Assembly: GCF_900113285.1 (NCBI RefSeq)
Contig: NZ_FOOT01000002.1
Location: 434,001 to 498,000, forward strand
Direction: 5' to 3'
From: Pontibacter chinhatensis
Lineage (GTDB): Bacteria; Bacteroidota; Bacteroidia; Cytophagales; Hymenobacteraceae
Length of the DNA stretch: 64,000 nucleotides
The position numbers and the translations under genes were made by a program. Shown one piece after another: positions 1-64,000 of this stretch. Numbering within the stretch: position 1 is the stretch's first letter; every line of letters starts with the position of its first letter. The notes beneath the pieces are model-generated. The model was not told where the DNA came from. It was given only the letters and a program-made list of their open reading frames with translations, and made no database searches.

Positions 1-935
1 ATGAGTTTGGCGTGAATTACGTGAAAGAGCTGGGCTTTATTCCTGCCGATGAGGAAGTGGAAAGCGTGGCCAAAGGTCTGGAGTACGCCATTGCTGACTG
101 GAGCATCGCGCAGGTGGCCAAAAAACTAGGCAAGCAGGCCGATTACGAATACTTCAGCAAGCGCGGCCGCTACTACGAGAACTACTTCGACAAACAGACC
201 CGCTTTATGCGCGGCAGAGTTTCTGAGAATGAGTGGCGCACGCCGTTCGATCCGTTTAAATCTACGCACCGCAAGGATGATTATTCCGAAGGCAACTCCT
301 GGCAGTACACCTGGCTGGTGCCGCAGGACGTGGAAGGCCTGATTAGCCTAATGGGCGGTGAGGAAGCCTTTGCTCAGAAGCTGGACTCGCTGTTCGTAGC
401 GGAAGGCGACATGGGCGAAGAGGCCTCGAACGACATCACCGGCCTGATTGGGCAGTATGCGCACGGCAACGAGCCAAGCCACCACATCACTTATATGTAC
501 GCCTACGTGGGCCAGCCCTGGAAAACGGCCGAGAAAGTACGCTTCATTGTGGAGAACTTTTATACTGATAAACCGGACGGATTGATCGGCAACGAGGACG
601 TGGGCCAGATGTCGGCCTGGTATATTTTCTCTACCCTGGGCTTCTATCCACAAAACCCTGCCAACGGTACTTACGTGTTCGGCAGCCCGGCTGTGCATCA
701 GGCCACACTTTCCTTACCGAATGGCAACAAGCTGGAGGTTGTGGCCAACAACAACAGCAAGGAGAACAAGTACATCCAAAGTGTTACGTTGGACGGGAAG
801 CCATACACCAAGTCCTACATCCTGCACAGGGATCTGATAAAGGGCGGCAAACTGGTATTCGAGATGGGCAACACGCCAAGCCCTACCTGGGGCACAGCCA
901 AAGCAGATCGACCAAAATCCGAGCCTGCCCAGTAA
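1..935 (+). CDS. GH92 alpha-mannosidase, C-terminal part
   Basis: The gene enters from the left edge; the reading frame is open from base 3, so the GTG at 12 is not the real start. The visible part is the C-terminal half of a glycoside hydrolase family 92 catalytic domain. Family signatures are GNEPSHH with ITYMYAYVGQPW (about 466-525) and GLIGNEDVGQMSAWY followed by LGFYPQNP (about 580-660). GH92 enzymes are calcium-dependent exo-alpha-mannosidases, usually alpha-1,2 or alpha-1,3, that trim high-mannose N-glycans. Linkage specificity cannot be read from this fragment. A hairpin terminator follows at 961. It is the only glycan enzyme here on the plus strand, so it is probably the end of a separate transcript that serves the same substrate as GH125. 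Confidence 0.93.
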   Translation, partial: EFGVNYVKELGFIPADEEVESVAKGLEYAIADWSIAQVAKKLGKQADYEYFSKRGRYYENYFDKQTRFMRGRVSENEWRTPFDPFKSTHRKDDYSEGNSWQYTWLVPQDVEGLISLMGGEEAFAQKLDSLFVAEGDMGEEASNDITGLIGQYAHGNEPSHHITYMYAYVGQPWKTAEKVRFIVENFYTDKPDGLIGNEDVGQMSAWYIFSTLGFYPQNPANGTYVFGSPAVHQATLSLPNGNKLEVVANNNSKENKYIQSVTLDGKPYTKSYILHRDLIKGGKLVFEMGNTPSPTWGTAKADRPKSEPAQ

Positions 936-960
936 CCCATAAACTCACCCAATAAGGTAT

Positions 961-991
961 AAGCCCTCTGTAGATTTACTATAGAGGGCTT
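961..991 (+). terminator. Rho-independent terminator after GH92
   Basis: Arms AAGCCCTCT (961-969) and AGAGGGCTT (983-991) form a 9 bp stem followed by TATTTTT. It lies 26 bases after the GH92 stop codon. Confidence 0.85.
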
Positions 992-1043
992 TATTTTTAA
1001 CTTTATACTTTGAGCAAGACACAGCCATACTTGAAAGTATAAA

Positions 1044-1727
1044 ATGGACCTGCAGACGCACTATAACACGCTTTGGGAGAAATCACGGGCAGGCTTTGAG
1101 GCCGGTAGCTTTAAGCTTGATCCCTGGATTGATAACCCTGCTGACGACAGGCTTGGCATCACCCTGCTGGCGCGTCCCTCCTGTGAGGTAAGAGAGCGCA
1201 TCCGCGCCTTTCTGGACGAGCTGCAACAGGTAGCGCCGGAGCAGTATTTCTATCCCGACACTGATCTGCACATCACCATCCTGTCTATCATTTCCTGCAC
1301 TGCCAGCTTCACACTAAGCGCGGTAAAACCAGCGGATTACGTGCAGTTGCTGGAAAGTATAACCCACCACGCCAGCCCTTTTGAAATTGATATCAACGGC
1401 ATCACCGCCTCCCCAGAAGCTGTCATGGTACAGGGCTTCCCACTGGACAACAGCCTGCAGATGCTTCGGGAAAGTATACGCGCCGCCTTTAGCTCCACCT
1501 CGCTGCTGCAGTCTTTGGACCAGCGCTATACTTTAAAAACCGCTCACGCTACGGTACTCCGGTTCAGGGCACCCGTTCAGCAGCCGGAGAAGCTTTTAAG
1601 GTTACTGGAGAATTATAGAACCTATGATTTCGGCACCTTTGAGGTGGAGGAACTGGAGGTGGTGTACAACGATTGGTACCAGCGGGCGGAGAAAGTAAAG
1701 GTGTTGGGTAGGTTTAAGTTAGGATAA
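1044..1727 (+). CDS. 2H phosphoesterase superfamily protein
   Basis: A 227-residue protein with the two H-x-T motifs that define the 2H phosphoesterase fold (2'-5' RNA ligase and cyclic phosphodiesterase relatives): H76-I-T78 in LHITIL and H168-A-T170 in AHATVLRF. Spacing and total length fit the family. There is no signal peptide, so it should be cytoplasmic. Known members hydrolyse cyclic phosphates on RNA ends or small nucleotides; the substrate here cannot be told. It sits 52 bases after the GH92 terminator and has no evident link to glycan use. Three copies of the TATACTT/AAGTATA heptamer lie inside the gene (near 1356, 1469 and 1527), and another just precedes the start codon. Confidence 0.8.
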   Translation: MDLQTHYNTLWEKSRAGFEAGSFKLDPWIDNPADDRLGITLLARPSCEVRERIRAFLDELQQVAPEQYFYPDTDLHITILSIISCTASFTLSAVKPADYVQLLESITHHASPFEIDINGITASPEAVMVQGFPLDNSLQMLRESIRAAFSSTSLLQSLDQRYTLKTAHATVLRFRAPVQQPEKLLRLLENYRTYDFGTFEVEELEVVYNDWYQRAEKVKVLGRFKLG

Positions 1728-1761
1728 GTGTATTGCTGCTTCTCCCCCGCTGCTCTCTTCT

Positions 1762-1870
1762 GGCGCAAGCATCCGCTTGTGCCTTTATATACTTTGGCTA
1801 TACTTCCTGATTTATACTTTCGCTGGCGCGAGCTTGTAGCTCGTGTCTTTTTATACTTTGAGTTGTACTT
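1762..1870. repeat. Framed hairpins and TATACTT array
   Basis: Two hairpins share an outer frame. The first (1762-1783) has arms GGCGCAAGC and GCTTGTGCC around ATCC. The second (1825-1847) has arms GGCGCGAGCT and AGCTCGTGTC around TGT. The pairs that do not match as DNA are G-T, which would be G-U wobbles in RNA. Between and after them lie TATACTT copies at about 1786, 1799, 1813 and 1851. Confidence 0.7.
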
Positions 1871-1884
1871 TCATAGCCGCCGCT

Positions 1885-2135
1885 TCCTACAACTGGTCAC
1901 AAGTTATCCTTACCGGTTAAAGTTCATCCTCCAGACTTACATACCTATCGTTTCATCTCCTACTTTCTGCCCTCCTAGGCCGGGAGGCCTCGCCTTCGGG
2001 CATCGCGCTGCTTTCGCTTCCTGCCCTCGTACCTCGGGCTGCCTCGCTTGCGCTCGTCACCGGAATCTCTCGAGGCGCTCAACCCAAAGGCTGGGTTAAG
2101 GTCGATAGCCACTTGCTATGCAACTTCAGCCAAGT
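1885..2135. repeat. Long intergenic repeat, copy 1
   Basis: This stretch aligns by eye with 9820-10073 in the same orientation. Shared blocks in order are GTTCATCCTCCAG, AGGCCGGGAGGCCTCGCCTT, GGCATCGCGC, CACCGGAA, GGCGCTCAACCCAAAGGCTG with TAAGG, CGATAGC and ATGCAACTT. It contains small palindromes such as GGCC-GGGA-GGCC and AACCCA-AAGGC-TGGGTT. An open frame crosses it but is composed of repeat sequence, so I do not call a gene. Confidence 0.65.
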
Positions 2136-2151
2136 CCCCCTTTGAAGGGGG
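2136..2151. repeat. C-run/G-run hairpin
   Basis: Arms CCCCCTT and AAGGGGG around TG, followed by TAGGGGG. The same unit recurs inverted at 16230-16245 and 21534-21549. Confidence 0.6.
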
Positions 2152-2213
2152 TAGGGGGATGAGAATCGCCTGTAGATCATTCTCCTCTCTGGACAATGCG
2201 ATTTCCTTCTGGT

Positions 2214-2310
2214 AAACTCGCTTGTTATGGCGCCCGCTATACTTGGGCCTCCGGCCCAGTCGGATTACAAATCCGACCTCATAGAAAGGCACGGGTTGCA
2301 AACCCGCGCC
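2214..2310 (-). repeat. Covarying three-hairpin module, copy 1
   Basis: Read on the minus strand this matches the module at 16305-16424. On the plus strand its hairpins are: 2244-2258 with arms TGGGCC and GGCCCA around TCC; 2259-2277 with arms GTCGGATT and AATCCGAC around ACA; and 2288-2310 with arms GGCACGGGTT and AACCCGCGCC around GCA. The left edge holds the shared block GGTAAACTCGCTTGTTATGG. Confidence 0.75.
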
Positions 2311-2340
2311 AGCAAGTGGGGGTGGATTTATACTTTGTAG

Positions 2341-2360
2341 GGACAGGTCGCGACCTGTCC
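2341..2360. repeat. Perfect 20 bp palindrome
   Basis: GGACAGGTCGCGACCTGTCC reads identically on both strands. It sits directly after a TATACTT copy in the spacer between the converging genes at 1727 and 2677. Confidence 0.8.
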
Positions 2361-2413
2361 GCGCGAGAGCTGCAGCTATAAAACTTATACTTTCGCACCA
2401 GTAATCACAGACT

Positions 2414-2435
2414 CCCCGCCTTAGCTAAGGAGGGG
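2414..2435. repeat. Near-palindromic GC-box hairpin
   Basis: Arms CCCCGCCTTAG and CTAAGGAGGGG pair with one mismatch and are followed by a GGGGTGGTTGGACCC block. Related units are at 10080-10101 and 45147-45168. Confidence 0.65.
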
Positions 2436-2532
2436 ATAAAGGGGTGGTTGGACCCGGCACTGCAATCCTGCTAATCTTTCAATCCTGAAGATCCTGATTC
2501 AGACAAAGTATAGAGTATGGTCAGCGCAAGTA

Positions 2533-2600
2533 TGGCTTTTCAAGCCAGTCTGGTGGCAAACCCGACGTCATAACAGGACACAAATCTGAAGACTTGCGCC
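2533..2600 (-). repeat. Degenerate hairpin module copy
   Basis: Same order as the module at 26108-26174: TGGCTT and AAGCCA around TTC (2533-2547), then a decayed 19 bp unit (2548-2566), then a decayed 25 bp unit ending in ACTTGCGCC (2576-2600). Only the first hairpin is still perfect. Confidence 0.55.
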
Positions 2601-2638
2601 AGGAAAGTTCCGTAATGGAGATAAGTACCAGCAGAAAC

Positions 2639-2667
2639 AAATCGAGCTGCAGTTGGCAGCTCGATTT
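2639..2667 (-). terminator. Terminator after the GHL10 gene
   Basis: Arms AAATCGAGCTGC (2639-2650) and GCAGCTCGATTT (2656-2667) form a perfect 12 bp stem with a 5-base loop, 10 bases beyond the stop codon of the minus-strand gene at 2677. T-rich sequence lies on both sides, so it may act in both directions. Confidence 0.8.
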
Positions 2668-2676
2668 TATACTTTC

Positions 2677-3771
2677 CTACAACTTCACCGAGGCCGAGGC
2701 GCGTTCCAGCGCCTGCAGCACCTGCTCATTCACATCACCGAAGATAGACACGCCCTTGGCTCCGTTGGCCAGCGCGATTTCGATGCCTTGCTGTAGTTCT
2801 TCGTTGCTTTTAAAGTCAGGCAAGTATAAACCGGCGTAGAGCGGGAATTTCCCATTCAGAAAGTGCACGCCTTCCGTCACGGCATCGCCTATCCAGCGAA
2901 CATCCTCTTTGTAGAAACCGTGGTAAATCATTGGGTACACCGCGTTCAGGTTCCAGTTGGTCCAGTCCTGCCGCACGATGCGGCGGGCTACCTCCGGGGT
3001 TGGGAATACGGCGGCCGTGATGGGTTTCTTCTTCTCCTTGGCCACTTCGGCCAGGTGGTTGACGATGGTATTTACGGCGTTGTAGCGGTACAGGCGCCAC
3101 GACAGGCTGGCTTCCGGGTACTCCAGTTCCTCGATGGCCTTGCCACGCCATGCTTTGAACTTAGTGCGGCACACCTCACAGTAGCAGTAGTCGTACTCTG
3201 GCAGCTCTTTGGTCTGCTCAATCTTATAATCACTCCACAGGTTCACCGGCAGAATCACGTCGCAGAAGCGTACATAATCGAGGTGGATACCGTCGATGTA
3301 ATCTTTGCTGAGGATGTTGCGCACGTCCTCGGCCAGGTACTGCTTCACCTCCTCGCGGGAAGGGCACAGCCAGCGGTAGTACCCCACATACGGCGGCTTG
3401 TCGGCACACGACTCGCCCTTGCGGTTCTGGGCATACCACTCCGGGTGCTTTTGCAGCAACTCCTTCTCGCCCCGGTTCATGGTCCACATCCAGCGGTGGG
3501 CCTCCAGTTTGTTAGCTTTGGCCGCCCGGAAATGCTTCTCGCTATCCGCCTCAAAAAAGATCCCCCGGATACCTGCCTCGTAGAAGCGTTTGTACTGGCG
3601 CTGCAGTTCAGCCTCTTTATCGGCTTTATTGGGCCTTACCCATACCCAGTGCCTGAGCTGTTTGTTTTTAGCTGCTGGCGCTGTGGCAAGTTCGGCTAGA
3701 GCAGGCGCAGGTATACTTGCTGCCAGACCGGCTAGCGCACCCGCTTTCAGAAAGGATCTTCTTGTTTTCAT
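2677..3771 (-). CDS. GHL10-type glycoside hydrolase, Tat-exported
   Basis: A 364-residue protein beginning MKTRRSFLKAG, a twin-arginine signal ending near ALA. I place the start there rather than 16 codons upstream because it creates an ATGA overlap with the gene at 3768 and puts the signal at the N terminus. The body resembles glycosyl-hydrolase-like family 10 (GHL10/DUF187), a TIM barrel. Supporting motifs are GIRGIFFEAD, YIDGIHLDYVRF and LNAVYPMIYHGFY, with the DYVRF Asp a likely active-site residue by family analogy. Four cysteines in YDYCYCEVC and RWLCP could bind metal or form disulfides. The substrate is unknown. Translational coupling to the CBM9-like protein suggests that the two work together. 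Confidence 0.75.
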   Translation of the reverse strand: MKTRRSFLKAGALAGLAASIPAPALAELATAPAAKNKQLRHWVWVRPNKADKEAELQRQYKRFYEAGIRGIFFEADSEKHFRAAKANKLEAHRWMWTMNRGEKELLQKHPEWYAQNRKGESCADKPPYVGYYRWLCPSREEVKQYLAEDVRNILSKDYIDGIHLDYVRFCDVILPVNLWSDYKIEQTKELPEYDYCYCEVCRTKFKAWRGKAIEELEYPEASLSWRLYRYNAVNTIVNHLAEVAKEKKKPITAAVFPTPEVARRIVRQDWTNWNLNAVYPMIYHGFYKEDVRWIGDAVTEGVHFLNGKFPLYAGLYLPDFKSNEELQQGIEIALANGAKGVSIFGDVNEQVLQALERASASVKL

Positions 3772-4919
3772 TGTAAGCCTTTTATCGTTTGTACAAATCC
3801 GTTTTCGTTGATGCTCCATACTTTGCCGTCGGGCCCTTGTATGGCGGCCATGAACTGCAGCGTGCCCGCCTCCAGTTTCAGCTGGTTTGCCTTGCCTTCC
3901 ACCTCCACCTTGCCGTTTTTCAGGCCCAGCTCTTTCAAGGATTTACTGTAGCGTCCGTGCTTCCCAAAATACTCTTTCTGGCGGTAATACACCAGCCACA
4001 GGTACTGTTTCTGCATCTCGGCGTACGGCATGGTGAAATTTATACTTTGCTCACCGGAAGGCTGCTGGCTGAAGTATAAATATCCCCAACGCTCGGGCAG
4101 GTGCATGTTAATCACCCCTTGCGGCGACCACACCCAGTTATACTCCGGCAACGGCTTTCCGTCCTCACCTTTGCGCTTTACATACTTTCCGTCTACCACA
4201 TCCACATCCCACTGCACCCGCGAGAAGTTGATGCGCCACAGCGTGCCTTCGGTGGGTACACGTGTAACATTCCCTAGCGTTACCGAGCGGAACGGGATAG
4301 CCATTTCCACCGTCCAACCTTCGTCGGTATCGGTCGGGTCGTTGAGGGTGCCCTGCACCTGCACTGCCGACTTCAGCCCATGCAAATCCCAGGCAATCAG
4401 GGCGCCGTTGTTGTTGCGGTAAGGCTTAGAGAGGAACAGGTCGAAAATGGTGTTCAGCGCGTTCACCTCCACCTCAAAATACTGGTGCGTGTCGTTATCT
4501 GGGTCGATGAATACTTCGAAATCGTTGTCGTAGAACACCACTTCGTCGTGCTTCGTCAGGTTAGCCCAAACGTGCGGCTCTTTCATCTCGGCGGCAATGT
4601 ATAAATGCTCGTTATCCCAGGCCATTTTCACACGCGTCTCATAGGTTGGCGCCGGTTTTAAGTCACCTTCTATGTCGGTGAACAAATCGGTCCAGGCAGC
4701 TTGCTGCCATACCTTGTCGTTGAGGTGGCCGTCTATATTGGGGGCCTCCTTTGTGAAGTGGGTAACGTAATGTTTCGGTTCTGTGAACAGGTGCTCCAGC
4801 CCAGCAAACGGAGAGGCCGTTTTAGCCTTTCGCTTCGCTTTCGCGGAGGGATTATCTTCTGCCTGCGCGGCCAGTACGGCAAAAAGTACCAGCCAAAGGG
4901 TGAGGTAATGCTTTATCAT
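3768..4919 (-). CDS. CBM9-like carbohydrate-binding protein
   Basis: A 383-residue exported protein with a signal peptide ending at AQAE. From about residue 45 it resembles the family 9-like carbohydrate-binding fold found in many Bacteroidota proteins: the PNIDGHLNDKVWQQAAW opening, YETRVKMAWDNEHLYIAAEMKEP, the acidic FYDNDFEVFIDPDND segment and GWTVEMAIPF. It probably binds sugar and has no visible catalytic signature. A C-terminal part (about 290-383) includes MQKQYLWLVYYRQKEYFGKHG and ends in a small beta-rich segment that I do not recognise. The gene overlaps the downstream GHL10 gene by four bases (ATGA), a strong sign of co-translation. A 330-base spacer rich in hairpins separates it from the upstream GH20. 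Confidence 0.75.
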   Translation of the reverse strand: MIKHYLTLWLVLFAVLAAQAEDNPSAKAKRKAKTASPFAGLEHLFTEPKHYVTHFTKEAPNIDGHLNDKVWQQAAWTDLFTDIEGDLKPAPTYETRVKMAWDNEHLYIAAEMKEPHVWANLTKHDEVVFYDNDFEVFIDPDNDTHQYFEVEVNALNTIFDLFLSKPYRNNNGALIAWDLHGLKSAVQVQGTLNDPTDTDEGWTVEMAIPFRSVTLGNVTRVPTEGTLWRINFSRVQWDVDVVDGKYVKRKGEDGKPLPEYNWVWSPQGVINMHLPERWGYLYFSQQPSGEQSINFTMPYAEMQKQYLWLVYYRQKEYFGKHGRYSKSLKELGLKNGKVEVEGKANQLKLEAGTLQFMAAIQGPDGKVWSINENGFVQTIKGLQ

Positions 4920-5006
4920 ATGTAAGGTATAAAAGCGTCTCCCTTATCTATAAAAATCAAAGAGAGACGCTAAAGCAGAATTTATACTTGATGGTTGTAG
5001 GAAGCT

Positions 5007-5191
5007 GTTCCGGATTTGCAATTCGGAACCCTACTAACTGCGGATTTGCAATCCGCTTACTTGCCAGTAGCTATTGCCTTTGCTCTTGCGGATGACAAAT
5101 CCGCGGGTATTATACTTTCGGATTGCAAATCCGAAAGGGCGATTGCAACTGGCACATATCAGAACTATACTTTCGCCAGTTACAAACTGGC
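5007..5191. repeat. Cluster of fixed-geometry hairpins
   Basis: This fills most of the 330-base spacer. Five hairpins follow one another: 5007-5029, arms GTTCCGGATT and AATTCGGAAC, loop TGC; 5040-5056, GCGGATT and AATCCGC, loop TGC; 5088-5104, GCGGAT and ATCCGC, loop GACAA; 5115-5137, CTTTCGGATT and AATCCGAAAG, loop GCA; 5175-5191, GCCAGTT and AACTGGC, loop ACA. The fourth is a perfect 10 bp stem and overlaps a TATACTT heptamer. No gene is supported here. Confidence 0.75.
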
Positions 5192-5249
5192 AGCCATACT
5201 TTACCACCAGTTACAGCTGCGCTCAAACTGGCGGTATGTACTTTTTATA

Positions 5250-7562
5250 CTATTGCACAGCAGGCGCATACTTAAACCAGCTGGCCGGAATGGGCTGCGG
5301 CTCTCCTCCGTCTTTGCTGTAAAGAAGCTGCAAAGTATAGCCTCCGCCACCTTCAATAAAATCCAGCGCAAATGGCTGCAAGCCTTTCTCCAGCGCTACC
5401 TGACCGATTTTCTCCTGTGGTGGGTGCAGACCGTCGTTATCCACTACCAGGCGGTCGGCAATACGCAGCACGCCACCATCGTCGCAGGTGAAAAAGAAAG
5501 TATAGATTCCTGTTTCCGGCACCTCCAGGTAACTTCTGAATTGCACGCCAAAGCTTGGCGCCTGTGCCTCACGTGGAACCTGCAGCTGCGCTACCTCTGC
5601 CACACCGGTTGGCGTGGCCTTGGTCATACCTCCTGTATTCTTGAAGGACGCCTTGTAGTAGGTCGCCTGCAAACCTGGCTTTGTACTTTTAGCCGCTACC
5701 GCCTTGGCATACGTCTGCTTTTCGTACGTGGTGGTGTAGGTATCGCCTTTCAAGCCTTCCGGTGTAAAGGCAGCTATCTTGAGCGTGGTCGTCTCCGTAA
5801 TTGTCAGCGGCTTGTCCAGTACCTTGGAAGAAGTCGTGGGCTGGCTGCCGTCGGTGGTGTAGCGGATAATCAGGTTGTCGAGTGGTTTTGGGATGTCCAG
5901 CGTGGCCTTGTCGGTGAACACGTTCACGTCCATAAAACCTTCCAGGTCAGGCAGGCGGTAGTTTACATCCAGCGCGTCGAGGCGTTTGTAGTGTGTCTGC
6001 AGGCGCTTCAGGTAAGACTCATAATCCCGCTTGTCAGACCAAACCACTTCAGCCAGCGCCGTCATACGCGGCATGTACATGTACTCGGCCCGGTTCTCGG
6101 AGGGGATGTACTCGGTCCAGATATTGGCCTGCGCCCCCAATATAGCCTTGGCTTCCTCGGCGTTCAGCCCCTTCGGCACCACGTTGAAATGGTACACGTT
6201 ATACACTGACTTCTTATCAGGTATTCCGTCGAAGTATAGCGGGCTGTTTGGCGTCATGATGACCTTGTTGCCGTTTCTGGCGGCGTGCAGTGGGGCATTG
6301 GGTGCCCAGGTGCGCCAGAACATCACCACAGCATCCGAATTAATGCCACCCTCCAGCATCTCATCCCAGCCAATCAGCGTCTTGCCCTTGGAGTGGAAGA
6401 ACTTTTGCATGCGGTAAATAAAGTAGCTCTGCAGCTCCTCCACGTTTTTCAGGCCCTCGCGCTTCATCAACTCCTGGCAACCGGCGGAGTTGGCCCAGGT
6501 GGTTTTCTCCACCTCGTCGGCACCCAGGTGGATGTACTGGCTCGGGAACAGCGCGATAATCTCGTTGAACACGTTCTCGGCAAACTCATAGGTGCTCTCC
6601 TTGCACGGGCAAATCGGCACGGAGAACGTCTCGCCCCAACCCGATTCGCCGCAGGTCAGGAACGGGTAGGCATCAATAGCGGCCTTCATGTGGCCGGGCA
6701 TGTCAATTTCAGGGATGATTTCGATGTGGCGGGCAGCAGCGTAGGCGATGATGTCCTTCATCTCCTCCTGCGTATAGAAGCCGCCATACATCGTCTGCCC
6801 GTTTTTCTGCACCACGTGGCGCTCGTCCAGGGCAAAATCCGGGTTCTCTTTGGAACGGGCAATCACGTCGCGGTCGTGGTTGTTGAAGGTGCGCCATGCG
6901 CCTTCCTCGGTCAGTTTCGGGTACTTTTTGATTTCGATGCGCCATCCCTGGTCGTCGGTCAGGTGCAGGTGCAGCTTGTTAAACTTGTAAAGCGCCATCA
7001 GGTCGATGAACTTCTTCAGGTAATCGGTCGTGAAGAAGTGGCGGCTCACGTCCAGGTGCATGCCGCGCCAGCCATACACCGGCTCGTCCTGAATCTGCAG
7101 GGCCGGAAGTATAAGCTGCGCCTGCGCTGCCTGCTGCTCTATACTTGCCGGCAGCAGTTGGCGCAGCGTCTGCACTGCCCGGAACATGCCTGCCGATTCC
7201 TTCGCCGATAGTACTACCTGCTTCGGCGTGATGCTCAGGCGGTAGCCTTCGGGTGTGTTTATACTTTGGTCGTACTGGAAAACAATGGAATTGGCGGAGG
7301 CTTTCTTTGCCTCTTTCAGCTTTTTGCCCAGGCTACCGGAAAGCAGGTATTGCAGCTGCTCGGCCTCGTTCTTAAAAATGCTCTCCTTGGGCAGCACCAG
7401 CTTGGTTTTGGAGGTGATGGTAAAGCTGCCCTGCTGCGGGGTCAGTGAGCTTGGGTACGGAATCAGGGGGTACTTCGGGTCGAGGGTTTGCGCCGTTGAC
7501 AAGGTTTGCACCCCAAGAAAAATAACTGTGAAAAGTAGGGCGTAAAGGTAGTGTTTGAACAT
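5250..7562 (-). CDS. GH20 beta-hexosaminidase with chitobiase-C and PA14 domains
   Basis: A 770-residue secreted exo-beta-N-acetylhexosaminidase, expected to remove terminal GlcNAc or GalNAc. Signal peptide to about residue 24. The GH20b-like N-terminal domain spans about 30-155 and the catalytic barrel about 158-530, with HLHLTDDQGWRIEIKKYP near 198 and the catalytic pair D349-E350 in YIHLGADEVEK, where the glutamate is the acid for substrate-assisted cleavage. Residues 545-615 resemble the chitobiase C-terminal fold (IIRYTTDGSQPTTSS). Residues 630-765 look like a PA14 carbohydrate-binding domain (GLQATYYKASF, YTFFFTCDDGGVLRI, GYTLQLLYS). It is the largest-footprint GH20 of the four here and the only one with PA14, which hints at binding a bulky polymer or mucin. 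Confidence 0.93.
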   Translation of the reverse strand: MFKHYLYALLFTVIFLGVQTLSTAQTLDPKYPLIPYPSSLTPQQGSFTITSKTKLVLPKESIFKNEAEQLQYLLSGSLGKKLKEAKKASANSIVFQYDQSINTPEGYRLSITPKQVVLSAKESAGMFRAVQTLRQLLPASIEQQAAQAQLILPALQIQDEPVYGWRGMHLDVSRHFFTTDYLKKFIDLMALYKFNKLHLHLTDDQGWRIEIKKYPKLTEEGAWRTFNNHDRDVIARSKENPDFALDERHVVQKNGQTMYGGFYTQEEMKDIIAYAAARHIEIIPEIDMPGHMKAAIDAYPFLTCGESGWGETFSVPICPCKESTYEFAENVFNEIIALFPSQYIHLGADEVEKTTWANSAGCQELMKREGLKNVEELQSYFIYRMQKFFHSKGKTLIGWDEMLEGGINSDAVVMFWRTWAPNAPLHAARNGNKVIMTPNSPLYFDGIPDKKSVYNVYHFNVVPKGLNAEEAKAILGAQANIWTEYIPSENRAEYMYMPRMTALAEVVWSDKRDYESYLKRLQTHYKRLDALDVNYRLPDLEGFMDVNVFTDKATLDIPKPLDNLIIRYTTDGSQPTTSSKVLDKPLTITETTTLKIAAFTPEGLKGDTYTTTYEKQTYAKAVAAKSTKPGLQATYYKASFKNTGGMTKATPTGVAEVAQLQVPREAQAPSFGVQFRSYLEVPETGIYTFFFTCDDGGVLRIADRLVVDNDGLHPPQEKIGQVALEKGLQPFALDFIEGGGGYTLQLLYSKDGGEPQPIPASWFKYAPAVQ

Positions 7563-7667
7563 AATATGTAAGTATAAAAGCGTAAGCTGTGTTGAGTGAT
7601 GCTGTTTTGCAGCGTCACTCTTAAGTTTGGTTTGCAGGTAGAGCTGTTACTGCTGTCTGAGATGCAT

Positions 7668-7777
7668 GGCGCGAGCGTCCTCGCTCGTGACCGGCTATCG
7701 TGGGGCCTCTGGCCCATTTAGTAGAAACAGCGGCCAGAGGCCACCCCTATACTCAGCACGAGCGAGGACGCTCGCGC
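7668..7777. repeat. Nested palindrome of two opposed hairpins
   Basis: Positions 7669-7689 and 7757-7777 are exact 21 bp inverted repeats. Each arm is itself a hairpin with a CGAGCG/CGCTCG stem and a 4-base loop. Inside lie TGGGGCC-TCT-GGCCCA (7701-7716) and GGCC-AGA-GGCC (7732-7742), which are also mutually inverted. The whole 110 bases could fold as one long cruciform or as four local hairpins. Confidence 0.8.
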
Positions 7778-7791
7778 TATAATACTTCTGA

Positions 7792-7823
7792 AACCCACCT
7801 CTGTCTCTTGGGAGGGGTGGGTT
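7792..7823 (-). terminator. Candidate terminator after GH29
   Basis: Arms AACCCACC (7792-7799) and GGTGGGTT (7816-7823), eight bases beyond the stop codon of the fucosidase at 7832. It belongs to the GC-box family seen at 2414 and 10080, so it could be a repeat that serves as a terminator. Confidence 0.5.
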
Positions 7824-7831
7824 AAGTATTT

Positions 7832-9682
7832 CTAATTACTCTCAATCGGCTTTACTTCCTCACGGTAGAGCGACACCGGGCCATCAAGCAGTACAGCGAT
7901 AACAGTCAGGTCCTCGTCCAGCAGGTCGTGCGGCACGTCGATGTAGGCAATGCCGGGGATTTCGCTCCAGTACTGCTTGTTGAAGATTTCGTGGCCCAGC
8001 AAAGTACCATTGCCCACCACCCGGATACGGTGCAGCTTATTTTTGATTCCCTTGATGGCGATTGGGCCGGTCGGCTTACCCTCTACGAATAAGTATAGCG
8101 TCTGCTTGTCTTCAGAAAGCGATGTGTTTCCTTCGTAATGTCCCTCCGGCAGACCCGGGTTGGCTTTGTACATGGTTTCGGCGTGCTTTTTCACCCAGCG
8201 CTCCACGCCCGCATCAGCCAATTTGAGCTGTTTCACCTCCGTGCCATCAGGCTGTAAAGCAGTGTTCTGGAACGGGTTTTGACCCGCCTGCAGATTATCA
8301 GCCAGTTGGCGGATGGTGCGGTTGCGCTGCGTGGCATCCAGCTTGCCAGCCTTCTGCAACTGAGCCAGTTCTATTTTGGCTGGCGCTGGCGAAGCCAGTT
8401 TCAGGGGTTGCTCAAACGACAAAGCCAGTACAGTTAGCTGCTCATCGTAGGCGTTGGCAGGCACTTGGATATAGGTGGTGTTGCCCTGCTGCTCATACTT
8501 GGCTGCAGCCTTGCTGCCCACCACTTTTATACTTTTAACCGGTGTGCCCAGCCCCTGCACGCGCACCGACTCAGCTCCCTGGTTCTCCACGAACAAGTAT
8601 AAAGTTTTGCCGTCTTTGGCCAGCGTGGAGTAGCCGTGGAAGTGCGCCTGCGGAATACCGGCCACCGTTCCGAAAATCGCTTCTTCGTGCTTATTTGTCC
8701 AGCGGCCCAGCTCTTTCAGGATGGCCACCTGCTCCTGCGGAATGGTGCCGTCCGGCTTTGGCCCTATGTCGAGCAGCAGGTTACCGCCGTTGCTGATGCA
8801 GTCGGCGAAGGTGCGGATGACCTGGTTTGGGCTCTTGTAATGATGGTCGTGCGGCGAGTGCCCCCAAGAGTCGTTCATGGTCAGACAAAGCTCCCAGTAC
8901 TTATCCTGCGGACGCACCACAGGCACACCCTGCTCTGGCGTGGCGTAATCGCCGTAGTGGTTCAGGCGCGAGTTGATAATCACATTTTTGTTGTGGCCCA
9001 GCAGCATCTGGCGCACTTTCTCTGACTCCCACTCCTCAGCGCTGTGCTCCCAGTCGCCGTCGAACCAATAGAGGTCCGGGTTATAGTTTTTGGAAAGCTC
9101 GCGGAGTTGCCCCTGATAGAAGTTCAGAAACTTCTTCCAGCGGCGAGGCTCCTCTGTTATCGAGTAGCGTTTTTTGGCGCGTGTGAACACGTCATAGTCG
9201 GCGTAGCTCCAGTCAGGCAGCGAGTAGTAAAAGCCTACTTTCAGGTTTTCCTTGCGCAGCGCGTCTACAAAGGGCGTGAGCACGTCGCGCTTAGCCGGCG
9301 TGTGCTTTTTGGTGGTGATGCCGCCCATCTTGGTATCCCACAGCGCTACACCATCGTGGTGCTTGGTGGTGATAACCGAATAACGCGCGCCGGATTCCTT
9401 AATAAGTTTAGCCCATTCCTCCGGTTTATACTTGTCTGCCGTGAAGCCGTCGAGTTGCTTCATGTAATCTTCGTGGCTGATGTAGTTGTTGAAAAACGAC
9501 CACGATTCCGGAATGCCGTTCACGCCGTAAATGCCCCAGTGGATGAAGATACCGAGCTTGGCATCGCCGAACCACTGCATTTTGGTGCTGTCCTGCGGAG
9601 TGGCTTTTTTAGCTTGTGCGGAGGCGAAGTTGCCGCTCAGCACGAAGAGAAAGATGAGTAATAGTTTGTACTTGTTTATCAT
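7832..9682 (-). CDS. GH29 alpha-L-fucosidase
   Basis: A 616-residue exported enzyme with a signal peptide ending near ASAQ23. The GH29 barrel covers about 33-360: MQWFGDAKLGIFIHWGIY, VITTKHHDGVALWDTK, and LYWFDGDWEHS with the probable nucleophile D208. It hydrolyses alpha-L-fucose from glycan termini. The C-terminal half carries two copies of a related beta-rich unit, one around ARFHGYSTLAKDGKTLYLFVE-like sequence near 350-430 and one near 520-600 (GHYEGNTSLSEDKQTLYLFVE), each followed by a VIAV/VLALS strand. They look like an internal duplication of the family's C-terminal beta-sandwich, which is unusual. The subfamily cannot be settled from sequence reading. Its own spacers on both sides suggest a separate transcript. 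Confidence 0.92.
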   Translation of the reverse strand: MINKYKLLLIFLFVLSGNFASAQAKKATPQDSTKMQWFGDAKLGIFIHWGIYGVNGIPESWSFFNNYISHEDYMKQLDGFTADKYKPEEWAKLIKESGARYSVITTKHHDGVALWDTKMGGITTKKHTPAKRDVLTPFVDALRKENLKVGFYYSLPDWSYADYDVFTRAKKRYSITEEPRRWKKFLNFYQGQLRELSKNYNPDLYWFDGDWEHSAEEWESEKVRQMLLGHNKNVIINSRLNHYGDYATPEQGVPVVRPQDKYWELCLTMNDSWGHSPHDHHYKSPNQVIRTFADCISNGGNLLLDIGPKPDGTIPQEQVAILKELGRWTNKHEEAIFGTVAGIPQAHFHGYSTLAKDGKTLYLFVENQGAESVRVQGLGTPVKSIKVVGSKAAAKYEQQGNTTYIQVPANAYDEQLTVLALSFEQPLKLASPAPAKIELAQLQKAGKLDATQRNRTIRQLADNLQAGQNPFQNTALQPDGTEVKQLKLADAGVERWVKKHAETMYKANPGLPEGHYEGNTSLSEDKQTLYLFVEGKPTGPIAIKGIKNKLHRIRVVGNGTLLGHEIFNKQYWSEIPGIAYIDVPHDLLDEDLTVIAVLLDGPVSLYREEVKPIESN

Positions 9683-9712
9683 TATACTTGAGCTATACTT
9701 TTTTTATCCCGC

Positions 9713-9813
9713 GCTTCCGGATTAACAATCCGAAAGTATAGAATGACGGATTTGTCATCCGCACGAGCCAGGTTTATACTTTGGCTATACTTTATACTTG
9801 CTAGTTTATACTT
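9713..9813. repeat. Hairpins plus four-copy TATACTT array
   Basis: CGGATT and AATCCG around AAC (9718-9732), then a second CGGAT/ATCCG hairpin (9747-9761). After these come four exact TATACTT copies at 9775, 9786, 9793 and 9807. This string resembles those at 1786-1857 and 44993-45032. It lies in the 516-base spacer upstream of the fucosidase. Confidence 0.7.
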
Positions 9814-9819
9814 TCCTAG

Positions 9820-10073
9820 CTCCTGCTTCCTTCTGCTTGAACCAAGCTATCCTTACTAGCTGCTGTTCATCCTCCAGCCCTACTTGCCTAAAGTTGCACC
9901 TCTGGCTTAGGCTCCCTCCCAGGCCGGGAGGCCTCGCCTTCAGGCATCGCGCGGTGTACATTTCCTTTGCTACCCTTCGGTCGCAATGCCGCCACAGCGG
10001 CACCGGAAATCTACAAGGCGCTCAACCCAAAGGCTGGGATAAGGCCGATAGCTGCTGCTAATGCAACTTGAAC
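9820..10073. repeat. Long intergenic repeat, copy 2
   Basis: Diverged second copy of the element at 1885-2135, same orientation, with the same ordered blocks including AGGCCGGGAGGCCTCGCCTT and GGCGCTCAACCCAAAGGCTG. An open frame here gives a peptide with PPRPGGLAF and GAQPKGW, which also appear in the frame over copy 1. I take it as repeat-derived, not a protein. Confidence 0.65.
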
Positions 10074-10079
10074 AGAGCT

Positions 10080-10101
10080 CCCCTCCTTAGCTAAGGAGGG
10101 G
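10080..10101. repeat. Perfect 22 bp GC-box palindrome
   Basis: Arms CCCCTCCTTAG and CTAAGGAGGGG with no loop, followed by TAGGGGTGG and TTTGACCC. It is the cleanest copy of the unit seen at 2414 and 45147, and it always sits at the end of a repeat cluster. It lies about 100 bases beyond the cutC stop codon. Confidence 0.75.
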
Positions 10102-10198
10102 TAGGGGTGGTTTGACCCGGTACTACTAAAAGCTCCCTCTCCTCTCGTCGAAATGATAGTCTTGCCAGCAACTGCACCTGACAACTACTAACCAATAA

Positions 10199-10951
10199 CT
10201 ACCAACCAGCACCTAACGCCCGCACCTGCTCCACATCAGCCACCAGTTGCTCGAACTCGGAGAGCACGCGGTTACTGGACATAGCCGGTTGGTCTTTGCG
10301 GTATACCATGTCGCTGTCCACGGATTTTCGCACCGACGCATGTACTTCCTGCACACCGGTTTTAGCAACCAATTCCCGCACATTGTCGGGAGTTACGCCG
10401 CCGCCGGGCAGGATGATGAGTTTGCCTTCAGAGCGCTCGCGCAGCTCCCGGATGAGGCCGGCACCTTGCAGGGCCGTTTCCTGCTGGCCGGACGTGAGCA
10501 GGCGGTGCACGTTCAGTTGCAGCAAATCATCCAGGGCCTTGTAAGGGTCGGCTGCCCGGTCGAAGGCGCGGTGGAAGGTGATGCTCATACCTTCCGCTGC
10601 TTCTATCAGCTGCTGCGTGCCGGCCACGTCTATACTTCCGTCTTTCGTCAGTGCCCCAATCACGACTCCGTCTGCCCCTAATTGGCGGCAAAGCTGTATA
10701 TCACGCTTCATCACCTCAAACTCGGCCGGGGAGTACAAAAAGTCGCCACGGCGCGGACGGATGAGCACGTGCAGGCCGATGCGTATACTTTGACGCACTA
10801 CCTCAATCATACCCGCGCTGGGCGTAGTGCCACCACCGGCCAGGTAGTCGCACAGCTCCACGCGCTGGGCGCCTCCCTGCTCGGCAGCAATAGCCGAGGC
10901 CACCGACTCGATGCAGATCTCCAGCAGCGGTTTAGAACTTGCTCTTTCCAT
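10199..10951 (-). CDS. cutC: CutC family TIM-barrel protein
   Basis: A 250-residue cytoplasmic protein matching the CutC family along its length: LEICIESVASAIAAEQGGAQRVELCDYLAGGGTTPS at the N terminus, HVLIRPRRGDFLYS, GADGVVIGALTKDGSIDV, ITFHRAFD, LLTSGQ and LIILPGGGV. CutC is named for copper homeostasis, but its biochemical role in bacteria is unsettled. The gene overlaps the upstream glycosylasparaginase by 20 bases, so the two are almost certainly translated from one mRNA. That context favours a role in glycopeptide or amino-sugar metabolism over metal handling, which is my inference. Confidence 0.92.
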   Translation of the reverse strand: MERASSKPLLEICIESVASAIAAEQGGAQRVELCDYLAGGGTTPSAGMIEVVRQSIRIGLHVLIRPRRGDFLYSPAEFEVMKRDIQLCRQLGADGVVIGALTKDGSIDVAGTQQLIEAAEGMSITFHRAFDRAADPYKALDDLLQLNVHRLLTSGQQETALQGAGLIRELRERSEGKLIILPGGGVTPDNVRELVAKTGVQEVHASVRKSVDSDMVYRKDQPAMSSNRVLSEFEQLVADVEQVRALGAGW

Positions 10952-11909
10952 CCAGCAGCTTCACTCCCGATTTATCCTGCACAGCATAGTTGAATCCCTT
11001 GTGGATGCAGTAACCGCCGTATTCCCCATTCTTGTTGAGCGCGATAAAGCCTACCTGCAGGTCTTTCACGTCTTTGTGCTTGGCTATGATACGATCTACG
11101 GCTAGTTTACAAGCCTGCTCCGGCGAGTTACCCTGACGCATGAGTTCCACCACCAGGTGGCTGCCCACCATGCGGATAACTGCCTCGCCCAAGCCGGTAG
11201 CCGTAGCGGCTCCTACTTCATTGTCCACAAACAAGCCGGCCCCGATGATGGGGGAGTCGCCCACGCGGCCGTGCATTTTGTAGGCGGCACCGCTCGTGGT
11301 GCAGGCTCCGGCCAGGTCACCGTTTGCGTCCAGGGCCAGCATGCCGATGGTGTCGTGGTTTTCGATGTTAATGACCGGCTTATACTTGGATTCCTTCAGC
11401 CAGTTCTTCCAGTCTTTTTCGGATTCCGGCGTCAGGAGATTTTCTTTCTTGAAGCCTTTCTCTAAGGCGAACTGCAGGGCTCCCTCTCCTACCAGCATCA
11501 CGTGCGGGGTGTCTTCCATCACCTTGCGGGCTACCGAAATCGGGTGCTTGATGTGCTCCAGAAACGCCACCGCGCCGCAGTTGCTGTCTTTGTCCATGAT
11601 GCAGGCATCCAGGGTTACATGGCCCTCCCGGTCGGGGTAGCCGCCGTAACCCACAGTGCGCACTTCCGGGTCGGCCTCGGGTACGCGTACGCCTGCTTCC
11701 ACGGCATCCAGCGCTGTGCCCTTTTTCTTCAGGATCTCCCAGGCTGCGGCGTTAGCCGGTATGCCGTGGTTCCAGGTAGAAATCACCACAGGCCTGTTTC
11801 TTTTTGCCGTTCCCAGCGAGCCGGCAAAGGCGCTCGCATACTGGAAGCCGCCGCCCAGCAGGCCAGCGCCGAGGGCAGATAGTTTTATGAATTTTCGTCT
11901 GGTGCTCAT
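10932..11909 (-). CDS. Glycosylasparaginase (N4-GlcNAc-asparaginase), Tat-exported
   Basis: A 325-residue N-terminal-nucleophile hydrolase. It should cleave the bond between Asn and the core GlcNAc in glycoasparagines, giving aspartate and aminated GlcNAc. The start MSTRRKFIKLSALGAG is a twin-arginine signal, predicting folded export to the periplasm. The autoprocessing site is HDTIGM, with Thr187 as the nucleophile freed by cleavage after Asp186. Substrate-pocket sequences follow: ACTTSGAAYKMHGRVGDSPIIGAG and ATATGLGEAVIRM. These match aspartylglucosaminidase better than plain isoaspartyl peptidase. With PNGase F at 42788 this gives the locus two different ways to break the N-glycan linkage. 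Confidence 0.92.
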   Translation of the reverse strand: MSTRRKFIKLSALGAGLLGGGFQYASAFAGSLGTAKRNRPVVISTWNHGIPANAAAWEILKKKGTALDAVEAGVRVPEADPEVRTVGYGGYPDREGHVTLDACIMDKDSNCGAVAFLEHIKHPISVARKVMEDTPHVMLVGEGALQFALEKGFKKENLLTPESEKDWKNWLKESKYKPVINIENHDTIGMLALDANGDLAGACTTSGAAYKMHGRVGDSPIIGAGLFVDNEVGAATATGLGEAVIRMVGSHLVVELMRQGNSPEQACKLAVDRIIAKHKDVKDLQVGFIALNKNGEYGGYCIHKGFNYAVQDKSGVKLLDGKSKF

Positions 11910-11991
11910 GTTATAGGTTGTTGCGGTTATGGGTGCAGCTTAATACCAGTTATAGTTATTCTTCCAGGAGGAGTCGGAGGTTTGTCCTTTT

Positions 11992-12065
11992 GTCATCCTG
12001 AAAGGATCTTGGTGGCTGGTAGCATAAGCTTAACCTCCCTTCCACCAAGTTTCTTCCAGAATGAC
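11992..12065. repeat. Imperfect 24 bp inverted repeat
   Basis: Arms 11992-12015 and 12042-12065 match at about 20 of 24 positions with no length difference; both start with GTCAT and end with CTTGGTGG when read inward. It lies in the 217-base spacer between GH125 and the glycosylasparaginase, so it could also act as a transcript-end structure for GH125. Confidence 0.7.
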
Positions 12066-12126
12066 AATGGGTGTTCAACAGTTTTTCTCGTCCTCCTCCC
12101 CTCCTCAGAAAAGGCAAGGGGTGGGT

Positions 12127-13569
12127 TTATACTTTGTATTGTGCTTTTAACAGGTGCTGACGCTCGGCGTGGAGCTTCAGAATCAGCTCTCCGAACAGGG
12201 TGTTTACCCAGGCAAACCACTTTCTGGTAAAGTTCGACGGGTCATCCTTGTGGAACGACTCGTGCATGAAGCCGGTGCCGGCGTGCGTGTTCTTCAGCAT
12301 CTGCAGGCACTGCTTTATCTCGTCTTCCGACTTGCTCGTCATGGCTTGCATAATGATGCTCATCGGCCAGATCAGGTCAAAACCGGTGTGCGGCCCGCCG
12401 ATGCCCTGGCCATATTTGCCTTTGAAGTACCAGGGGTTATCCTCGCTCAGCACAAACTTGCGGGTATTCTGGTAAATCGGATCGTCTACGGAGCAGCAGC
12501 CTAGGTATGGCAGCGCCAGCAGGCTTGGCACGTTGGCGTCGTCCATGTACAGCTTGTTGCCGTAGCCATCCACCTCAAACGGGTGCACTTTGCCATAGTT
12601 CAGGTGCTCGGCAGCGGCATACTCCTTCAGGGCTTTCTCCACCTCGTCAGCCAGGGCGGTGCACTCGGCGGCAAAGGTTTTGTTCTTCTTGATTTTCTCG
12701 CTCATCTCGGCCAGCTGGCGCAGCGAGGTAACGGCAAAGAAGTTGGCCGGCACCAGGAACAGGTAAATCGTGGCGTCGTCCGAGGGGCGGAAAGTAGAGC
12801 AGATCAGGCCTACCGGCTTGATGGGGTTGCCGTAGCCGGAGCCCGCCACCGTGTCGGTTTGCCAGCCGGTTACGCGCTGAAACTTGTAAGGTCCTTTGCC
12901 CTCTTTGCGCTGCTGCTCTTTAAAGGTTTGCACCACCAGGCGCATGGCCTTTTCCCACTCCGCATCAAACGGATCGGTGTCGCCGGAGGCTTTCCAGTAG
13001 TGGTAGCCCAAGCGGATGGAGTAGCACAGCGAGTCGATTTCCCACTTACGCTCGTGGATGCCGGGCTGCATCTTGGTCAGGTCTTTGGCCCACTCCCCTT
13101 CCTTCGTCGGGTCGTCGTAGAAAGCGTTGGCGTACGGGTCTTTGATGATGTAGCTGGTCTGGCGGTTGATAACGCCGGCAATCAGTTTTTGCAGCGGCTT
13201 GTCCTTGTCCATCAGTGCCAGGTAGGGCCATACTTGCGCCGAGCTGTCGCGCAGCCACATGGCGTCAATATCGCCCGTAATCACATACGTATCCGGCCGA
13301 CCGTTTTTCTCCTGGTAGGTCACGGTGGTGTCGAGGGTGCTTGGGAGGCAGTTTTCGAACATCCAGGCAAGCTCCTTATCGGCGATGCTCTTTTTTACAT
13401 CCTTGATGGTTTTCTCGACCGCCTTGCTGGTAAAATGGCGTTTAGACACCTCCGGGCGCTGGCTCACAAACTTATCCTTCTGGGCAAACGACATAAACGA
13501 AAAACCTGTCGCGGCGATACCGGCTGTCGCAAGGGCGCTGGTTTTAACAAAATCTCTTCTTGTAGGCAT
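12127..13569 (-). CDS. GH125 exo-alpha-1,6-mannosidase, Tat-exported
   Basis: A 480-residue protein starting MPTRRDFVKTSALATAG, a twin-arginine signal. The rest matches glycoside hydrolase family 125: VTGDIDAMWLRDSSAQVWPYL near residue 95, ANAFYDDP, ERKWEIDSLCYSIRLGYHYWK, ICSTFRPSDDATIYLFLVPANFF, and GPHTGFDLIWPMSIIMQAMTS. Characterised GH125 enzymes remove non-reducing alpha-1,6-linked mannose from N-glycan cores with inversion. It complements the GH92 at the left edge, since the two together can strip a high-mannose core. Spacers of 158 and 217 bases flank it. Confidence 0.94.
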   Translation of the reverse strand: MPTRRDFVKTSALATAGIAATGFSFMSFAQKDKFVSQRPEVSKRHFTSKAVEKTIKDVKKSIADKELAWMFENCLPSTLDTTVTYQEKNGRPDTYVITGDIDAMWLRDSSAQVWPYLALMDKDKPLQKLIAGVINRQTSYIIKDPYANAFYDDPTKEGEWAKDLTKMQPGIHERKWEIDSLCYSIRLGYHYWKASGDTDPFDAEWEKAMRLVVQTFKEQQRKEGKGPYKFQRVTGWQTDTVAGSGYGNPIKPVGLICSTFRPSDDATIYLFLVPANFFAVTSLRQLAEMSEKIKKNKTFAAECTALADEVEKALKEYAAAEHLNYGKVHPFEVDGYGNKLYMDDANVPSLLALPYLGCCSVDDPIYQNTRKFVLSEDNPWYFKGKYGQGIGGPHTGFDLIWPMSIIMQAMTSKSEDEIKQCLQMLKNTHAGTGFMHESFHKDDPSNFTRKWFAWVNTLFGELILKLHAERQHLLKAQYKV

Positions 13570-13727
13570 GGGTATTTTATAATTCCTTTGATCAGATGAT
13601 CAGTAAATTTTCAGTTCTTAAATATATGGAATAAGGGCGAAAGTGTAGCGCCACGGCAGCGATAAGTATGACATATCTTAGGACATACTCAGACGCTTGC
13701 GCCCTTTCTCTGGTTAAACATTGATAC

Positions 13728-16031
13728 TTACCTTACTACAATCTCATCGACAAAAAGCCAGGCGGGCTGACCGGCACCGTTATGGCCTTTGGGCAGCGCG
13801 TTCAGGTGGTAAGCGGTAACCCGCACATACCTGGCCTTCTGCCCCGGAAACGCAGCCTTGAAATCGTGCATGGTGGCCTCCTGCGCGTCGGGCGAAACCG
13901 GGTTCTTCACTGTACTTACTTCCTTAAAATTCTTCCCATCAGCAGAGACCTCAAACTTCACGGCGGTCGGCATCATGATCCAGTCGCGGTAGTGCTGCAG
14001 GCAACCCAGCGTGATGTTGGAGATGGACTTGGTCTCGCCTAAATCAATCGTCGCCACCATGTCCCGGCCGCTGAAGCCGTGCCAGTACTTGCCCACGGCA
14101 TGCCGGCCGCGCACCCCGTCGGTCAGGGAGTTCGGGCCATCGGCCATGTAGTGCTTGCTTACCGGGTTTTCATACTTCACTTCACGGCCCACGGCCTGGT
14201 GCATGCTGAACGATTGCTCCGCCGGTTTCTGGCCCATCACCTTGCTGTTCACCACCGTCACCGCTTTCAGCACCACCGAGGAGTCAATCTGGATGGGCTG
14301 CGCATACTTTATACTTTGCGTCGTAGGCTCCGAACCATCCAGGGTATAGTATACATCACCGTTTACTGCCTCTGTGAAGAGCGTCACCAGCAGCTTCCCA
14401 CCCTCTGAGCTTGGTTTGATATCCACGGTGAAGTTGCCTTTGGAATAGTTGAGCCCTTTCTGGTCGAAGGCCCTGAATTGGGGCTGCAGGCGCTGGTTAA
14501 AGCTCACCCAATCGCGGCTTTCTTTCGGCGACCATACTACTTCGGCCAGGGCAAGCATGCGGGGCAGCACCATGTACTCCACGTACGAGGCCGTGGTGAT
14601 AAATTCGGTCCAGAGGTTAGCCTGGGCGCCCAGCACGTGCTTGGCCTCTGCTTCGGTCAGCTCTTTCGGAATAGGCTCGTAGTCGTATACTTTCTTCAGT
14701 GTGTTGAAACCGCCGTTGGCCAGCGGCTCTCCTTCCGGACCTGCCTGGTAGTGGTCGAAGTATACCGGGGAGCCGGGTGTCATGATTACATCGTGGCCCA
14801 TCTTAGCTGCCTCGATGCCGCCGCTCTCGCCGCGCCAGCTCATCACCGTTGCCTGCGGGGCCAGCCCGCCTTCCAGAATCTCATCCCAGCCAATGATGCG
14901 GCGATTTTTGGTGAGCAGGTAGTTTTCCATGCGCTTGATAAAGTAGCTCTGCAGCTCCTCCTCATCCTTCAGGCCCTCGTCGGCCATGCGCTGCTGGCAC
15001 TTGGGGCACTTTTTCCAGCCTGCTTTGTCTACCTCATCACCACCGATGTGCACGTACTGCCCCGGAAACAGCGCCACCACCTCATCGAGCACATCCTCCA
15101 GAAAAGTAAACACTTCCTCGTTGCCCGGGCAGTAGTTAGACGACATGTTCGTATAATCCCCGCCCGTAAGCGGCAGCTGTTCCTTGCCGCTGCAGCTCAG
15201 GTGCGGGTAGGCGGCGATGGCAGAGGCCACGTGCCCCGGCATCTCGATTTCCGGCACGATGGTGACATTACGCTGGGCAGCATAGGCCACAATATCTTTG
15301 AGCTGCTCCTGGGTATAGTAGCCGCCGTAGGTGGGTTCCTCGCCCGGTTTGGCTTGCGGCCTGGTATCCCAGGGCTTATCGGTATGGTCCACACGCCAGG
15401 CAGCCACATCGGTCAGCTTCGGATACTTCTTGATTTCGATGCGCCAGCCTGGATCGTCTATCAGGTGCCAGTGGAACCTGTTGAGCTTGTAGGTGGCCAT
15501 CAGGTCGATGTACTGCTTCACGGCCTCAGGCGAGAAGAAATGGCGGCTCACATCCAGGTGCATGCCGCGCCAGGTAAAGCGCGGGTAGTCGGTGATGGTC
15601 ATGGCCGGTACCTGCAGCGCCGCGTTGGTGCGCACGGCAGGCAGAGTTTGCAGCACCGACTGCATGCCGTATATAATTCCGGCCTTGGAGTTGGCTTTTA
15701 TACTTATCTCAGATGGCGTTACCTGCAGCTGGTATCCTTCCTCACCGAGGCTGTTTATACTTTCAATGGACAGTTTGATGGCTTTGCCTTTCCGGTTTTT
15801 GATAGGCAGGTCGTAACCGGAGATTTCCTTAACTCGCGCCGCCAGAAATTCGGCCGCAGGCTTCAACTCCTTTTTCCCGTTTACCAGGTGGATGGAAGTA
15901 TGGCCGTCGATAGTGAAGTGGCCTTCGCTGCGCTGCACACTAACCGGCTGCGGGATGATACTAACCGGCTGCTGGGCCAGCGCCAGAAAGGGAAAGAAAA
16001 ATGCTAGTAGAAGGGTGAGCTTCTTAATCAT
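13728..16031 (-). CDS. GH20 beta-hexosaminidase with F5/8-type C-terminal domain
   Basis: A 767-residue secreted enzyme. I start at MIKKLTLLLA, ten codons inside the longest frame, because that gives a clean signal peptide ending at LALAQ20. The N-terminal GH20b domain is about 22-148. The barrel covers about 152-510 with HWHLIDDPGWRIEIKKYP and the catalytic pair D332-E333 in YVHIGGDEVDK. Then comes a chitobiase-C-like segment (YYTLDGSEPTTQS, about 555-580). Residues about 620-767 look like an F5/8-type C (CBM32-like) galactose-binding fold (SLTDGVRGRHAVGKYWHGFSG, VKFEVSADGKNFKEVST, ARYVRVTAYHL, FVDEIVVR). CBM32 units often bind Gal or GlcNAc, which suits LacNAc-containing substrates. Confidence 0.93.
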   Translation of the reverse strand: MIKKLTLLLAFFFPFLALAQQPVSIIPQPVSVQRSEGHFTIDGHTSIHLVNGKKELKPAAEFLAARVKEISGYDLPIKNRKGKAIKLSIESINSLGEEGYQLQVTPSEISIKANSKAGIIYGMQSVLQTLPAVRTNAALQVPAMTITDYPRFTWRGMHLDVSRHFFSPEAVKQYIDLMATYKLNRFHWHLIDDPGWRIEIKKYPKLTDVAAWRVDHTDKPWDTRPQAKPGEEPTYGGYYTQEQLKDIVAYAAQRNVTIVPEIEMPGHVASAIAAYPHLSCSGKEQLPLTGGDYTNMSSNYCPGNEEVFTFLEDVLDEVVALFPGQYVHIGGDEVDKAGWKKCPKCQQRMADEGLKDEEELQSYFIKRMENYLLTKNRRIIGWDEILEGGLAPQATVMSWRGESGGIEAAKMGHDVIMTPGSPVYFDHYQAGPEGEPLANGGFNTLKKVYDYEPIPKELTEAEAKHVLGAQANLWTEFITTASYVEYMVLPRMLALAEVVWSPKESRDWVSFNQRLQPQFRAFDQKGLNYSKGNFTVDIKPSSEGGKLLVTLFTEAVNGDVYYTLDGSEPTTQSIKYAQPIQIDSSVVLKAVTVVNSKVMGQKPAEQSFSMHQAVGREVKYENPVSKHYMADGPNSLTDGVRGRHAVGKYWHGFSGRDMVATIDLGETKSISNITLGCLQHYRDWIMMPTAVKFEVSADGKNFKEVSTVKNPVSPDAQEATMHDFKAAFPGQKARYVRVTAYHLNALPKGHNGAGQPAWLFVDEIVVR

Positions 16032-16229
16032 GGTAGTGTAGTCTTTTGCCAAAAGGGACACTTTAGGCTTTGTGGTTATTGTTTGTGTCGTGTAAGTATA
16101 AAAGTGGTATGCTGCTATACTTGCTATGCTGGTGCCAGTAGGTTTTATACTTTAAAACTCGCTCATTTGATGAAGGTGGAAACCTGCCCCTCCAAGGCGG
16201 GGAATTCTGGAGCGATTATCATCCCCCTA

Positions 16230-16245
16230 CCCCCTTCAAAGGGGG
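16230..16245. repeat. C-run/G-run hairpin
   Basis: Arms CCCCCTT and AAGGGGG around CA, preceded by ATCCCCCTA. Inverted relative to the copy at 2136 and parallel to the one at 21534. Confidence 0.55.
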
Positions 16246-16304
16246 TCTTTTCTGTAAGTATAATTCCCCTCCTCGGAGCAGGGCTGTTTCCTTCCCCACT
16301 TGCT

Positions 16305-16406
16305 GGCGCGGGTTTGCAACCCGTGCCTTACTATGAGGTCGGATTTGAAATCCGACTGGGCCCGGAGGCCCAACGATAGCCCGTCACGAGCGTGGACGCT
16401 CGCGCC
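16305..16406 (+). repeat. Covarying hairpin module, most complete copy
   Basis: Four hairpins in fixed order. 16305-16327: GGCGCGGGTT and AACCCGTGCC around TGC. 16338-16356: GTCGGATT and AATCCGAC around TGA. 16357-16372: TGGGCC and GGCCCA around CGGA. 16383-16406: CGAGCG and CGCTCG around TGGA. The linker TTACTATGAG and the tail ATAACAAGCGAGTTT are shared with the inverted copy at 2214-2310. It lies in the 459-base spacer between GH29 and GH20. Confidence 0.8.
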
Positions 16407-16429
16407 ATAACAAGCGAGTTTCCCGAATT

Positions 16430-16445
16430 CCCCTCCTCAGAGGGG
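16430..16445. repeat. GC-box hairpin downstream of GH29
   Basis: CCCCTC and GAGGGG around CTCA, followed by a GGGGGTGGGTTT tail. It lies 46 bases past the fucosidase stop codon at 16491 and could double as its terminator. Confidence 0.5.
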
Positions 16446-16490
16446 CGGGGGTGGGTTTATCGCAACCTGAATTTTATACTTTATACCTTC

Positions 16491-18047
16491 CTAATGCTCA
16501 TTTGCTGAAATAGCCATGCCTTCAAGTGCATTCTTGAAGAGGCCGATTTCCGAGATAGTCGGATTCAGCCTCGACGACTCGATGCGCAGGCGCACTTTGT
16601 TGGTAGTTATCGGCTCGAAGCGGAGCAGGCGCTTGTAACCGATGGTGGTGCCCTCGGTTGCTTTCTGCCACTGGCCGTCTTTCCAGTACTCGAACACAAA
16701 CTTCTCAACGCGCTGCCCTACACTGATATTTTCCTGCAGCATCAGTACATCAAAAGTCTGCGCGCCTTTTAGCTGCAACTCAATTACAGCGGTGGTGTCT
16801 TTCTCGGATTTGGTGGTGAAGTGCGTGTCATACTTGCCGTCGAGCATAGCCTTCTTGTTCTTGCCCGATACCTTCACTTTGGCGCCCTGTGCCAGGTTTT
16901 GGGTAAAGGTATCATCAATGAGCTTTTTCCAGCCCTGAAGCGCCTTCACATCGTTTTCATGGATGAGCCCTCTGGTATCTGGCGGGATGTTGAGCAGGAG
17001 GACGCCGTTGCGGCCCACCGAGCTGTAGTAAATGTCCAGCAGCTTCTCCGGCGACTTTACTTTGTCATCTTCGGCAGGATGGTAGAACCAGCCCGGACGT
17101 ATAGACACGTCGGTTTCAGCCGGGTACCACACCAGCCCCTTGGCGTTGCGGATTTGCTCGCGTCCGCCCAGCACCTCACCGCGCATATCACCGGTAGGCT
17201 TAAAAGCCACTGCCTGCTGCGAGTTCGCCGCCACGGAGTTCTGGTCCAGGTTGTCGGCCGGCACCACGCTCCACTCTGTCTCGCGGCCATAGCCAGTCTC
17301 AGTGCCTACCCAGCGTACGTCCGGACCCATAATGGCGATAGTGGCCGTAGGTTGCAGCTTGCGGATGTGCTGGTACCAGCGGTCAAAATCATATACTTGC
17401 TTCTTCCCGTTCGGTCCTTCGCCGTTGGCGCCGTCAAACCATACTTCGTCTATCTGCCCGTAGTTGGTCAAAAGCTCCGTCAGTTGCTCGATGAACAGGT
17501 CGTTGTAAGCGTCGGAGCCATACACCGGCGAGTTCATATCCCAGGGCGAGAGGTAAACGCCAAAGCCAATGCCATACTCTTTGCAAGCCTCGGCCACGTC
17601 TTTCATCAAATCGCCCTGCCCGTTTTTCCAAGGACTGTTCTTTACCGAGTGCTCCGTAGTGGCCGTCGGCCACAGGCAGAAGCCGTCGTGGTGCTTGGCC
17701 GTCAGAATCACCTGCTTAATGCCGGCTTCCTTAGCCACACGCACCCACTGGCGGGCGTCGAGCTGCGAGGGGTTGAAGATGGCCGGGTCTTCCTTACCGG
17801 TGCCCCACTCGCGGTTGGTAAACGTGTTCACACCGACGTGGAAAAAGGCCGTCAGCTCCAGTTGCTGCCAGCGCAGCTGGCGCGGCGTAGGCACCACATT
17901 GGCTGCCTTACGAATGATATCAGCCTCTGTTTCGCCTGGCTGGATGATAAAGTAGTTAGCCTTTTCGCCTGCCTCCTGAGCAAGAGCCGGTGTTGCGACT
18001 GCTAGCAGAAGAGCAAGAATGCTTGTCGTTATTTTTTTCATTTGCAT
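16491..18047 (-). CDS. GH29 alpha-L-fucosidase, second copy
   Basis: About 518 residues from MQMKKITTSILALLL; the Met two codons later at 18041 is an equally good start. Signal peptide ends near ALAQ. GH29 motifs are LELTAFFHVGVNTFTNREWG, VILTAKHHDGFCLWPT, FGVYLSPWDMNSPVYG and the nucleophile-bearing EVWFDGANGEG. The GANGEG context and compact barrel resemble the alpha-1,3/1,4-specific GH29 group that acts on Lewis-type branches, unlike the enzyme at 7832. This subgroup call is from recall of family members. A C-terminal beta-sandwich (about 385-510) with AKVSGKNKKAMLDGKYDT and FDVLMLQENISVGQRVEKF resembles an F5/8-type domain. The sulfatase start is only about 40 bases upstream, so they share a transcript. 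Confidence 0.92.
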   Translation of the reverse strand: MQMKKITTSILALLLAVATPALAQEAGEKANYFIIQPGETEADIIRKAANVVPTPRQLRWQQLELTAFFHVGVNTFTNREWGTGKEDPAIFNPSQLDARQWVRVAKEAGIKQVILTAKHHDGFCLWPTATTEHSVKNSPWKNGQGDLMKDVAEACKEYGIGFGVYLSPWDMNSPVYGSDAYNDLFIEQLTELLTNYGQIDEVWFDGANGEGPNGKKQVYDFDRWYQHIRKLQPTATIAIMGPDVRWVGTETGYGRETEWSVVPADNLDQNSVAANSQQAVAFKPTGDMRGEVLGGREQIRNAKGLVWYPAETDVSIRPGWFYHPAEDDKVKSPEKLLDIYYSSVGRNGVLLLNIPPDTRGLIHENDVKALQGWKKLIDDTFTQNLAQGAKVKVSGKNKKAMLDGKYDTHFTTKSEKDTTAVIELQLKGAQTFDVLMLQENISVGQRVEKFVFEYWKDGQWQKATEGTTIGYKRLLRFEPITTNKVRLRIESSRLNPTISEIGLFKNALEGMAISANEH

Positions 18048-18080
18048 GTATGGGTAAGAGTTACTTGTAGATGACACTTG

Positions 18081-19616
18081 TCAGTTTATACTTTGCAGCA
18101 CTTCGTCGGGCATAGCCGCCGGCTTTCCTGTGCCCTTGAAGCTGGGCATGGGTGCCTCCCAGGCCCGCAGTTGCTGACCTAATTTGGTGGCCAATTCCTT
18201 CACGCGCTTAGGGTGTTTGGTGACCAGGTCGGTCGTCTCGCCCAGGTCTGTTTTCAGGTTGTAGAGCTCCATTTTGCCGTTGCGCTGGTGGTAAATCAGT
18301 TTCCAGTCGCCTTCGCGGATAGCGCTTTTGTAATTGATGCCGGGGCCATCTTCCTGCGTCCACTTGTTAGGCACGTGCCAGATAAGGGCACGGTCTGCAG
18401 GCTTTTTATAGGGTGATTTCAGCAAAGGCACAACGCTTTGGCCGTCCACGTTTTGCACCAGGTTATACTTTCCCACCTGCGCCATTTCCAGGATAGTTGG
18501 GAAGAAATCCTCGATGATGACAGGCGTGGGATTAACCGAAGCAGGCTTTACCACACCGGGCCATTTCACCAGCATCGGCACCCGGATGCCTCCTTCATAA
18601 ACCGAACCCTTACCAGCCTTGAGCGGTAGGTTTTGCGTGTGGGCTTCGCCCCGACCGGCATAGGCCAGACTCAGGCCGCCGTTGTCGCTCATAAAAAGAA
18701 GTATGGTATTACCGGCCACGCCTTTTTTCTCCAGGTAGTCCAGCACATCACCCAGACTCTTGTCCATACCCTCCACCATACTGGCGTAGATAGCCTCGGT
18801 CTGGGGCAGGCCTGCGTCCAGGTATTTCTGCAAATAGCGCTTGTCCGGGTCGTAAGGGTCGTGCAGGGCAAAGTGCGCCAGGTGCAGGAAAAAGGGCTGC
18901 TGGTTGCGGATGGGCGCCTCCAGGGTTTTCAGGGCCTCCCGCGTGATGGCCTCCGTCAGGTAAGTATCCGAGCCGAAGTACTCGGCCATGTCCGGCACGG
19001 CGTGGATGTCGTAGGGCTTGCCCTGGATGTTGCCATAGTTCTGCTCGCCCAGGTAGCTGAGTGGGCGGCCCGCTACGTGTCCGGCCACATTCACGATGAA
19101 GCCCAGGTTGTAAGGGTTAGCCCCCGGCGTGCCCGGCGTGGCCCAATGCCCCTTACCAACATGGATGGTCATATAGCCGGCCTCGTTGAGCAGCTGCGGC
19201 AAAGGCCTGGCATGTACCGTATGCGGCAGGCCCGCTACCGGACTCAGCCCATACTTGTTCCAGGGGGCAACATCCAGCTGCTCATCCGGCGTGTCGGAGT
19301 TTCGGTCCTTGAAGGGCATGGTCCAGTTCGTCACGCCATGGTGCGCTGCGTTCATTCCCGTCATCATACTTACCCGCGAGGGCGTGCAGACCGGCGCGGC
19401 ATAAGCATTCGTAAACTTCATCCCCTCCCGGGCCAGGCGCTCCATGTTAGGCGTGTGGTAACGCTTGTTCAGCGGGTATACTTTGCCGGCAAAGGGCACC
19501 GAGGTATCCATCCAACCCATATCATCAACCAGAAACACCACAATGTTAGGCCGCTGCTGCGCCTGGGTGGCCAGGGCAGCAAGTATAAGGGTGATGCATA
19601 CAAAGAGTCTCTTCAT
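18081..19616 (-). CDS. Type I sulfatase, formylglycine-dependent
   Basis: A 511-residue exported sulfatase of the alkaline phosphatase superfamily, signal peptide ending at TQAQ20. The Cys to be converted to formylglycine is C77 in PVCTPSRVSMMTG. Metal ligands include the DD in FLVDDMGW (31-32) and the DNG of FMSDNGGLSLAYAGRGEAH. The GKGHWAT segment carries the usual active-site Lys and His. It should remove O-sulfate from a sugar; which position cannot be told. It is the first gene of a tight pair with the GH29 downstream, suggesting action on sulfated fucosylated termini such as sulfo-Lewis structures (inference). Confidence 0.92.
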   Translation of the reverse strand: MKRLFVCITLILAALATQAQQRPNIVVFLVDDMGWMDTSVPFAGKVYPLNKRYHTPNMERLAREGMKFTNAYAAPVCTPSRVSMMTGMNAAHHGVTNWTMPFKDRNSDTPDEQLDVAPWNKYGLSPVAGLPHTVHARPLPQLLNEAGYMTIHVGKGHWATPGTPGANPYNLGFIVNVAGHVAGRPLSYLGEQNYGNIQGKPYDIHAVPDMAEYFGSDTYLTEAITREALKTLEAPIRNQQPFFLHLAHFALHDPYDPDKRYLQKYLDAGLPQTEAIYASMVEGMDKSLGDVLDYLEKKGVAGNTILLFMSDNGGLSLAYAGRGEAHTQNLPLKAGKGSVYEGGIRVPMLVKWPGVVKPASVNPTPVIIEDFFPTILEMAQVGKYNLVQNVDGQSVVPLLKSPYKKPADRALIWHVPNKWTQEDGPGINYKSAIREGDWKLIYHQRNGKMELYNLKTDLGETTDLVTKHPKRVKELATKLGQQLRAWEAPMPSFKGTGKPAAMPDEVLQSIN

Positions 19617-19707
19617 GTTTAACTATGTAAAGCGCAGGTGAAGTACACATCACCTCCTTACTGCTTTCCTGCCGGTTTCTCTTAAATATAGATGATAACG
19701 CGACGCT

Positions 19708-21405
19708 CTAATTCACCGGCTTTTGTACCACCTCCCGGTTACCCTCATGCGTGCGGCTTTGGTAGTATTGCCGGTGGAAGCGAATGCCTTTCGCCTCCCA
19801 CCCCGGAAAATGCCAGCTGTTCAGGCGGTTCACAAAACTGTTAAAATCTTTCTTCTCCAGCGGTGTCCAGAGGGCTTCGGCAAGGGCCGGCATGCGCGGC
19901 AGGAGCAGGTACTCCAGGTGCTCTACCGAGGAGACAAATTCAGTCCAGATGGCAAACTGCCCGCCCAGCACAAGCTTGCGCTCTTCTGCTGTTAACTCTT
20001 CCGGGTGCGGGTTGTACTTGTACACTTTCTCCAGCGTGTTAATGGAGTACCTGGCTGCAAAGGGCTCGCCTTCCGGGCCGGCCTGGTAGCGGTTAAAATA
20101 AAGCGGGTCGCTGGGTGTCATCACCACGTTGTGCCCCTGTTTGGCAGCAGCAATGCCGCCTTTTTCGCCGCGCCAGCTCATCACGGTAGCAGTCGGGGCC
20201 AGGCCGCCTTCCAGAATCTCGTCCCAGCCCAGGAGCTTTTTGTTGTGCGCCAGCAGGTATTGCTCCATGCGTTTGATGAAGTAGCTCTGCAGCTCCTCTT
20301 CGTTCTTTAATCCTTCTGCCGCCATGCGTGCCTGGCAGCGCGGGCACTTCTTCCAATAAGATTTGTCCACCTCGTCGCCGCCAATGTGCACGTACTCGGA
20401 TGGGAAAATCGCCATGACCTCCTGCAGCACGTCCTGCAAAAACAGGAAAGCGCTGTCGTTGCCGGCGCAGTAATTCAGGTTCACCTGCAAGGGGTCTATC
20501 ACGCCGTTCCAAAGCGCGGAGTTGGGCGCCTGTTGCTGGTGCCGCTCGCAGGAAAACTCCGGGTAAGCCGTGAGCGCCGCGCCGGAGTGGCCGGGAATAT
20601 CAATTTCAGGAATCACGGTAATGTTGCGCGCCATGGCATAGGCCACCACCTCTTTAGCCTGCTCCTGGGTATAGTAGCCGCCGTAAGTATAAGGTTTGCC
20701 GGTTAGAGGCTGCTGGTAGGTAGAATCCTTTTTATAGTATACACTGCCCGGAATCTCCTGGCGCCAGGCACCTACGGAAGTTAATTTCGGGTACTTCTTG
20801 ATTTCCAGCCGCCAGCCCTCGTTGTCGGTCAGGTGCCAGTGGAAAGTGTTCATCTTGTAGAGGGCCAGCAGGTCGATGAATTCCTTGATGGCTTCCACTG
20901 TATAGAAATGGCGGCTCACGTCCAGCATCATGCCGCGCCAGCCGAAGCGTGGCTCGTCCGTGATTTCCATGGCCGGCACCTGCAGCGCCTGGTTGGTGCG
21001 CACGGCAGGCAGCGTCTGTATCAGCGACTGCAGTCCGTAAAATACCCCAGCCCTGGTACTGCCCTGAATCAGAATAGCTTCCGGCGATACGTTCAACCTG
21101 TACCCTTCCGCTCCCAGGTCTGCCATACTTGTCAGCTCAAACCGGATGGCTTTTGCCTTCTTTTTATTCAGGGGCAAGGTATAGCCGGACACCTCTTTTA
21201 CATGGTTGGCAAAGTATGCGGCCAGGGCGGCTAGCTCTTTGTTCCCCCGCTTAAACTGGATGGAGGTTTGCGCATCAAGTATAAAATAGCCCTCCTTCAG
21301 TTCCAGGCTAACCGGCTGCGGAATAATATTCACCTGCTGCGCCTGCAGCGGAAGTATAAGCCCGAGCAGAAAGTATAAAACCAGTAGGGTTGGCCTGTTT
21401 TTCAT
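19708..21405 (-). CDS. GH20 beta-hexosaminidase, minimal form
   Basis: A 565-residue secreted enzyme with a signal peptide ending at LQAQQ. It has a GH20b N-terminal domain (about 25-150) and a barrel (about 154-520) with FHWHLTDNEGWRLEIKKYP and the catalytic pair D344-E345 in YVHIGGDEVDKSYW. It lacks the C-terminal binding domains of the paralogues at 5250 and 13728. Its sequence is closest to the 13728 enzyme, sharing LPAVRTNxALQVPAM, GWDEILEGGLAPxATVMSWRGE and YFxRYQAGPEGEPxA, so the two are probably locus-internal duplicates. Spacers are 91 bases to the sulfatase downstream and 220 upstream. Confidence 0.93.
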   Translation of the reverse strand: MKNRPTLLVLYFLLGLILPLQAQQVNIIPQPVSLELKEGYFILDAQTSIQFKRGNKELAALAAYFANHVKEVSGYTLPLNKKKAKAIRFELTSMADLGAEGYRLNVSPEAILIQGSTRAGVFYGLQSLIQTLPAVRTNQALQVPAMEITDEPRFGWRGMMLDVSRHFYTVEAIKEFIDLLALYKMNTFHWHLTDNEGWRLEIKKYPKLTSVGAWRQEIPGSVYYKKDSTYQQPLTGKPYTYGGYYTQEQAKEVVAYAMARNITVIPEIDIPGHSGAALTAYPEFSCERHQQQAPNSALWNGVIDPLQVNLNYCAGNDSAFLFLQDVLQEVMAIFPSEYVHIGGDEVDKSYWKKCPRCQARMAAEGLKNEEELQSYFIKRMEQYLLAHNKKLLGWDEILEGGLAPTATVMSWRGEKGGIAAAKQGHNVVMTPSDPLYFNRYQAGPEGEPFAARYSINTLEKVYKYNPHPEELTAEERKLVLGGQFAIWTEFVSSVEHLEYLLLPRMPALAEALWTPLEKKDFNSFVNRLNSWHFPGWEAKGIRFHRQYYQSRTHEGNREVVQKPVN

Positions 21406-21442
21406 GTGGTGTAGGGTAAGCTAAAAGTATAAATCCGTTTCT

Positions 21443-21618
21443 GGACAAAGGACTTTTTTGACAAAGGACAAAGGGTGATTAAAGTGTAAAAGTTGCGAAT
21501 AGCCTGGCCTTTCGGTAGCCTGTCATCCCCCTACCCCCTTCCAAGGGGGACATCGGTATGCTGCAACTATACTTAGTATATCCCTTGTCTTTTGTCCTTT
21601 GTCAAAAAATCCTTTGTC
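21443..21618. repeat. Long inverted repeat around a GC hairpin
   Basis: The left arm at 21443-21475 and right arm at 21582-21618 are inverted copies built on GACAAAGGA, a T-run and GACAAAGGACAAA. The 106-base core carries CCCCCTT/AAGGGGG (21534-21549) and a TATACTT copy. It fills the spacer between two GH20 genes. It looks like a small non-autonomous inverted-repeat element, but I see no target-site duplication. Confidence 0.65.
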
Positions 21619-21625
21619 TAAAAAA

Positions 21626-23257
21626 TTACTGGTTCTTCTTTTGTTCTTCCGCGTCTGAAAGCGGGGCGAAATGGATGCCCCTAGCCTCCCATACTTTCAA
21701 CAGCGGCAGCAGGGCCTGCCGGAACTGCTCGTAGTTCTTGTTCTGTGGCTGCGTCCAGCCTACTTCGGCATAAGCAGCCAGGCGCGGAAACAACTGGTAG
21801 TGCATCTCGCCGCGCGTCGGAATCCACTCGCTCCACATCTGAGAGCCGGTGCCGATGATGTTCTTATGGTATTCTTTGGCCAGCTCCTGCGGAATCGGGT
21901 CAAAGCTGTAGGCTTTCTGCAACGGGATTGAACGGTAGTCATAGTCCAGGTAGGTCATCGAGTGCAGCGAGTTCACCAGCTGGTAGCCTTTGGAGGCAGC
22001 CTGCTTAATTAGCTCCACGTCGCCCTTCCAGAAGTGCACCACCACGTTTTTGGCCAGCTCGGTCTCAGCGTCGGCGTCTGCTTTTTTCTCCTCAAAATCC
22101 GGGTGGATGTTGATGCCCATGATTTCATTCCAGCCCATCATGCGGCGGCCGTTCTGCTCAATGTACTTCGAGATGTTGTTGGTGAAATGCACCTGCAAAT
22201 CGGCGTAGGTCTTAATGCCGTGCTCCTTCATGTAAGCGTTTACCTTCTCCGATTTCTCCCATGCCTCATACCCTACTTCATCCCCGCCAATGTGAATTAC
22301 CTTGGAAGGAAACAGCGCGAACACCTCCTGCAGCACGTCCTGGAGGAACTCCTGCACTTTCGGGTTGGTCACGTCGTAGATGTCGTAGAAGCGGCCGAAT
22401 TTTACCGGTACCTCAATCTTCTGATTTTCTGTGCCCAACCAAGGGTAAGCGGCAATGGCAGCGCTGGCGTGGCCCGGCATCTCGATTTCCGGCACCACGT
22501 TTATGTGGCGCTCGGCAGCATAGGCTACGAGTTCTTTGATTTCTTCCTGGGTATAGAACCCGCTGTGCGGCTCCCCGGACTGCTTGTTGCTGTTCCACTT
22601 CTTCTCGCCAACGGCCGTGCTCTTTCTAACCGAGCCAATCTCCGTCAGTTTCGGGTATTTCTTGATCTCGATGCGCCAGCCCTGGTCGTCCACCAAATGC
22701 CAGTGGAAAGTGTTCATCTTCAGGCGGGCCATCTCATCCAGCAGCAGCTTTACCTCCTCTTTTCCTTTAAAGTGACGGGCCTCATCCAGGTGCAGGGCGC
22801 GCCACTCGAAACGGGGAACGTCTTCGATGGCAACGGCAGGCATAAATTTGCCTTCAGAAGTATGGATAGCCTGCAGCAAGCTCTGGATGCCGTAATGGAT
22901 ACCCGCTTCCGTGGCCGCCTTGATGGTTACCTGTGTTGGCGTGGCAGTCAGTCTATACCCTTCTTTGCCCAGGTCTTTGGACAGCTTTTTATCCAGCTCC
23001 AGGCTGATGGTGTTCTTCTTTCCTTTGCCGGCATTGGTTGACAGGTTCAATTTATACTTCTCCTGCAAGGCGTTTTTCAGGAAAGCAGCTTCCTTCTCTG
23101 CCCCGGAAGTATACTGAATGGTTTTAGCGTTACTAAGGGTAAACTGCCCTTTTGCCAGCTCTATTTTGTTGGGCCTTGGGATGATGTTCAGGCCCTGCGC
23201 ACCGGTATCGAAGGCGGCGATGCAAACCAGGAGGATTAGGTAAAAGAGTTTCTTCAT
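21626..23257 (-). CDS. GH20 beta-hexosaminidase, divergent paralogue
   Basis: A 543-residue secreted enzyme; the signal peptide ends near FDTGAQG. GH20b domain about 23-145, barrel about 150-520, with FHWHLVDDQGWRIEIKKYP and the catalytic pair D326-E327 in VIHIGGDEVGYEAWE. It diverges from the other three: WRALHLDEARHFKGKEEV replaces WRGMHLDVSRHF, and the DAVVMFW/TVMSWRG strand becomes NVVVHFWKGDVEL, implying a different subsite. No added domains. The GH84 gene lies 70 bases upstream on the same strand, so a shared transcript is likely. Confidence 0.92.
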   Translation of the reverse strand: MKKLFYLILLVCIAAFDTGAQGLNIIPRPNKIELAKGQFTLSNAKTIQYTSGAEKEAAFLKNALQEKYKLNLSTNAGKGKKNTISLELDKKLSKDLGKEGYRLTATPTQVTIKAATEAGIHYGIQSLLQAIHTSEGKFMPAVAIEDVPRFEWRALHLDEARHFKGKEEVKLLLDEMARLKMNTFHWHLVDDQGWRIEIKKYPKLTEIGSVRKSTAVGEKKWNSNKQSGEPHSGFYTQEEIKELVAYAAERHINVVPEIEMPGHASAAIAAYPWLGTENQKIEVPVKFGRFYDIYDVTNPKVQEFLQDVLQEVFALFPSKVIHIGGDEVGYEAWEKSEKVNAYMKEHGIKTYADLQVHFTNNISKYIEQNGRRMMGWNEIMGINIHPDFEEKKADADAETELAKNVVVHFWKGDVELIKQAASKGYQLVNSLHSMTYLDYDYRSIPLQKAYSFDPIPQELAKEYHKNIIGTGSQMWSEWIPTRGEMHYQLFPRLAAYAEVGWTQPQNKNYEQFRQALLPLLKVWEARGIHFAPLSDAEEQKKNQ

Positions 23258-23327
23258 AAGAGAGAATTTATCAAAGGTATAGGTTGCTTGCTGTATTGTC
23301 AGGTTGATTTCAACGTATGATTCCGGC

Positions 23328-25850
23328 TTAGCTGGCCGGCTCCTGCTTTACCAGTTCGTAGATGCGCACTGGCTGCTGGCTTTCCGTGGCGAAAGTTAGC
23401 TTCGATACATTTTTCAGTTTGCTGCTATCCAGCTCGATGTAGGGGCGGTTGCCGCTGTAAATGGTCTGCTGCCTTCCGTTTCGGCCAGGTGCGGTGATGG
23501 TATACTTGGCGCCGTCGTTCTTTAAAAGTATCACGAGGCCTGCTCCCCTCAGCTCCTTAGGCAGTGTAACCGTTACCGGCTGCTGGCTCGTGAGCGTTTG
23601 GTAGGTGTTTATACTTTTGTCGTGGGCAAAAACAGACTCGTTCGCGCCGGCTGCCGGCTTCACCTCCAGGCGAAACTCCTTCAGGTAAAAGTTCTGGCGT
23701 TTGTCGGAGGCGTTGCGGAAGCGCACATACGTTATACTTTGGTCGGCAAGGTTTATACTTCCTTTGCCGCGCTCTGCGGTGGCTTCGGCTTTCGTCCACA
23801 CTTTGCCGTCTTTGGAGGTTTCGAAAACACCCCAGCTCAGCAGGTCGTTGTTGCTCAGGTTAAAGTATAAAGCCTGCGCCTGCAGTGCCGCAGACGGTTT
23901 TAGACCAATGTACTCGGCGCTATCCAGGTAGGCTACCTCCAGCATAGGCGAATAAGCAATCCCCTTGTTGTTCACCAGCAGCGGTTGGTTCGCCAATCGC
24001 TGGGATTGGCTATAGCTGGCAGAGGCGTCGGCACTGGCTATATTTTGGTTACCGCCCAGGAAGTGGTTCCCGGTAATTTTGAAGACTTCCTCCACAAAAG
24101 GCGTCAGCACCAGCGAGCCGGTTTTAACACCTGGTTGGTAGGGGTTCAGGTTCAGCGTGGCATCCACCGTCGCCATACTATCCAACACAGCCTCTACACG
24201 CAGGTAGTTTGCCCAGGCAGCGGCAGGGTTCAGGTTGATGCGACTGTCCACCATATCCAGCGTATGAGTACCGGCTTTGCCCAGCAGCTCAAACTGAAGC
24301 AGCCATGGCTCCAGTTGCTCTACCAGACGCTTGTTCTGGCTCTTGCTTCTAATTTCGGCAGGGGCCTTGGCTATACGTTCAAACTCCTGCTTTAGCCTGC
24401 TCACTTCCGCCACTGAAGGGTGCAGCCCGTCTCTGTAAGTCTCCAGGAAAGTATGGATGTAGGGCTTTATCTCCACCGACTCATCGCGGCGGTAGCGGTG
24501 CCCGTTAGGGCCAGGGTCGCTGTTATGGGCGTTGAAGGTGCGGAAAGCCTCCGGCGCCTCCGGCATCACATACTGGTTGGCTGCTTCCCAGGCCTGCTGC
24601 GGGTCATAGGTTTTCATGTTCCAGCTATACAGAGCCACGCCAAAAATCGCCACCTTCGAAGCCTCGGCCTTGTCCATCGGGTTGGTCACAAAGCCCGACA
24701 TATCGTGCACCGCCTCAGTATCGATGCCATAAGAAGGCCCCATCAACAAGTGGTTGCGCACGTAGTCGCTCACTGGGAAATTCCACCACACATAGGCCGG
24801 CCGCTGGATGCGCTTGTTCACCCACTCCAGTCCTTCTTTGGTGATGTCATGTACCACGGTGTTGCCTGTCCACATCACGTGGATGGCCGGGTCGAGCTGT
24901 TCGCCCAGGATGTCCAGGTAGGTACCCGGCTCTTTGTTCGCCCAACCCTTGTTGTATTCGGTCGGGCACATAATCAGCGGGGCTACGTCTTTTTTCTGGT
25001 TGATGAACTGCCGCTGGATGAAGTTGAGCATATTCGCCTGCATTTTGGCATCCGTTCCGGCACCCGAGATATCGTCGAAGAAGACGGCAAAGGCGCGCAC
25101 GCCCAGGTCATACATCTGGTTAAACTTGGTGATGATGGCGCTGCTGTCGGCCTGGTTCCACTGGATGTCTTTACCTGGATGGATGGCCCACACGAAATCC
25201 ACTTTGTTACGTTTTGCTTCCTGTACCACCTCTTTTAGCTGCTGCCCCTCCTGCTCGGGGTATGGCTTGCGCCAGTTCGGGGAGGAGTGGTAGGGGTCGT
25301 CCTTGGGACCGTAGATGTAGGTGTTCAGTTTGAGTTTGCCGTAAAAGCGTAGCTGCTCCAGTCGGTCCTGGTGGCTCCAGGGCTCACCGTAGAAGCCTTC
25401 CACCGTACCGCGATAGGCCACATCCGGGTAGTCGGTGATGGTAGCCTCGGGCAAGGTTATACTTCCGTCGGCCCCTTGCTGCACCAACTGCGACAGCGTC
25501 TGCACGGCGTAGAAAACCCCACGCTCGTCAGGAGCTTCTATACTTATCCCTTCCGGCTTCACCTCCAGCTTATAGGCACCCGAGCGCTGCAGCGGCCCCT
25601 CCTCCTTCTTCAGTTTCTTTACCTTCAGCGGCAGCGATTTTCCTTTTCCCTCTACTGGCACAATGGTACTAAGCAACTCTAGAGTTGCCGGGTCCTTTTT
25701 CAGGCCACTTACCTTGTAATAGTAGGCTGGCGTGAAACGCTGTTGGCTGATACTTGCCTGCTGCGGCTGCGGCACAATTTGCTGCGCCGTCGCAGCGAAG
25801 GAAATAAGAAGTATAAATGCAGCCAGGCTGCGTTGGAAAAGGGTGATCAT
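23328..25850 (-). CDS. GH84 beta-N-acetylglucosaminidase
   Basis: An 840-residue exported enzyme, signal peptide ending at TAQQ. An N-terminal GH20b-type domain (about 24-140) precedes the GH84 barrel (about 142-430): YRGTVEGFYGEPWSHQDRLEQLRFYGKLKLNTYIYGPKDDPYH-type sequence near 146-187, and the catalytic Asp pair D259-D260 in FAVFFDDISG. GH84 uses substrate-assisted retention to remove beta-GlcNAc, and family members include O-GlcNAcases and mu-toxin. The region after about 445 resembles the family's helical post-catalytic domain, and the C-terminal 250 residues are beta-rich, with FYLKEFRLEV suggesting an F5/8-like fold. In this locus it adds a fifth hexosaminidase to four GH20s. Confidence 0.93.
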   Translation of the reverse strand: MITLFQRSLAAFILLISFAATAQQIVPQPQQASISQQRFTPAYYYKVSGLKKDPATLELLSTIVPVEGKGKSLPLKVKKLKKEEGPLQRSGAYKLEVKPEGISIEAPDERGVFYAVQTLSQLVQQGADGSITLPEATITDYPDVAYRGTVEGFYGEPWSHQDRLEQLRFYGKLKLNTYIYGPKDDPYHSSPNWRKPYPEQEGQQLKEVVQEAKRNKVDFVWAIHPGKDIQWNQADSSAIITKFNQMYDLGVRAFAVFFDDISGAGTDAKMQANMLNFIQRQFINQKKDVAPLIMCPTEYNKGWANKEPGTYLDILGEQLDPAIHVMWTGNTVVHDITKEGLEWVNKRIQRPAYVWWNFPVSDYVRNHLLMGPSYGIDTEAVHDMSGFVTNPMDKAEASKVAIFGVALYSWNMKTYDPQQAWEAANQYVMPEAPEAFRTFNAHNSDPGPNGHRYRRDESVEIKPYIHTFLETYRDGLHPSVAEVSRLKQEFERIAKAPAEIRSKSQNKRLVEQLEPWLLQFELLGKAGTHTLDMVDSRINLNPAAAWANYLRVEAVLDSMATVDATLNLNPYQPGVKTGSLVLTPFVEEVFKITGNHFLGGNQNIASADASASYSQSQRLANQPLLVNNKGIAYSPMLEVAYLDSAEYIGLKPSAALQAQALYFNLSNNDLLSWGVFETSKDGKVWTKAEATAERGKGSINLADQSITYVRFRNASDKRQNFYLKEFRLEVKPAAGANESVFAHDKSINTYQTLTSQQPVTVTLPKELRGAGLVILLKNDGAKYTITAPGRNGRQQTIYSGNRPYIELDSSKLKNVSKLTFATESQQPVRIYELVKQEPAS

Positions 25851-25925
25851 TATGGTGTAGTTTGTTGCTATTGGTCTCTCCTGACTTAGAAAGGTCAGGA
25901 GAGATTATACTTTTATTCTTTACTT

Positions 25926-26050
25926 GGCGCAAGTTTTAAACTTGTGCCTTGGTATGATGTCGAGTTTGTAACCCGACTGGGCCGGCCTGTCCCGGGCGCA
26001 GTCTCGGGGAGGCCCAACTATTGCCGGTCACAAGCGAGGACGCTCGCGCC
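25926..26050 (+). repeat. Covarying hairpin module, third copy
   Basis: 25926-25948: GGCGCAAGTT and AACTTGTGCC around TTA. 25959-25977: GTCGAGTT and AACCCGAC around TGT, one wobble. TGGGCC (25978-25983) and GGCCCA (26011-26016) flank an enlarged 27-base loop. The last hairpin, 26027-26050, carries AGGA as its loop. Element order equals the copy at 16305, with changed stem sequences that still pair. This and the next entry fill the 356-base spacer upstream of a sulfatase. Confidence 0.8.
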
Positions 26051-26107
26051 ATAAGTATAATTGTCTTTGTACCTCGCCTGCTGTTGGCAAAGCCTCCTGC
26101 CACTGTT

Positions 26108-26174
26108 TGGGCTTTCAGCCCAGTCGGGTTACAAACCCGACTTTATAGGAGGACACGAGTTGCAAACTCGCGCC
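26108..26174 (-). repeat. Covarying hairpin module, fourth copy, inverted
   Basis: 26108-26122: TGGGCT and AGCCCA around TTC. 26123-26141: GTCGGGTT and AACCCGAC around ACA. 26152-26174: GACACGAGTT and AACTCGCGCC around GCA. The copy at 25926 lies head-to-tail inverted beside it. Confidence 0.8.
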
Positions 26175-26206
26175 AGCAGCAGTAACTTATTGGATAGATT
26201 ATACTT

Positions 26207-27748
26207 TTACAGATTCCCGCCCTCTTTAGCCAGTAGTTCTTTGGCTCCATCGTCCTCATACTTTTGGATCAGGCCATCCAGCTGCTTTCTGAGCTTGGCG
26301 GTGATTTTCTCGTAGCCTTTCTTGCCGTAGAGGTTGTTCATCTCGCTCGGGTCTTTCTGCAGGTCGTACAGCTCCCAGCCCTCTACCCTTTTGTAGAAAC
26401 GGATGAGCTTGTAGCGGCCCGTCTTGATGCCGAAGTGCGGCGAGACGGCGTGCTCGCCGTTCTCATAGTAGTGGTAGTACATCGCCTCGCGGCCCTTGGC
26501 TTTCTTGCTGGTCAGCAGCGGCAGGAACGACTCGCCCTGCATATCTTTCGGGATAGCCACGCCGGCGGCATCGAGCATGGTCGGGGCGATGTCGAGGTTC
26601 ATTACGAAGTGCTCTGATGTAGTGCCCGGCTTTACCACGCCCGGGTAGCGCATCACCATCGGCGTGCGGAAGGACTCCTCGTACATAAAGCGCTTGTCGA
26701 ACCAGCCGTGCTCGCCCATGTAGAAGCCCTGGTCCGACATGTAAATCACGATGGTGTTATCGGCCAGGCCGTTCCTGTCCAGGTAATCCAAGGTGCGGCC
26801 GATGCTGCGGTCGAGCGAGGCGGCTGTGGCCAGGTAGTCGCGCATGTAGCGCTGGTACTTCCACTCCACCAGTTCCTTGCCCTGCAGGTTGCGCGCCATC
26901 AGGTCGTCGTAGATGGGTTTGTAGTACGCCGTGAACCGGGCCCGCTGGTCTGCATTCATGCGCACGATGTTGCCCTCTTTCAGGTTGTCATAATCCGGGT
27001 ACATCTTCAGGTCGTAGCCCATAATCATCGTTTTGTCGATGGTCATGTCCTGCACGCGGGCCGCCTCGCGGTTGGTGTAGTTGTCGTAGAAGTTGGCTGG
27101 CAGCAGGAAGGTTTTATCATCGAACATGCCCATATCGTCCAGGTCCGGCATCCAGGTGCGGTGCGTGGCCTTGTGGCCGATAACCAAGGCAAAGGGCTTG
27201 CTCTTGTCGCGGCCCTCGAGCCACTCCTCGGCCACGTCCTCGGTGATACTGGTCACGTAGCCCTCGATGCGCTCGCGGCTGCCGTCCATGTTGATGAAGT
27301 CGGGGTTAAAGTAGTGCCCTTGTCCCGGAAGGATTTTCCAGTAGTCGAAGCCCTGCGGGTCGCTCTCCAGATGCCACTTGCCCACCCATGCCGTCTGGTA
27401 GCCGCCTTTGCCCAGCTCCTTGATGAAGCTGTTCTGGCTGCCGTCGAAGTGGGAGTTTTCGTTGTCCTTAAACCCGTTTTTGTGGCTATACTTGCCCGTC
27501 AGGATAACGGCGCGGCTCGGCCCGCAAATCGAGTTGGTCACGTAGGCCTTGTTGAAGGTGGCTCCTTCCTTGGCAATGCGGTCGATGTTGGGCGTTTGCA
27601 TCAGGTTGCCGCCGTAGGCGCTGATGGCCTGAAAGGCGTGGTCGTCGGACACGATGATGACGATGTTGGGCTTCTTTGCTGGCGTTTGGGCCGAAGCTGC
27701 AAAGCTCCACACAAATGCCGCCATGAGTAAGAGTACTTGCTTCATCAT
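26207..27748 (-). CDS. Sulfatase, GlcNAc-6-sulfatase-like
   Basis: A 513-residue exported sulfatase; the signal peptide ends near ASAQTP. Formylglycine site C75 in NSICGPSRAVILTGKYSHKNGF. Metal residues include VSDDHAF (35-36) and YMSDQGFYMGEHGWFDKRFMYEES near residue 330. The CGPSR form followed by GKYSHKNGF, and the GFYMGEHGWFDKR block, are what I associate with the S1_11 type that removes 6-O-sulfate from GlcNAc; this is from recall and not a search. It begins a run of three genes with the sulfatase and GH16 upstream, separated by 19 and 6 bases, consistent with desulfating keratan or mucin chains. Confidence 0.9.
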   Translation of the reverse strand: MMKQVLLLMAAFVWSFAASAQTPAKKPNIVIIVSDDHAFQAISAYGGNLMQTPNIDRIAKEGATFNKAYVTNSICGPSRAVILTGKYSHKNGFKDNENSHFDGSQNSFIKELGKGGYQTAWVGKWHLESDPQGFDYWKILPGQGHYFNPDFINMDGSRERIEGYVTSITEDVAEEWLEGRDKSKPFALVIGHKATHRTWMPDLDDMGMFDDKTFLLPANFYDNYTNREAARVQDMTIDKTMIMGYDLKMYPDYDNLKEGNIVRMNADQRARFTAYYKPIYDDLMARNLQGKELVEWKYQRYMRDYLATAASLDRSIGRTLDYLDRNGLADNTIVIYMSDQGFYMGEHGWFDKRFMYEESFRTPMVMRYPGVVKPGTTSEHFVMNLDIAPTMLDAAGVAIPKDMQGESFLPLLTSKKAKGREAMYYHYYENGEHAVSPHFGIKTGRYKLIRFYKRVEGWELYDLQKDPSEMNNLYGKKGYEKITAKLRKQLDGLIQKYEDDGAKELLAKEGGNL

Positions 27749-27767
27749 AAACGAAAATTATACTTTG

Positions 27768-29297
27768 TTACCTGCTTTTTCCTGCTTGTTTGATTTCCTG
27801 CAACAGCTGTGCTAGTTCCCTCACCTTCTCCGGATGCTGTGCTGCCAGATTACGCTTTTCGCCAATGTCTTCGCTCAGGTTGTAGAGCTGTGGCTCCGAT
27901 GCATTGCCCAGTTCAATATCTGTCAGCGGGTTATAAGCTCTACCGTTGCTCGGTTCGATATACTTCCAGTTGTCTTTTACTATAGCCAGCGTGCCCGCAT
28001 GCTGCACCAAAACACTTCTGCCCTGCCTGGATTTTCCGGTCAGCGCCTTCCACATGTCCTGACTGTCAGGCGCATCGGCGGGGGCCAGCGGCTGGCGCAG
28101 CAGACTGGCAAAAGAGGCCACCAGGTCCACCTGCGAAACCATGGCCTCGGATACGGCCGGCTTTATTTTACCAGGCCAGCTCACAATCCAGGGCACGCGC
28201 GTGCCCGCTTCAAAGGCGCTATACTTGCCACCGCGCAAAGGACCGGTTGGCATGTGCCCATTTCGCTTGGTTACCGCCTCATCCTCGTAGCCATCGTCCA
28301 GCACCGGGCCGTTATCGCTGGTGAAAATAAGGAGGGTGTTTTTCGCCAGGCCCTGCAGTTCCAGCTCCTTCATAATCTCGCCCACAGCCCAGTCCATCTG
28401 CAAAATCACATCGCCCCGATAGCCCAGCCCGCTCTTGCCTTTGAAGTAGGTGGAAGGCATGCGCGGCACGTGCGGCTCGGTGAGGGAGTAGAACAGGAAG
28501 AACGGCTGCTTTTTATTTTCCACGATAAAGTCTTTGGCTTTCTGCAGAAAGGTAAGCGGTACTTCTTCATCGGTCCAGCGGGCTTTGGTGCCGCCGCTCA
28601 TGTAGCCAATGCGGCCAATGCCGTTGATGATGGTTTTGTCATGCCCGTGGTTGGGCGAAGCTTTCATCTTGAGCAGTTCCGGGTTCTCTCTTCCGGTAGG
28701 CTCGCTGCCTATCTTCTCCCGGTAGTTTACCTGTATCGGGTCGGCTGGGTCAAGTCCCACTACCCTTCCGTTTTCCATGAAAACAGTAGGTACCCGGTCG
28801 GCAGTGGCTGGAAAAATGAACGAGTAATCAAAACCCACCTCGTTGGGTCCGGGCTTGATGTACTCGTTCCAGTTTTTTTCTACTGCATCGCCTAAGCCCA
28901 GGTGCCACTTGCCCACAATGGCGGTAGCATACCCGGCTTTCTTGAACACACCTGGCAAAGTTAGTTTATCAGTAGGCACCACCAATGCCGCATCACCGGG
29001 CAGCACGCCGGTTCCCTGCTTTCGCCAGGGGTACTCACCTGTCATCAAAGCGTAGCGTGAGGGGGTGCAGGTGGCGGAGGTGGCATAGCCACGCGTAAAC
29101 CGGATGCCTTGCCCGGCCAGCTTATCTAAATTCGGTGTTGAGATTTTGGTGGCACCATAGCTGCCCAGATCACCGTATCCCAGGTCATCCACATAAATCA
29201 GGATGACGTTCGGTTTCTGTTGGGCATAAGTATAAGGGGCTATGCAAAGTATGGCCAGCAACAGACAGAAGAGAGATGTACTTTTTTTGCCTAGCAT
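27768..29297 (-). CDS. Arylsulfatase A-type sulfatase
   Basis: A 509-residue exported sulfatase with signal peptide ending at TYAQQ. Formylglycine site C77 in ATCTPSRYALMTGEYPW. Metal ligands include the DD in YVDDLGYGDLGSYG and the TSDNGPVLDDGY segment. AIVGKWHLGLG carries the conserved Lys and His. The GVLPGDAALVV and GFDYSFIFPATADRVPTVFMENGRVV-like blocks are typical of arylsulfatases that act on galactose or GalNAc sulfates, but I cannot fix the position. It begins 6 bases after the GH16 stop codon and ends 19 bases before the next sulfatase, forming one transcript of GH16, sulfatase, sulfatase. Confidence 0.9.
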   Translation of the reverse strand: MLGKKSTSLFCLLLAILCIAPYTYAQQKPNVILIYVDDLGYGDLGSYGATKISTPNLDKLAGQGIRFTRGYATSATCTPSRYALMTGEYPWRKQGTGVLPGDAALVVPTDKLTLPGVFKKAGYATAIVGKWHLGLGDAVEKNWNEYIKPGPNEVGFDYSFIFPATADRVPTVFMENGRVVGLDPADPIQVNYREKIGSEPTGRENPELLKMKASPNHGHDKTIINGIGRIGYMSGGTKARWTDEEVPLTFLQKAKDFIVENKKQPFFLFYSLTEPHVPRMPSTYFKGKSGLGYRGDVILQMDWAVGEIMKELELQGLAKNTLLIFTSDNGPVLDDGYEDEAVTKRNGHMPTGPLRGGKYSAFEAGTRVPWIVSWPGKIKPAVSEAMVSQVDLVASFASLLRQPLAPADAPDSQDMWKALTGKSRQGRSVLVQHAGTLAIVKDNWKYIEPSNGRAYNPLTDIELGNASEPQLYNLSEDIGEKRNLAAQHPEKVRELAQLLQEIKQAGKSR

Positions 29298-29303
29298 GCT
29301 GCG

Positions 29304-30119
29304 CTATAGGTTAGCATGTTTTTGATTACTTGTCTGGTAGACCCGCACCCAATCCACTACCATCTGCACGGGCAGGTCTTCGTCTTTTATACTTCCTACC
29401 CAGTTGCCGCCAAGGGCCTGGTCCAGGATGATGTAAAACTCCTCGTCGAAAGGCCACTGCGAGGAGTCGGCGTTTTCTATTTTAGGGTAGGAAAATGTTT
29501 TCTGGCCATTGATGAAGAAGTCAAGCCGGTCGGGGTACCACTCCAGGCCATAGGTGTTAAATTCGCCTTCCCGGAACGGGGGCGTGGCGAAGTATACCGG
29601 GTTTGTTTTCTGCTGTAGGTTATCGATGTAATGGCTGTGCAGGGTCTGGTACACGATGGAGTCGTAGTTGAGGTGCTCCATGATGTCTATCTCCCCGCTG
29701 TTCGGCCAGCCGCCATACTTTGAATCTTGCGGCATAAGCCAGATGGCAGGCCAGGAGCCTTTGCCCTTCGAGAGCTTGGCTCGCACTTCTACCTTGCCAT
29801 ACTTAAAGGCAAACTTGTCTTTGGTTTGGATACAGGCGGTCTGGTACTTGGCCGTGTCTGCCGGGTCCTCATTCAGGATACCGCGCAAGTATAACTGGCC
29901 ATCTTTTACGAACGTAGTGGATGGATTATCGGCGCAGTAACAGGCCCAGTCCGGGGATTTTCTGCCGGAAAAGCTCCACTTGGCAGGGTCGGGTGTCCCG
30001 TCCGTTTCGAACTCATCCTCCCACAGCAACACCCACTCCACGGGCTTTGCCTTTTGCGGCATGGCCGTGCAGCCGGCGCAAAGTATAAGTACTACTAAAA
30101 CCCAGAGCCTCTGTATCAT
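29304..30119 (-). CDS. GH16 endo-hydrolase lipoprotein
   Basis: About 271 residues from MIQRLWVLVVLILCAGC; the longer frame adds 13 residues that push the lipobox inside, so I reject it. Cys17 would be lipidated, placing the enzyme at the cell envelope. GH16 signature SGEIDIMEHL gives nucleophile E143 and acid/base E148. Other family blocks are GKVEVRAKLSKGKGSWPAIWLMP, TYGLEWYPDRLDFFINGQ and VVDWVRVYQ. GH16 includes beta-1,3/1,4-glucanases, but surface lipoproteins of this type in mucin loci are endo-acting O-glycanases that cut poly-LacNAc. Its coupling to two sulfatases and a SusC/SusD pair favours keratan or mucin here (inference). A terminator hairpin lies just upstream. Confidence 0.9.
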   Translation of the reverse strand: MIQRLWVLVVLILCAGCTAMPQKAKPVEWVLLWEDEFETDGTPDPAKWSFSGRKSPDWACYCADNPSTTFVKDGQLYLRGILNEDPADTAKYQTACIQTKDKFAFKYGKVEVRAKLSKGKGSWPAIWLMPQDSKYGGWPNSGEIDIMEHLNYDSIVYQTLHSHYIDNLQQKTNPVYFATPPFREGEFNTYGLEWYPDRLDFFINGQKTFSYPKIENADSSQWPFDEEFYIILDQALGGNWVGSIKDEDLPVQMVVDWVRVYQTSNQKHANL

Positions 30120-30140
30120 TTTTTGCTGAACTTTATAAAA

Positions 30141-30187
30141 AGGGCAAAGGGGCTGCACAAGCTGAAGCCTGGCAGTCCCTTTTCCCT
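30141..30187 (-). terminator. Intercistronic terminator between SusD and GH16
   Basis: Arms AGGGCAAAGGGGCTGC (30141-30156) and GCAGTCCCTTTTCCCT (30172-30187) pair with two imperfect positions. On the minus strand the stem is followed by TTTTTATAAAG. It is 58 bases past the SusD stop codon and 22 before the GH16 start, so it probably lowers enzyme expression relative to the receptor pair. Confidence 0.7.
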
Positions 30188-30244
30188 TACTTAAACTAAA
30201 ACTACAACCTCAATCTAATCAAATATTCACCTGTTGATGATTGA

Positions 30245-32236
30245 TTACTCTGTTGCGCCGGCATTGGCCTGCAGCGGCCAGCCCGGGTTCTGGTAAATAA
30301 CCGAGCCATCTGCGGCCCCCTGCGAAGTAATCAGGAAGTGCTGTATGGCAATCGGCTCCAGGTAGTGGGCATTAGCCCAACGGTATCCGTCCTTCACCAG
30401 GTTGCTGCCACTCAGGTTCACGCGGTAAGGGCGCAGGTACGGGCTTTCTGACTTCTTGGAAACGTTGGCCGTTTTACCAGCAGTCTCTGCCTCGATCAGC
30501 TTCGACTCCCCAGTCTTTTCATCCACGTACCACTCCTGCATTGGGCCCCATACTTTAAAGCCCTCTACAATGTATGGCTGCGTCTTGAGCTGATCCAGCG
30601 CTCTCCAGCGTTTCAGGTCTGTATAACGCATGCCCTCAGCCATCAGCTCGGTACGGCGCTCACGACGGATGTTGTAGAGCGTTGCATCGGTCAGCAGTTT
30701 TCCGGCAGAGTAGGCGGCAAAGTCATTCTTAGCCTCCTGGTTTATGTCAGTAGCTGCAATGGTCACGTTGAAATCAGGGTTCACGCCAGCTCTCTCACGG
30801 ATAGCTCTCCAATACTGCTCGGCCTTGCCGTTGATGCTTCCTTCTTTCAGGTAAGAGGCCTCGATGTAGTTCAGGTAAGCCTCCACAGCACGGAACACGA
30901 TGCTGCCGGTAGAACCATGGCTGCCCTCAGCCTCACTAAAGCTATAAGCCACACCCTTCTTAACAGAGTAACCCGTTACGTCACGTGTCTCAGCCAGACC
31001 AACAATGTCTGGATTGCCAAACACAATTGGTGAACCATCCTGATTTGTGTTGCCTTTATACATCAGCTCGCCAGGAGCCTTCATGAATATTTGCAGGCGG
31101 TTATCACGGTCCTCTTTCACGTCTTCAATGTAGTCATCGCCCTGGTAGCCAGAACCCGCTGCATAGATAGGCAGGCCATTGCTCATCAGGAAGTTGTCCA
31201 CGAAGCCTCTGGAAAACCCGGTGTTGCCACCATTGCGGTTCAGGTAGTGGTTCACGTTGTGGTTGATACCCTGCGTAGGGTCATATTGACGCCACAGCAG
31301 CACCTCACTATACTTGCTCAGGCTCTGGTCGCCGAACATCTTAAAGTAAGGGTTGTTAGAGGAATCATACCCGTTGTCCTTGGTGTTTTCTACCAACGGC
31401 ACTGCATCCGCAACCGCAGAAGAAGCTTCCATTGCCTGCGTCAGGAAGTAGTCGATCTCAGCGTCGATGTCGATGCTGAAGTTATCCACTTTGCCCTGCC
31501 CTGGCCATCCTGCGCCACCTGGTACATGGGCTGTTCCTTTGTGGTATAGCAGCCAGGTAGCCTCATGCAGGGCCACTCTGGATTTGAAAAGCTGGGCCGC
31601 ATGCTGGGATATCCTGTTTTTACCACCCGGAGGCGCTGTGCTCAGCAACTGTATAGCTGAGTCCAGGTCAGAGATGATAAAGCGGGCTACCTCATGACGC
31701 GGTCTGCGCTTGGACTCCTGTGTCAGCTGCTCCGCCTTGTCTGGCAGGGTTGTCTTTACAATCGGGAAATCACCTACCGCCTGAACTTTGTTAAAGTATT
31801 CGTAGGCGCGCAGGAAGTAGCCTTCGCCTATATAATGGGCTACGTTGCTGGTATTACCTGTTATTTTGCCTTCCTTCCAGCGGGGCACTACAGTCTGCAG
31901 GAAGTAGTTGGTTTGGCGGATGTTACCGAACTCCCAGGCACCACCAGCCTGTGGTACACGCCATTCGCCAGGTACCCAGCGGTTAGCGTAACCGCTGCTC
32001 ACTTGGTTATCGGTGTGGTTATCCGAACTGAAGGTACCCGGTCCCCAGCCACCATGTGTCGGGAAGTTATACCGGGCGATGGTGTAAGCCGCCAGGTCCG
32101 CCTCACTCCAAAGGTATTTGTCCGGTGTTACGTCAGACAGAGGCTCCCTGTCCAGGTAATCGTTACAGCCTGTTATCCCAACAAAGCCGAGAAATAACAG
32201 CACTGCATATAACTTATTGCTAATTGATCTATTCAT
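30245..32236 (-). CDS. SusD/RagB family glycan-binding lipoprotein
   Basis: A 663-residue outer-membrane lipoprotein; lipobox GITGC with Cys24 after MNRSISNKLYAVLLFLGF. It has the RagB/SusD architecture: NDYLDREPLSDVTPDKYLWSEADLAAYTIARYN, TPR-like helices with YIGEGYFLRAYEYFNKVQAVGDFPIV, and the C-terminal ARERAGVNPDF, LYNIRRERRTELMAEGMRYTDLKRWRAL block with the PYLRPYRVNL ending. It captures oligosaccharides at the surface for the SusC partner, whose gene lies 12 bases upstream. At 663 residues it is long for the family, suggesting extra binding loops. Confidence 0.95.
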   Translation of the reverse strand: MNRSISNKLYAVLLFLGFVGITGCNDYLDREPLSDVTPDKYLWSEADLAAYTIARYNFPTHGGWGPGTFSSDNHTDNQVSSGYANRWVPGEWRVPQAGGAWEFGNIRQTNYFLQTVVPRWKEGKITGNTSNVAHYIGEGYFLRAYEYFNKVQAVGDFPIVKTTLPDKAEQLTQESKRRPRHEVARFIISDLDSAIQLLSTAPPGGKNRISQHAAQLFKSRVALHEATWLLYHKGTAHVPGGAGWPGQGKVDNFSIDIDAEIDYFLTQAMEASSAVADAVPLVENTKDNGYDSSNNPYFKMFGDQSLSKYSEVLLWRQYDPTQGINHNVNHYLNRNGGNTGFSRGFVDNFLMSNGLPIYAAGSGYQGDDYIEDVKEDRDNRLQIFMKAPGELMYKGNTNQDGSPIVFGNPDIVGLAETRDVTGYSVKKGVAYSFSEAEGSHGSTGSIVFRAVEAYLNYIEASYLKEGSINGKAEQYWRAIRERAGVNPDFNVTIAATDINQEAKNDFAAYSAGKLLTDATLYNIRRERRTELMAEGMRYTDLKRWRALDQLKTQPYIVEGFKVWGPMQEWYVDEKTGESKLIEAETAGKTANVSKKSESPYLRPYRVNLSGSNLVKDGYRWANAHYLEPIAIQHFLITSQGAADGSVIYQNPGWPLQANAGATE

Positions 32237-32248
32237 TACGATGGGTAA

Positions 32249-35200
32249 TTAGAAGTTAAGGTTAAGGCCGAAAGAGAGCACACGTGCATATGGATAGGTT
32301 TTACCGTCGTTCCATCCATTCAGACCTACAGACTCCGGATCAAAGATGTCAATCATGTCAGTGAATGTAAGCAGGTTTTCACCTGATACATACAGCCTTA
32401 CACGGTCTACCCCAATTTTAGAGGTAAGCGAGGCAGGCAGCGAGTAACCGAGCTGCACGTTCTTCAGCCTCAGGTAAGCGCCGTTCTGCAGGTAGCGGGT
32501 CTGGGTTTGCTGGTTTTTGCCTCCGTACCCAAAGTCAGGAGCCGGGAAGTAAGAATCCAGGTTTACACCAGCTACGCCAGCCTGTACCATCGGTGAGTTC
32601 TCGTCGCGGAAGAAGTCCATGTGCTCCATAAAGCCGGCAGACTGCCACATGCCGCCGTTAACACCCCAGAAGTATGGGCCGTTAGGCATGTAGTCGCGCT
32701 TGCCTACACCCTGGAAGAAAACACGCACATCAAAGCCTTTCCAGTCACCCGTCAGGTCCAGGCTATAACGGTATCTCATGGCGCTGTTACCGATAATGCT
32801 GCGGTCACCTGGATCGTCCAGTGTTCCGGCACCTCCGTTTATCTTGCCGTCTCCGTTCAGGTCAGCGTACATGATATCGCCGGGCCCCCAGTTACTACCC
32901 ATGGAGCTCTGGTCAACTTTCTCCAGGTGCGCATCCATTTCTGCCTGGGTTTTTGCTATACCAACGGTGGTGTAGCCCCAAATCTCCCCGAACTTTCTGC
33001 CATTGTAATATTGGCTGATGTTACCCGTCACATTCGGATACTTTGTCACTACCTGGTAGTCATCGGCCAACACGGCACGCACGCCATAGTTGAATTCGCC
33101 GATATTGTCCTGCCAGCTGGCCTCAATCTCAAAGCCTTTGGACTCCATGTCCGTGTTATTGATTTGAGGAACTCCGGTACCCAGAATTACAGGGAGCTCC
33201 GGTGCCGGACCTACCATGTCAAAGGTCTTGCGCTGGAAGTAATCGAAGTTCACGTTCAGGCGGTTGTTAAGCAGAGCCACATCGAAGCCTGCGTTCCAGC
33301 TGGTTACCCGCTCCCAAGTCAGAAGCGTACTCACGATACCAGGAGCTCCGGCAGTGTTTGGTTTCTGCCCGTTCAGCAGCCACCCACCGGTACCTACGCT
33401 AACAGGTTGAAGCGTATAGAATGGATACCAGTTGTTTGTCTGCTGGTTACCCAACTCACCGTAAGAGCCTCTGATCTTGAATGTCTGGATAAGATGGTCA
33501 AACGTCCAGAAGTCTTCATTGGCCACGTTCCAACCAGCAGAAACAGACGGAAAGAAGTTCCAACGCTTGTCCCTGATAAAGCGGGAGCTACCGTCATAGC
33601 GGCCATTTAATTCCAAGAGGTAACGCTCTTTGAAGTTGTAGTTCAAACGACCGAAGAAACCTGCAATGGCCCAGTGCTGATACCCGCCTGCCGTCGCTCT
33701 GCTGTCATTGGTAGCCGTGTTAATGGTTGGCAGCAATGGCGTAATCAAGCCAGTTCTTGAGCCACCCAGGTCACGATACTTCGTCAACTCAGAGTTAAAG
33801 CCACCAAGCACTTTAAAGTTGTGGCTGTCATTGAAACTGAAGCTGTAATCAGAGTAGATGTTAGAGCTAAAATAGTCCTCTTTCAGCGCATACTCATATA
33901 CATACGTGTATCCGGCCGAATTCCAACCTACCGGAATGGCATATGCCTCACCAGCCACATCATAGCCATAAGCTGGAAGTACGTCGTTGTGGTTGTTATA
34001 ATTGCGGATACGGTAGTTACCGTTGGCAATAATGTTCCAGCCTTTTGCAGGTGTAAGTGTCAGCTGGGCTTGCTGGTACAACCAGTCCTCCTGCGTATTA
34101 AGACGGCCGCCTTCTCTCAGCTGCGCAATCTCGCTTGGGTCTGACCAGTGTCCGTTAGGGTCAGTAACAGGTACTGTGGGCCAGCGTCGGGCCACGTTGT
34201 GGTAGAACAGGTCGGTAAGGTGTGTGGCCTTGGTAAAGTCCTGGCGCACGTACCTGGCTGAGTAGTTGAACTTAGCTAGCTCAGAGATTTTCGCATCAAT
34301 CTTGCCTGAGAAGCTGTAGCGCTGGAATTCATCGCCCCCATGGCGGGTTAAACCTCCCTGGTCCAGATACCCACCGGACACATAATATTGCGTGTTCTCC
34401 GTTCCACCGTTCAGGCTGACGTTATGCTCCTGCGAGAAGGAGTTGTCTTTGTACTGCTCCTTAAACCAATCGGTATTACCATGGGAACCAGTGTAATATT
34501 CGTATCGGTCGCCATTGGCGTTTGGCACCGTGGCATAATCAATCTCGCCGCGCTGGTACTGCTGAATTCTGTCGAGCACCTCCTGCGAGAACTTAGGAGA
34601 CTCACCGCCGTTGGCAGCCGCCTCGTTGAAGTACATCGCAAAAGTATAAGAATCCATCATGGTAGGCAGACCCATTGGATCCGAAATCCGGAAGTTATTG
34701 GAATAACTCACGCGGTTCTTGCCAGCCTTACCCGACTTGGTGGTTACCAAAATAACACCGAACGGAGCTCGTGAGCCATAGATAGAAGAAGCTGCTGCGT
34801 CTTTCAGCACCGTTACAGACTCAATGTCCTGCGGGTTGATGGCGTTCAGGTTGCCTTCCATCCCATCGATGAGTACCAAAGGAGAAGAGGAGGTATTACC
34901 AATGGTGCCGGCACCACGGATGTTAAAGTTGAGCGGCTGGTTCAGCTCACCGCCCAATCCTGTCGTCTGCAGGTTCAGGCCTGGCATAACGCCTTGCAGC
35001 GCCTGTCCCACATTCTGCACTGGGCGCGATTCGAGCACTTCGGAGCTTACCGTAGACACGGAGCCGGTCAGGTTAGCTTTCTTCTGCTCACCGTAGCCCA
35101 CTACTACTACTTCATCAAGCGCTTTGGTATCCTCTTGCAGCGTAATATTAATGGAAGTCTTTCCGTCAACAGATACTTCCTGCGCCACGTATCCTATGTA

Positions 35201-35503
35201 GGAGAAAACCAGGGTACCAGTTCCATTCGGCACGTTCAGGCTGAAAGAGCCGTCTACGCCTGTAGTAGTACCAGTGCTGGTCCCCTTCAATACAACCGTT
35301 ACACCAGGAAGCGCCTCTCCCCTGGTTCCTGTTACTTTCCCCTGAACGGCTGTTGCCTGCCAGTCGGCGTTAACAAGCCCCTCGTTGAGCCGGACCAACT
35401 GCTCAGGCCTAAGCCCGGAATCGGCCAGCGCCCTGCTACTTACCGGCCCGCCCACAGCGAGCGCCATCAGCAGCAGAGCTGATAGTTTGGTAGAATTTTT
35501 CAT
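32249..35503 (-). CDS. SusC/RagA TonB-dependent transporter
   Basis: A 1084-residue outer-membrane receptor. A signal peptide is followed by about 25 unassigned residues, a carboxypeptidase-regulatory-like domain (about 52-130: VQGKVTGTRGEALPGVTVVLKGTSTGTTTGVDGSFSL), the DEVVVVGYGEQKKANLTGSV box, the plug (about 140-250, with VLIDGMEGNLNAINPQDIESVTVLKDAAASSIYGSRAPFGVILVTTK-type sequence) and a 22-strand barrel ending in LSFGLNLNF with terminal Phe. It imports oligosaccharides with its SusD partner. The 580-base region upstream should hold its promoter. Confidence 0.96.
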   Translation of the reverse strand: MKNSTKLSALLLMALAVGGPVSSRALADSGLRPEQLVRLNEGLVNADWQATAVQGKVTGTRGEALPGVTVVLKGTSTGTTTGVDGSFSLNVPNGTGTLVFSYIGYVAQEVSVDGKTSINITLQEDTKALDEVVVVGYGEQKKANLTGSVSTVSSEVLESRPVQNVGQALQGVMPGLNLQTTGLGGELNQPLNFNIRGAGTIGNTSSSPLVLIDGMEGNLNAINPQDIESVTVLKDAAASSIYGSRAPFGVILVTTKSGKAGKNRVSYSNNFRISDPMGLPTMMDSYTFAMYFNEAAANGGESPKFSQEVLDRIQQYQRGEIDYATVPNANGDRYEYYTGSHGNTDWFKEQYKDNSFSQEHNVSLNGGTENTQYYVSGGYLDQGGLTRHGGDEFQRYSFSGKIDAKISELAKFNYSARYVRQDFTKATHLTDLFYHNVARRWPTVPVTDPNGHWSDPSEIAQLREGGRLNTQEDWLYQQAQLTLTPAKGWNIIANGNYRIRNYNNHNDVLPAYGYDVAGEAYAIPVGWNSAGYTYVYEYALKEDYFSSNIYSDYSFSFNDSHNFKVLGGFNSELTKYRDLGGSRTGLITPLLPTINTATNDSRATAGGYQHWAIAGFFGRLNYNFKERYLLELNGRYDGSSRFIRDKRWNFFPSVSAGWNVANEDFWTFDHLIQTFKIRGSYGELGNQQTNNWYPFYTLQPVSVGTGGWLLNGQKPNTAGAPGIVSTLLTWERVTSWNAGFDVALLNNRLNVNFDYFQRKTFDMVGPAPELPVILGTGVPQINNTDMESKGFEIEASWQDNIGEFNYGVRAVLADDYQVVTKYPNVTGNISQYYNGRKFGEIWGYTTVGIAKTQAEMDAHLEKVDQSSMGSNWGPGDIMYADLNGDGKINGGAGTLDDPGDRSIIGNSAMRYRYSLDLTGDWKGFDVRVFFQGVGKRDYMPNGPYFWGVNGGMWQSAGFMEHMDFFRDENSPMVQAGVAGVNLDSYFPAPDFGYGGKNQQTQTRYLQNGAYLRLKNVQLGYSLPASLTSKIGVDRVRLYVSGENLLTFTDMIDIFDPESVGLNGWNDGKTYPYARVLSFGLNLNF

Positions 35504-35618
35504 ATAGGCATCATCAATTAAAAAGGTAGGTTAATTAGGTTATTTGTGTGATTGGTTAAAAACTGTTTTCTCTGGAACTGTGACGTCTGGCGGGGAAGGT
35601 TGCTATTGAACAGAAGGC

Positions 35619-35651
35619 GACTTATGTCATATATAATGTGGCTTATATCAT
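35619..35651. promoter_or_regulatory. Direct repeat, 21-base period
   Basis: GACTTATGTCAT (35619-35630) and GGCTTATATCAT (35640-35651) match at 10 of 12 positions. Start-to-start distance is 21 bases, two helical turns, as expected for a dimer or AraC-type protein bound on one DNA face. It sits about 115-150 bases upstream of the SusC start codon. Confidence 0.45.
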
Positions 35652-35672
35652 GTACTACGCAGGGTGATTCAC

Positions 35673-35692
35673 TTTAAGTAGGTGCGTGTGCG
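35673..35692 (-). promoter_or_regulatory. Block shared with the ROK upstream region
   Basis: On the minus strand CGCACACGCACCTACTTAAA, matching 17 of 20 positions with 42615-42634. It lies about 170-190 bases upstream of the SusC start codon. It could be a common operator. Confidence 0.35.
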
Positions 35693-36021
35693 GTAACTAA
35701 GATTTTCGTACACGTTTAAACACGCATCATCACCCTGCCTCATTTTCCTTATTTAGCTCTAAACATATGATTTTCAAATATGAAACACAAGCTATAGCTC
35801 GAAAAAATGTGTTCGAAAACGCATATAATTTGTGTAGCCCTCTGTTAAAGTATAAATCAGGATTTACAGCCTGCGAACGGTCAATGGCACCCTAAAGCAG
35901 GTAGAAAGCATGACAAGCCTCAACTTTTTATGCTTCATGTCATACATATCGCCAAAGTATAAAAAAAGATTCTGCTTACAATGCAAAATCTTTCTTTTTA
36001 AGGGAAGGGCCTTAAACATAA

Positions 36022-36052
36022 AGTCCTGCCTGTGCATATCACAGGCAGGACT
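36022..36052 (-). terminator. Terminator after the second SusC/SusD pair
   Basis: Perfect 13 bp stem: AGTCCTGCCTGTG (36022-36034), CATAT loop, CACAGGCAGGACT (36040-36052). It lies 32 bases past the SusD stop codon on the minus strand, with TTTATGTTTAAGG downstream. Confidence 0.85.
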
Positions 36053-36083
36053 CTAAAATGGTAATTAAAACTAGTCTAAGAAC

Positions 36084-37994
36084 TTACTTCTTCTGCGCCC
36101 ACCAAAGCGGTGTGCTCACGGCATCAGGACCACCCAGGAAGCCAACTGCTTGATCATACCCGGCAGGGTTAGTGTTTATCAGGCTGGATGGATACCTCAG
36201 GCGCTGCGGGAAGAATTCCACACGGCTCTCCATGTAGTTTGAGGAGTTCAGTGCCTGCAGGTTTGGAAGCGGGTTCTCTACAGCAGGGTTCTCAAAGAAT
36301 GGCAAGCCAAGTCGTCTATGGTCATTCCAGGCCTCCAGTGGCAGCCACGGGAACTGGGAAATGTACTTCTGGGTGATAATCTTGGTCAGGTGATCATTTT
36401 TCACGGTTCCGTTCTTGTACAGGTGGTTGTCCGGATACTTGAAAGCTGTCTGACCTGTTTCGCCTGTATAGCCATTCTCAAATTGCATTTGTTGTGTGGC
36501 TGGAGGCTCGGCTGTGTGATCCCAGCTTACAGAAGTACCGTTTCTGTTGTACTCCTCTGAGCTCAGGTAAGATTGCATCGGCAGGTTCCAGTACTCAAAG
36601 CTGCTTGCAATACCGGCCTCATACGCCTCCTTGGCTCCCATAGGTGTACTCCATCCGCGAAGCGCAGCCTCAGCAATCAGGAAGTATGTTTCCCAAGGGC
36701 CGAAGAAAACGCGCTGGCTCTGGCTTGTTCTGAACTCATGCGACATGCGCGGAATAGTACCAGAATAGGTATAGAGCCTGTTCTTAGCTCCTTTAGCCCC
36801 CCACGATCCGTTTGTTGTTGAGTTCCAGGTATTCGTAGCGTCAATCTCCTTCAGCACGTTACCATTGTCATCCAACAGCTGGCGCTTCGTGTTTCTGGCG
36901 TCTGTTGTCCAGGAAGGATAGTTGCTGAAGTTAGGGTTTGAGAAATCACCCGGAATGATAAACGATTCGTAGGCGCGGGGATCGATGGCATGCGGCAGAC
37001 CATTGAACCAGTACCCGGCAGATGGGTTATTGGTTTTGGTGGCAAAGTGATTCTCAAATCGTTGCCCCAACCAATCGGCAGGCTTGATAGCGCTGTGGAA
37101 AGAGCCACCGAGCAGGTTTCTGGACTCAACGCCGCCCAGGTTAAAGTATGTGTTAAACAGTGTTTGAGACAAAAGCTGCGCGTTCCACTCACGGCTCATC
37201 ACCCCAGAAAGGGCATCCCAACCTGGTCTTTCCTGTACCTTGAATACGTCACCCATTGACAGGATCAGCTCGCTGGAAGCCGCAGCAGCTTCAAACTCAG
37301 ACTGAGCTTTAGCTGGGTCCACTTCTGACAGCCTCATGGCCAAACGGAGGCGCAGCGAGTTGGAATACTTTTTCCAGCTATCCCAGTTATAGGCATAAGC
37401 AGGGTCCAGTTTTCTCAGCCTGTCGTTCGTTTCCACAGACGCATCAAGCTTAGCGCTCGCGTCCTTCAGCTCCTCCAACGTAAAGTAATAAACCGACTTC
37501 ACATCCGAGAACTCCGGGTTTTCACCCTGGAAGGCATTGATCGGAATAGGGCCGAAGTTGTCAGACATCTCGCTCATCAGGTACGCTCGCCAGATACGGG
37601 CCACCTGCAGCAGGTTGTTGGTGTACGGCTGTGTATTACCAGAGCTAATATGGCCATTGGCAATTTCGATAGCCGTGTTGGCTGCATTAAGCCAGCTGGC
37701 CACCTGGTTGTAGTAGGCGCTTGTCCAGCCATCGTTGTAGCCACCTGCGGATAGGGTTCCTCCCTCCTGGTAGTGGGCGGCCACTTTCCAGTAAAGTATA
37801 AAGGAGCGCTCAGCCACATCCGGGTTCATCTGTGCACTGATAATCGAGTTATTGATAAAGTACTCCACCTGCACCTGGTCCGCGTTGGCAGCCACAGGGC
37901 TTACGTTTATCTCTTCAAAGTCATTACATGAGGTCAGCAACAGTCCCGTCGCCATCAGCACCCACGATTTTTTCAATATGTTTCTCATAATCAT
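36084..37994 (-). CDS. SusD-like lipoprotein, second SusD subfamily
   Basis: A 636-residue lipoprotein; lipobox LLTSC with Cys23. The opening CNDFEEINVSPVAANADQVQVEYFINNSII and MSEMSDNFGPIPINAFQGENPEFSDVKSVYYFTLEELKDA-like blocks match the shorter SusD-like group often annotated separately from RagB (PF12771 type), not the group of the protein at 30245. The helical part carries KYSNSLRLRLAMRLSEVDPAKA. The end has ITQKYISQFPWLPLEAWNDHRRLGLPFFENPA. It should bind glycan at the surface together with the SusC encoded 15 bases upstream. The two SusD types side by side imply that two different glycans are captured. Confidence 0.93.
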   Translation of the reverse strand: MIMRNILKKSWVLMATGLLLTSCNDFEEINVSPVAANADQVQVEYFINNSIISAQMNPDVAERSFILYWKVAAHYQEGGTLSAGGYNDGWTSAYYNQVASWLNAANTAIEIANGHISSGNTQPYTNNLLQVARIWRAYLMSEMSDNFGPIPINAFQGENPEFSDVKSVYYFTLEELKDASAKLDASVETNDRLRKLDPAYAYNWDSWKKYSNSLRLRLAMRLSEVDPAKAQSEFEAAAASSELILSMGDVFKVQERPGWDALSGVMSREWNAQLLSQTLFNTYFNLGGVESRNLLGGSFHSAIKPADWLGQRFENHFATKTNNPSAGYWFNGLPHAIDPRAYESFIIPGDFSNPNFSNYPSWTTDARNTKRQLLDDNGNVLKEIDATNTWNSTTNGSWGAKGAKNRLYTYSGTIPRMSHEFRTSQSQRVFFGPWETYFLIAEAALRGWSTPMGAKEAYEAGIASSFEYWNLPMQSYLSSEEYNRNGTSVSWDHTAEPPATQQMQFENGYTGETGQTAFKYPDNHLYKNGTVKNDHLTKIITQKYISQFPWLPLEAWNDHRRLGLPFFENPAVENPLPNLQALNSSNYMESRVEFFPQRLRYPSSLINTNPAGYDQAVGFLGGPDAVSTPLWWAQKK

Positions 37995-38009
37995 TTCGCA
38001 ATTATTTGA

Positions 38010-41000
38010 TTAGAAGCCCAGCGTAAGGTTGAACAGGATAGAGCGTGTTGTTGGCATACTTCCGTTCTCAAAACCTACTGCGTTGGTTCCTGTCGCAAAC
38101 ACAGACTCAGGGTCAAGGCCATCCATGTGGCTTGAAATCAACCAAACGTTCGTGGCTGTTATTCCAACGCTGGCTCTCTGAAGTGGTGTTTTAGACAACA
38201 AGCCGCCTGGCAGGGCGTAGCTCAGCTGCACGTTGCGCAGGCGAACGTTCGTAGCATCGTAGATGTTGGCTTCTGTAATACCCAGGTTGTTCACTCCAGC
38301 CACGGCATTCCAGTAGTTCTGAGGAGTCACCGCTGTGGTGTTGGTGTTATACTGACCAGAAGTTGGATCCTGAATCACACCCTCCACCACGAAGCTCTCG
38401 CGACCACCGTCTCTAAGAGTGGCGGCACCTGTACCGCTACGCTGCATGGCCACGTGCGTACCAGAGAAAATTTCGCCTCCGATGCGGGCGTCAACCTGGA
38501 AGGAAAGACCCAGACCTTTGTAACGCAGTCTGTTGTTTATACCTACCAGGGCATCCGCCTGCTGGTTACCCAGCTTCACGCCCTGCTCTCCGATTACTGG
38601 CAAACCATCTGCATTCAGCAGAAGCTGTCCATGGTATGGGCTTTCCGGATCATCCACTCTTCTGAAAGTGCTGCCGTAGATCTCGCCATACTCGCCACCA
38701 ACTACTGCATTCACGCGCACGTCGTCAAAGCCGCCCAGTGGGTAAATTTCGATATCCCCGTAAAGCTCCTCCACGGTGTTACGGTTTCTGGAGTAGTTTC
38801 CGCTGATGTTCCAGTTGAAGCCCTCTGGGTTACGGATCACGTCCGCATCCACCATGATCTCCACACCTTTGTTCTGGATATCGCCTGCGTTAATCTTTCT
38901 GAAGCTATAGCCGCTCAGCGGGTCCATAGGCAGGTCGATGAGTTGGCGTGTGGCGTTAGACTTGTACCAGGCCACATCTACACCGATGCGGTTGTCGAAG
39001 AAACGCGCCTCCAGACCAGCTTCGTAAGCCTTGATCAACTCACTTCTCACATTTGGATCGAAGAGAATGTTGTTTCTTCCGGCCGTTGTATTACCGTTCG
39101 GGTCTTTACCAATCCAGTAGGTGTTGTAGAGCTGGTAAGCAGGAAGGCTGTTACCCACCTCGGCATAGGAAGCTCTCAGTTTTGTAAAGCTCAGCCAGGA
39201 AGGAAGTACAGTACCCGTTGTCTCCAGCATGTCTGTCAGCACATAAGAGGCGCTCACAGATGGGTAGAAGTAAGAGCGGTTATCCTGGTTAAGGGTTGAG
39301 GCCCAGTCGTTGCGGAAAGTCGCATCCAGGAACAGGTAACCATCCCAGTTCAGCTGTACCGATCCGTATACCGAGTTGATTTTATGCTCACGGTAATCCT
39401 GGCCCACACTTGGGTTGGAGATACTGTTATTGAGGAAGAACAGGTTAGGCACTTCCAGCTCGCCGGCGCTACCGTTCATAGAGCTGAACTTCTGCGCCAT
39501 CAGGTTACCACCCAAGGTTACCATACCACCAAGCTTGCCAACTACGTTGTCGCGCTGCGCGGTGATGAGCGTGCTGAAGTTAGTCTCTGTAAAGTTCTGC
39601 TTGCCCAGGCTGTATCTTCCGGATGGCGTCTGCGGGCTACCGCCGTAAAGCTTGCTCTCGGTGGTTGTATAGTGCATGTCGGCGCCACCTTTAAGCTCAG
39701 CGCTCAACCAATCGGTAAAATCATACTTTACCGATCCGTTCAGGATAAACCTGTCTCTGAGGTCCTGGTTCAGGTTATACCTGCTGTTCCAGTAAGGGTT
39801 CATCTGGCTGCTGGTTCCGTACCAGATCATCTTGCCTTCACCGTCAACGGCCTGCTCAAAATCACGGATGTCCATGGAGCGAGGAAGCCCGAACAGTGTT
39901 CCGAAGGAGTTGTTAGGGTTGTTACCGCCAATTGGTCTGTTCTCGGCGTTAGACTTCGTGTATTGTACTTTCGTGTCTGTGGTCCAACGGTCGGACTTGC
40001 CGAAGTTGCTGACAGCTCTGGCCATCAGGTTGGTTCTGGACAGGTTCACGCCAGGGGAAACACCCTCATTGTCGAAGCGGTTGAAGGAAGTATAGATAGA
40101 CGTGTTATTGTACTGCTGCTGGAACGATATGTTCTGGCTGGAGTACAGTCCCTTCCTGAAGAAGTTATCGATGTTATCGTAGATGCGCAGCGGCACATTC
40201 TCGCCTCTCCAGTTCTGCACAGTCTGTCCTTCGGCTCTTGGGCCCCAGCTCAGGCCAGACATTGGATCGTGAGTTCCCTCGGTTCCCTGACCAAAGGTGT
40301 TCTGCAATTCCGGATAGGTAAAGATCTCGTCGTAACCTACGGTAGATGAAATCGTGATACCCAAGCCATCCTGTGGTTTACCAGACTTGGTGGTGATCAG
40401 GATAACACCGTTACCAGCTCGTGAACCATAAAGCGCGGCAGCAGACGGGCCTTTCAGCACAGATATACTTTCGATATCCTCCGCGTTGATGTCGGCCAGA
40501 CCGTTACCCATGTCCAGGCCCGGGTTCCAGTAGTCGTTGTTGTTTCTTCCGGTGAAGTTGTCGATCGGAATACCATCCACCACAATCAGCGGCTGGTTGT
40601 CGCCTGTAAGCGAGTTGTTACCGCGAAGTATGATTTTAGAAGAGCCGGCCGGACCGTTGCTGGAGCGGGTAATCTGCAGACCAGCCACTTTACCTGTCAG
40701 GGCGTTGGCAAGGTTCGCCTCTCTGGACTCTACCAGGCTCTCGCCCTTCACTTCCTGTACGGCATAACCTAACGATTTCTTCTCGCGCTCAATGCCAAGA
40801 GCCGTCACTACTACCTCACTAAGCTGGCTGCTGCTGCTCCCTAAGGTTACATTCAGGGTGCTGCCAGCCCCAACGCTTACTTCTTTGGAGTCGTAGCCGA
40901 GGGAATTCACCACCAGTACTGCCCCTTCGTTCACGGAAAGGCTGAATGTTCCATCCTCTCCAGTAGTGGTTCCCGTTGTAGTTCCTTTCACTTGTACAGA

Positions 41001-41135
41001 CGCAAAAGGTATGGGAGTACCTTTCTCATCTTTAACTGTACCGGTGATCGTTCGTGTCTGCTGCGCAAATGCCAATCCTGTAAACAGGCACAGCAACATG
41101 CAGAGCACAAACTGTTTCGTCAATACTTTTCTCAT
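38010..41135 (-). CDS. SusC/RagA TonB-dependent transporter, second
   Basis: A 1041-residue outer-membrane receptor. Signal peptide ends at LAFAQQ25. Carboxypeptidase-regulatory-like domain about 28-105 (ITGTVKDEKGTPIPFASVQVKG), box LSEVVVTALGIEREKKSLGYAVQEV, plug about 120-235 (DNQPLIVVDGIPIDNF, AEDIESISVLKGPSAAALYGSRAGNGVILITTK-like sequence), and a barrel ending LFNLTLGF. The TALGIEREKKSLGYA box is characteristic of SusC proteins paired with PF12771-type SusD partners, consistent with the downstream gene. The ROK regulator lies 74 bases upstream on the same strand and may be cotranscribed. Confidence 0.95.
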   Translation of the reverse strand: MRKVLTKQFVLCMLLCLFTGLAFAQQTRTITGTVKDEKGTPIPFASVQVKGTTTGTTTGEDGTFSLSVNEGAVLVVNSLGYDSKEVSVGAGSTLNVTLGSSSSQLSEVVVTALGIEREKKSLGYAVQEVKGESLVESREANLANALTGKVAGLQITRSSNGPAGSSKIILRGNNSLTGDNQPLIVVDGIPIDNFTGRNNNDYWNPGLDMGNGLADINAEDIESISVLKGPSAAALYGSRAGNGVILITTKSGKPQDGLGITISSTVGYDEIFTYPELQNTFGQGTEGTHDPMSGLSWGPRAEGQTVQNWRGENVPLRIYDNIDNFFRKGLYSSQNISFQQQYNNTSIYTSFNRFDNEGVSPGVNLSRTNLMARAVSNFGKSDRWTTDTKVQYTKSNAENRPIGGNNPNNSFGTLFGLPRSMDIRDFEQAVDGEGKMIWYGTSSQMNPYWNSRYNLNQDLRDRFILNGSVKYDFTDWLSAELKGGADMHYTTTESKLYGGSPQTPSGRYSLGKQNFTETNFSTLITAQRDNVVGKLGGMVTLGGNLMAQKFSSMNGSAGELEVPNLFFLNNSISNPSVGQDYREHKINSVYGSVQLNWDGYLFLDATFRNDWASTLNQDNRSYFYPSVSASYVLTDMLETTGTVLPSWLSFTKLRASYAEVGNSLPAYQLYNTYWIGKDPNGNTTAGRNNILFDPNVRSELIKAYEAGLEARFFDNRIGVDVAWYKSNATRQLIDLPMDPLSGYSFRKINAGDIQNKGVEIMVDADVIRNPEGFNWNISGNYSRNRNTVEELYGDIEIYPLGGFDDVRVNAVVGGEYGEIYGSTFRRVDDPESPYHGQLLLNADGLPVIGEQGVKLGNQQADALVGINNRLRYKGLGLSFQVDARIGGEIFSGTHVAMQRSGTGAATLRDGGRESFVVEGVIQDPTSGQYNTNTTAVTPQNYWNAVAGVNNLGITEANIYDATNVRLRNVQLSYALPGGLLSKTPLQRASVGITATNVWLISSHMDGLDPESVFATGTNAVGFENGSMPTTRSILFNLTLGF

Positions 41136-41209
41136 AGAAAACAGTTTTGATTGTAAAAAATTTTTGAAACCGTTAGTTAGAAATTAATTTATATGGGTAC
41201 TACATCGGG

Positions 41210-42430
41210 CTAAACGACCTGGTGGTCGCCAGCCATTTTACTCTTAGCTAAACTCAGGGTATCGTAATGCTCCATCACCAGCGCGGCTGCGCCAATAATT
41301 TCGGCCTGGTACCCAAACGTGGAAATCCTGATTTCTGTATCTTCGGCGATTTTGGGGATACAGTGCTCGTTTATCGCCTGCTGGATAGGAGCCATCCAGA
41401 GTTTTCCGGCCAAAGACCCGCGGCCGCTCAACACGATCAGCTCCGGGTTAAGCAAGTGGATAAGTGTGGCTACGCCCCTGCCAATGTTATAGGCCGTTTC
41501 AGAGAACAGCTCTATCGCAAAGCGGTCGCCTTTCAGGGCGGCTTCCATAATGGCATTGGAGGTAGCCTCCATATCGTCCAGGCTCAGTCCCTGCAGCATC
41601 GACACCCTTCCTTCCTGAAGCCCTTTCACCGCCCGCTCAGCCACTACTACCAGCGATGTTTCTGTTTCGAGGCAACCGCTCTTGCCGCAGCTGCACATTT
41701 TGTTGTTCATGAAGATGGGGATGTGGCTGAACTCACCGGCAAAGCCGTTGTGCCCCCTGAAGAGCGCCCCATCCAGCACCATGCCCAGGCCGATGCCCCA
41801 GCCTATGCTCAGCACCATCACGTTCTGCCTGTCTTTGGCCGTTCCGAGCTTGTGCTCCGCCAATGCCACCAGACTCGAGTCGTTATCTATCAGTACCGGA
41901 AGCTTGATGACAGACTCCAGGTAGCTGATAATACTGGTGCCATCCTCCACCTTTAAGAATGAGTGATTGACTCCTTTTACAACATCTACAAAACCAGGCA
42001 TCCCGATTCCAACACCGATGATGCTGTTCTTCGCTACCTTTGCTTGCTTTAAGAATTCTTTTAGGTGTTGGCCCAGGTCGTGCAGGGCATTGGAATTTCC
42101 TGCAAGGGGCAAATCTATACTTTGTACTTCCCCGATATAGTTGTTATGCACATCCAGCAGGGCGATGCGCGTAACAAGCTGGTCCATGGCCACCGAGACG
42201 ATGTACATCAGGTCCGGCTTAAGGGAATACATCAGAGGCCTCCTTCCGCCGGTGGAAACGGCATACCCCTTCTCCACTATAGTTCCCTCGCCGATTAACT
42301 CGTTCAGCATCCGGGCAGTAAGGGGAACGCTCTTATTAGTCAGTGTGCTGAGGTCCGCACATGAGAGCTCTCCTGCGAAGTATAAATGCTTCACAATATT
42401 CCTCTTATAGGTAACCTGCTTATCAAACAT
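41210..42430 (-). CDS. ROK-family transcriptional regulator
   Basis: A 406-residue protein with an N-terminal winged helix (about 1-70: KRNIVKHLYFAGELSCADLSTLTNKSVPLTARMLNELIGEGTIVEKG-like sequence) fused to a ROK sugar-binding domain (about 75-400). ROK features: IIGVGIGMPGFVD, VLIDNDSSLVALAEH, LSIGWGIGLGMVLDGALFRGHNGFAGEFSH and a zinc site CSCGKSGCLE. NagC/Mlc relatives repress amino-sugar or sugar genes and release DNA on binding a sugar or sugar phosphate. It is the only regulator in the window, so it is the best candidate to control part of the locus. Because it has a DNA-binding domain it is probably not the GlcNAc kinase of the pathway. Confidence 0.93.
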   Translation of the reverse strand: MFDKQVTYKRNIVKHLYFAGELSCADLSTLTNKSVPLTARMLNELIGEGTIVEKGYAVSTGGRRPLMYSLKPDLMYIVSVAMDQLVTRIALLDVHNNYIGEVQSIDLPLAGNSNALHDLGQHLKEFLKQAKVAKNSIIGVGIGMPGFVDVVKGVNHSFLKVEDGTSIISYLESVIKLPVLIDNDSSLVALAEHKLGTAKDRQNVMVLSIGWGIGLGMVLDGALFRGHNGFAGEFSHIPIFMNNKMCSCGKSGCLETETSLVVVAERAVKGLQEGRVSMLQGLSLDDMEATSNAIMEAALKGDRFAIELFSETAYNIGRGVATLIHLLNPELIVLSGRGSLAGKLWMAPIQQAINEHCIPKIAEDTEIRISTFGYQAEIIGAAALVMEHYDTLSLAKSKMAGDHQVV

Positions 42431-42614
42431 CGAATAAGGGATATTAACTTTTAAAGCCCATGTTACGGAATTGTTACCAAGGTAGACGAACTTTTTTTAA
42501 TAAAAAAAAACTTTATCTATTTTTTTAAGAAGATAGGACGACTTTGAGTAATTAATCACCTTTATACTTTATCAACAAAAATTGTATAATAAAAAGCTAT
42601 AGCATTATTGTTGA

Positions 42615-42634
42615 CGCACACGCACGTCATTAAA
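42615..42634 (+). promoter_or_regulatory. Block shared with the SusC upstream region
   Basis: CGCACACGCACGTCATTAAA in the AT-rich 357-base spacer upstream of the ROK gene, matching 17 of 20 positions with the minus strand of 35673-35692. No promoter box is evident. The rest of the spacer is A/T runs, one TATACTT copy near 42562 and the terminator at 42733. Confidence 0.35.
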
Positions 42635-42732
42635 CCGCAATGAATTAATGGTGAGATTCATTAAAAATTACACTGATTTTTTTGAGAAGAATTCCATAAA
42701 AATGTAGCCTGAGGAGATGCAGTTAAAAAAAT

Positions 42733-42762
42733 GCCTCCTGCAGTCAATCAACTGCAGGAGGC
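42733..42762. terminator. Bidirectional terminator after PNGase F
   Basis: Perfect 12 bp stem GCCTCCTGCAGT (42733-42744) and ACTGCAGGAGGC (42751-42762) with a CAATCA loop. It is followed by ATTTTT on the plus strand and by ATTTTTTTAACT on the minus strand. It lies 25 bases past the PNGase F stop codon. Confidence 0.93.
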
Positions 42763-42787
42763 ATTTTTAAATCAGGCAAGTATAGAA

Positions 42788-44725
42788 TTACTCTTTCAGG
42801 CGGATGCGCTTCTTGAATTTCTCTACGCCATCCACAAAAACCTTTAGGTAAAAGCGGCCTTTGGGGTGATGGCTTAGGTCGTAAGTAAACACACCCTCTT
42901 TTATCTGCTCATACTTTTGCTCCAGCACCACCTCATCGCCCGGATCGGTTACGATCTGCACCAGCACGTCGTGCGGCAGGTTGGCGTAGTAGTCGAAGGT
43001 GGTGCTGTCGTTGGTGCGGGTGGGGTACAGGCCAAAGGAGGTCTGGTCGGTGATTGGCGCCACCGGCGTGCCTACCTCAAAAGCGTAGCGTACGGATGAT
43101 CCGAAGTCTGACTCGAAATCCTGCAGCATGGCACCGTCCTGGTCCAGCAGGCGCACCTTGCCTCGGCCACCGCGTGGGTTGGCCCAGAACTCCAGCCCGT
43201 TTCCTCCGCTGTCCTGAAGTATAAATTCGTAGTTACCATTCGCCAGCTGCACCGTGTCGCGGTACAGGGTGTTGGCCTTCAGAGTTCCGGCATTCCTTTC
43301 CCGGATGATTTTGCCTTCGCTGTCCTTCAGCGTGTAGCTGTTCTGCTCCGGCTGGTTGTTCGTCATCAGGTAAACCACCACCGTGCCCCCGTGCCGTGGC
43401 ACTCCCTCAAAGGCGCTGGCCATTTTATTGTCGGCCGCATACTTGTCCTTTTTGCCGTTGGGCCGCTGCAACTCCACTTCAAAGAAGTTTTGTCCGGGGT
43501 TGCTCTCAATCTCGCCGGGCAGGGCGATAACAGTGTAGCCTGCCGGCTGCAGGTTGCCCGTCCAGTTATACTTCTTTTTAGGGAAGCCCTTGGTGCCGTA
43601 GCTAATCTCCATACTTGTAAGCGGCGCTGCGCCCATATTACGCACAACAATTTGCGGGTGCAAATTAGACGGGTTCTGGCGGCGGTGCGCGTCCTTCAGC
43701 GACGGACGGATGATGTCGGTAATAGCCACATCGTTTTTAGCGGCTGGCTTTTTATACTGGATGATGTAGGCGGTGATGTAGGCATCCGCACTTGGCTCCG
43801 ACGAAGTATAGTCTTCCATGTTAATGTCTACGGTGTGCTGGCCGCCGCGCTTTACGGGCAGGTCGAACAGGTCGGGCTGCATCAAATCGCCAGGGCACCA
43901 GTCAGCGCGGTCGTACACCCAGGTACCAGCCTGCGGGTAGAGCGGGTTCTCGCCACATTTCTTCCAGATATCCCGTCTGTCGATGAGCTTTCCGTCGAAG
44001 AATACTTCCCTATACTTGCTGCAGAACTCGGCGCAGTTGTCGGGCTTGTCCATGCCGTGGCCGGTCTGTACCACGCGCAGGCGGGCAAAGGCGGCATTCT
44101 TATCCGCGGTAAAAGTTACTGGCTTCAGCGCATTCTCAATCGGGTTGGCCGGGTCGCCGTAGCGGTAGGCGCCGTCGTAGATTTTCTGGATGGAGATGGG
44201 CTCCCAGGCTGGCTTGCCTTTCACAATCTCAAAGTCCAGCGTCAGGGTCCAGCCGCGGTCTTCGTTGGGCTCCCAGCCGGTGTGGTTATACTCTATCTCC
44301 ACGCTGTCGCGCAGCAGCAGGCTGAAGTCGGTCACGTCCACCTCCCAGTCAAAGGTCCACTCCTTGCCGAAGGCCCCGCCGTAAGGCGTCAGCATGCGGC
44401 CAATCTCAATATCCTGCGACTCACCTTTTTTGCCACCGGTGCGGCGGATGGTGATGTGGTCTTTATAGTCCCAGTCGGCGCAGCGCATGTTGTCGGGACA
44501 GCCCAGGCGCAGTTTCAGCTTTATACTTCTAATGTCCTCGCCTTTGGAGGGAAATACGCCCCAAGCTTTATAGTAATTATTGCCCTGGCTCGGGTCGGTC
44601 ACCACTGTCAGGCGGTTGTGGGTGACCACGTTCAGGGTGTCGGAGGCGTGGGTTTGGAGGGTAATAAGGGAAAGTATAGCTGCCAGGGTGTAGCGCCATA
44701 CATTGGAGGTAAACTTATACTTCAT
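42788..44725 (-). CDS. PNGase F-type peptide-N-glycosidase with T9SS tail
   Basis: A 645-residue exported protein with signal peptide ending near THAS28. It resembles Elizabethkingia PNGase F: LGCPDNMRCADWDYKDH (C..CxxWD, placing D86 at the PNGase F D60 position), DNCAEFCSKYREV (E233 at the E206 position) and GTWVYDRADWCPG (267-279), nearly identical to the PNGase F GNWAPDRAGWCPG. Comparison is from memory of that sequence. The E118 equivalent is not obvious; the segment reads VEIEYNHTGWEP. PNGase F hydrolyses the Asn-GlcNAc amide and frees intact N-glycans. The last 80 residues (YPTRTNDSTTFDYYANLP ... GRFYLKVFVDG) look like a type IX sorting domain, implying secretion. It has its own terminator and a 516-base upstream spacer. 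Confidence 0.88.
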   Translation of the reverse strand: MKYKFTSNVWRYTLAAILSLITLQTHASDTLNVVTHNRLTVVTDPSQGNNYYKAWGVFPSKGEDIRSIKLKLRLGCPDNMRCADWDYKDHITIRRTGGKKGESQDIEIGRMLTPYGGAFGKEWTFDWEVDVTDFSLLLRDSVEIEYNHTGWEPNEDRGWTLTLDFEIVKGKPAWEPISIQKIYDGAYRYGDPANPIENALKPVTFTADKNAAFARLRVVQTGHGMDKPDNCAEFCSKYREVFFDGKLIDRRDIWKKCGENPLYPQAGTWVYDRADWCPGDLMQPDLFDLPVKRGGQHTVDINMEDYTSSEPSADAYITAYIIQYKKPAAKNDVAITDIIRPSLKDAHRRQNPSNLHPQIVVRNMGAAPLTSMEISYGTKGFPKKKYNWTGNLQPAGYTVIALPGEIESNPGQNFFEVELQRPNGKKDKYAADNKMASAFEGVPRHGGTVVVYLMTNNQPEQNSYTLKDSEGKIIRERNAGTLKANTLYRDTVQLANGNYEFILQDSGGNGLEFWANPRGGRGKVRLLDQDGAMLQDFESDFGSSVRYAFEVGTPVAPITDQTSFGLYPTRTNDSTTFDYYANLPHDVLVQIVTDPGDEVVLEQKYEQIKEGVFTYDLSHHPKGRFYLKVFVDGVEKFKKRIRLKE

Positions 44726-44835
44726 ATTTAGTGAGTTTATACTTTGCTTTTGCTGCTAGTTGGTTTCTCTGGAGCAGGTTTGTGTTTAACTATGATATCG
44801 AATCTGATACTTATTTGACCTAAAAAATCATACTT

Positions 44836-44897
44836 TATACTTTGGCCATACTTATACTTTCTTTGGCGCCGGCATCCGCTTGTGCCTTCTTATACTT
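44836..44897. repeat. TATACTT copies with framed hairpin
   Basis: Exact TATACTT at 44836, 44853 and 44891 surround a hairpin related to 1762-1783, with GGCGC at its left edge, ATCC as loop and GCTTGTGCC at its right. This is the start of the 516-base spacer between PNGase F and GH27. Confidence 0.65.
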
Positions 44898-44920
44898 CGG
44901 CAACACCCCTATTCCCCGCT

Positions 44921-44987
44921 GGCGCGGGTTTGCAACCCGTGCCTTCCTATCTTCTCGGATTTGCAATCCGAGTGGCTTGAAAAGCCA
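44921..44987 (+). repeat. Covarying hairpin module, fifth copy
   Basis: 44921-44943: GGCGCGGGTT and AACCCGTGCC around TGC. 44954-44972: CTCGGATT and AATCCGAG around TGC; the outer pair is C-G where other copies have G-C. 44973-44987: TGGCTT and AAGCCA around GAA. All three stems are perfect or wobble-only. Confidence 0.82.
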
Positions 44988-44992
44988 TACTT

Positions 44993-45168
44993 TATACTTT
45001 GGTTATACTTTTATACTTGCCAGTTTATACTTTCATAGCTCCAACCCTTGCTATACAACAAGTATAGACTGTCCCCTTGAGGGGACCATAGGGGTGTTTA
45101 TACTTTGACTATGAAATTTATACTTCAGCATCAGTAACTACAGGCTCCCCGCCTTAGACAAGGAGGGG
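44993..45168. repeat. TATACTT array and GC-box hairpins
   Basis: Four exact TATACTT copies at 44993, 45004, 45012 and 45026. Then a GTCCCC/GGGGAC hairpin (45071-45086), and a GC-box unit with arms CCCCGCCTT and AAGGAGGGG around AGAC (45147-45168), followed by GGGGTGGTTGGACCC as at 2414. Confidence 0.65.
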
Positions 45169-45241
45169 TAGGGGTGGTTGGACCCAGCACTGTACTGCCC
45201 CCTCTTATGTCCTCTGTCCAAAATCCCCAACAGGTACTTCC

Positions 45242-46519
45242 TTACTTATACTGGAAAACGTTGTAAGGCCTGGAAACACCCTCGAGCTTCAGCACTACCA
45301 CCCCATGCGCCGGAACGTCAAAGCTAACTTCTTTCGCGATAGAAACCGTAAAATCTTTCTTCGCCCATAAATCACGCATCGTGTATCCTTTGGCGGCATC
45401 TAAGCCCACAGAATCCGGCTGAAGGGCGATGGTAGCAGATTTATCTGACCTATTCAGCAGGGCCACGGCTACCTGCCCGCTCATGGTCGTCTGCAGGGGC
45501 TTAGCCCATACTTCCAGGTCGCCTTTGTCCACCAGGCGGCGGGCTTGGTACACCAGCCTGTCCTGGTTGATGGCAATCAGTTCTTTGTTGGTCAGGATGC
45601 TGATGGTTTCCGGGCTCATCTGGCGCAGGTCGTTTCCGGCCAGCAGCGGAGAGCTCATCATGCACCACATCGAAAAGTGTGTCTTGTCTTCTTCGTAGCT
45701 CATGCCCCGCCCTACCTGCAGCATGTCCATATCGTTTACATGGCCTGGCGAGGCGTGCCGCCACAGGTCGGCGTTCAGGTCCACAATATGCATTACCGAG
45801 GCAAAAGTGTTGTCAATGTCGCCGGAAATGCGCCAGGAGTCTGCCAGCGGCACCACCCACTCGCCCGGGAATTTCCAGCGGCACACGTTATACACCACGT
45901 CCGGCCGCATCTGGCGAATCAGGTTACCAATCTGCGTATAGCGGGTCTGCTCGTCGAGTCCCAGCCAGTCGCCGCCGCACCAGTCTACTTTAATAAAATC
46001 GTAGTTCCACTCCTGCAGCATCAACTGTAAATCCTGCGTATCGTGCCCGTACAGGCCCATGCCCACGCCCACGGTGTCTTTGTCCCAGTAAGAGGCGCAG
46101 GTGTTGATGCCGGCATCAGAGTAAATTCCCGCTTTCAGCCCTTTGGAGTGGATGTAGTCGCTCAGGGCCCGCATGCCGCTAGGAAACCGTTCCGGATGCG
46201 CCACTATACGTCCCTCTGCGTCGCGACCGCCAAAGAAGCCATCGTCGATGTTGACATAAGTATAACCGGCCTCCTGCAGCCCCGTCGACACCATGAAATC
46301 GGCCTGTGCCCGGATGATGTCCTCGTTGATGTTGGCGCGAAAGTTATTCCAGCTCGACCAGCCCATGATGGGCGTTCTGGGACGCTCTGCTACCGCTTCT
46401 GTTTTACCTGCTGCTGGTGTCGGGCTGGTGACAGTACTACTCGGCTGGCTCTGGCAGGCAAGCAACACGAGTGGCAGAAGATAGAGCATGTGCTTTCTAA
46501 ACATAGCGTGTGTCTTCAT
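45242..46519 (-). CDS. GH27 alpha-galactosidase lipoprotein
   Basis: About 425 residues from MKTHAMFRKHMLYLLPLVLLAC; I prefer this Met because it places the lipobox VLLAC at residue 22, whereas the longest frame starts 26 codons earlier inside the hairpin at 46599. GH27 motifs are PIMGWSSWNNF, YVNIDDGFFGGRD, FPSGMRALSDYIHSKGLKAGIYSDAG, nucleophile Asp in FIKVDWCGG and acid/base Asp in SWRISGDIDN. It removes alpha-linked Gal, or possibly GalNAc, from chain ends; an alpha-Gal or blood-group B cap would fit the locus. The enzyme should be envelope-anchored, in contrast to the secreted paralogue at 49848. Confidence 0.92.
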   Translation of the reverse strand: MKTHAMFRKHMLYLLPLVLLACQSQPSSTVTSPTPAAGKTEAVAERPRTPIMGWSSWNNFRANINEDIIRAQADFMVSTGLQEAGYTYVNIDDGFFGGRDAEGRIVAHPERFPSGMRALSDYIHSKGLKAGIYSDAGINTCASYWDKDTVGVGMGLYGHDTQDLQLMLQEWNYDFIKVDWCGGDWLGLDEQTRYTQIGNLIRQMRPDVVYNVCRWKFPGEWVVPLADSWRISGDIDNTFASVMHIVDLNADLWRHASPGHVNDMDMLQVGRGMSYEEDKTHFSMWCMMSSPLLAGNDLRQMSPETISILTNKELIAINQDRLVYQARRLVDKGDLEVWAKPLQTTMSGQVAVALLNRSDKSATIALQPDSVGLDAAKGYTMRDLWAKKDFTVSIAKEVSFDVPAHGVVVLKLEGVSRPYNVFQYK

Positions 46520-46598
46520 AAAAGTATACATCCTCTCCCAGCCGAAACGCCTTGGCTTATACTTTTTTATACTTTGATTACAGGTACTTAAGAACAAA

Positions 46599-46633
46599 CG
46601 GAGCGGCCACGGGTATCCCCTTGTGCCGCTCCG
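46599..46633 (-). terminator. Terminator after GH2
   Basis: Arms CGGAGCGGC (46599-46607) and GCCGCTCCG (46625-46633), 17 bases past the GH2 stop codon on the minus strand, followed by TTTGTTCTTAAG. It separates GH2 from the GH27 downstream. Confidence 0.75.
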
Positions 46634-46650
46634 CTAAAAATCAATCAATC

Positions 46651-49839
<3,189 letters not shown>

Positions 49840-49847
49840 TTATGCTG

Positions 49848-51071
49848 TTAGATTTTCTTGAGGCGGAAAAGCTTTGTCTCATGCGACTGCACGCGGCCTT
49901 TCCAGCCCTTGCCTTTGCCCGCGGATTTGTGCGCCCACAGGTCGCGCACCTCATACTTTCCGCTTAGTCCCAGCTTTGCCCAGTCGATGCTGTAGTTCTT
50001 GGCCTGGTCGCCCCGGTTGAGAATGGCTACGGCCACCTCGCCGTTCTGCAGCGGCTTCACGAACACGTCCCAGGTGCCGTCATGCACTTTGCGCTCGGCC
50101 TGCTTGCCCAGTGCGTCCTGGTTCACAGCGATTACCTCCTTGTTGAGCAGGATGCGCTTGGTAGCCTCGTTCATGTTGCGAATATCATTGGTGGCAATCA
50201 GCGGTGAGGCCATGATGCTCCACAAACTCATTTGGCTTTGGTATTCGGTATCGTTCATGCCAACTCCGCCCATGTCGCCTGAAGGGCCTGGCTTGCCGTA
50301 AAGTCCTACCACAAGCATATCTGCATCATTCCAGCGACCCGGGCCAGCATACTCGTGCAGTTCGGCATTAATATCCAGGATGTCAAGGATGCCTTCGGCA
50401 TTCTCCTCGGTGCTCAGGTTCTTCCACTTGTCGCGTACGTCGTAGGTGGTGCGCCACAGCTGCCCGCCAGCCTCGGCGGCCCAATACCAGGGTTTGCGCT
50501 GCCCCCACTCGCAGATGCCGAACACGATGTCGCGGCCGCTCTTGCGCAGGGCTTGGCTCATTTTGGTGTAGCGCTCTACAGCTGTAGCCGAGTCTTTCGG
50601 CGCAAAGCAGTAGTCATACTTGAGGTAGTCGATGTCCCAGGAAGCAAAGGTTTTAGCGTCCTGCTCCTCAAACCCAAGGCTGGCCGTATAGCCCGCGCAG
50701 GTTAGCTGCGCCGCATCAGAATAGATGCCCAGTTTCATGCCCTTGCTGTGCACATACTCGGCCAGCGCCTTGATGCCGGAGGGGAATTTCTTTGGGTCGG
50801 CAATGATGTTGTTGCGGTTGTCGCGGCCGCCCTGCCAGCCGTCGTCGATGAAGATGTAGTTGTAACCAGCCTCCACCATACCCGAGGCCACCATGGCATC
50901 GGCCATCTCGCGGATGTCCTTCTCGTTGATGTTGTCGGCAAAGAAGTTCCAGGTCATCCAGCCCATCGGCGGCGTGGGGGCCAGGCGCTTGCTCTCTGCG
51001 GAATTATCCTGGGCCAGGGCCGAAAAAGTAGTTAACCATAGAGCCAGGCAAATAAAAGCGGTAATTCTCAT
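49848..51071 (-). CDS. GH27 alpha-galactosidase, secreted
   Basis: About 407 residues from MRITAFICLALWL, chosen because the longest frame adds 24 residues before an obvious signal peptide. GH27 motifs: PPMGWMTWNFFADNINEKDIREMAD, YIFIDDGWQGGRDNRNN, GIYSDAAQLTCAGYTAS, nucleophile Asp in YLKYDYCFA, GICEWGQRKPWYW and acid/base Asp in TTYDVRDKW. It shares less than half of its residues by eye with the enzyme at 45242, so the two are probably not recent duplicates and may differ in alpha-Gal versus alpha-GalNAc use. The gene heads a transcript with GH2. The sialic acid operon ends just upstream at a hairpin. Confidence 0.92.
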   Translation of the reverse strand: MRITAFICLALWLTTFSALAQDNSAESKRLAPTPPMGWMTWNFFADNINEKDIREMADAMVASGMVEAGYNYIFIDDGWQGGRDNRNNIIADPKKFPSGIKALAEYVHSKGMKLGIYSDAAQLTCAGYTASLGFEEQDAKTFASWDIDYLKYDYCFAPKDSATAVERYTKMSQALRKSGRDIVFGICEWGQRKPWYWAAEAGGQLWRTTYDVRDKWKNLSTEENAEGILDILDINAELHEYAGPGRWNDADMLVVGLYGKPGPSGDMGGVGMNDTEYQSQMSLWSIMASPLIATNDIRNMNEATKRILLNKEVIAVNQDALGKQAERKVHDGTWDVFVKPLQNGEVAVAILNRGDQAKNYSIDWAKLGLSGKYEVRDLWAHKSAGKGKGWKGRVQSHETKLFRLKKI

Positions 51072-51267
51072 TATTATACTTTCAATTGGGTTCCAGAACC
51101 CGGAATTTATACTTGTGTCTTCGTTAACGCTGAAATAAAACATGTTATCTCTCCGTGCCTATACTTCATCAAGGCGATTTCTACCTTAGCTGTACAAGGC
51201 TGGCATGCTCTCCTGATGCACTTTCCTGAGGGCATGACGGGAATAGGGAGAATCTAAAGTAAGGAAA

Positions 51268-51307
51268 CCTCAACTGGGTGCCATTTCACAGTGCTACCCA
51301 ATTGAGG
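51268..51307 (-). terminator. Terminator of the sialic acid operon
   Basis: Arms CCTCAACTGGGT (51268-51279) and ACCCAATTGAGG (51296-51307) form a 12 bp stem with one G-T pair, 103 bases past the sialidase stop codon on the minus strand, followed by TTTCCTTACTTT. It is the only notable structure in the 339-base spacer 51072-51410. Confidence 0.7.
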
Positions 51308-51410
51308 TGTTATACCTTATGAGAGAGGAAAAATACGCAATGTTTTCGTAAACGCAAACTACTATATAGAGCTCGTACTTCTCCTTAGGACAGGCGTTCT
51401 TTCTGTCTTA

Positions 51411-52577
51411 CTATTTTTTCCACTTCACTACGGTAAACACGATGCGCTCGTAGCCGTGCTTCTCGTACAGCACGCCGATGTCCTTCTTCCCTATCTTTAC
51501 CAGGTCAGAATAGGCGGCGTGGTCGCGCTCGTTGTCAGGGCTCTTGGCGATAACGTGCTGCTCGGGCCAGGTTTTGCCCTCGTCGTAGCTAATGCGCAGG
51601 GTTAGGTTATCGCGGCGCTGCGGGTCGGCGGCGTTGCAGAAGGCAAGTATGGCTTTGCCCTTCTTTTTGCCAAGGTTAAGTATACTTCCCTGGTTTACCG
51701 GGTCGGGCAGCTGCTTATCAAAGTATGTCGTGTCCCAGGTAGCGCCGCCGTCGCTGCTGATGCTCACAATGCGGGCGCGCACATCTCCCTGCTGGTTGCG
51801 GATGTTCATCATCAGTTTGTCTTTAGTCAGCTCAACGGCCATAGCCTCGTTGCCCCCTGGCTCCGGAACAGTTTCGCTGATCTTAAAGGTCTGCCCGTGG
51901 TCGTCGGTATAGAAGCCGTGTGCAAAATAATCCTCAGCCGTATTTTTGGGACCTCCCTCGGAGTGGTTGGCAGCTACGTAAATGCGGCCTTTATACTTGC
52001 CGTTGGCGATTTGGATGGCATGGCCCGGGGTATTGGCGTACGTGCGCCAGTCTTCCTTAAAAGTATAAGCCGGGTTGGCCGAAGGCATGTTCGGGCGGTG
52101 CACCTGCGTGGTGATGTTCACCGGCTCCGACCAGGTCTGACCGTTGTCGGTAGAGGTGATGTACCATACTTCGCGGTAGCCTTTACCGCTGCGCACCTCA
52201 TATTCATGCGCGTTGCCGGTGTTGTAGAACAGGAAGATGCGGCCCTTTGGATACTTGGGGTCGGTCAGGTCTACCACGGGAGCGGCGTTACCGGCCTGCA
52301 GGGTATCGTAGTCCACCACGGTTTGCAGCGCCGACCAGGTTTTGCCTTTGTCTGAGCTGCGCTTCAGCACGATGTTTACATCGCCAAAGTCGGCTGCGCC
52401 ATGCACCCTGCCTTCAGCAAAGGCCAGAATGTCACCGTTTGGTAGGTCAATGATAGCTGGGATGCGGTAGGATTTATGTCCCTCCTGACCGGAGACAAAA
52501 ACCGGCACGTCGGTGGTTTGGGCTTGCGCGAAAAGCGCGGTAAAAAGAAAAGAGACGGTAAGTAGTAATCGAAACAT
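51411..52577 (-). CDS. nanH: GH33 sialidase
   Basis: A 388-residue exported exo-sialidase with signal peptide ending near AQAQ20. The arginine of the RIP motif is R38 in KSYRIPAIIDLPNGDILAFAEGR. Asp-box repeats of the beta-propeller are SSDKGKTWS, STDNGQTWS, TDDHGQTF, SSDGGATWD and SYDEGKTWP. The Glu/Tyr catalytic region is in NEAMAVEL and GVLYEKHGYERIVF. It releases terminal sialic acid to start antenna degradation. It is a compact single-domain form, unlike the lipoprotein sialidase at 56022, and is last in the operon that also encodes the epimerase, esterase, symporter and lyase. A 114-base spacer with a short direct repeat precedes it. Confidence 0.94.
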   Translation of the reverse strand: MFRLLLTVSFLFTALFAQAQTTDVPVFVSGQEGHKSYRIPAIIDLPNGDILAFAEGRVHGAADFGDVNIVLKRSSDKGKTWSALQTVVDYDTLQAGNAAPVVDLTDPKYPKGRIFLFYNTGNAHEYEVRSGKGYREVWYITSTDNGQTWSEPVNITTQVHRPNMPSANPAYTFKEDWRTYANTPGHAIQIANGKYKGRIYVAANHSEGGPKNTAEDYFAHGFYTDDHGQTFKISETVPEPGGNEAMAVELTKDKLMMNIRNQQGDVRARIVSISSDGGATWDTTYFDKQLPDPVNQGSILNLGKKKGKAILAFCNAADPQRRDNLTLRISYDEGKTWPEQHVIAKSPDNERDHAAYSDLVKIGKKDIGVLYEKHGYERIVFTVVKWKK

Positions 52578-52603
52578 TATAGTTATTGAATTATAGAGTT
52601 TAG

Positions 52604-52640
52604 GAGTTAGAAAGTTAAAAAGTTAGAGAGTTAGAAAGTT
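52604..52640. repeat. Short direct repeat GAGTTAGAAAGTT
   Basis: Exact 13 bp copies at 52604-52616 and 52628-52640 with further AGTTAG units between them, in the 114-base spacer between the epimerase and the sialidase. Confidence 0.7.
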
Positions 52641-52691
52641 GAGGTCGTACCGCGCTTCATTCACAGATTCACTCAATCACTCATTCAAAAT

Positions 52692-53873
52692 TCAACGAAA
52701 AGCTTCCAGCGCTTGCCAGCAGTACCATTCCTGGCGCGGCAGGTGGAAGGGGCCTTTGAACAGGTTTCCTTTGCTGCCGTTGGACAAGCTGCCGTCGCGG
52801 TGCAGGTAGCCGAACCACTCGCCGTTTTCCTTGTCGTGGAAGTGGCTGTAGGCGTAGTCGTGGATTTGCTGGTGCCAGTCGGCATACTTCTGGTTGCCCG
52901 TCATCAGGTAGGCCAGCAGCGTGGCGATGATGGTCTCGTTTTGCGGCCACCAGAACTTCATGTCGTGCCAGTATTCCTGCACCGGCTTGCCGTACACGTC
53001 GCGGAAGTATAAAATGCCGCCGTGCTCTTTGTCCCAGCCCCACTCCCACATATAGTCGAGCATGCGGCAGCCGAGGTCTATCAGGTGTGGGTCGTTATTG
53101 CGGTAGCGGGCCTCATGCAGTATAAACCAGGCTCCCTCGATGGCGTGGCCCGGGTTCAGGGTTCTGCCGTCGATGTGGTCGATGATGCTGCCATCAGGAG
53201 CCACCTGCTCCATCACGCAGCGGATGTCGTCTTTTACAAAGTCGCGCTCAATCTCTGCTATCCATTTGGAAATCCACTCGTCGCAGCGCTCATCGCCGAT
53301 GGTCTCGCGCAGCTGCTGGGCTGTGTTCATCAGAATCATCGGCACGCCAATACCCTTGGACGGGCGCGTATCGGTATACTTGGCTGGCAGCAAACCGGGC
53401 GTAGTGGCATACTCCAGGCACTTGCCAAATAATTCACGGGCATCCCGGGCAATCTCCTCATCGCCGCTGGCTTTGGCGTAGGCGGCAAATGCAATCACGG
53501 CAAAGGTTTCGGAGAAGAAGTAGCGGCGCTTGCGGATAGGCTTGCCGTCGCGTGTCACGTGGAAAAACATGCGCCCATCTGTATCGAAGCAGTGCTGGCG
53601 CAGGAAATCGATGCCTTTCTTGGCGCCTTCGAGCCACTCCGGGCGTTGCTCCACGGTGTTGTAAAGGGTAGCCAGCAGCCAGGCGGCGCGGCCTTGTATC
53701 CACACGGCTTTGTCGTCATCCAGCAGGCTGCCATCCGCATCACGCATGAGCAGGTAGCCGCCATGCTCCTCATCAACGGAGCGCGGGAACCAAAACGGCA
53801 CCGTGTCGTTGAGGAGCTGGCTTTTGTAGAAGTCTTTGTAGTAGTTCAGGTCTTTTGTATGATTGGCTTCCAT
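52692..53873 (-). CDS. N-acylglucosamine 2-epimerase (AGE family)
   Basis: A 393-residue cytoplasmic protein, no signal peptide. It has the alpha-barrel sequence of AGE/RnBP enzymes: FWFPRSVDEEHGGYLLMRDADGS, KAVWIQGRAAWLLATLYN, NPGHAIEGAWFILHEA and GPFHLPRQEWYCWQALEA, whose histidines match the catalytic pair of the family. In Bacteroidota sialic acid pathways this enzyme converts ManNAc, released by the lyase, to GlcNAc. The gene lies 13 bases downstream of the esterase gene and in the same operon as the lyase, which supports that role over mannose or cellobiose epimerase activity. Confidence 0.93.
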   Translation of the reverse strand: MEANHTKDLNYYKDFYKSQLLNDTVPFWFPRSVDEEHGGYLLMRDADGSLLDDDKAVWIQGRAAWLLATLYNTVEQRPEWLEGAKKGIDFLRQHCFDTDGRMFFHVTRDGKPIRKRRYFFSETFAVIAFAAYAKASGDEEIARDARELFGKCLEYATTPGLLPAKYTDTRPSKGIGVPMILMNTAQQLRETIGDERCDEWISKWIAEIERDFVKDDIRCVMEQVAPDGSIIDHIDGRTLNPGHAIEGAWFILHEARYRNNDPHLIDLGCRMLDYMWEWGWDKEHGGILYFRDVYGKPVQEYWHDMKFWWPQNETIIATLLAYLMTGNQKYADWHQQIHDYAYSHFHDKENGEWFGYLHRDGSLSNGSKGNLFKGPFHLPRQEWYCWQALEAFR

Positions 53874-53886
53874 ATCGGGAGGTTAT

Positions 53887-55959
53887 TTACTTGGTTGTGG
53901 TGAACGTAGAGGCAGGCAGGCCTGCTTTGTTAACGAGGTTGGCGGTGGTGTAAGGCTCCCAGGCGTAGCGCACATACTGCGGCGCAGGCACTTCCTCCGA
54001 AGACACCCATACTTTGTTACCCCGCACCTCGGCCTTTGCCGCTCTGAATACCCTGTCGCTGCCCGCTACCTCAAAACCGCGGACAGTCGCGCCATCGCTG
54101 GTCTGCAGCCCCTTGCCGTGCTCAAACGTACAAACAGCCTGATTGCCGGAGAACTGCGCCTCCTTGAACAGCGGACCACTGTAGGGTAAGCGCTTGCCAT
54201 AGGTTTTGGCCAGGGCCCAGGCCGCCAGCCGCTCCCCTACCTGCTTTTTCTGCGTCGGGTGCACGTCCTGCGGGTCGCCGATGTCGCTGGTCACGGCCAT
54301 GCCGGTATTTTCTACCTGCGAGAGCAGGCGGCGCTGGCTGTCGCGGAAGTGCGGCCAGCTGGGGCGGTTGATGCTGGAGAGCTGGGTGTAGTAGAAGGGG
54401 AAGTTGTAACCCCATTTTTTGCGCCAGCTGCTCACCAGTGTCTTAAACAGCTCTTCGTGCAGCTCGATGTTGTGGGCGTTGCTCTCGCCCTGGTACCATA
54501 TCACGCCTTTAATAGGGAAATCGATAAGCGGGGCGATGCCTGCCTCGTAGTTATAGGCCGGTTCGTAGGGGTGGCGCTGCTTGGCTGCTTTTGCAGCTTG
54601 CACATTTACGCCTGCCCGCTCGCGGGCCCAGCCCATCACAAAATCCGACTTGCGCCAGTTGTGCAGCATGTGCACCAGCTGCGGGTGGTGCTCCAGCGTG
54701 TGGCGGTCAATCCACGACTCAGTGGTAGAGCCGCCCACGGCTACCTGTATCAGCCCGATAGGTACGTTTAACTGCTCCTGCAACTGCTTGCCAAAGTAGT
54801 AGGCCACTGCCGAGAAATCCTTCGCTGTTTCCGAATCGGCCCGTTGCCAGGTGCCTGAAAAGTAGGCCAGCTGATTTACCTTATGCAGCGTGAGCGAATC
54901 CCAGGCGAAGTTGCCTGTTTCGGCAAGCGGCTTCATGTTTAACAGGCGAACGTTTGAAAGCTGCGCCTGCCGCAGTTCCTCTTTCCCGCCCTGGGCCGCT
55001 GCCAGCGGAAAGGCCATGTTCGACTGTCCGGAGCTCAGCCATACCTCCCCCACCAGCACATCGTTTATACTTATACTTTTATCTGGTGTGGAAACCTGCA
55101 GCACAAACGGCCCTCCTGCTTTCTGAGGCGGAAGTATAGCTTTCCATTTTCCGTCAGCACCGGCGCTGGCTTTTACCTCCGTTCCGTTGAACCGCACGGT
55201 CACCTTTTGCCCGGCGTCGGCTATGCCCTGCACCGGAATTAGCATTTTCTGCTGCAGCACCATGTGGTCTGAAAAAGCGGGCGCCAGACGTAAGCCACCA
55301 TACTTGCCTGTCAGGTGTCCGAACACGGTTTTCGCTATAATGCCCGCTCCTTCGGCGGTAGGGTGCAGCTCGTCGGGGAACAGGTCTGGGCGGCTGTAGA
55401 GCGGAGTGTGCAGGTCAATGAGTTCTACCTTTCTGTTTTCGGCAATCACAGGTATCAGTTCCTGAATCTGCCAGAACCAGTCGCGGGTGCCGGACGCAAA
55501 GCGCGGGTGCCCCGAGAAAATGGGCGTGAGCCGGGAGATAAGGATGCGCACCTCCGGGTTTACGGCTCGCAGCGTGTCAATCAGGTGGTAGTAATCAGCG
55601 GCAAACTCATCGCGGTAGTTGGGCCAGTTGCGCGGATCGGTGTCGTTCAGGCCCAAGTGAATCACGGCAATATCAGGCTCGAAGGCAAGGGCATCCTGAT
55701 ACTGCTGCGTTTTGGTGTAGGGCCGGTGTCCTTTGCGTAGCAGCGTAGCCCCGTTCAGCCCGAAATTCCCTACCTCGTACGCCGGCCCGAGCAAATGCTG
55801 GAGCTGCGCCGGATAAGCTTTTTGCTCCCTGTCCTCGATCAGATACCCAAAGGTTACGGAGTTGCCGATACAGGCTACTTTCAGCCGGGCCGCGTCTTGC
55901 TGCGAGTACCCGGGTATAGCAAGTATAAAAGCGATAAAAAGCAGTAGGAAACGCGTCAT
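53887..55959 (-). CDS. SGNH hydrolase fused to sialate O-acetylesterase
   Basis: About 690 residues from MTRFLLLFIAFILAIPGYSQ, a signal peptide; a Met five codons earlier is possible. Two esterase domains follow. Residues about 26-220 are an SGNH/GDSL hydrolase: ACIGNSVTFGY with nucleophile S34, FGLNGAT, HLGLNDTDPRNW and DELHPTAEG with the Asp-His pair. Residues about 225-690 match sialate O-acetylesterase: FSDHMVLQQ, GEVWLSSGQSNMAFPL with its own Ser, AVGGSTTESWID, GVIWYQGESNAHN and QDVHPTQKKQVGERLA. The enzyme should remove O-acetyl groups that block sialidases. Two active sites may handle different acetyl positions. Confidence 0.92.
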   Translation of the reverse strand: MTRFLLLFIAFILAIPGYSQQDAARLKVACIGNSVTFGYLIEDREQKAYPAQLQHLLGPAYEVGNFGLNGATLLRKGHRPYTKTQQYQDALAFEPDIAVIHLGLNDTDPRNWPNYRDEFAADYYHLIDTLRAVNPEVRILISRLTPIFSGHPRFASGTRDWFWQIQELIPVIAENRKVELIDLHTPLYSRPDLFPDELHPTAEGAGIIAKTVFGHLTGKYGGLRLAPAFSDHMVLQQKMLIPVQGIADAGQKVTVRFNGTEVKASAGADGKWKAILPPQKAGGPFVLQVSTPDKSISINDVLVGEVWLSSGQSNMAFPLAAAQGGKEELRQAQLSNVRLLNMKPLAETGNFAWDSLTLHKVNQLAYFSGTWQRADSETAKDFSAVAYYFGKQLQEQLNVPIGLIQVAVGGSTTESWIDRHTLEHHPQLVHMLHNWRKSDFVMGWARERAGVNVQAAKAAKQRHPYEPAYNYEAGIAPLIDFPIKGVIWYQGESNAHNIELHEELFKTLVSSWRKKWGYNFPFYYTQLSSINRPSWPHFRDSQRRLLSQVENTGMAVTSDIGDPQDVHPTQKKQVGERLAAWALAKTYGKRLPYSGPLFKEAQFSGNQAVCTFEHGKGLQTSDGATVRGFEVAGSDRVFRAAKAEVRGNKVWVSSEEVPAPQYVRYAWEPYTTANLVNKAGLPASTFTTTK

Positions 55960-56021
55960 GGCAGATGCAAACACAACACACCTGCCCGGTTATACTTTCG
56001 GGCAGGTGTGTTGCTGTGGTT

Positions 56022-57593
56022 TTAGTTTATTACTTCGCTTACCGGGATGCGCACAAAGTATAGCTCGCGCACGCCCTCGTAGAGCAGGCCGATGGTGTTA
56101 TCATCGACTTTGGTGAGGGCTGAGTAGCCGTACGTACCGCGCTCGTCAACCAGCAAGGCGTTGTTTTCGGGCCAGGCCTCGCCCAGATCGGTGCTGGCTT
56201 TGAGCGTGATGTTGTAGCGGCCGTGCGGCGTTGCGGCGTTGCTGAAGAAGAGTACTTCCTCTTTCCCTTTCTTCGTGCTCACATCAGCCTTGATGAAGCC
56301 GGCCATGCACACCGGATCCGGCAGGGCGCTGTAGGAAGTATGGTGCTCTACCCAGGTCTGGCCCAGGTCGGTGGTGGTAGCCACAGATCGGAAGCGGCCG
56401 CGGTTGTCGCGCATGTTCAGCATCAGGGTGCCGGGCGTGGTTTCCACTACCTGGCTCTCGGTGGTATTGGATTTTGCGCCGATGCCGCTCTTCCAGGTCT
56501 TGCCGTTGTCCTGGCTGTAGATGACAGAGGAGTGCGGCATCTTGTTCTCATCCCAGTACTGCGACGGGAAAACCAGCGTGCCGTTCTGCATCACGATGCC
56601 GTTGCCGGGGCCGTTGAAATAGAGGCGCCAGTCGGGGTTCTTGATCTGATCAGTGATGCTGTACGGCTCCGACCAGGTTTTGCCGTCGTCGTCGCTGCTC
56701 ACCAGCACAAACTGCCCCGTCTCGTCCGGCGACAGGCCGGGGCCGGAACCGGCAATGGAACGGTTGCCCTTGCTCCACAGCGCTGCCACCCAAATTTTGC
56801 CGGTGGCGGGGTCAAAAAGTATAGATGGGTCGCCGACGCCGTTGTTTTCGTGCGGCTCGCCCATGTCCATGATAATTTTCATCGGCTCCCAGGTTTTGCC
56901 GCCGTCGGTGCTGCGGCTCATGCCCACGTCGATATTGGCCGGCAGGTCGCCAGCGTGCTCGTAGCGGATGTCATACACGGCAATCAGGGTGCCTTTGTCG
57001 GTGGTGGCGATGCCCGGGATGCGGTAGGTGTGCGAACCGTCCTGGCCGGCCTTGCGCAGGGCAATGCCCATGCGTTTGGTATACTCCGAGCCATCCTCCG
57101 ACACCGGGTATACTTTGCCAGCCGCGTCTACCAATTGGGTAGCGTGCAGCGCCACTTTGTTATCGATGTTGGCCGACTCCTTCAGCGTAACGCTGAACCA
57201 GATATAGTGCTTGCCCGGCTTGGCCTGGATGCTCAACGGCACCTCAAAATCCTCTGCCGTCGGCCGGATAGTCTTAACCAAGTTATCGGTACGGAACAGC
57301 GCCTCGGAGCCGGTAAAGTATACATCCAGCTTCTCCACATCCTGCAGGGCCGTGCTGTTGAGGCGGGCTTTTATACTTTGGAAGTTTATACTTTCGCTGC
57401 CCGCCGGCACGTACATCGTTACGCGCAGCACCGGGTTATGCTCCGTGCCCCGCAGCACCGGCACGGTTGGGGCAGTGCTCGTTATACTTACCCCACTCAC
57501 TGCGGGACCCGATGTGGTTACGCTTCTGGTGCAGCCCACGCTACAGAACAGCACCAGCAACAGGCAGCACAGAATACCTTTGGCTCTTGTCAT
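56022..57593 (-). CDS. GH33 sialidase lipoprotein with N-terminal domain
   Basis: A 523-residue lipoprotein with Cys21 in the lipobox CSVGC. Residues about 35-165 form a beta-sandwich found ahead of some sialidase propellers (VPVLRGTEHNPVLRVTMYVPAGSESINFQSIKARLN). The propeller begins with HTYRIPGIATTDKGTLIAVYDIRY, whose Arg belongs to the catalytic triad, and carries Asp boxes STDGGKTWE, SSDDDGKTWS, SQDNGKTWK, TTDLGQTWV and STDLGEAWP. It is a second exo-sialidase that differs in anchoring and added domain, so the pair may split surface and periplasmic work or different linkages. It lies between the symporter fusion and the esterase in the operon. Confidence 0.94.
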   Translation of the reverse strand: MTRAKGILCCLLLVLFCSVGCTRSVTTSGPAVSGVSITSTAPTVPVLRGTEHNPVLRVTMYVPAGSESINFQSIKARLNSTALQDVEKLDVYFTGSEALFRTDNLVKTIRPTAEDFEVPLSIQAKPGKHYIWFSVTLKESANIDNKVALHATQLVDAAGKVYPVSEDGSEYTKRMGIALRKAGQDGSHTYRIPGIATTDKGTLIAVYDIRYEHAGDLPANIDVGMSRSTDGGKTWEPMKIIMDMGEPHENNGVGDPSILFDPATGKIWVAALWSKGNRSIAGSGPGLSPDETGQFVLVSSDDDGKTWSEPYSITDQIKNPDWRLYFNGPGNGIVMQNGTLVFPSQYWDENKMPHSSVIYSQDNGKTWKSGIGAKSNTTESQVVETTPGTLMLNMRDNRGRFRSVATTTDLGQTWVEHHTSYSALPDPVCMAGFIKADVSTKKGKEEVLFFSNAATPHGRYNITLKASTDLGEAWPENNALLVDERGTYGYSALTKVDDNTIGLLYEGVRELYFVRIPVSEVIN

Positions 57594-57675
57594 TATACTT
57601 TGTGTTTGATACTTGCTGCGTTTTCCAGCGCAGCTTTATACTTGGGTTTATACTTTAAAAGACTATGGTCTATAC

Positions 57676-60357
57676 TTACATCACCTTCTCTTTTACCTTG
57701 CCGCGCTGCGCCTCGCTCTCATAGATGGTCAGTCCCTCGTGCTCGCGCTCCTGACCGCCGAAAAGCAGGCTGAACAGGTACCCGAAAATCACGCAGGATG
57801 CCAGCCCGGTGAAGGCATAGAGCAGCAGGTTGATGTTGGTGTACTGGCTGATATAAAACTGCACCAGTCCGCTCAGCAGAAGCCCCGTAATAGCCCCTTT
57901 GGCATTGGCCCTTTTGGTGAAGATGCCCAGCATGAACAAGCCGCCCAGGCCGCCGGTGAACAGACCAAGAATGGTGTTAAACTGGTCCCAGAGCGAAGAA
58001 ATGCCCCATTGCGCCATCACCAGCGCCAGCGAGGTGCCCACCACGCCTATCGTCAGGGTGATGTACTTGGCGGTGCTCAGGTAGCTTTTGTCTGACTTGG
58101 TCGGCACAAAGCGCCTGTAAAAGTCAGTGATGATGGCCGTAGTCACCGAGTTCATGCTGCTGCTCAGGGTAGACATGGCCGCTGCGAATATGGCGGCAAT
58201 CAATAGGCCGGTGATGCCCGCCGGAAGCTCCGTTACGATATACCACGGGAAGATAGCGTCCTGGCTTTGCAGCTGGTAGTTCACTTTCTCCGGGTGCTCC
58301 CTAAAGAACAGGTACAGCATGGTACCGATCGAGAAGAAGATGATAGCCGAAGGCAGCGCCATCCAAGCACCCAAACGCATACTTTTCTTCGACTCTGCCT
58401 CGTTTTTCGTGGTCAGGTATTTCTGCACCACGGATTGGTCGGTACCATAGGAAATTACGTTGATAGCCAGGCCACCCAGTATCACCACCCACAGCGTAGG
58501 CTCATTAAGGCTGAAAGTGAGGTCGAGGATATTGAGCTTCTCGTTTTGCTGGATGGTTTGCCAGATCGTGTCAGCATCGGCCTCCAACTGAAATGGAATC
58601 ATCACCAGGCACACCAGGGCACCGCCCAAAAGTATAACCACCTGCGCCACGTCCGTCCATACCACAGCCTCAATGCCGCCCTTCATAGTATAAAAGATTG
58701 TAATTATGCCCATCAGCAGGATGCACAGGTTCACGTTAATGCCTGTCACCAGGGTGAGCGCCAGGCTCGGCAGCAGGAGCACGATGGCCAGGCGACCGAG
58801 CTGCAGCATGATGTAAAGCAACGAGGCCAGGGCGCGCGCCACGTAGTTGAAGCGCTTCTCCAGGTACTCGTAAGCCGAGGTTATCTGCAGCTTGCGGTAA
58901 AACGGAATGAAGTAGGTAGTGATTACAGGAATGACCAGGATAATGGTCATCTGAAGTATAAAGTAGTTCCAGTTGGTGGCGTAAGTCTTGGCCGGGATGG
59001 ACATGAAGGTGATGGCGCTCAGCTGCGTGCCGTAGATGCTCAGGCCAGCGGCCCAGCCCGGTATGCGCTGCCCGCCGCGGAAGTAGTCGTCGGTGGTGCT
59101 TTGGTTACGGGAGGTCCACATGCCGATGCCCACCATCAGCAGCAAGTATAACACCACGACCACGTAGTCGAGCCAGGCGAAGTAGTGCTGCGGCGCGAGA
59201 TTGCCTTTGAGCACCTCCGGCGTGCGCACCCCCGGCCTGATTTCGCCGGAAGGAATCAGGATGTCGTTGTCCCAGCGGGTGGCAAAGGTGGTTACGGGCG
59301 CGTAAGGCAGCTCGCTGGACTTGGTCCAGGCGTCGGTAACAGTGTTGTAGAGGTAAATGTCTTTGCTGAAGCCCTCGTGCTGGGTCTGCAGGGCCAGGCG
59401 CGCTGCCTCCAGCCTTGCCTTCTCGGCCTCGTCGGTGGTGCGGGCGATGGCGGCATTGTGCTGCTCTATCTGTGTAAAGACATTGCCTTTGTCGCCTCCG
59501 AAAACAAGGATGTAGTTGGCCCCGGTGATAACGCCGGTAGCAGCAGAGAGCGTTGTTTCGTTGCCCTTGCCGTCAGAAATATTGCTAAGTTGTTTCCAGT
59601 TGTTCTTCTTTGGGTCGTAGCGGAAGGTGGAGCCGTAGAGTTCGCTCACGCCGGACTCGGTTCTGGCCCTGCCGCCAATCAGGTATAAAGCCGGGTACTC
59701 GCCGTTGGACTGCACAAACGCCACCGCATGCGAGAGCGCCTTTGGCAGCTCCGGCAGCTGCTCCCAGCCTTTGGAAAGTGAAGATAAGTCTAAGCGGTAA
59801 AAGCCGTTGCTGGCCTTGCCCGTGGTTTCGCCGCCTGCCACGTATACCTGGTTGCCGATGACGGCCGCGGCAGCATTGGTAAGGGGCAACGGCAGCGCCG
59901 GCAGCTGCTCTACCTTTACTTCTTTTGAGGCGGGGTTCCACTGCAACAGCAGCACCGCGTTCTGGATGCCCTGCTCATTCTCCCCGCCTATACTTACCAC
60001 GCCCTGCGGGGTGGCAACGTTGGCGCTATAGGCCAGCGGCTGCGGCAGTTGAAAGGTTTTGTCGTGCCAGCTATACTTGCCCTGTCCGTCTTTAAGCAAG
60101 ACGAAAATATCCTGCCAATACTTTTTCTTTCCTCCCTCCCAAGGCAAGCCCTCCGGAAAGTTGGCCCCACCGCCCAGCAGCAGCGCGTTGTTGTGCACGC
60201 CGCCCACCGGACCGGCCAGGCCCGGCTGCACCGCCTGTCCGGGAGAGGCAGGAAGTGTGGCTGCAACAGACCACTCCAGGTTGTTAGGCTTTTGCTGTTC
60301 TGCCCGGCCTACGGTAAAGGCGAGTAGAAAAAGAAGTATAGGCAGGATATTTTTCAT
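57676..60357 (-). CDS. Kelch mutarotase fused to sodium:solute symporter
   Basis: An 893-residue fusion. A signal peptide is followed by a kelch beta-propeller (about 25-375) of the NanM-like cyclically permuted mutarotase type: PGQAVQPGLAGPVGGVHNNALLLGGGANFP, YVAGGETTGKASNGFYRLD, LYLIGGRARTESG, YILVFGGDKGNVF. From about 395 there are about 13 membrane segments of the SSS family (YVVVVLYLLLMVGIGMW, RGGQRIPGWAAGLSIYGTQLSAITFMSIPAKTYA-like sequence, GGIEAVVWTDVAQVVILLGG). The propeller would convert alpha- to beta-sialic acid in the periplasm, and the symporter would import it with sodium. Adjacency to the lyase gene, nine bases away, supports sialic acid as substrate. Confidence 0.93.
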   Translation of the reverse strand: MKNILPILLFLLAFTVGRAEQQKPNNLEWSVAATLPASPGQAVQPGLAGPVGGVHNNALLLGGGANFPEGLPWEGGKKKYWQDIFVLLKDGQGKYSWHDKTFQLPQPLAYSANVATPQGVVSIGGENEQGIQNAVLLLQWNPASKEVKVEQLPALPLPLTNAAAAVIGNQVYVAGGETTGKASNGFYRLDLSSLSKGWEQLPELPKALSHAVAFVQSNGEYPALYLIGGRARTESGVSELYGSTFRYDPKKNNWKQLSNISDGKGNETTLSAATGVITGANYILVFGGDKGNVFTQIEQHNAAIARTTDEAEKARLEAARLALQTQHEGFSKDIYLYNTVTDAWTKSSELPYAPVTTFATRWDNDILIPSGEIRPGVRTPEVLKGNLAPQHYFAWLDYVVVVLYLLLMVGIGMWTSRNQSTTDDYFRGGQRIPGWAAGLSIYGTQLSAITFMSIPAKTYATNWNYFILQMTIILVIPVITTYFIPFYRKLQITSAYEYLEKRFNYVARALASLLYIMLQLGRLAIVLLLPSLALTLVTGINVNLCILLMGIITIFYTMKGGIEAVVWTDVAQVVILLGGALVCLVMIPFQLEADADTIWQTIQQNEKLNILDLTFSLNEPTLWVVILGGLAINVISYGTDQSVVQKYLTTKNEAESKKSMRLGAWMALPSAIIFFSIGTMLYLFFREHPEKVNYQLQSQDAIFPWYIVTELPAGITGLLIAAIFAAAMSTLSSSMNSVTTAIITDFYRRFVPTKSDKSYLSTAKYITLTIGVVGTSLALVMAQWGISSLWDQFNTILGLFTGGLGGLFMLGIFTKRANAKGAITGLLLSGLVQFYISQYTNINLLLYAFTGLASCVIFGYLFSLLFGGQEREHEGLTIYESEAQRGKVKEKVM

Positions 60358-60366
60358 CAGACTGTG

Positions 60367-61308
60367 TTAGGCGTATTTCGTTTCGGGTGCGCGGGAGCAA
60401 TATTCGTCAAAACCCAGTGCGGCCACATCCTCTTTAAAAGACTGGAACTGCGCTGTACCCATGTTGCGAACTGGCAGACGGAACGCGCCGCAGTCGAGGC
60501 CAATCAGTTTCATGTAGGCTTTGCCGGTGGCAATGCCGCCATACTTGCCCAGCAGGCGGATCATGTCGATGGACTGCTGCTGCAGGCTTTGGGCCTTCTC
60601 CAAATCACCTTGCTCAAAGGCCTCTATCAGGCTGGTGTAGAGCGGAGCGGCATAGTTGTAGGTGCTGCCTACACCGCCCTTTGCCCCAAGTACCAGGGCA
60701 GACAGGAGGTTCTCATCGCGGCCCCACAGCATGTCATACTTGCCGTTGCCGAAGCGCAGGCAAGACTGGAAATCCATGAAATCCTCGTGCGTATACTTGA
60801 TGCCCGCAAAGTTGGGGATGCTTCCCTCCACCTCTTTGAGCAGGTCTATCATCTGGAAACCCACCCCCGTCAGCACCGGAATGTGGTAGTAATAGAAGGC
60901 CATCTGCGGCACGGCATCGGCCACCGCTTTGCAGCACTCAGCCAGCACCTGCACCGAAGCGGGCTTAAAGTATGAGGGGGCCGTAAATGATACGGCGTAC
61001 AGGCCGATACGCTGCGCGTGCCGCGACAGGTCGATGGCATCCTGCAGGCAGGTGCCGCCCACCAGCGTGATTACCTTAAAGTCATCGTCGCCTTTGGTAG
61101 CCTCGCCCCAAGCCTCGGCTACCTGCTTCTTCTCCTCCAGCGTCAGGGACACGCCCTCCCCGGTGGAGCCGCAGATGAAGGCTCCTGTATTCCCGTTTGT
61201 TTTCAGCAGGTTGTAGTAAGATGGGATCAGCTCCAGGTGCAGGCTTCCATCTGGGTGCATGGGTGTGAAAGGAGCCACGATGAGCCCTTGTAAGTGTGCA
61301 AATTTCAT
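60367..61308 (-). CDS. nanA: N-acetylneuraminate lyase
   Basis: A 313-residue cytoplasmic TIM-barrel protein of the DHDPS/NAL family. GSTGEG (47-52) binds the keto-acid carboxylate. Y141 in YYYHIPVLTGVG and Schiff-base K171 in FAGIKYTHEDFMD complete the active site. The lyase splits N-acetylneuraminate into ManNAc and pyruvate. Its place directly ahead of the symporter fusion and in one operon with the epimerase makes the lyase role much more likely than lysine biosynthesis. The 249-base gap upstream to SusD holds a strong hairpin at 61484. Confidence 0.94.
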   Translation of the reverse strand: MKFAHLQGLIVAPFTPMHPDGSLHLELIPSYYNLLKTNGNTGAFICGSTGEGVSLTLEEKKQVAEAWGEATKGDDDFKVITLVGGTCLQDAIDLSRHAQRIGLYAVSFTAPSYFKPASVQVLAECCKAVADAVPQMAFYYYHIPVLTGVGFQMIDLLKEVEGSIPNFAGIKYTHEDFMDFQSCLRFGNGKYDMLWGRDENLLSALVLGAKGGVGSTYNYAAPLYTSLIEAFEQGDLEKAQSLQQQSIDMIRLLGKYGGIATGKAYMKLIGLDCGAFRLPVRNMGTAQFQSFKEDVAALGFDEYCSRAPETKYA

Positions 61309-61483
61309 TCAGGTGTATTTAGCGTTCTGTATTATGTTCGAGCTTTTTGTTTAGCATCATCAGACATGCATACTTTCCATACTTTAAGGTTTGGGCGAAC
61401 TCTTAAAGGTACTACCTTTTTAATCCCTTTAAAACCTAAGCTTCACCGTGTTCAAAGTATGGCGGCTGCTGCTTTGTGCCCGT

Positions 61484-61517
61484 GGAGCTGTGCCACACCA
61501 GCGTATAGCACAGCTCC
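61484..61517 (-). terminator. Hairpin between SusD and nanA
   Basis: Perfect 10 bp stem GGAGCTGTGC (61484-61493) and GCACAGCTCC (61508-61517) with a 14-base loop, 40 bases past the SusD stop codon. On the minus strand no T-run follows, so it is more likely a processing or attenuation site that separates receptor from enzyme expression. Confidence 0.55.
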
Positions 61518-61557
61518 TTTTAGCACATCAGGCAAGTATACATGCCCTTGCCCGGGG

Positions 61558-63099
61558 TTAGTACCCTGGCGTCTGTGTCAGTTTCGGATCGGAGTTGAGC
61601 ATGCCCACCGAGATTGGCAGCAGCAGCTTGTACTCCTGCCCCGCGGCCAGGTATACCGGATCCACGTAGGCAAACACCCACTCGTTGCCCGCTCTGCGGA
61701 GCGACCACCAGCGCCTGCCCTCGCCTATAAACTCCCGCAGGTCCTCCTCCAGAATGGCGCGCATGTTGTCTTCCTGGCTGCCGTTTTCATAAGGAGTATA
61801 GTCGCTGCCATAGGCACGAGCCCGAATCTGGTTTATCTCGGCGGATGGGTCCATGCCCTGCTTGGTCTTGGCCTCGGCCAGCATCAGGAGCACATCGGCA
61901 TAGCGGTACACCGGGAAGTCCGTGTCGTACAGCTGGGCCCCAGCATCTTGGCGGCCGGCAAACTTGGTCAGCAGCACACCGGCAATCGGGTAAGTAGGCG
62001 CTACGTCGCGGTACATCACCTGAAACGTTGCCGCAATGCGCTTGTCGTCAGGGTTCTGCAGTTTCTGAATCATCCCTTCAGACATGCCCACGCGGCTTGC
62101 ACCCGCTAGATAAGGATAAGCCTGCGCCACTGTCCTTGGGTTCGTTAGAGGGTCCAGCAGCAGGGTGCTGGCCTGGGTGGTGTTTACCCTGAAGTTGCCA
62201 TACACGCCCATCGTGCCCTCATCCTTCTCGTAGTTGATGGCAAAGATGATTTCCTTGTTGCCAGCCTCTCTTGCCGGGTTAAACAGGTCGGCATAGTTCT
62301 CCAGCAAACCAAGTCCGCCGATGGTGCCTACCTCCTCCAGTGCCTGCTGCGCCGCGGCAAAGTCAGCGCTGCCACCGCCCATATGTGTGCCCGACCAGAG
62401 GTAGGCATCGCCTTTCAGGGTAAGGGTAGCGGCGCGGTTCCAGTAGATGTGCTTGGAGGTGCCGGTAAAGCCGCCGGTCAGGGCGTTATCGCTCCCAAAC
62501 AGCGCCAGCGACTGATCGATGTCAGCTTTTACCTGGGCCATCACGGCGTCCGGGGTAGCCCGCTCGCGGTAGAGGTCCGCCAGCCCGCCCACCTGTGTTA
62601 CGGGCTCGGTGGTCAGCGGCACGCCTCCCCAGGTTTTAAGCATCGTATAGTAGATGTAACCGCGCAAACCGTGCATCTCAGCCAGCACCCTGTTCTTCTG
62701 GTCATCCGGCACCGGTGTTTGCGGGAACAGCTTAATGGCTGTGTTCAGCTTATCCAGCAGGCTGTAGAAGCCCGCCCAGTTGGTAGCCGGCACATTGTTA
62801 ACGTCAATGTTATGGGTATAGTAGTTCCTGGCGCCCCCATCCTCGGACTCTGTGAAAAGACCGTCAGCCCATATCTCCGAGCGCATCTCCCCCAGCGAGA
62901 ACAGCGTGCCGTGGTACGATCGGAAGGAGCCGTACACGCCATAGTATAAGGTCATGGCAGCGTTCGGGTCTGAGAGGATAACGTCCCGGTTAAGTGAGGT
63001 TTGTGGTTTCACCTCATCCAGCTGGTCGCCGCAGCCCGTGGCACCAAGCACCAACGAGAGCCCCAGCACATATTTTATACTTGAAATATATCGTTTCAT
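61558..63099 (-). CDS. SusD/RagB lipoprotein, sialic acid operon
   Basis: A 513-residue lipoprotein; lipobox GATGC with Cys23. RagB/SusD blocks: MTLYYGVYGSFRSYHG, LAEMHGLRGYIYYTMLKTWGGVPLTTEPV, TLTLKGDAYLWSGTHMGGG, FPVYRYADVLLMLAEAKTKQGMDPSAEINQIRARAYG and the terminal EDLREFIGEGRRWWSLRR. Length is typical. Like the SusD of Tannerella sialic acid loci, it probably captures sialic acid or sialylated fragments for the SusC partner, whose gene lies 25 bases upstream. Confidence 0.94.
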   Translation of the reverse strand: MKRYISSIKYVLGLSLVLGATGCGDQLDEVKPQTSLNRDVILSDPNAAMTLYYGVYGSFRSYHGTLFSLGEMRSEIWADGLFTESEDGGARNYYTHNIDVNNVPATNWAGFYSLLDKLNTAIKLFPQTPVPDDQKNRVLAEMHGLRGYIYYTMLKTWGGVPLTTEPVTQVGGLADLYRERATPDAVMAQVKADIDQSLALFGSDNALTGGFTGTSKHIYWNRAATLTLKGDAYLWSGTHMGGGSADFAAAQQALEEVGTIGGLGLLENYADLFNPAREAGNKEIIFAINYEKDEGTMGVYGNFRVNTTQASTLLLDPLTNPRTVAQAYPYLAGASRVGMSEGMIQKLQNPDDKRIAATFQVMYRDVAPTYPIAGVLLTKFAGRQDAGAQLYDTDFPVYRYADVLLMLAEAKTKQGMDPSAEINQIRARAYGSDYTPYENGSQEDNMRAILEEDLREFIGEGRRWWSLRRAGNEWVFAYVDPVYLAAGQEYKLLLPISVGMLNSDPKLTQTPGY

Positions 63100-63124
63100 G
63101 TTGATTTCTCTTGAAAAGCCCGTT

Positions 63125-64000
63125 TTATAGTGTCACGTTCAAACCTGTGGTGATAGTGCGCGGCAGCGCGAATCTACCCACATCGTTGCCTCCCACCTCC
63201 GGGAAATTGCCACTGTAGCCAGTAAAGTACGCCAGGTTGGTGCCGGTTACGAAGAGGCGCAGCCCCTGCAGTTTATCGCGCAGCACCCCTTGCAGGAAGG
63301 CCTGCGGCACCTGGTAGCTCAATGTGATCTCGCGCATGGCCAGGTAGTCGCCTTTCTCATAGAAGTTGGCAAAAGAGGTTGTGCTGCCACCGGCGTCCTG
63401 GAAGTAGTTGCGGCCATAGTTCGCCCAGTAGTAGCGTGGCAGAGTGCCGCTTGGGTTGTCCGGGTGCCAGGTGTTTTTCACGTCCACCGGCCCGTTCTGC
63501 GAGCCCTGCACCTGCGACAAGCCTCTGAGCTTGGACTGGTTCAGGATTGTGTGGCCCAGAGCGAAATCAAACTGTGCAAACAGGTTGAAGCCTTTCCAGC
63601 TGAAGTTTGTGCCGAAGCCGCCTTGCACAGTTGGAATAGTGCGGCCCACGAAAACCCTGTCGCGGAAGTCGATGGTGTCATTCTGGTCCAGATCGCGCCA
63701 GCGGGCATCGCCCAGCAGCTTCACTTTCTTATCGCGGTGCGGCAGGTAAGCGTTATACAAGTTAGCATCTGCCTCCAGGTCAGCCTCTGTCAGGTACAGG
63801 CCATCATAGATAGGCGCCCAGATCTCATCCAGGCCTACGCGCTTGCCTTCCTGCAAACCAGCCACATGCACCCGCTTGCCGCTTGCCGGGTCATATACTT
63901 CTATGGTGCTTTGCCTGTTGTTCTCCAGGCCGTTGTCAGGCAGTTTTTTAGCGTAGTTCTTCACGTGGAAGAAGTTGGCGCTCACATCCCAGCTGAAGCC
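63125..64000 (-). CDS. SusC/RagA TonB-dependent transporter, C-terminal part
   Basis: The gene continues beyond the right edge; the frame is open to base 64000 (upstream residues read GFSWDVSANFF), so the internal Met at 63985 is not the start. About 290 residues of barrel C terminus are visible: GDARWRDLDQNDTIDFRDRVFVGRTIPTVQGGFGTNFSWKGFNLFAQFDFALGH-like sequence, YLAMREITLSYQVPQAFL, LRLFVTGTNLAYFTGYSG and the end ALPRTITTGLNVTL. These are standard for SusC-type receptors. With SusD it forms the third receptor pair and heads the sialic acid operon. Confidence 0.94.
   Translation of the reverse strand, partial: GFSWDVSANFFHVKNYAKKLPDNGLENNRQSTIEVYDPASGKRVHVAGLQEGKRVGLDEIWAPIYDGLYLTEADLEADANLYNAYLPHRDKKVKLLGDARWRDLDQNDTIDFRDRVFVGRTIPTVQGGFGTNFSWKGFNLFAQFDFALGHTILNQSKLRGLSQVQGSQNGPVDVKNTWHPDNPSGTLPRYYWANYGRNYFQDAGGSTTSFANFYEKGDYLAMREITLSYQVPQAFLQGVLRDKLQGLRLFVTGTNLAYFTGYSGNFPEVGGNDVGRFALPRTITTGLNVTL

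Follow-up and report, generated by a model that had tools for sequence, protein, structure and literature searches.

To our knowledge, sequence-tagged DNA uptake is established in two proteobacterial families, and the receptors are pilins, either shown or predicted. In Neisseriaceae, a shared core, a mixed-dialect genome, and motif-free genomes are known for the DUS, at least in the cited parts of the source (PMC3630211); the Neisseria receptor is the type IV pilin ComP. The USS of Pasteurellaceae are dispersed, over-represented self-tags with divergent dialects, for which drive by biased uptake has been proposed (PMC12616744, PMC1939737) and whose receptor is predicted to be the type IV minor pilin ComN (PMC12616744). 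Cyanobacteria carry HIP1, a short, very dense word whose place is taken by alternate HIPs in some species possessing the matching methyltransferase (PMC4390886). Riemerella anatipestifer, from the same phylum as Pontibacter, requires ComEC and DprA for transformation as well as four more essential proteins unlike known transformation machinery, and the cited portions of that transformation work mention no uptake sequence (PMC8459023). Judging by listings of the open-access literature, we found no uptake sequence described from Pontibacter or other Bacteroidota, and no data on uptake or transformation in Pontibacter.

The DNA given above, a 64,000-nucleotide stretch from Pontibacter chinhatensis (the window), contains 157 copies of AAGTATA/TATACTT where base composition predicts 4.9, making it the most frequent 7-mer class of the window; the flank profile gives its fuller form as AAAGTATAAA. 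The strand split (57 AAGTATA, 100 TATACTT; p 0.0007) is a local imbalance only, since the genome holds 6,004 and 5,623. The features of the window are as follows.

1004 to 63900, both strands: heptamer copies dispersed in genes and spacers (first start 1004, last start 63894; n = 157).
1 to 995, no strand: motif-free edge of the window, on which the ORF at 12-935 represents a fragment of Glyco_hydro_92.
9765 to 9823, no strand: cluster of four TATACTT in 59 bp, of intergenic type, resembling the cluster at 44983-45042.
44983 to 45042, no strand: cluster of four TATACTT and one CATACTT in 60 bp, from the copy positions.
32001 to 42000, no strand: motif-poor stretch with 6 copies per 10 kb, from the counts.

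An earlier sequence-only reading had counted about 39 copies in the first 9.8 kb, described a high density at 41-50 kb, and noted that the GH92 fragment had none. Our recount gave 38 (0.75 expected), 29, and 0 copies, respectively, and the ORF at the motif-free edge does match Glyco_hydro_92; the gap may be due to chance, because the mean density of the genome predicts just 1-2 copies there. The densest 2 kb (44001-46000) held 15 copies, and the ORFs of the motif-poor stretch are, by Pfam matches, of SusC/SusD type (32249-35503, 36084-37994, and 38010-41135).

The over-representation extended to the whole genome, with 11,627 heptamers compared to 360 (191 + 169) for the reversed word, and TTATACTT occurred 3,584 + 3,300 times compared to 42 + 40 for its control. 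These counts rule out a local feature of the window and contradict a background level outside it, the outcome that the sequence-only reading had named as its refutation. The excess also persisted under Markov correction: an order-2 model computed over 464 kb of genomic sequence predicted 73 heptamers, 18.7 copies of TTATACTT, and 2.0 of AAAGTATAAA, and we observed 981, 577, and 186. A maximal-order model of the window alone left almost no heptamer excess (157 versus 142), because the sub-words themselves belong to the motif. The flank consensus was TTTATACTT(T), with little information past two bases on each side; strong conservation covers 7-8 bases, 10 at most. As a short, non-palindromic word far above expectation, the heptamer has the form required of a member of the DUS/USS class.

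Neither codon use nor protein sequence accounts for the copies inside genes. ORFs contained 636 copies compared to 92.4 after synonymous-codon shuffling, with 3.7- to 23.7-fold enrichment across all six frame classes, bearing out the earlier claims that coding constraint is insufficient and that the motif occurs in both orientations and all frames. The suggestion that ATA codons might be confined to the motif failed; only 219 of 1,295 ATA codons fell inside it. Terminator hairpins were set aside, as just 11 motif pairs in 464 kb gave stems of at least 11, two hairpins being counted twice. The motif is present in both genes and spacers as originally described, with the correction that density between ORFs was fourfold higher (6.1 versus 1.55 per kb), and same-strand neighbors at a spacing of 11 bp were over-represented (19 of the 23 pairs at that spacing). 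These two biases, and a short, dense, genome-wide motif in both orientations, would suit the binding site of an abundant chromosome-organizing or DNA-processing protein with clade-varying specificity. Chi or KOPS-like sites are expected to show replication polarity. We saw none across 20 stretches of one genome (G257) when leading strands were assigned by GC skew (346 versus 302, p 0.09), which counts against a site of this kind, and the dialects described below would ask a binding site for an in-step switch of thousands of copies, which would be hard without biased transmission because selection on each of 11,000 single sites would be weak. We consider a binding site decidedly unlikely.

We compared 50 Pontibacter-group genomes, one per species, counting as a dialect carrier any genome with the dialect at least 8-fold over control. 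Carriers made up 39 of the 50: 23 with AAGTATA, 12 with AGGTATAG (the AGG word), and seven with AACTATAG, three genomes carrying two. TATACTT stood at 8.8-38.5 times control in its 23 genomes and at no more than 4.5 times in the others; AGGTATAG reached 2,823-5,222 copies in its 12 genomes (at most 833 elsewhere), and AACTATAG 2,002-8,208 copies in its seven (at most 907 elsewhere). All three strong dialects share a TATA core and are asymmetric, none of them palindromic, and in the AGG species CAGGTATAG is the counterpart of AAAGTATAAA. Outside the genus Pontibacter, AAGTATA/TATACTT was near background. The AGG genomes form a single clade (100% SH-aLRT), and dialect labels required 7 changes on the tree compared to 25.4 when shuffled; with one genome per species, the dialects are distributed along the phylogeny, as in DUS and USS. 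That the heptamer is a single dialect among several, in a motif whose form differs between Pontibacter species, is a new finding which the sequence-only reading did not contain.

Sister genomes carry hexamer arrays of the AGG word, and some copies lie in similar intergenic clusters. Other candidate words were less convincing: AGGTAGAG of G270 was discarded as chiefly a local array (7 of 9 places), ATTAGGA close to ComEC in Rufibacter proved to be a microsatellite, and AATTAGGAA was rare across 150 genomes of the family. TATATAG (G140) and CGGTATA (G276) are dispersed yet weak, and their standing as dialects is unproven.

Alignments placed the dialect differences at the motif itself. At aligned sister-species sites, 16 of 129 differed by the dialect's own base compared to 0 of 104 control sites, with 16 differences of the dialect class and two of the opposite class; smaller aligned sets also held base-for-base dialect differences. 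When G000 was compared with P. mucosus, 275 of 332 motif sites proved to be conserved, compared to 1,294 of 1,940 for permuted words. The arrays and intergenic clusters mentioned above could indicate a mutational or selfish-repeat process which keeps making the word without any role in uptake, and our gain/loss test, which showed neither selection nor drive, fits such a process. Against it, motif differences between close relatives were mainly substitutions (45 of 57), flanks share little past two bases, and the C/G difference between dialects was absent from control words of the same alignment, leaving this explanation very improbable.

The gain/loss test was small, outgroup-polarized, and drawn from three genomes; gains (2 of 103 motif versus 30 of 3,592 control) and losses (18 of 134 versus 39 of 281) were neutral, with no departure from 60 control words, and so it did not support the uptake reading. 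That turnover in Pontibacter does not prove uptake leaves room for a HIP-like motif, in which repair bias linked to a methyltransferase, a mechanism proposed for cyanobacterial HIP1, makes and keeps sites and dialects track changes of enzyme. HIP1 is equally dense and lies within genes, and alternate HIPs replace it in some species with the matching methyltransferase; unlike the AT-rich, asymmetric Pontibacter word and its non-palindromic dialects, HIPs are palindromic, rich in GC, and linked to methyltransferases, as described in the cited parts of PMC4390886, and we regard a HIP-like origin as unlikely. Foreign DNA gave a mixed picture. Two low-GC islands were motif-sparse (0.59 versus 2.39 per kb elsewhere), although they nonetheless held 41 copies, more than the 18.9 predicted from base composition, and parts of contig C21 unaligned to relatives were denser (2.9-3.1 per kb) than parts aligned to both (2.1), a comparison of accessory DNA which runs counter to a simple depletion rule and did not support the uptake reading.

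The sequence-only reading had offered either a DNA uptake sequence or a protein-binding site, and uptake is now much better supported than it was then, by genome-wide spread, both orientations, all frames, clade dialects, base differences at aligned sites, and sparse low-GC islands; on the other side, we found no receptor and neither of the two pilus parts of known systems that were sought, the secretin and the pilus ATPase. Like DUS, the motif occurs in thousands of copies per genome with dialects that follow phylogeny, a two-dialect genome, an invariant core, and members without a dialect; unlike DUS, its core is TATA rather than CTG, the word is shorter, and the phylum is another (cited parts of PMC3630211). 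It likewise resembles USS as a dispersed self-tag with divergent dialects, in a different word and phylum (PMC12616744, PMC1939737). Uptake has been tested for DUS (PMC3630211). We judge that the heptamer is probably a DNA uptake sequence, by which a competent cell would favor DNA from its own kind.

Searching for competence genes, as the sequence-only reading had proposed, matched ComEC and DprA, both needed by Riemerella (PMC8459023), in 50 of 50 genomes each; in G258 and G275 both genes are interrupted by stops. Because the two families also occur in the 11 genomes that lack a strong dialect, they do not account for where the motif is found. The window's genome gave no match to the secretin family PF00263, and no true type IV pilus ATPase was found in the 50 genomes, where PF00437 gave only short partial matches, three of them just over the cut-off (the one in the window's genome is an SF1 helicase). 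DUF5689, a domain of Riemerella transformation (in the cited parts of PMC8459023), occurs in 22 of the 50 genomes and is absent from the window's genome, which rules it out as the receptor; PF07075 is present in all 50 and is therefore uninformative. Given the failure to find these pilus components, the receptor would have to be a protein of a new kind and Pontibacter would be a new setting for uptake tags; our best reading is an uptake-sequence-like system in Bacteroidota whose receptor would not be a pilus protein.

In this uptake system, a surface receptor, perhaps belonging to a poorly known Bacteroidota uptake machinery, would preferentially bind and import motif-bearing free DNA; recombination of that DNA would swap near-matches for the motif, and this molecular drive could build it up to thousands of copies. 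A shift in receptor specificity would let a new dialect slowly overwrite the old, two-dialect genomes being the intermediate stage. The chances seem evenly balanced that Pontibacter has pilus-independent, sequence-specific uptake, which would be the first in Bacteroidota to show species dialects, and in which a receptor would drive the tag through thousands of sites and could switch dialect in place, with G251, G202, and G280 caught mid-switch. Dense dialects in a Bacteroidota genus that shows no sign of type IV pili would suggest that tagged uptake arose independently and relies on a DNA receptor of a new class. The 50 genomes, with three strong dialects and mixed and motif-poor relatives, provide a ready-made series in which to study how recognition of self by a DNA word arises, switches, and decays, and how it would restrict gene flow among species.

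The heptamer AAGTATA/TATACTT is the top-ranking 7-mer class by count in the window, where we found 157 copies (57 + 100) against 4.9 predicted from base composition. The sequence-only reading had called it massively over-represented, with about 39 copies in the first 9.8 kb, a region in which we counted 38. It had also named a genome-wide count and a Markov expectation as checks, and both leave the motif in large excess. Across the source genome (5.07 Mb in 25 contigs), where the window occupies C13:434001-498000, the two orientations number 6,004 and 5,623; the reversed word, our control, yields 191 and 169. The 8-mer form, TTATACTT, is present 6,884 times versus 82 for its reversed word. An order-2 Markov model of the 464 kb at G000:C13:34001-498000 predicts 73 heptamers and 2.0 copies of the 10-mer AAAGTATAAA; 981 and 186 are present. 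The same 464 kb contain 577 copies of TTATACTT versus 10 to 47 for each variant with a single change in its last six positions. In the flank profile, T is favored at two upstream positions and more weakly downstream. The window itself includes a large glycan-degradation locus:

2677-61308: glycan-degradation genes (GH20, fucosidases, GH125, sulfatase, PNGase-like, alpha-galactosidase, sialidase-like, sialic-acid epimerase, transporter)
32249-41135: SusC/SusD-type genes

We shuffled synonymous codons within each of 346 ORFs predicted by a longest-ORF heuristic (no gene finder). The motif was seen 636 times in these ORFs versus 92.4 after shuffling, and enrichment ranged from 3.7- to 23.7-fold over all six frame/strand classes, ruling out a coding effect as its cause and bearing out the earlier view that codon or protein constraint does not suffice for copies found in all frames and both orientations. 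Density was 6.1 per kb between ORFs versus 1.55 per kb within them. A further proposed check, whether ATA codons are confined to the motif, came out negative, as 219 of 1,295 lie within it (two low-GC islands left out). Orientation relative to replication, another check proposed from the sequence, was assessed in genome G257 (main contig 4.98 Mb) using 20 stretches of 20 kb with a GC-skew switch. TATACTT/AAGTATA counts by skew sign were 165/186 and 160/137, or 346 versus 302 by leading strand (p 0.09), and the motif showed no replication polarity in these stretches. A chromosome protein acting as the motif's partner is a possible alternative to an uptake function. In the 464 kb, same-strand copies 11 bp apart, about one helical turn, are in excess (23 neighbor pairs at this distance, 19 of them same-strand, compared with ∼4 per distance beyond 15 bp).

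The comparison with related genomes proposed earlier places the abundance of this word within the genus. We drew 241 genomes across the order. For TTATACTT, the ratio to the reversed word stayed at or below about 2.4 in all 235 that lie outside the genus; among the six genus members, G140 and G185 (Pontibacter pamirensis) were also low. We then sought over-represented words, with no word preset, in one ∼20 kb locus around ComEC from each of 50 genus genomes. Three strong words emerged, AAGTATA(A), (C)AGGTATA(G), and AACTATA(G), which we treat as species-level dialects (AAG, AGG, and AAC) and which whole-genome counts bear out. TATACTT reaches 8.8 to 38.5 times control in 23 of the 50 genomes (≤4.5 times in the other 27), AGGTATAG has 2,823-5,222 copies in 12 (≤833 in the other 38), and AACTATAG has 2,002-8,208 copies in seven (≤907 in the other 43). 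Three genomes, G251, G202 (P. fetidus), and G280, carry two dialects. A strong dialect is present in 39 of 50 genomes and absent in these 11:

G140, G185, G247, G252 (P. diazotrophicus), G254, G266, G270 (Botryobacter ruber), G271, G272, G276, G282

Two of the 11 have weak dispersed candidate words, TATATAG (G140) and CGGTATA (G276). The 11 genomes are 4.9-6.5 Mb, above most dialect genomes (3.8-5.5 Mb). The same scan, run on three sister genera (10 stretches, one of just 8.6 kb) and on non-Pontibacter loci found with the ComEC protein, turned up no dispersed word on a par with the dialects. The strongest words in the latter were tandem arrays (Rufibacter loci and L257) and GAAA-loop hairpins (L242). 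At 14 places in L242, from a Saprospiraceae bin, the hairpins are dispersed and terminator-like, with stems closing on CCGAAAGG and a GAAA loop; three Rufibacter loci have ATTAGGA heptamer microsatellites upstream of ComEC (L213:6799, L217:6212, and L222:5984). Dialect words themselves also occur in arrays. AGGTATAG recurs about every 66 bp in a tandem array at G241:C1:1944098-1946633, in an AAG-dialect genome, and (AGGTAT)n hexamer arrays of about ten or more units, from the AGG word, start at L056:8564 (G277) and L090:11618 (G256).

The dialects follow the tree. In a phylogeny from five proteins of the single ComEC locus (four in 50 genomes, the fifth in 46), the 12 AGG genomes form one clade and the seven AAC genomes another, each with 100% SH-aLRT, and G251, now mostly AAG, lies inside the AAC clade. 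Dialect labels (four states) require seven changes on this one-locus tree versus a mean of 25.4 when shuffled. We compared G251 with its sister species P. fetidus, mostly AAC, over 47.8 kb aligned at 80% identity (80 kb taken from each). At 129 AAGTATA sites of G251, P. fetidus reads AAGTATA in 35 and AACTATA in 16, while 104 controls, matched for the base at that position, include 24 unchanged and none with the change (16/129 versus 0/104, Fisher p 8e-5, direction unpolarized). The opposite pair occurs at two sites (16 versus 2, p 0.001), and 35 AAC sites are common to both. In comparisons of AGG with AAG, whose site sets overlap and are therefore nonindependent and also unpolarized, six of 31 AGG sites of G277 read AAG in G269 (3/79 controls, p 0.014), G269 in turn has six AAG sites, out of 19 distinct ones, that read AGG in some AGG genome (8/98 controls, p 0.011), and the fractions were 2/15 versus 3/51 controls for G284 and 4/21 versus 1/60 for P. 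roseus. These differences suggest that the dialect word may switch in place at aligned sites.

An alignment of the window's genome to P. mucosus spans 132 kb at 92.8% identity. The two agree at 275 of 332 motif sites and, for 104 permuted words, at 1,294 of 1,940 (p 1e-9); the 57 changed sites comprise 45 substitutions and 12 with gaps. HIP-like methylation could possibly lie behind the motif. With G262 as outgroup and 60 control words, gain from near-misses (2/103 versus 30/3,592) and loss of ancestral copies (18/134 versus 39/281) were no different from controls. This small test, conditioned on sites conserved in the outgroup, does not support drive. A mutational process generating the motif is a further possibility.

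Two islands of 40 and 30 kb (GC 0.42 and 0.40) have 0.59 motifs per kb versus 2.39 in the rest of the 464 kb, which is still 41 copies versus 18.9 from base composition. In the first, 10 of 25 ORFs were scanned, giving domains that include GmrSD, helicase, and PD-(D/E)XK nuclease, and three without a match; in the two loci holding the second, 10 of 31 were scanned, giving eight surface-polysaccharide or nucleotide-sugar enzymes and two without a match. Contig C21 has 2.9-3.1 motifs per kb where unaligned to relatives versus 2.1 where aligned to both, which speaks against a simple rule of motif-poor foreign DNA.

ComEC (PF03772) and DprA (PF02481) have matches in all 50 genomes, and stops fall inside both the ComEC match and DprA in the same two genomes only, G258 and G275, a pattern that would fit two separate losses of competence. 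The DprA genes with stops are:

G258:C1:4158575-4159168 (ComEC locus L069)
G275:C13:17460-18072 (ComEC locus L064)

The other aligned genes of the ComEC locus are stop-free in four of five cases in G258, with one stop in the remaining gene; in G275, two of seven also have stops, so those in this genome may reflect sequence quality. G258 has the lowest TATACTT ratio (8.8) among the 23 AAG genomes. ComEC of G273 is also split in frame. Secretin had no match in the window's genome (the control set matched in six genomes), and T2SSE gave only short partial matches, just over cut-off in three of 50; the match in the window's genome is really an SF1-type helicase. In Riemerella, also in Bacteroidota, transformation is reported to depend on ComEC and DprA together with proteins unlike known transformation machinery (PMC8459023). 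DUF5689, a domain of a Riemerella transformation protein, is found in 22 of 50 genomes (the window's genome being without it) and PF07075 in all 50.

We do not claim that the motif belongs to the class of uptake sequences, because that role is inferred and the pilus parts typical of known uptake-sequence systems were sought here and not found. Its high density, asymmetric form, occurrence in all frames, tree-following dialects, mixed genomes, and shared core resemble Neisseriaceae uptake sequences as portrayed in PMC3630211. In that family, too, one genome carries two dialects and some members have none. Taken with this likeness, a role as an uptake sequence is the most likely reading of the motif, and a reasonably probable one.
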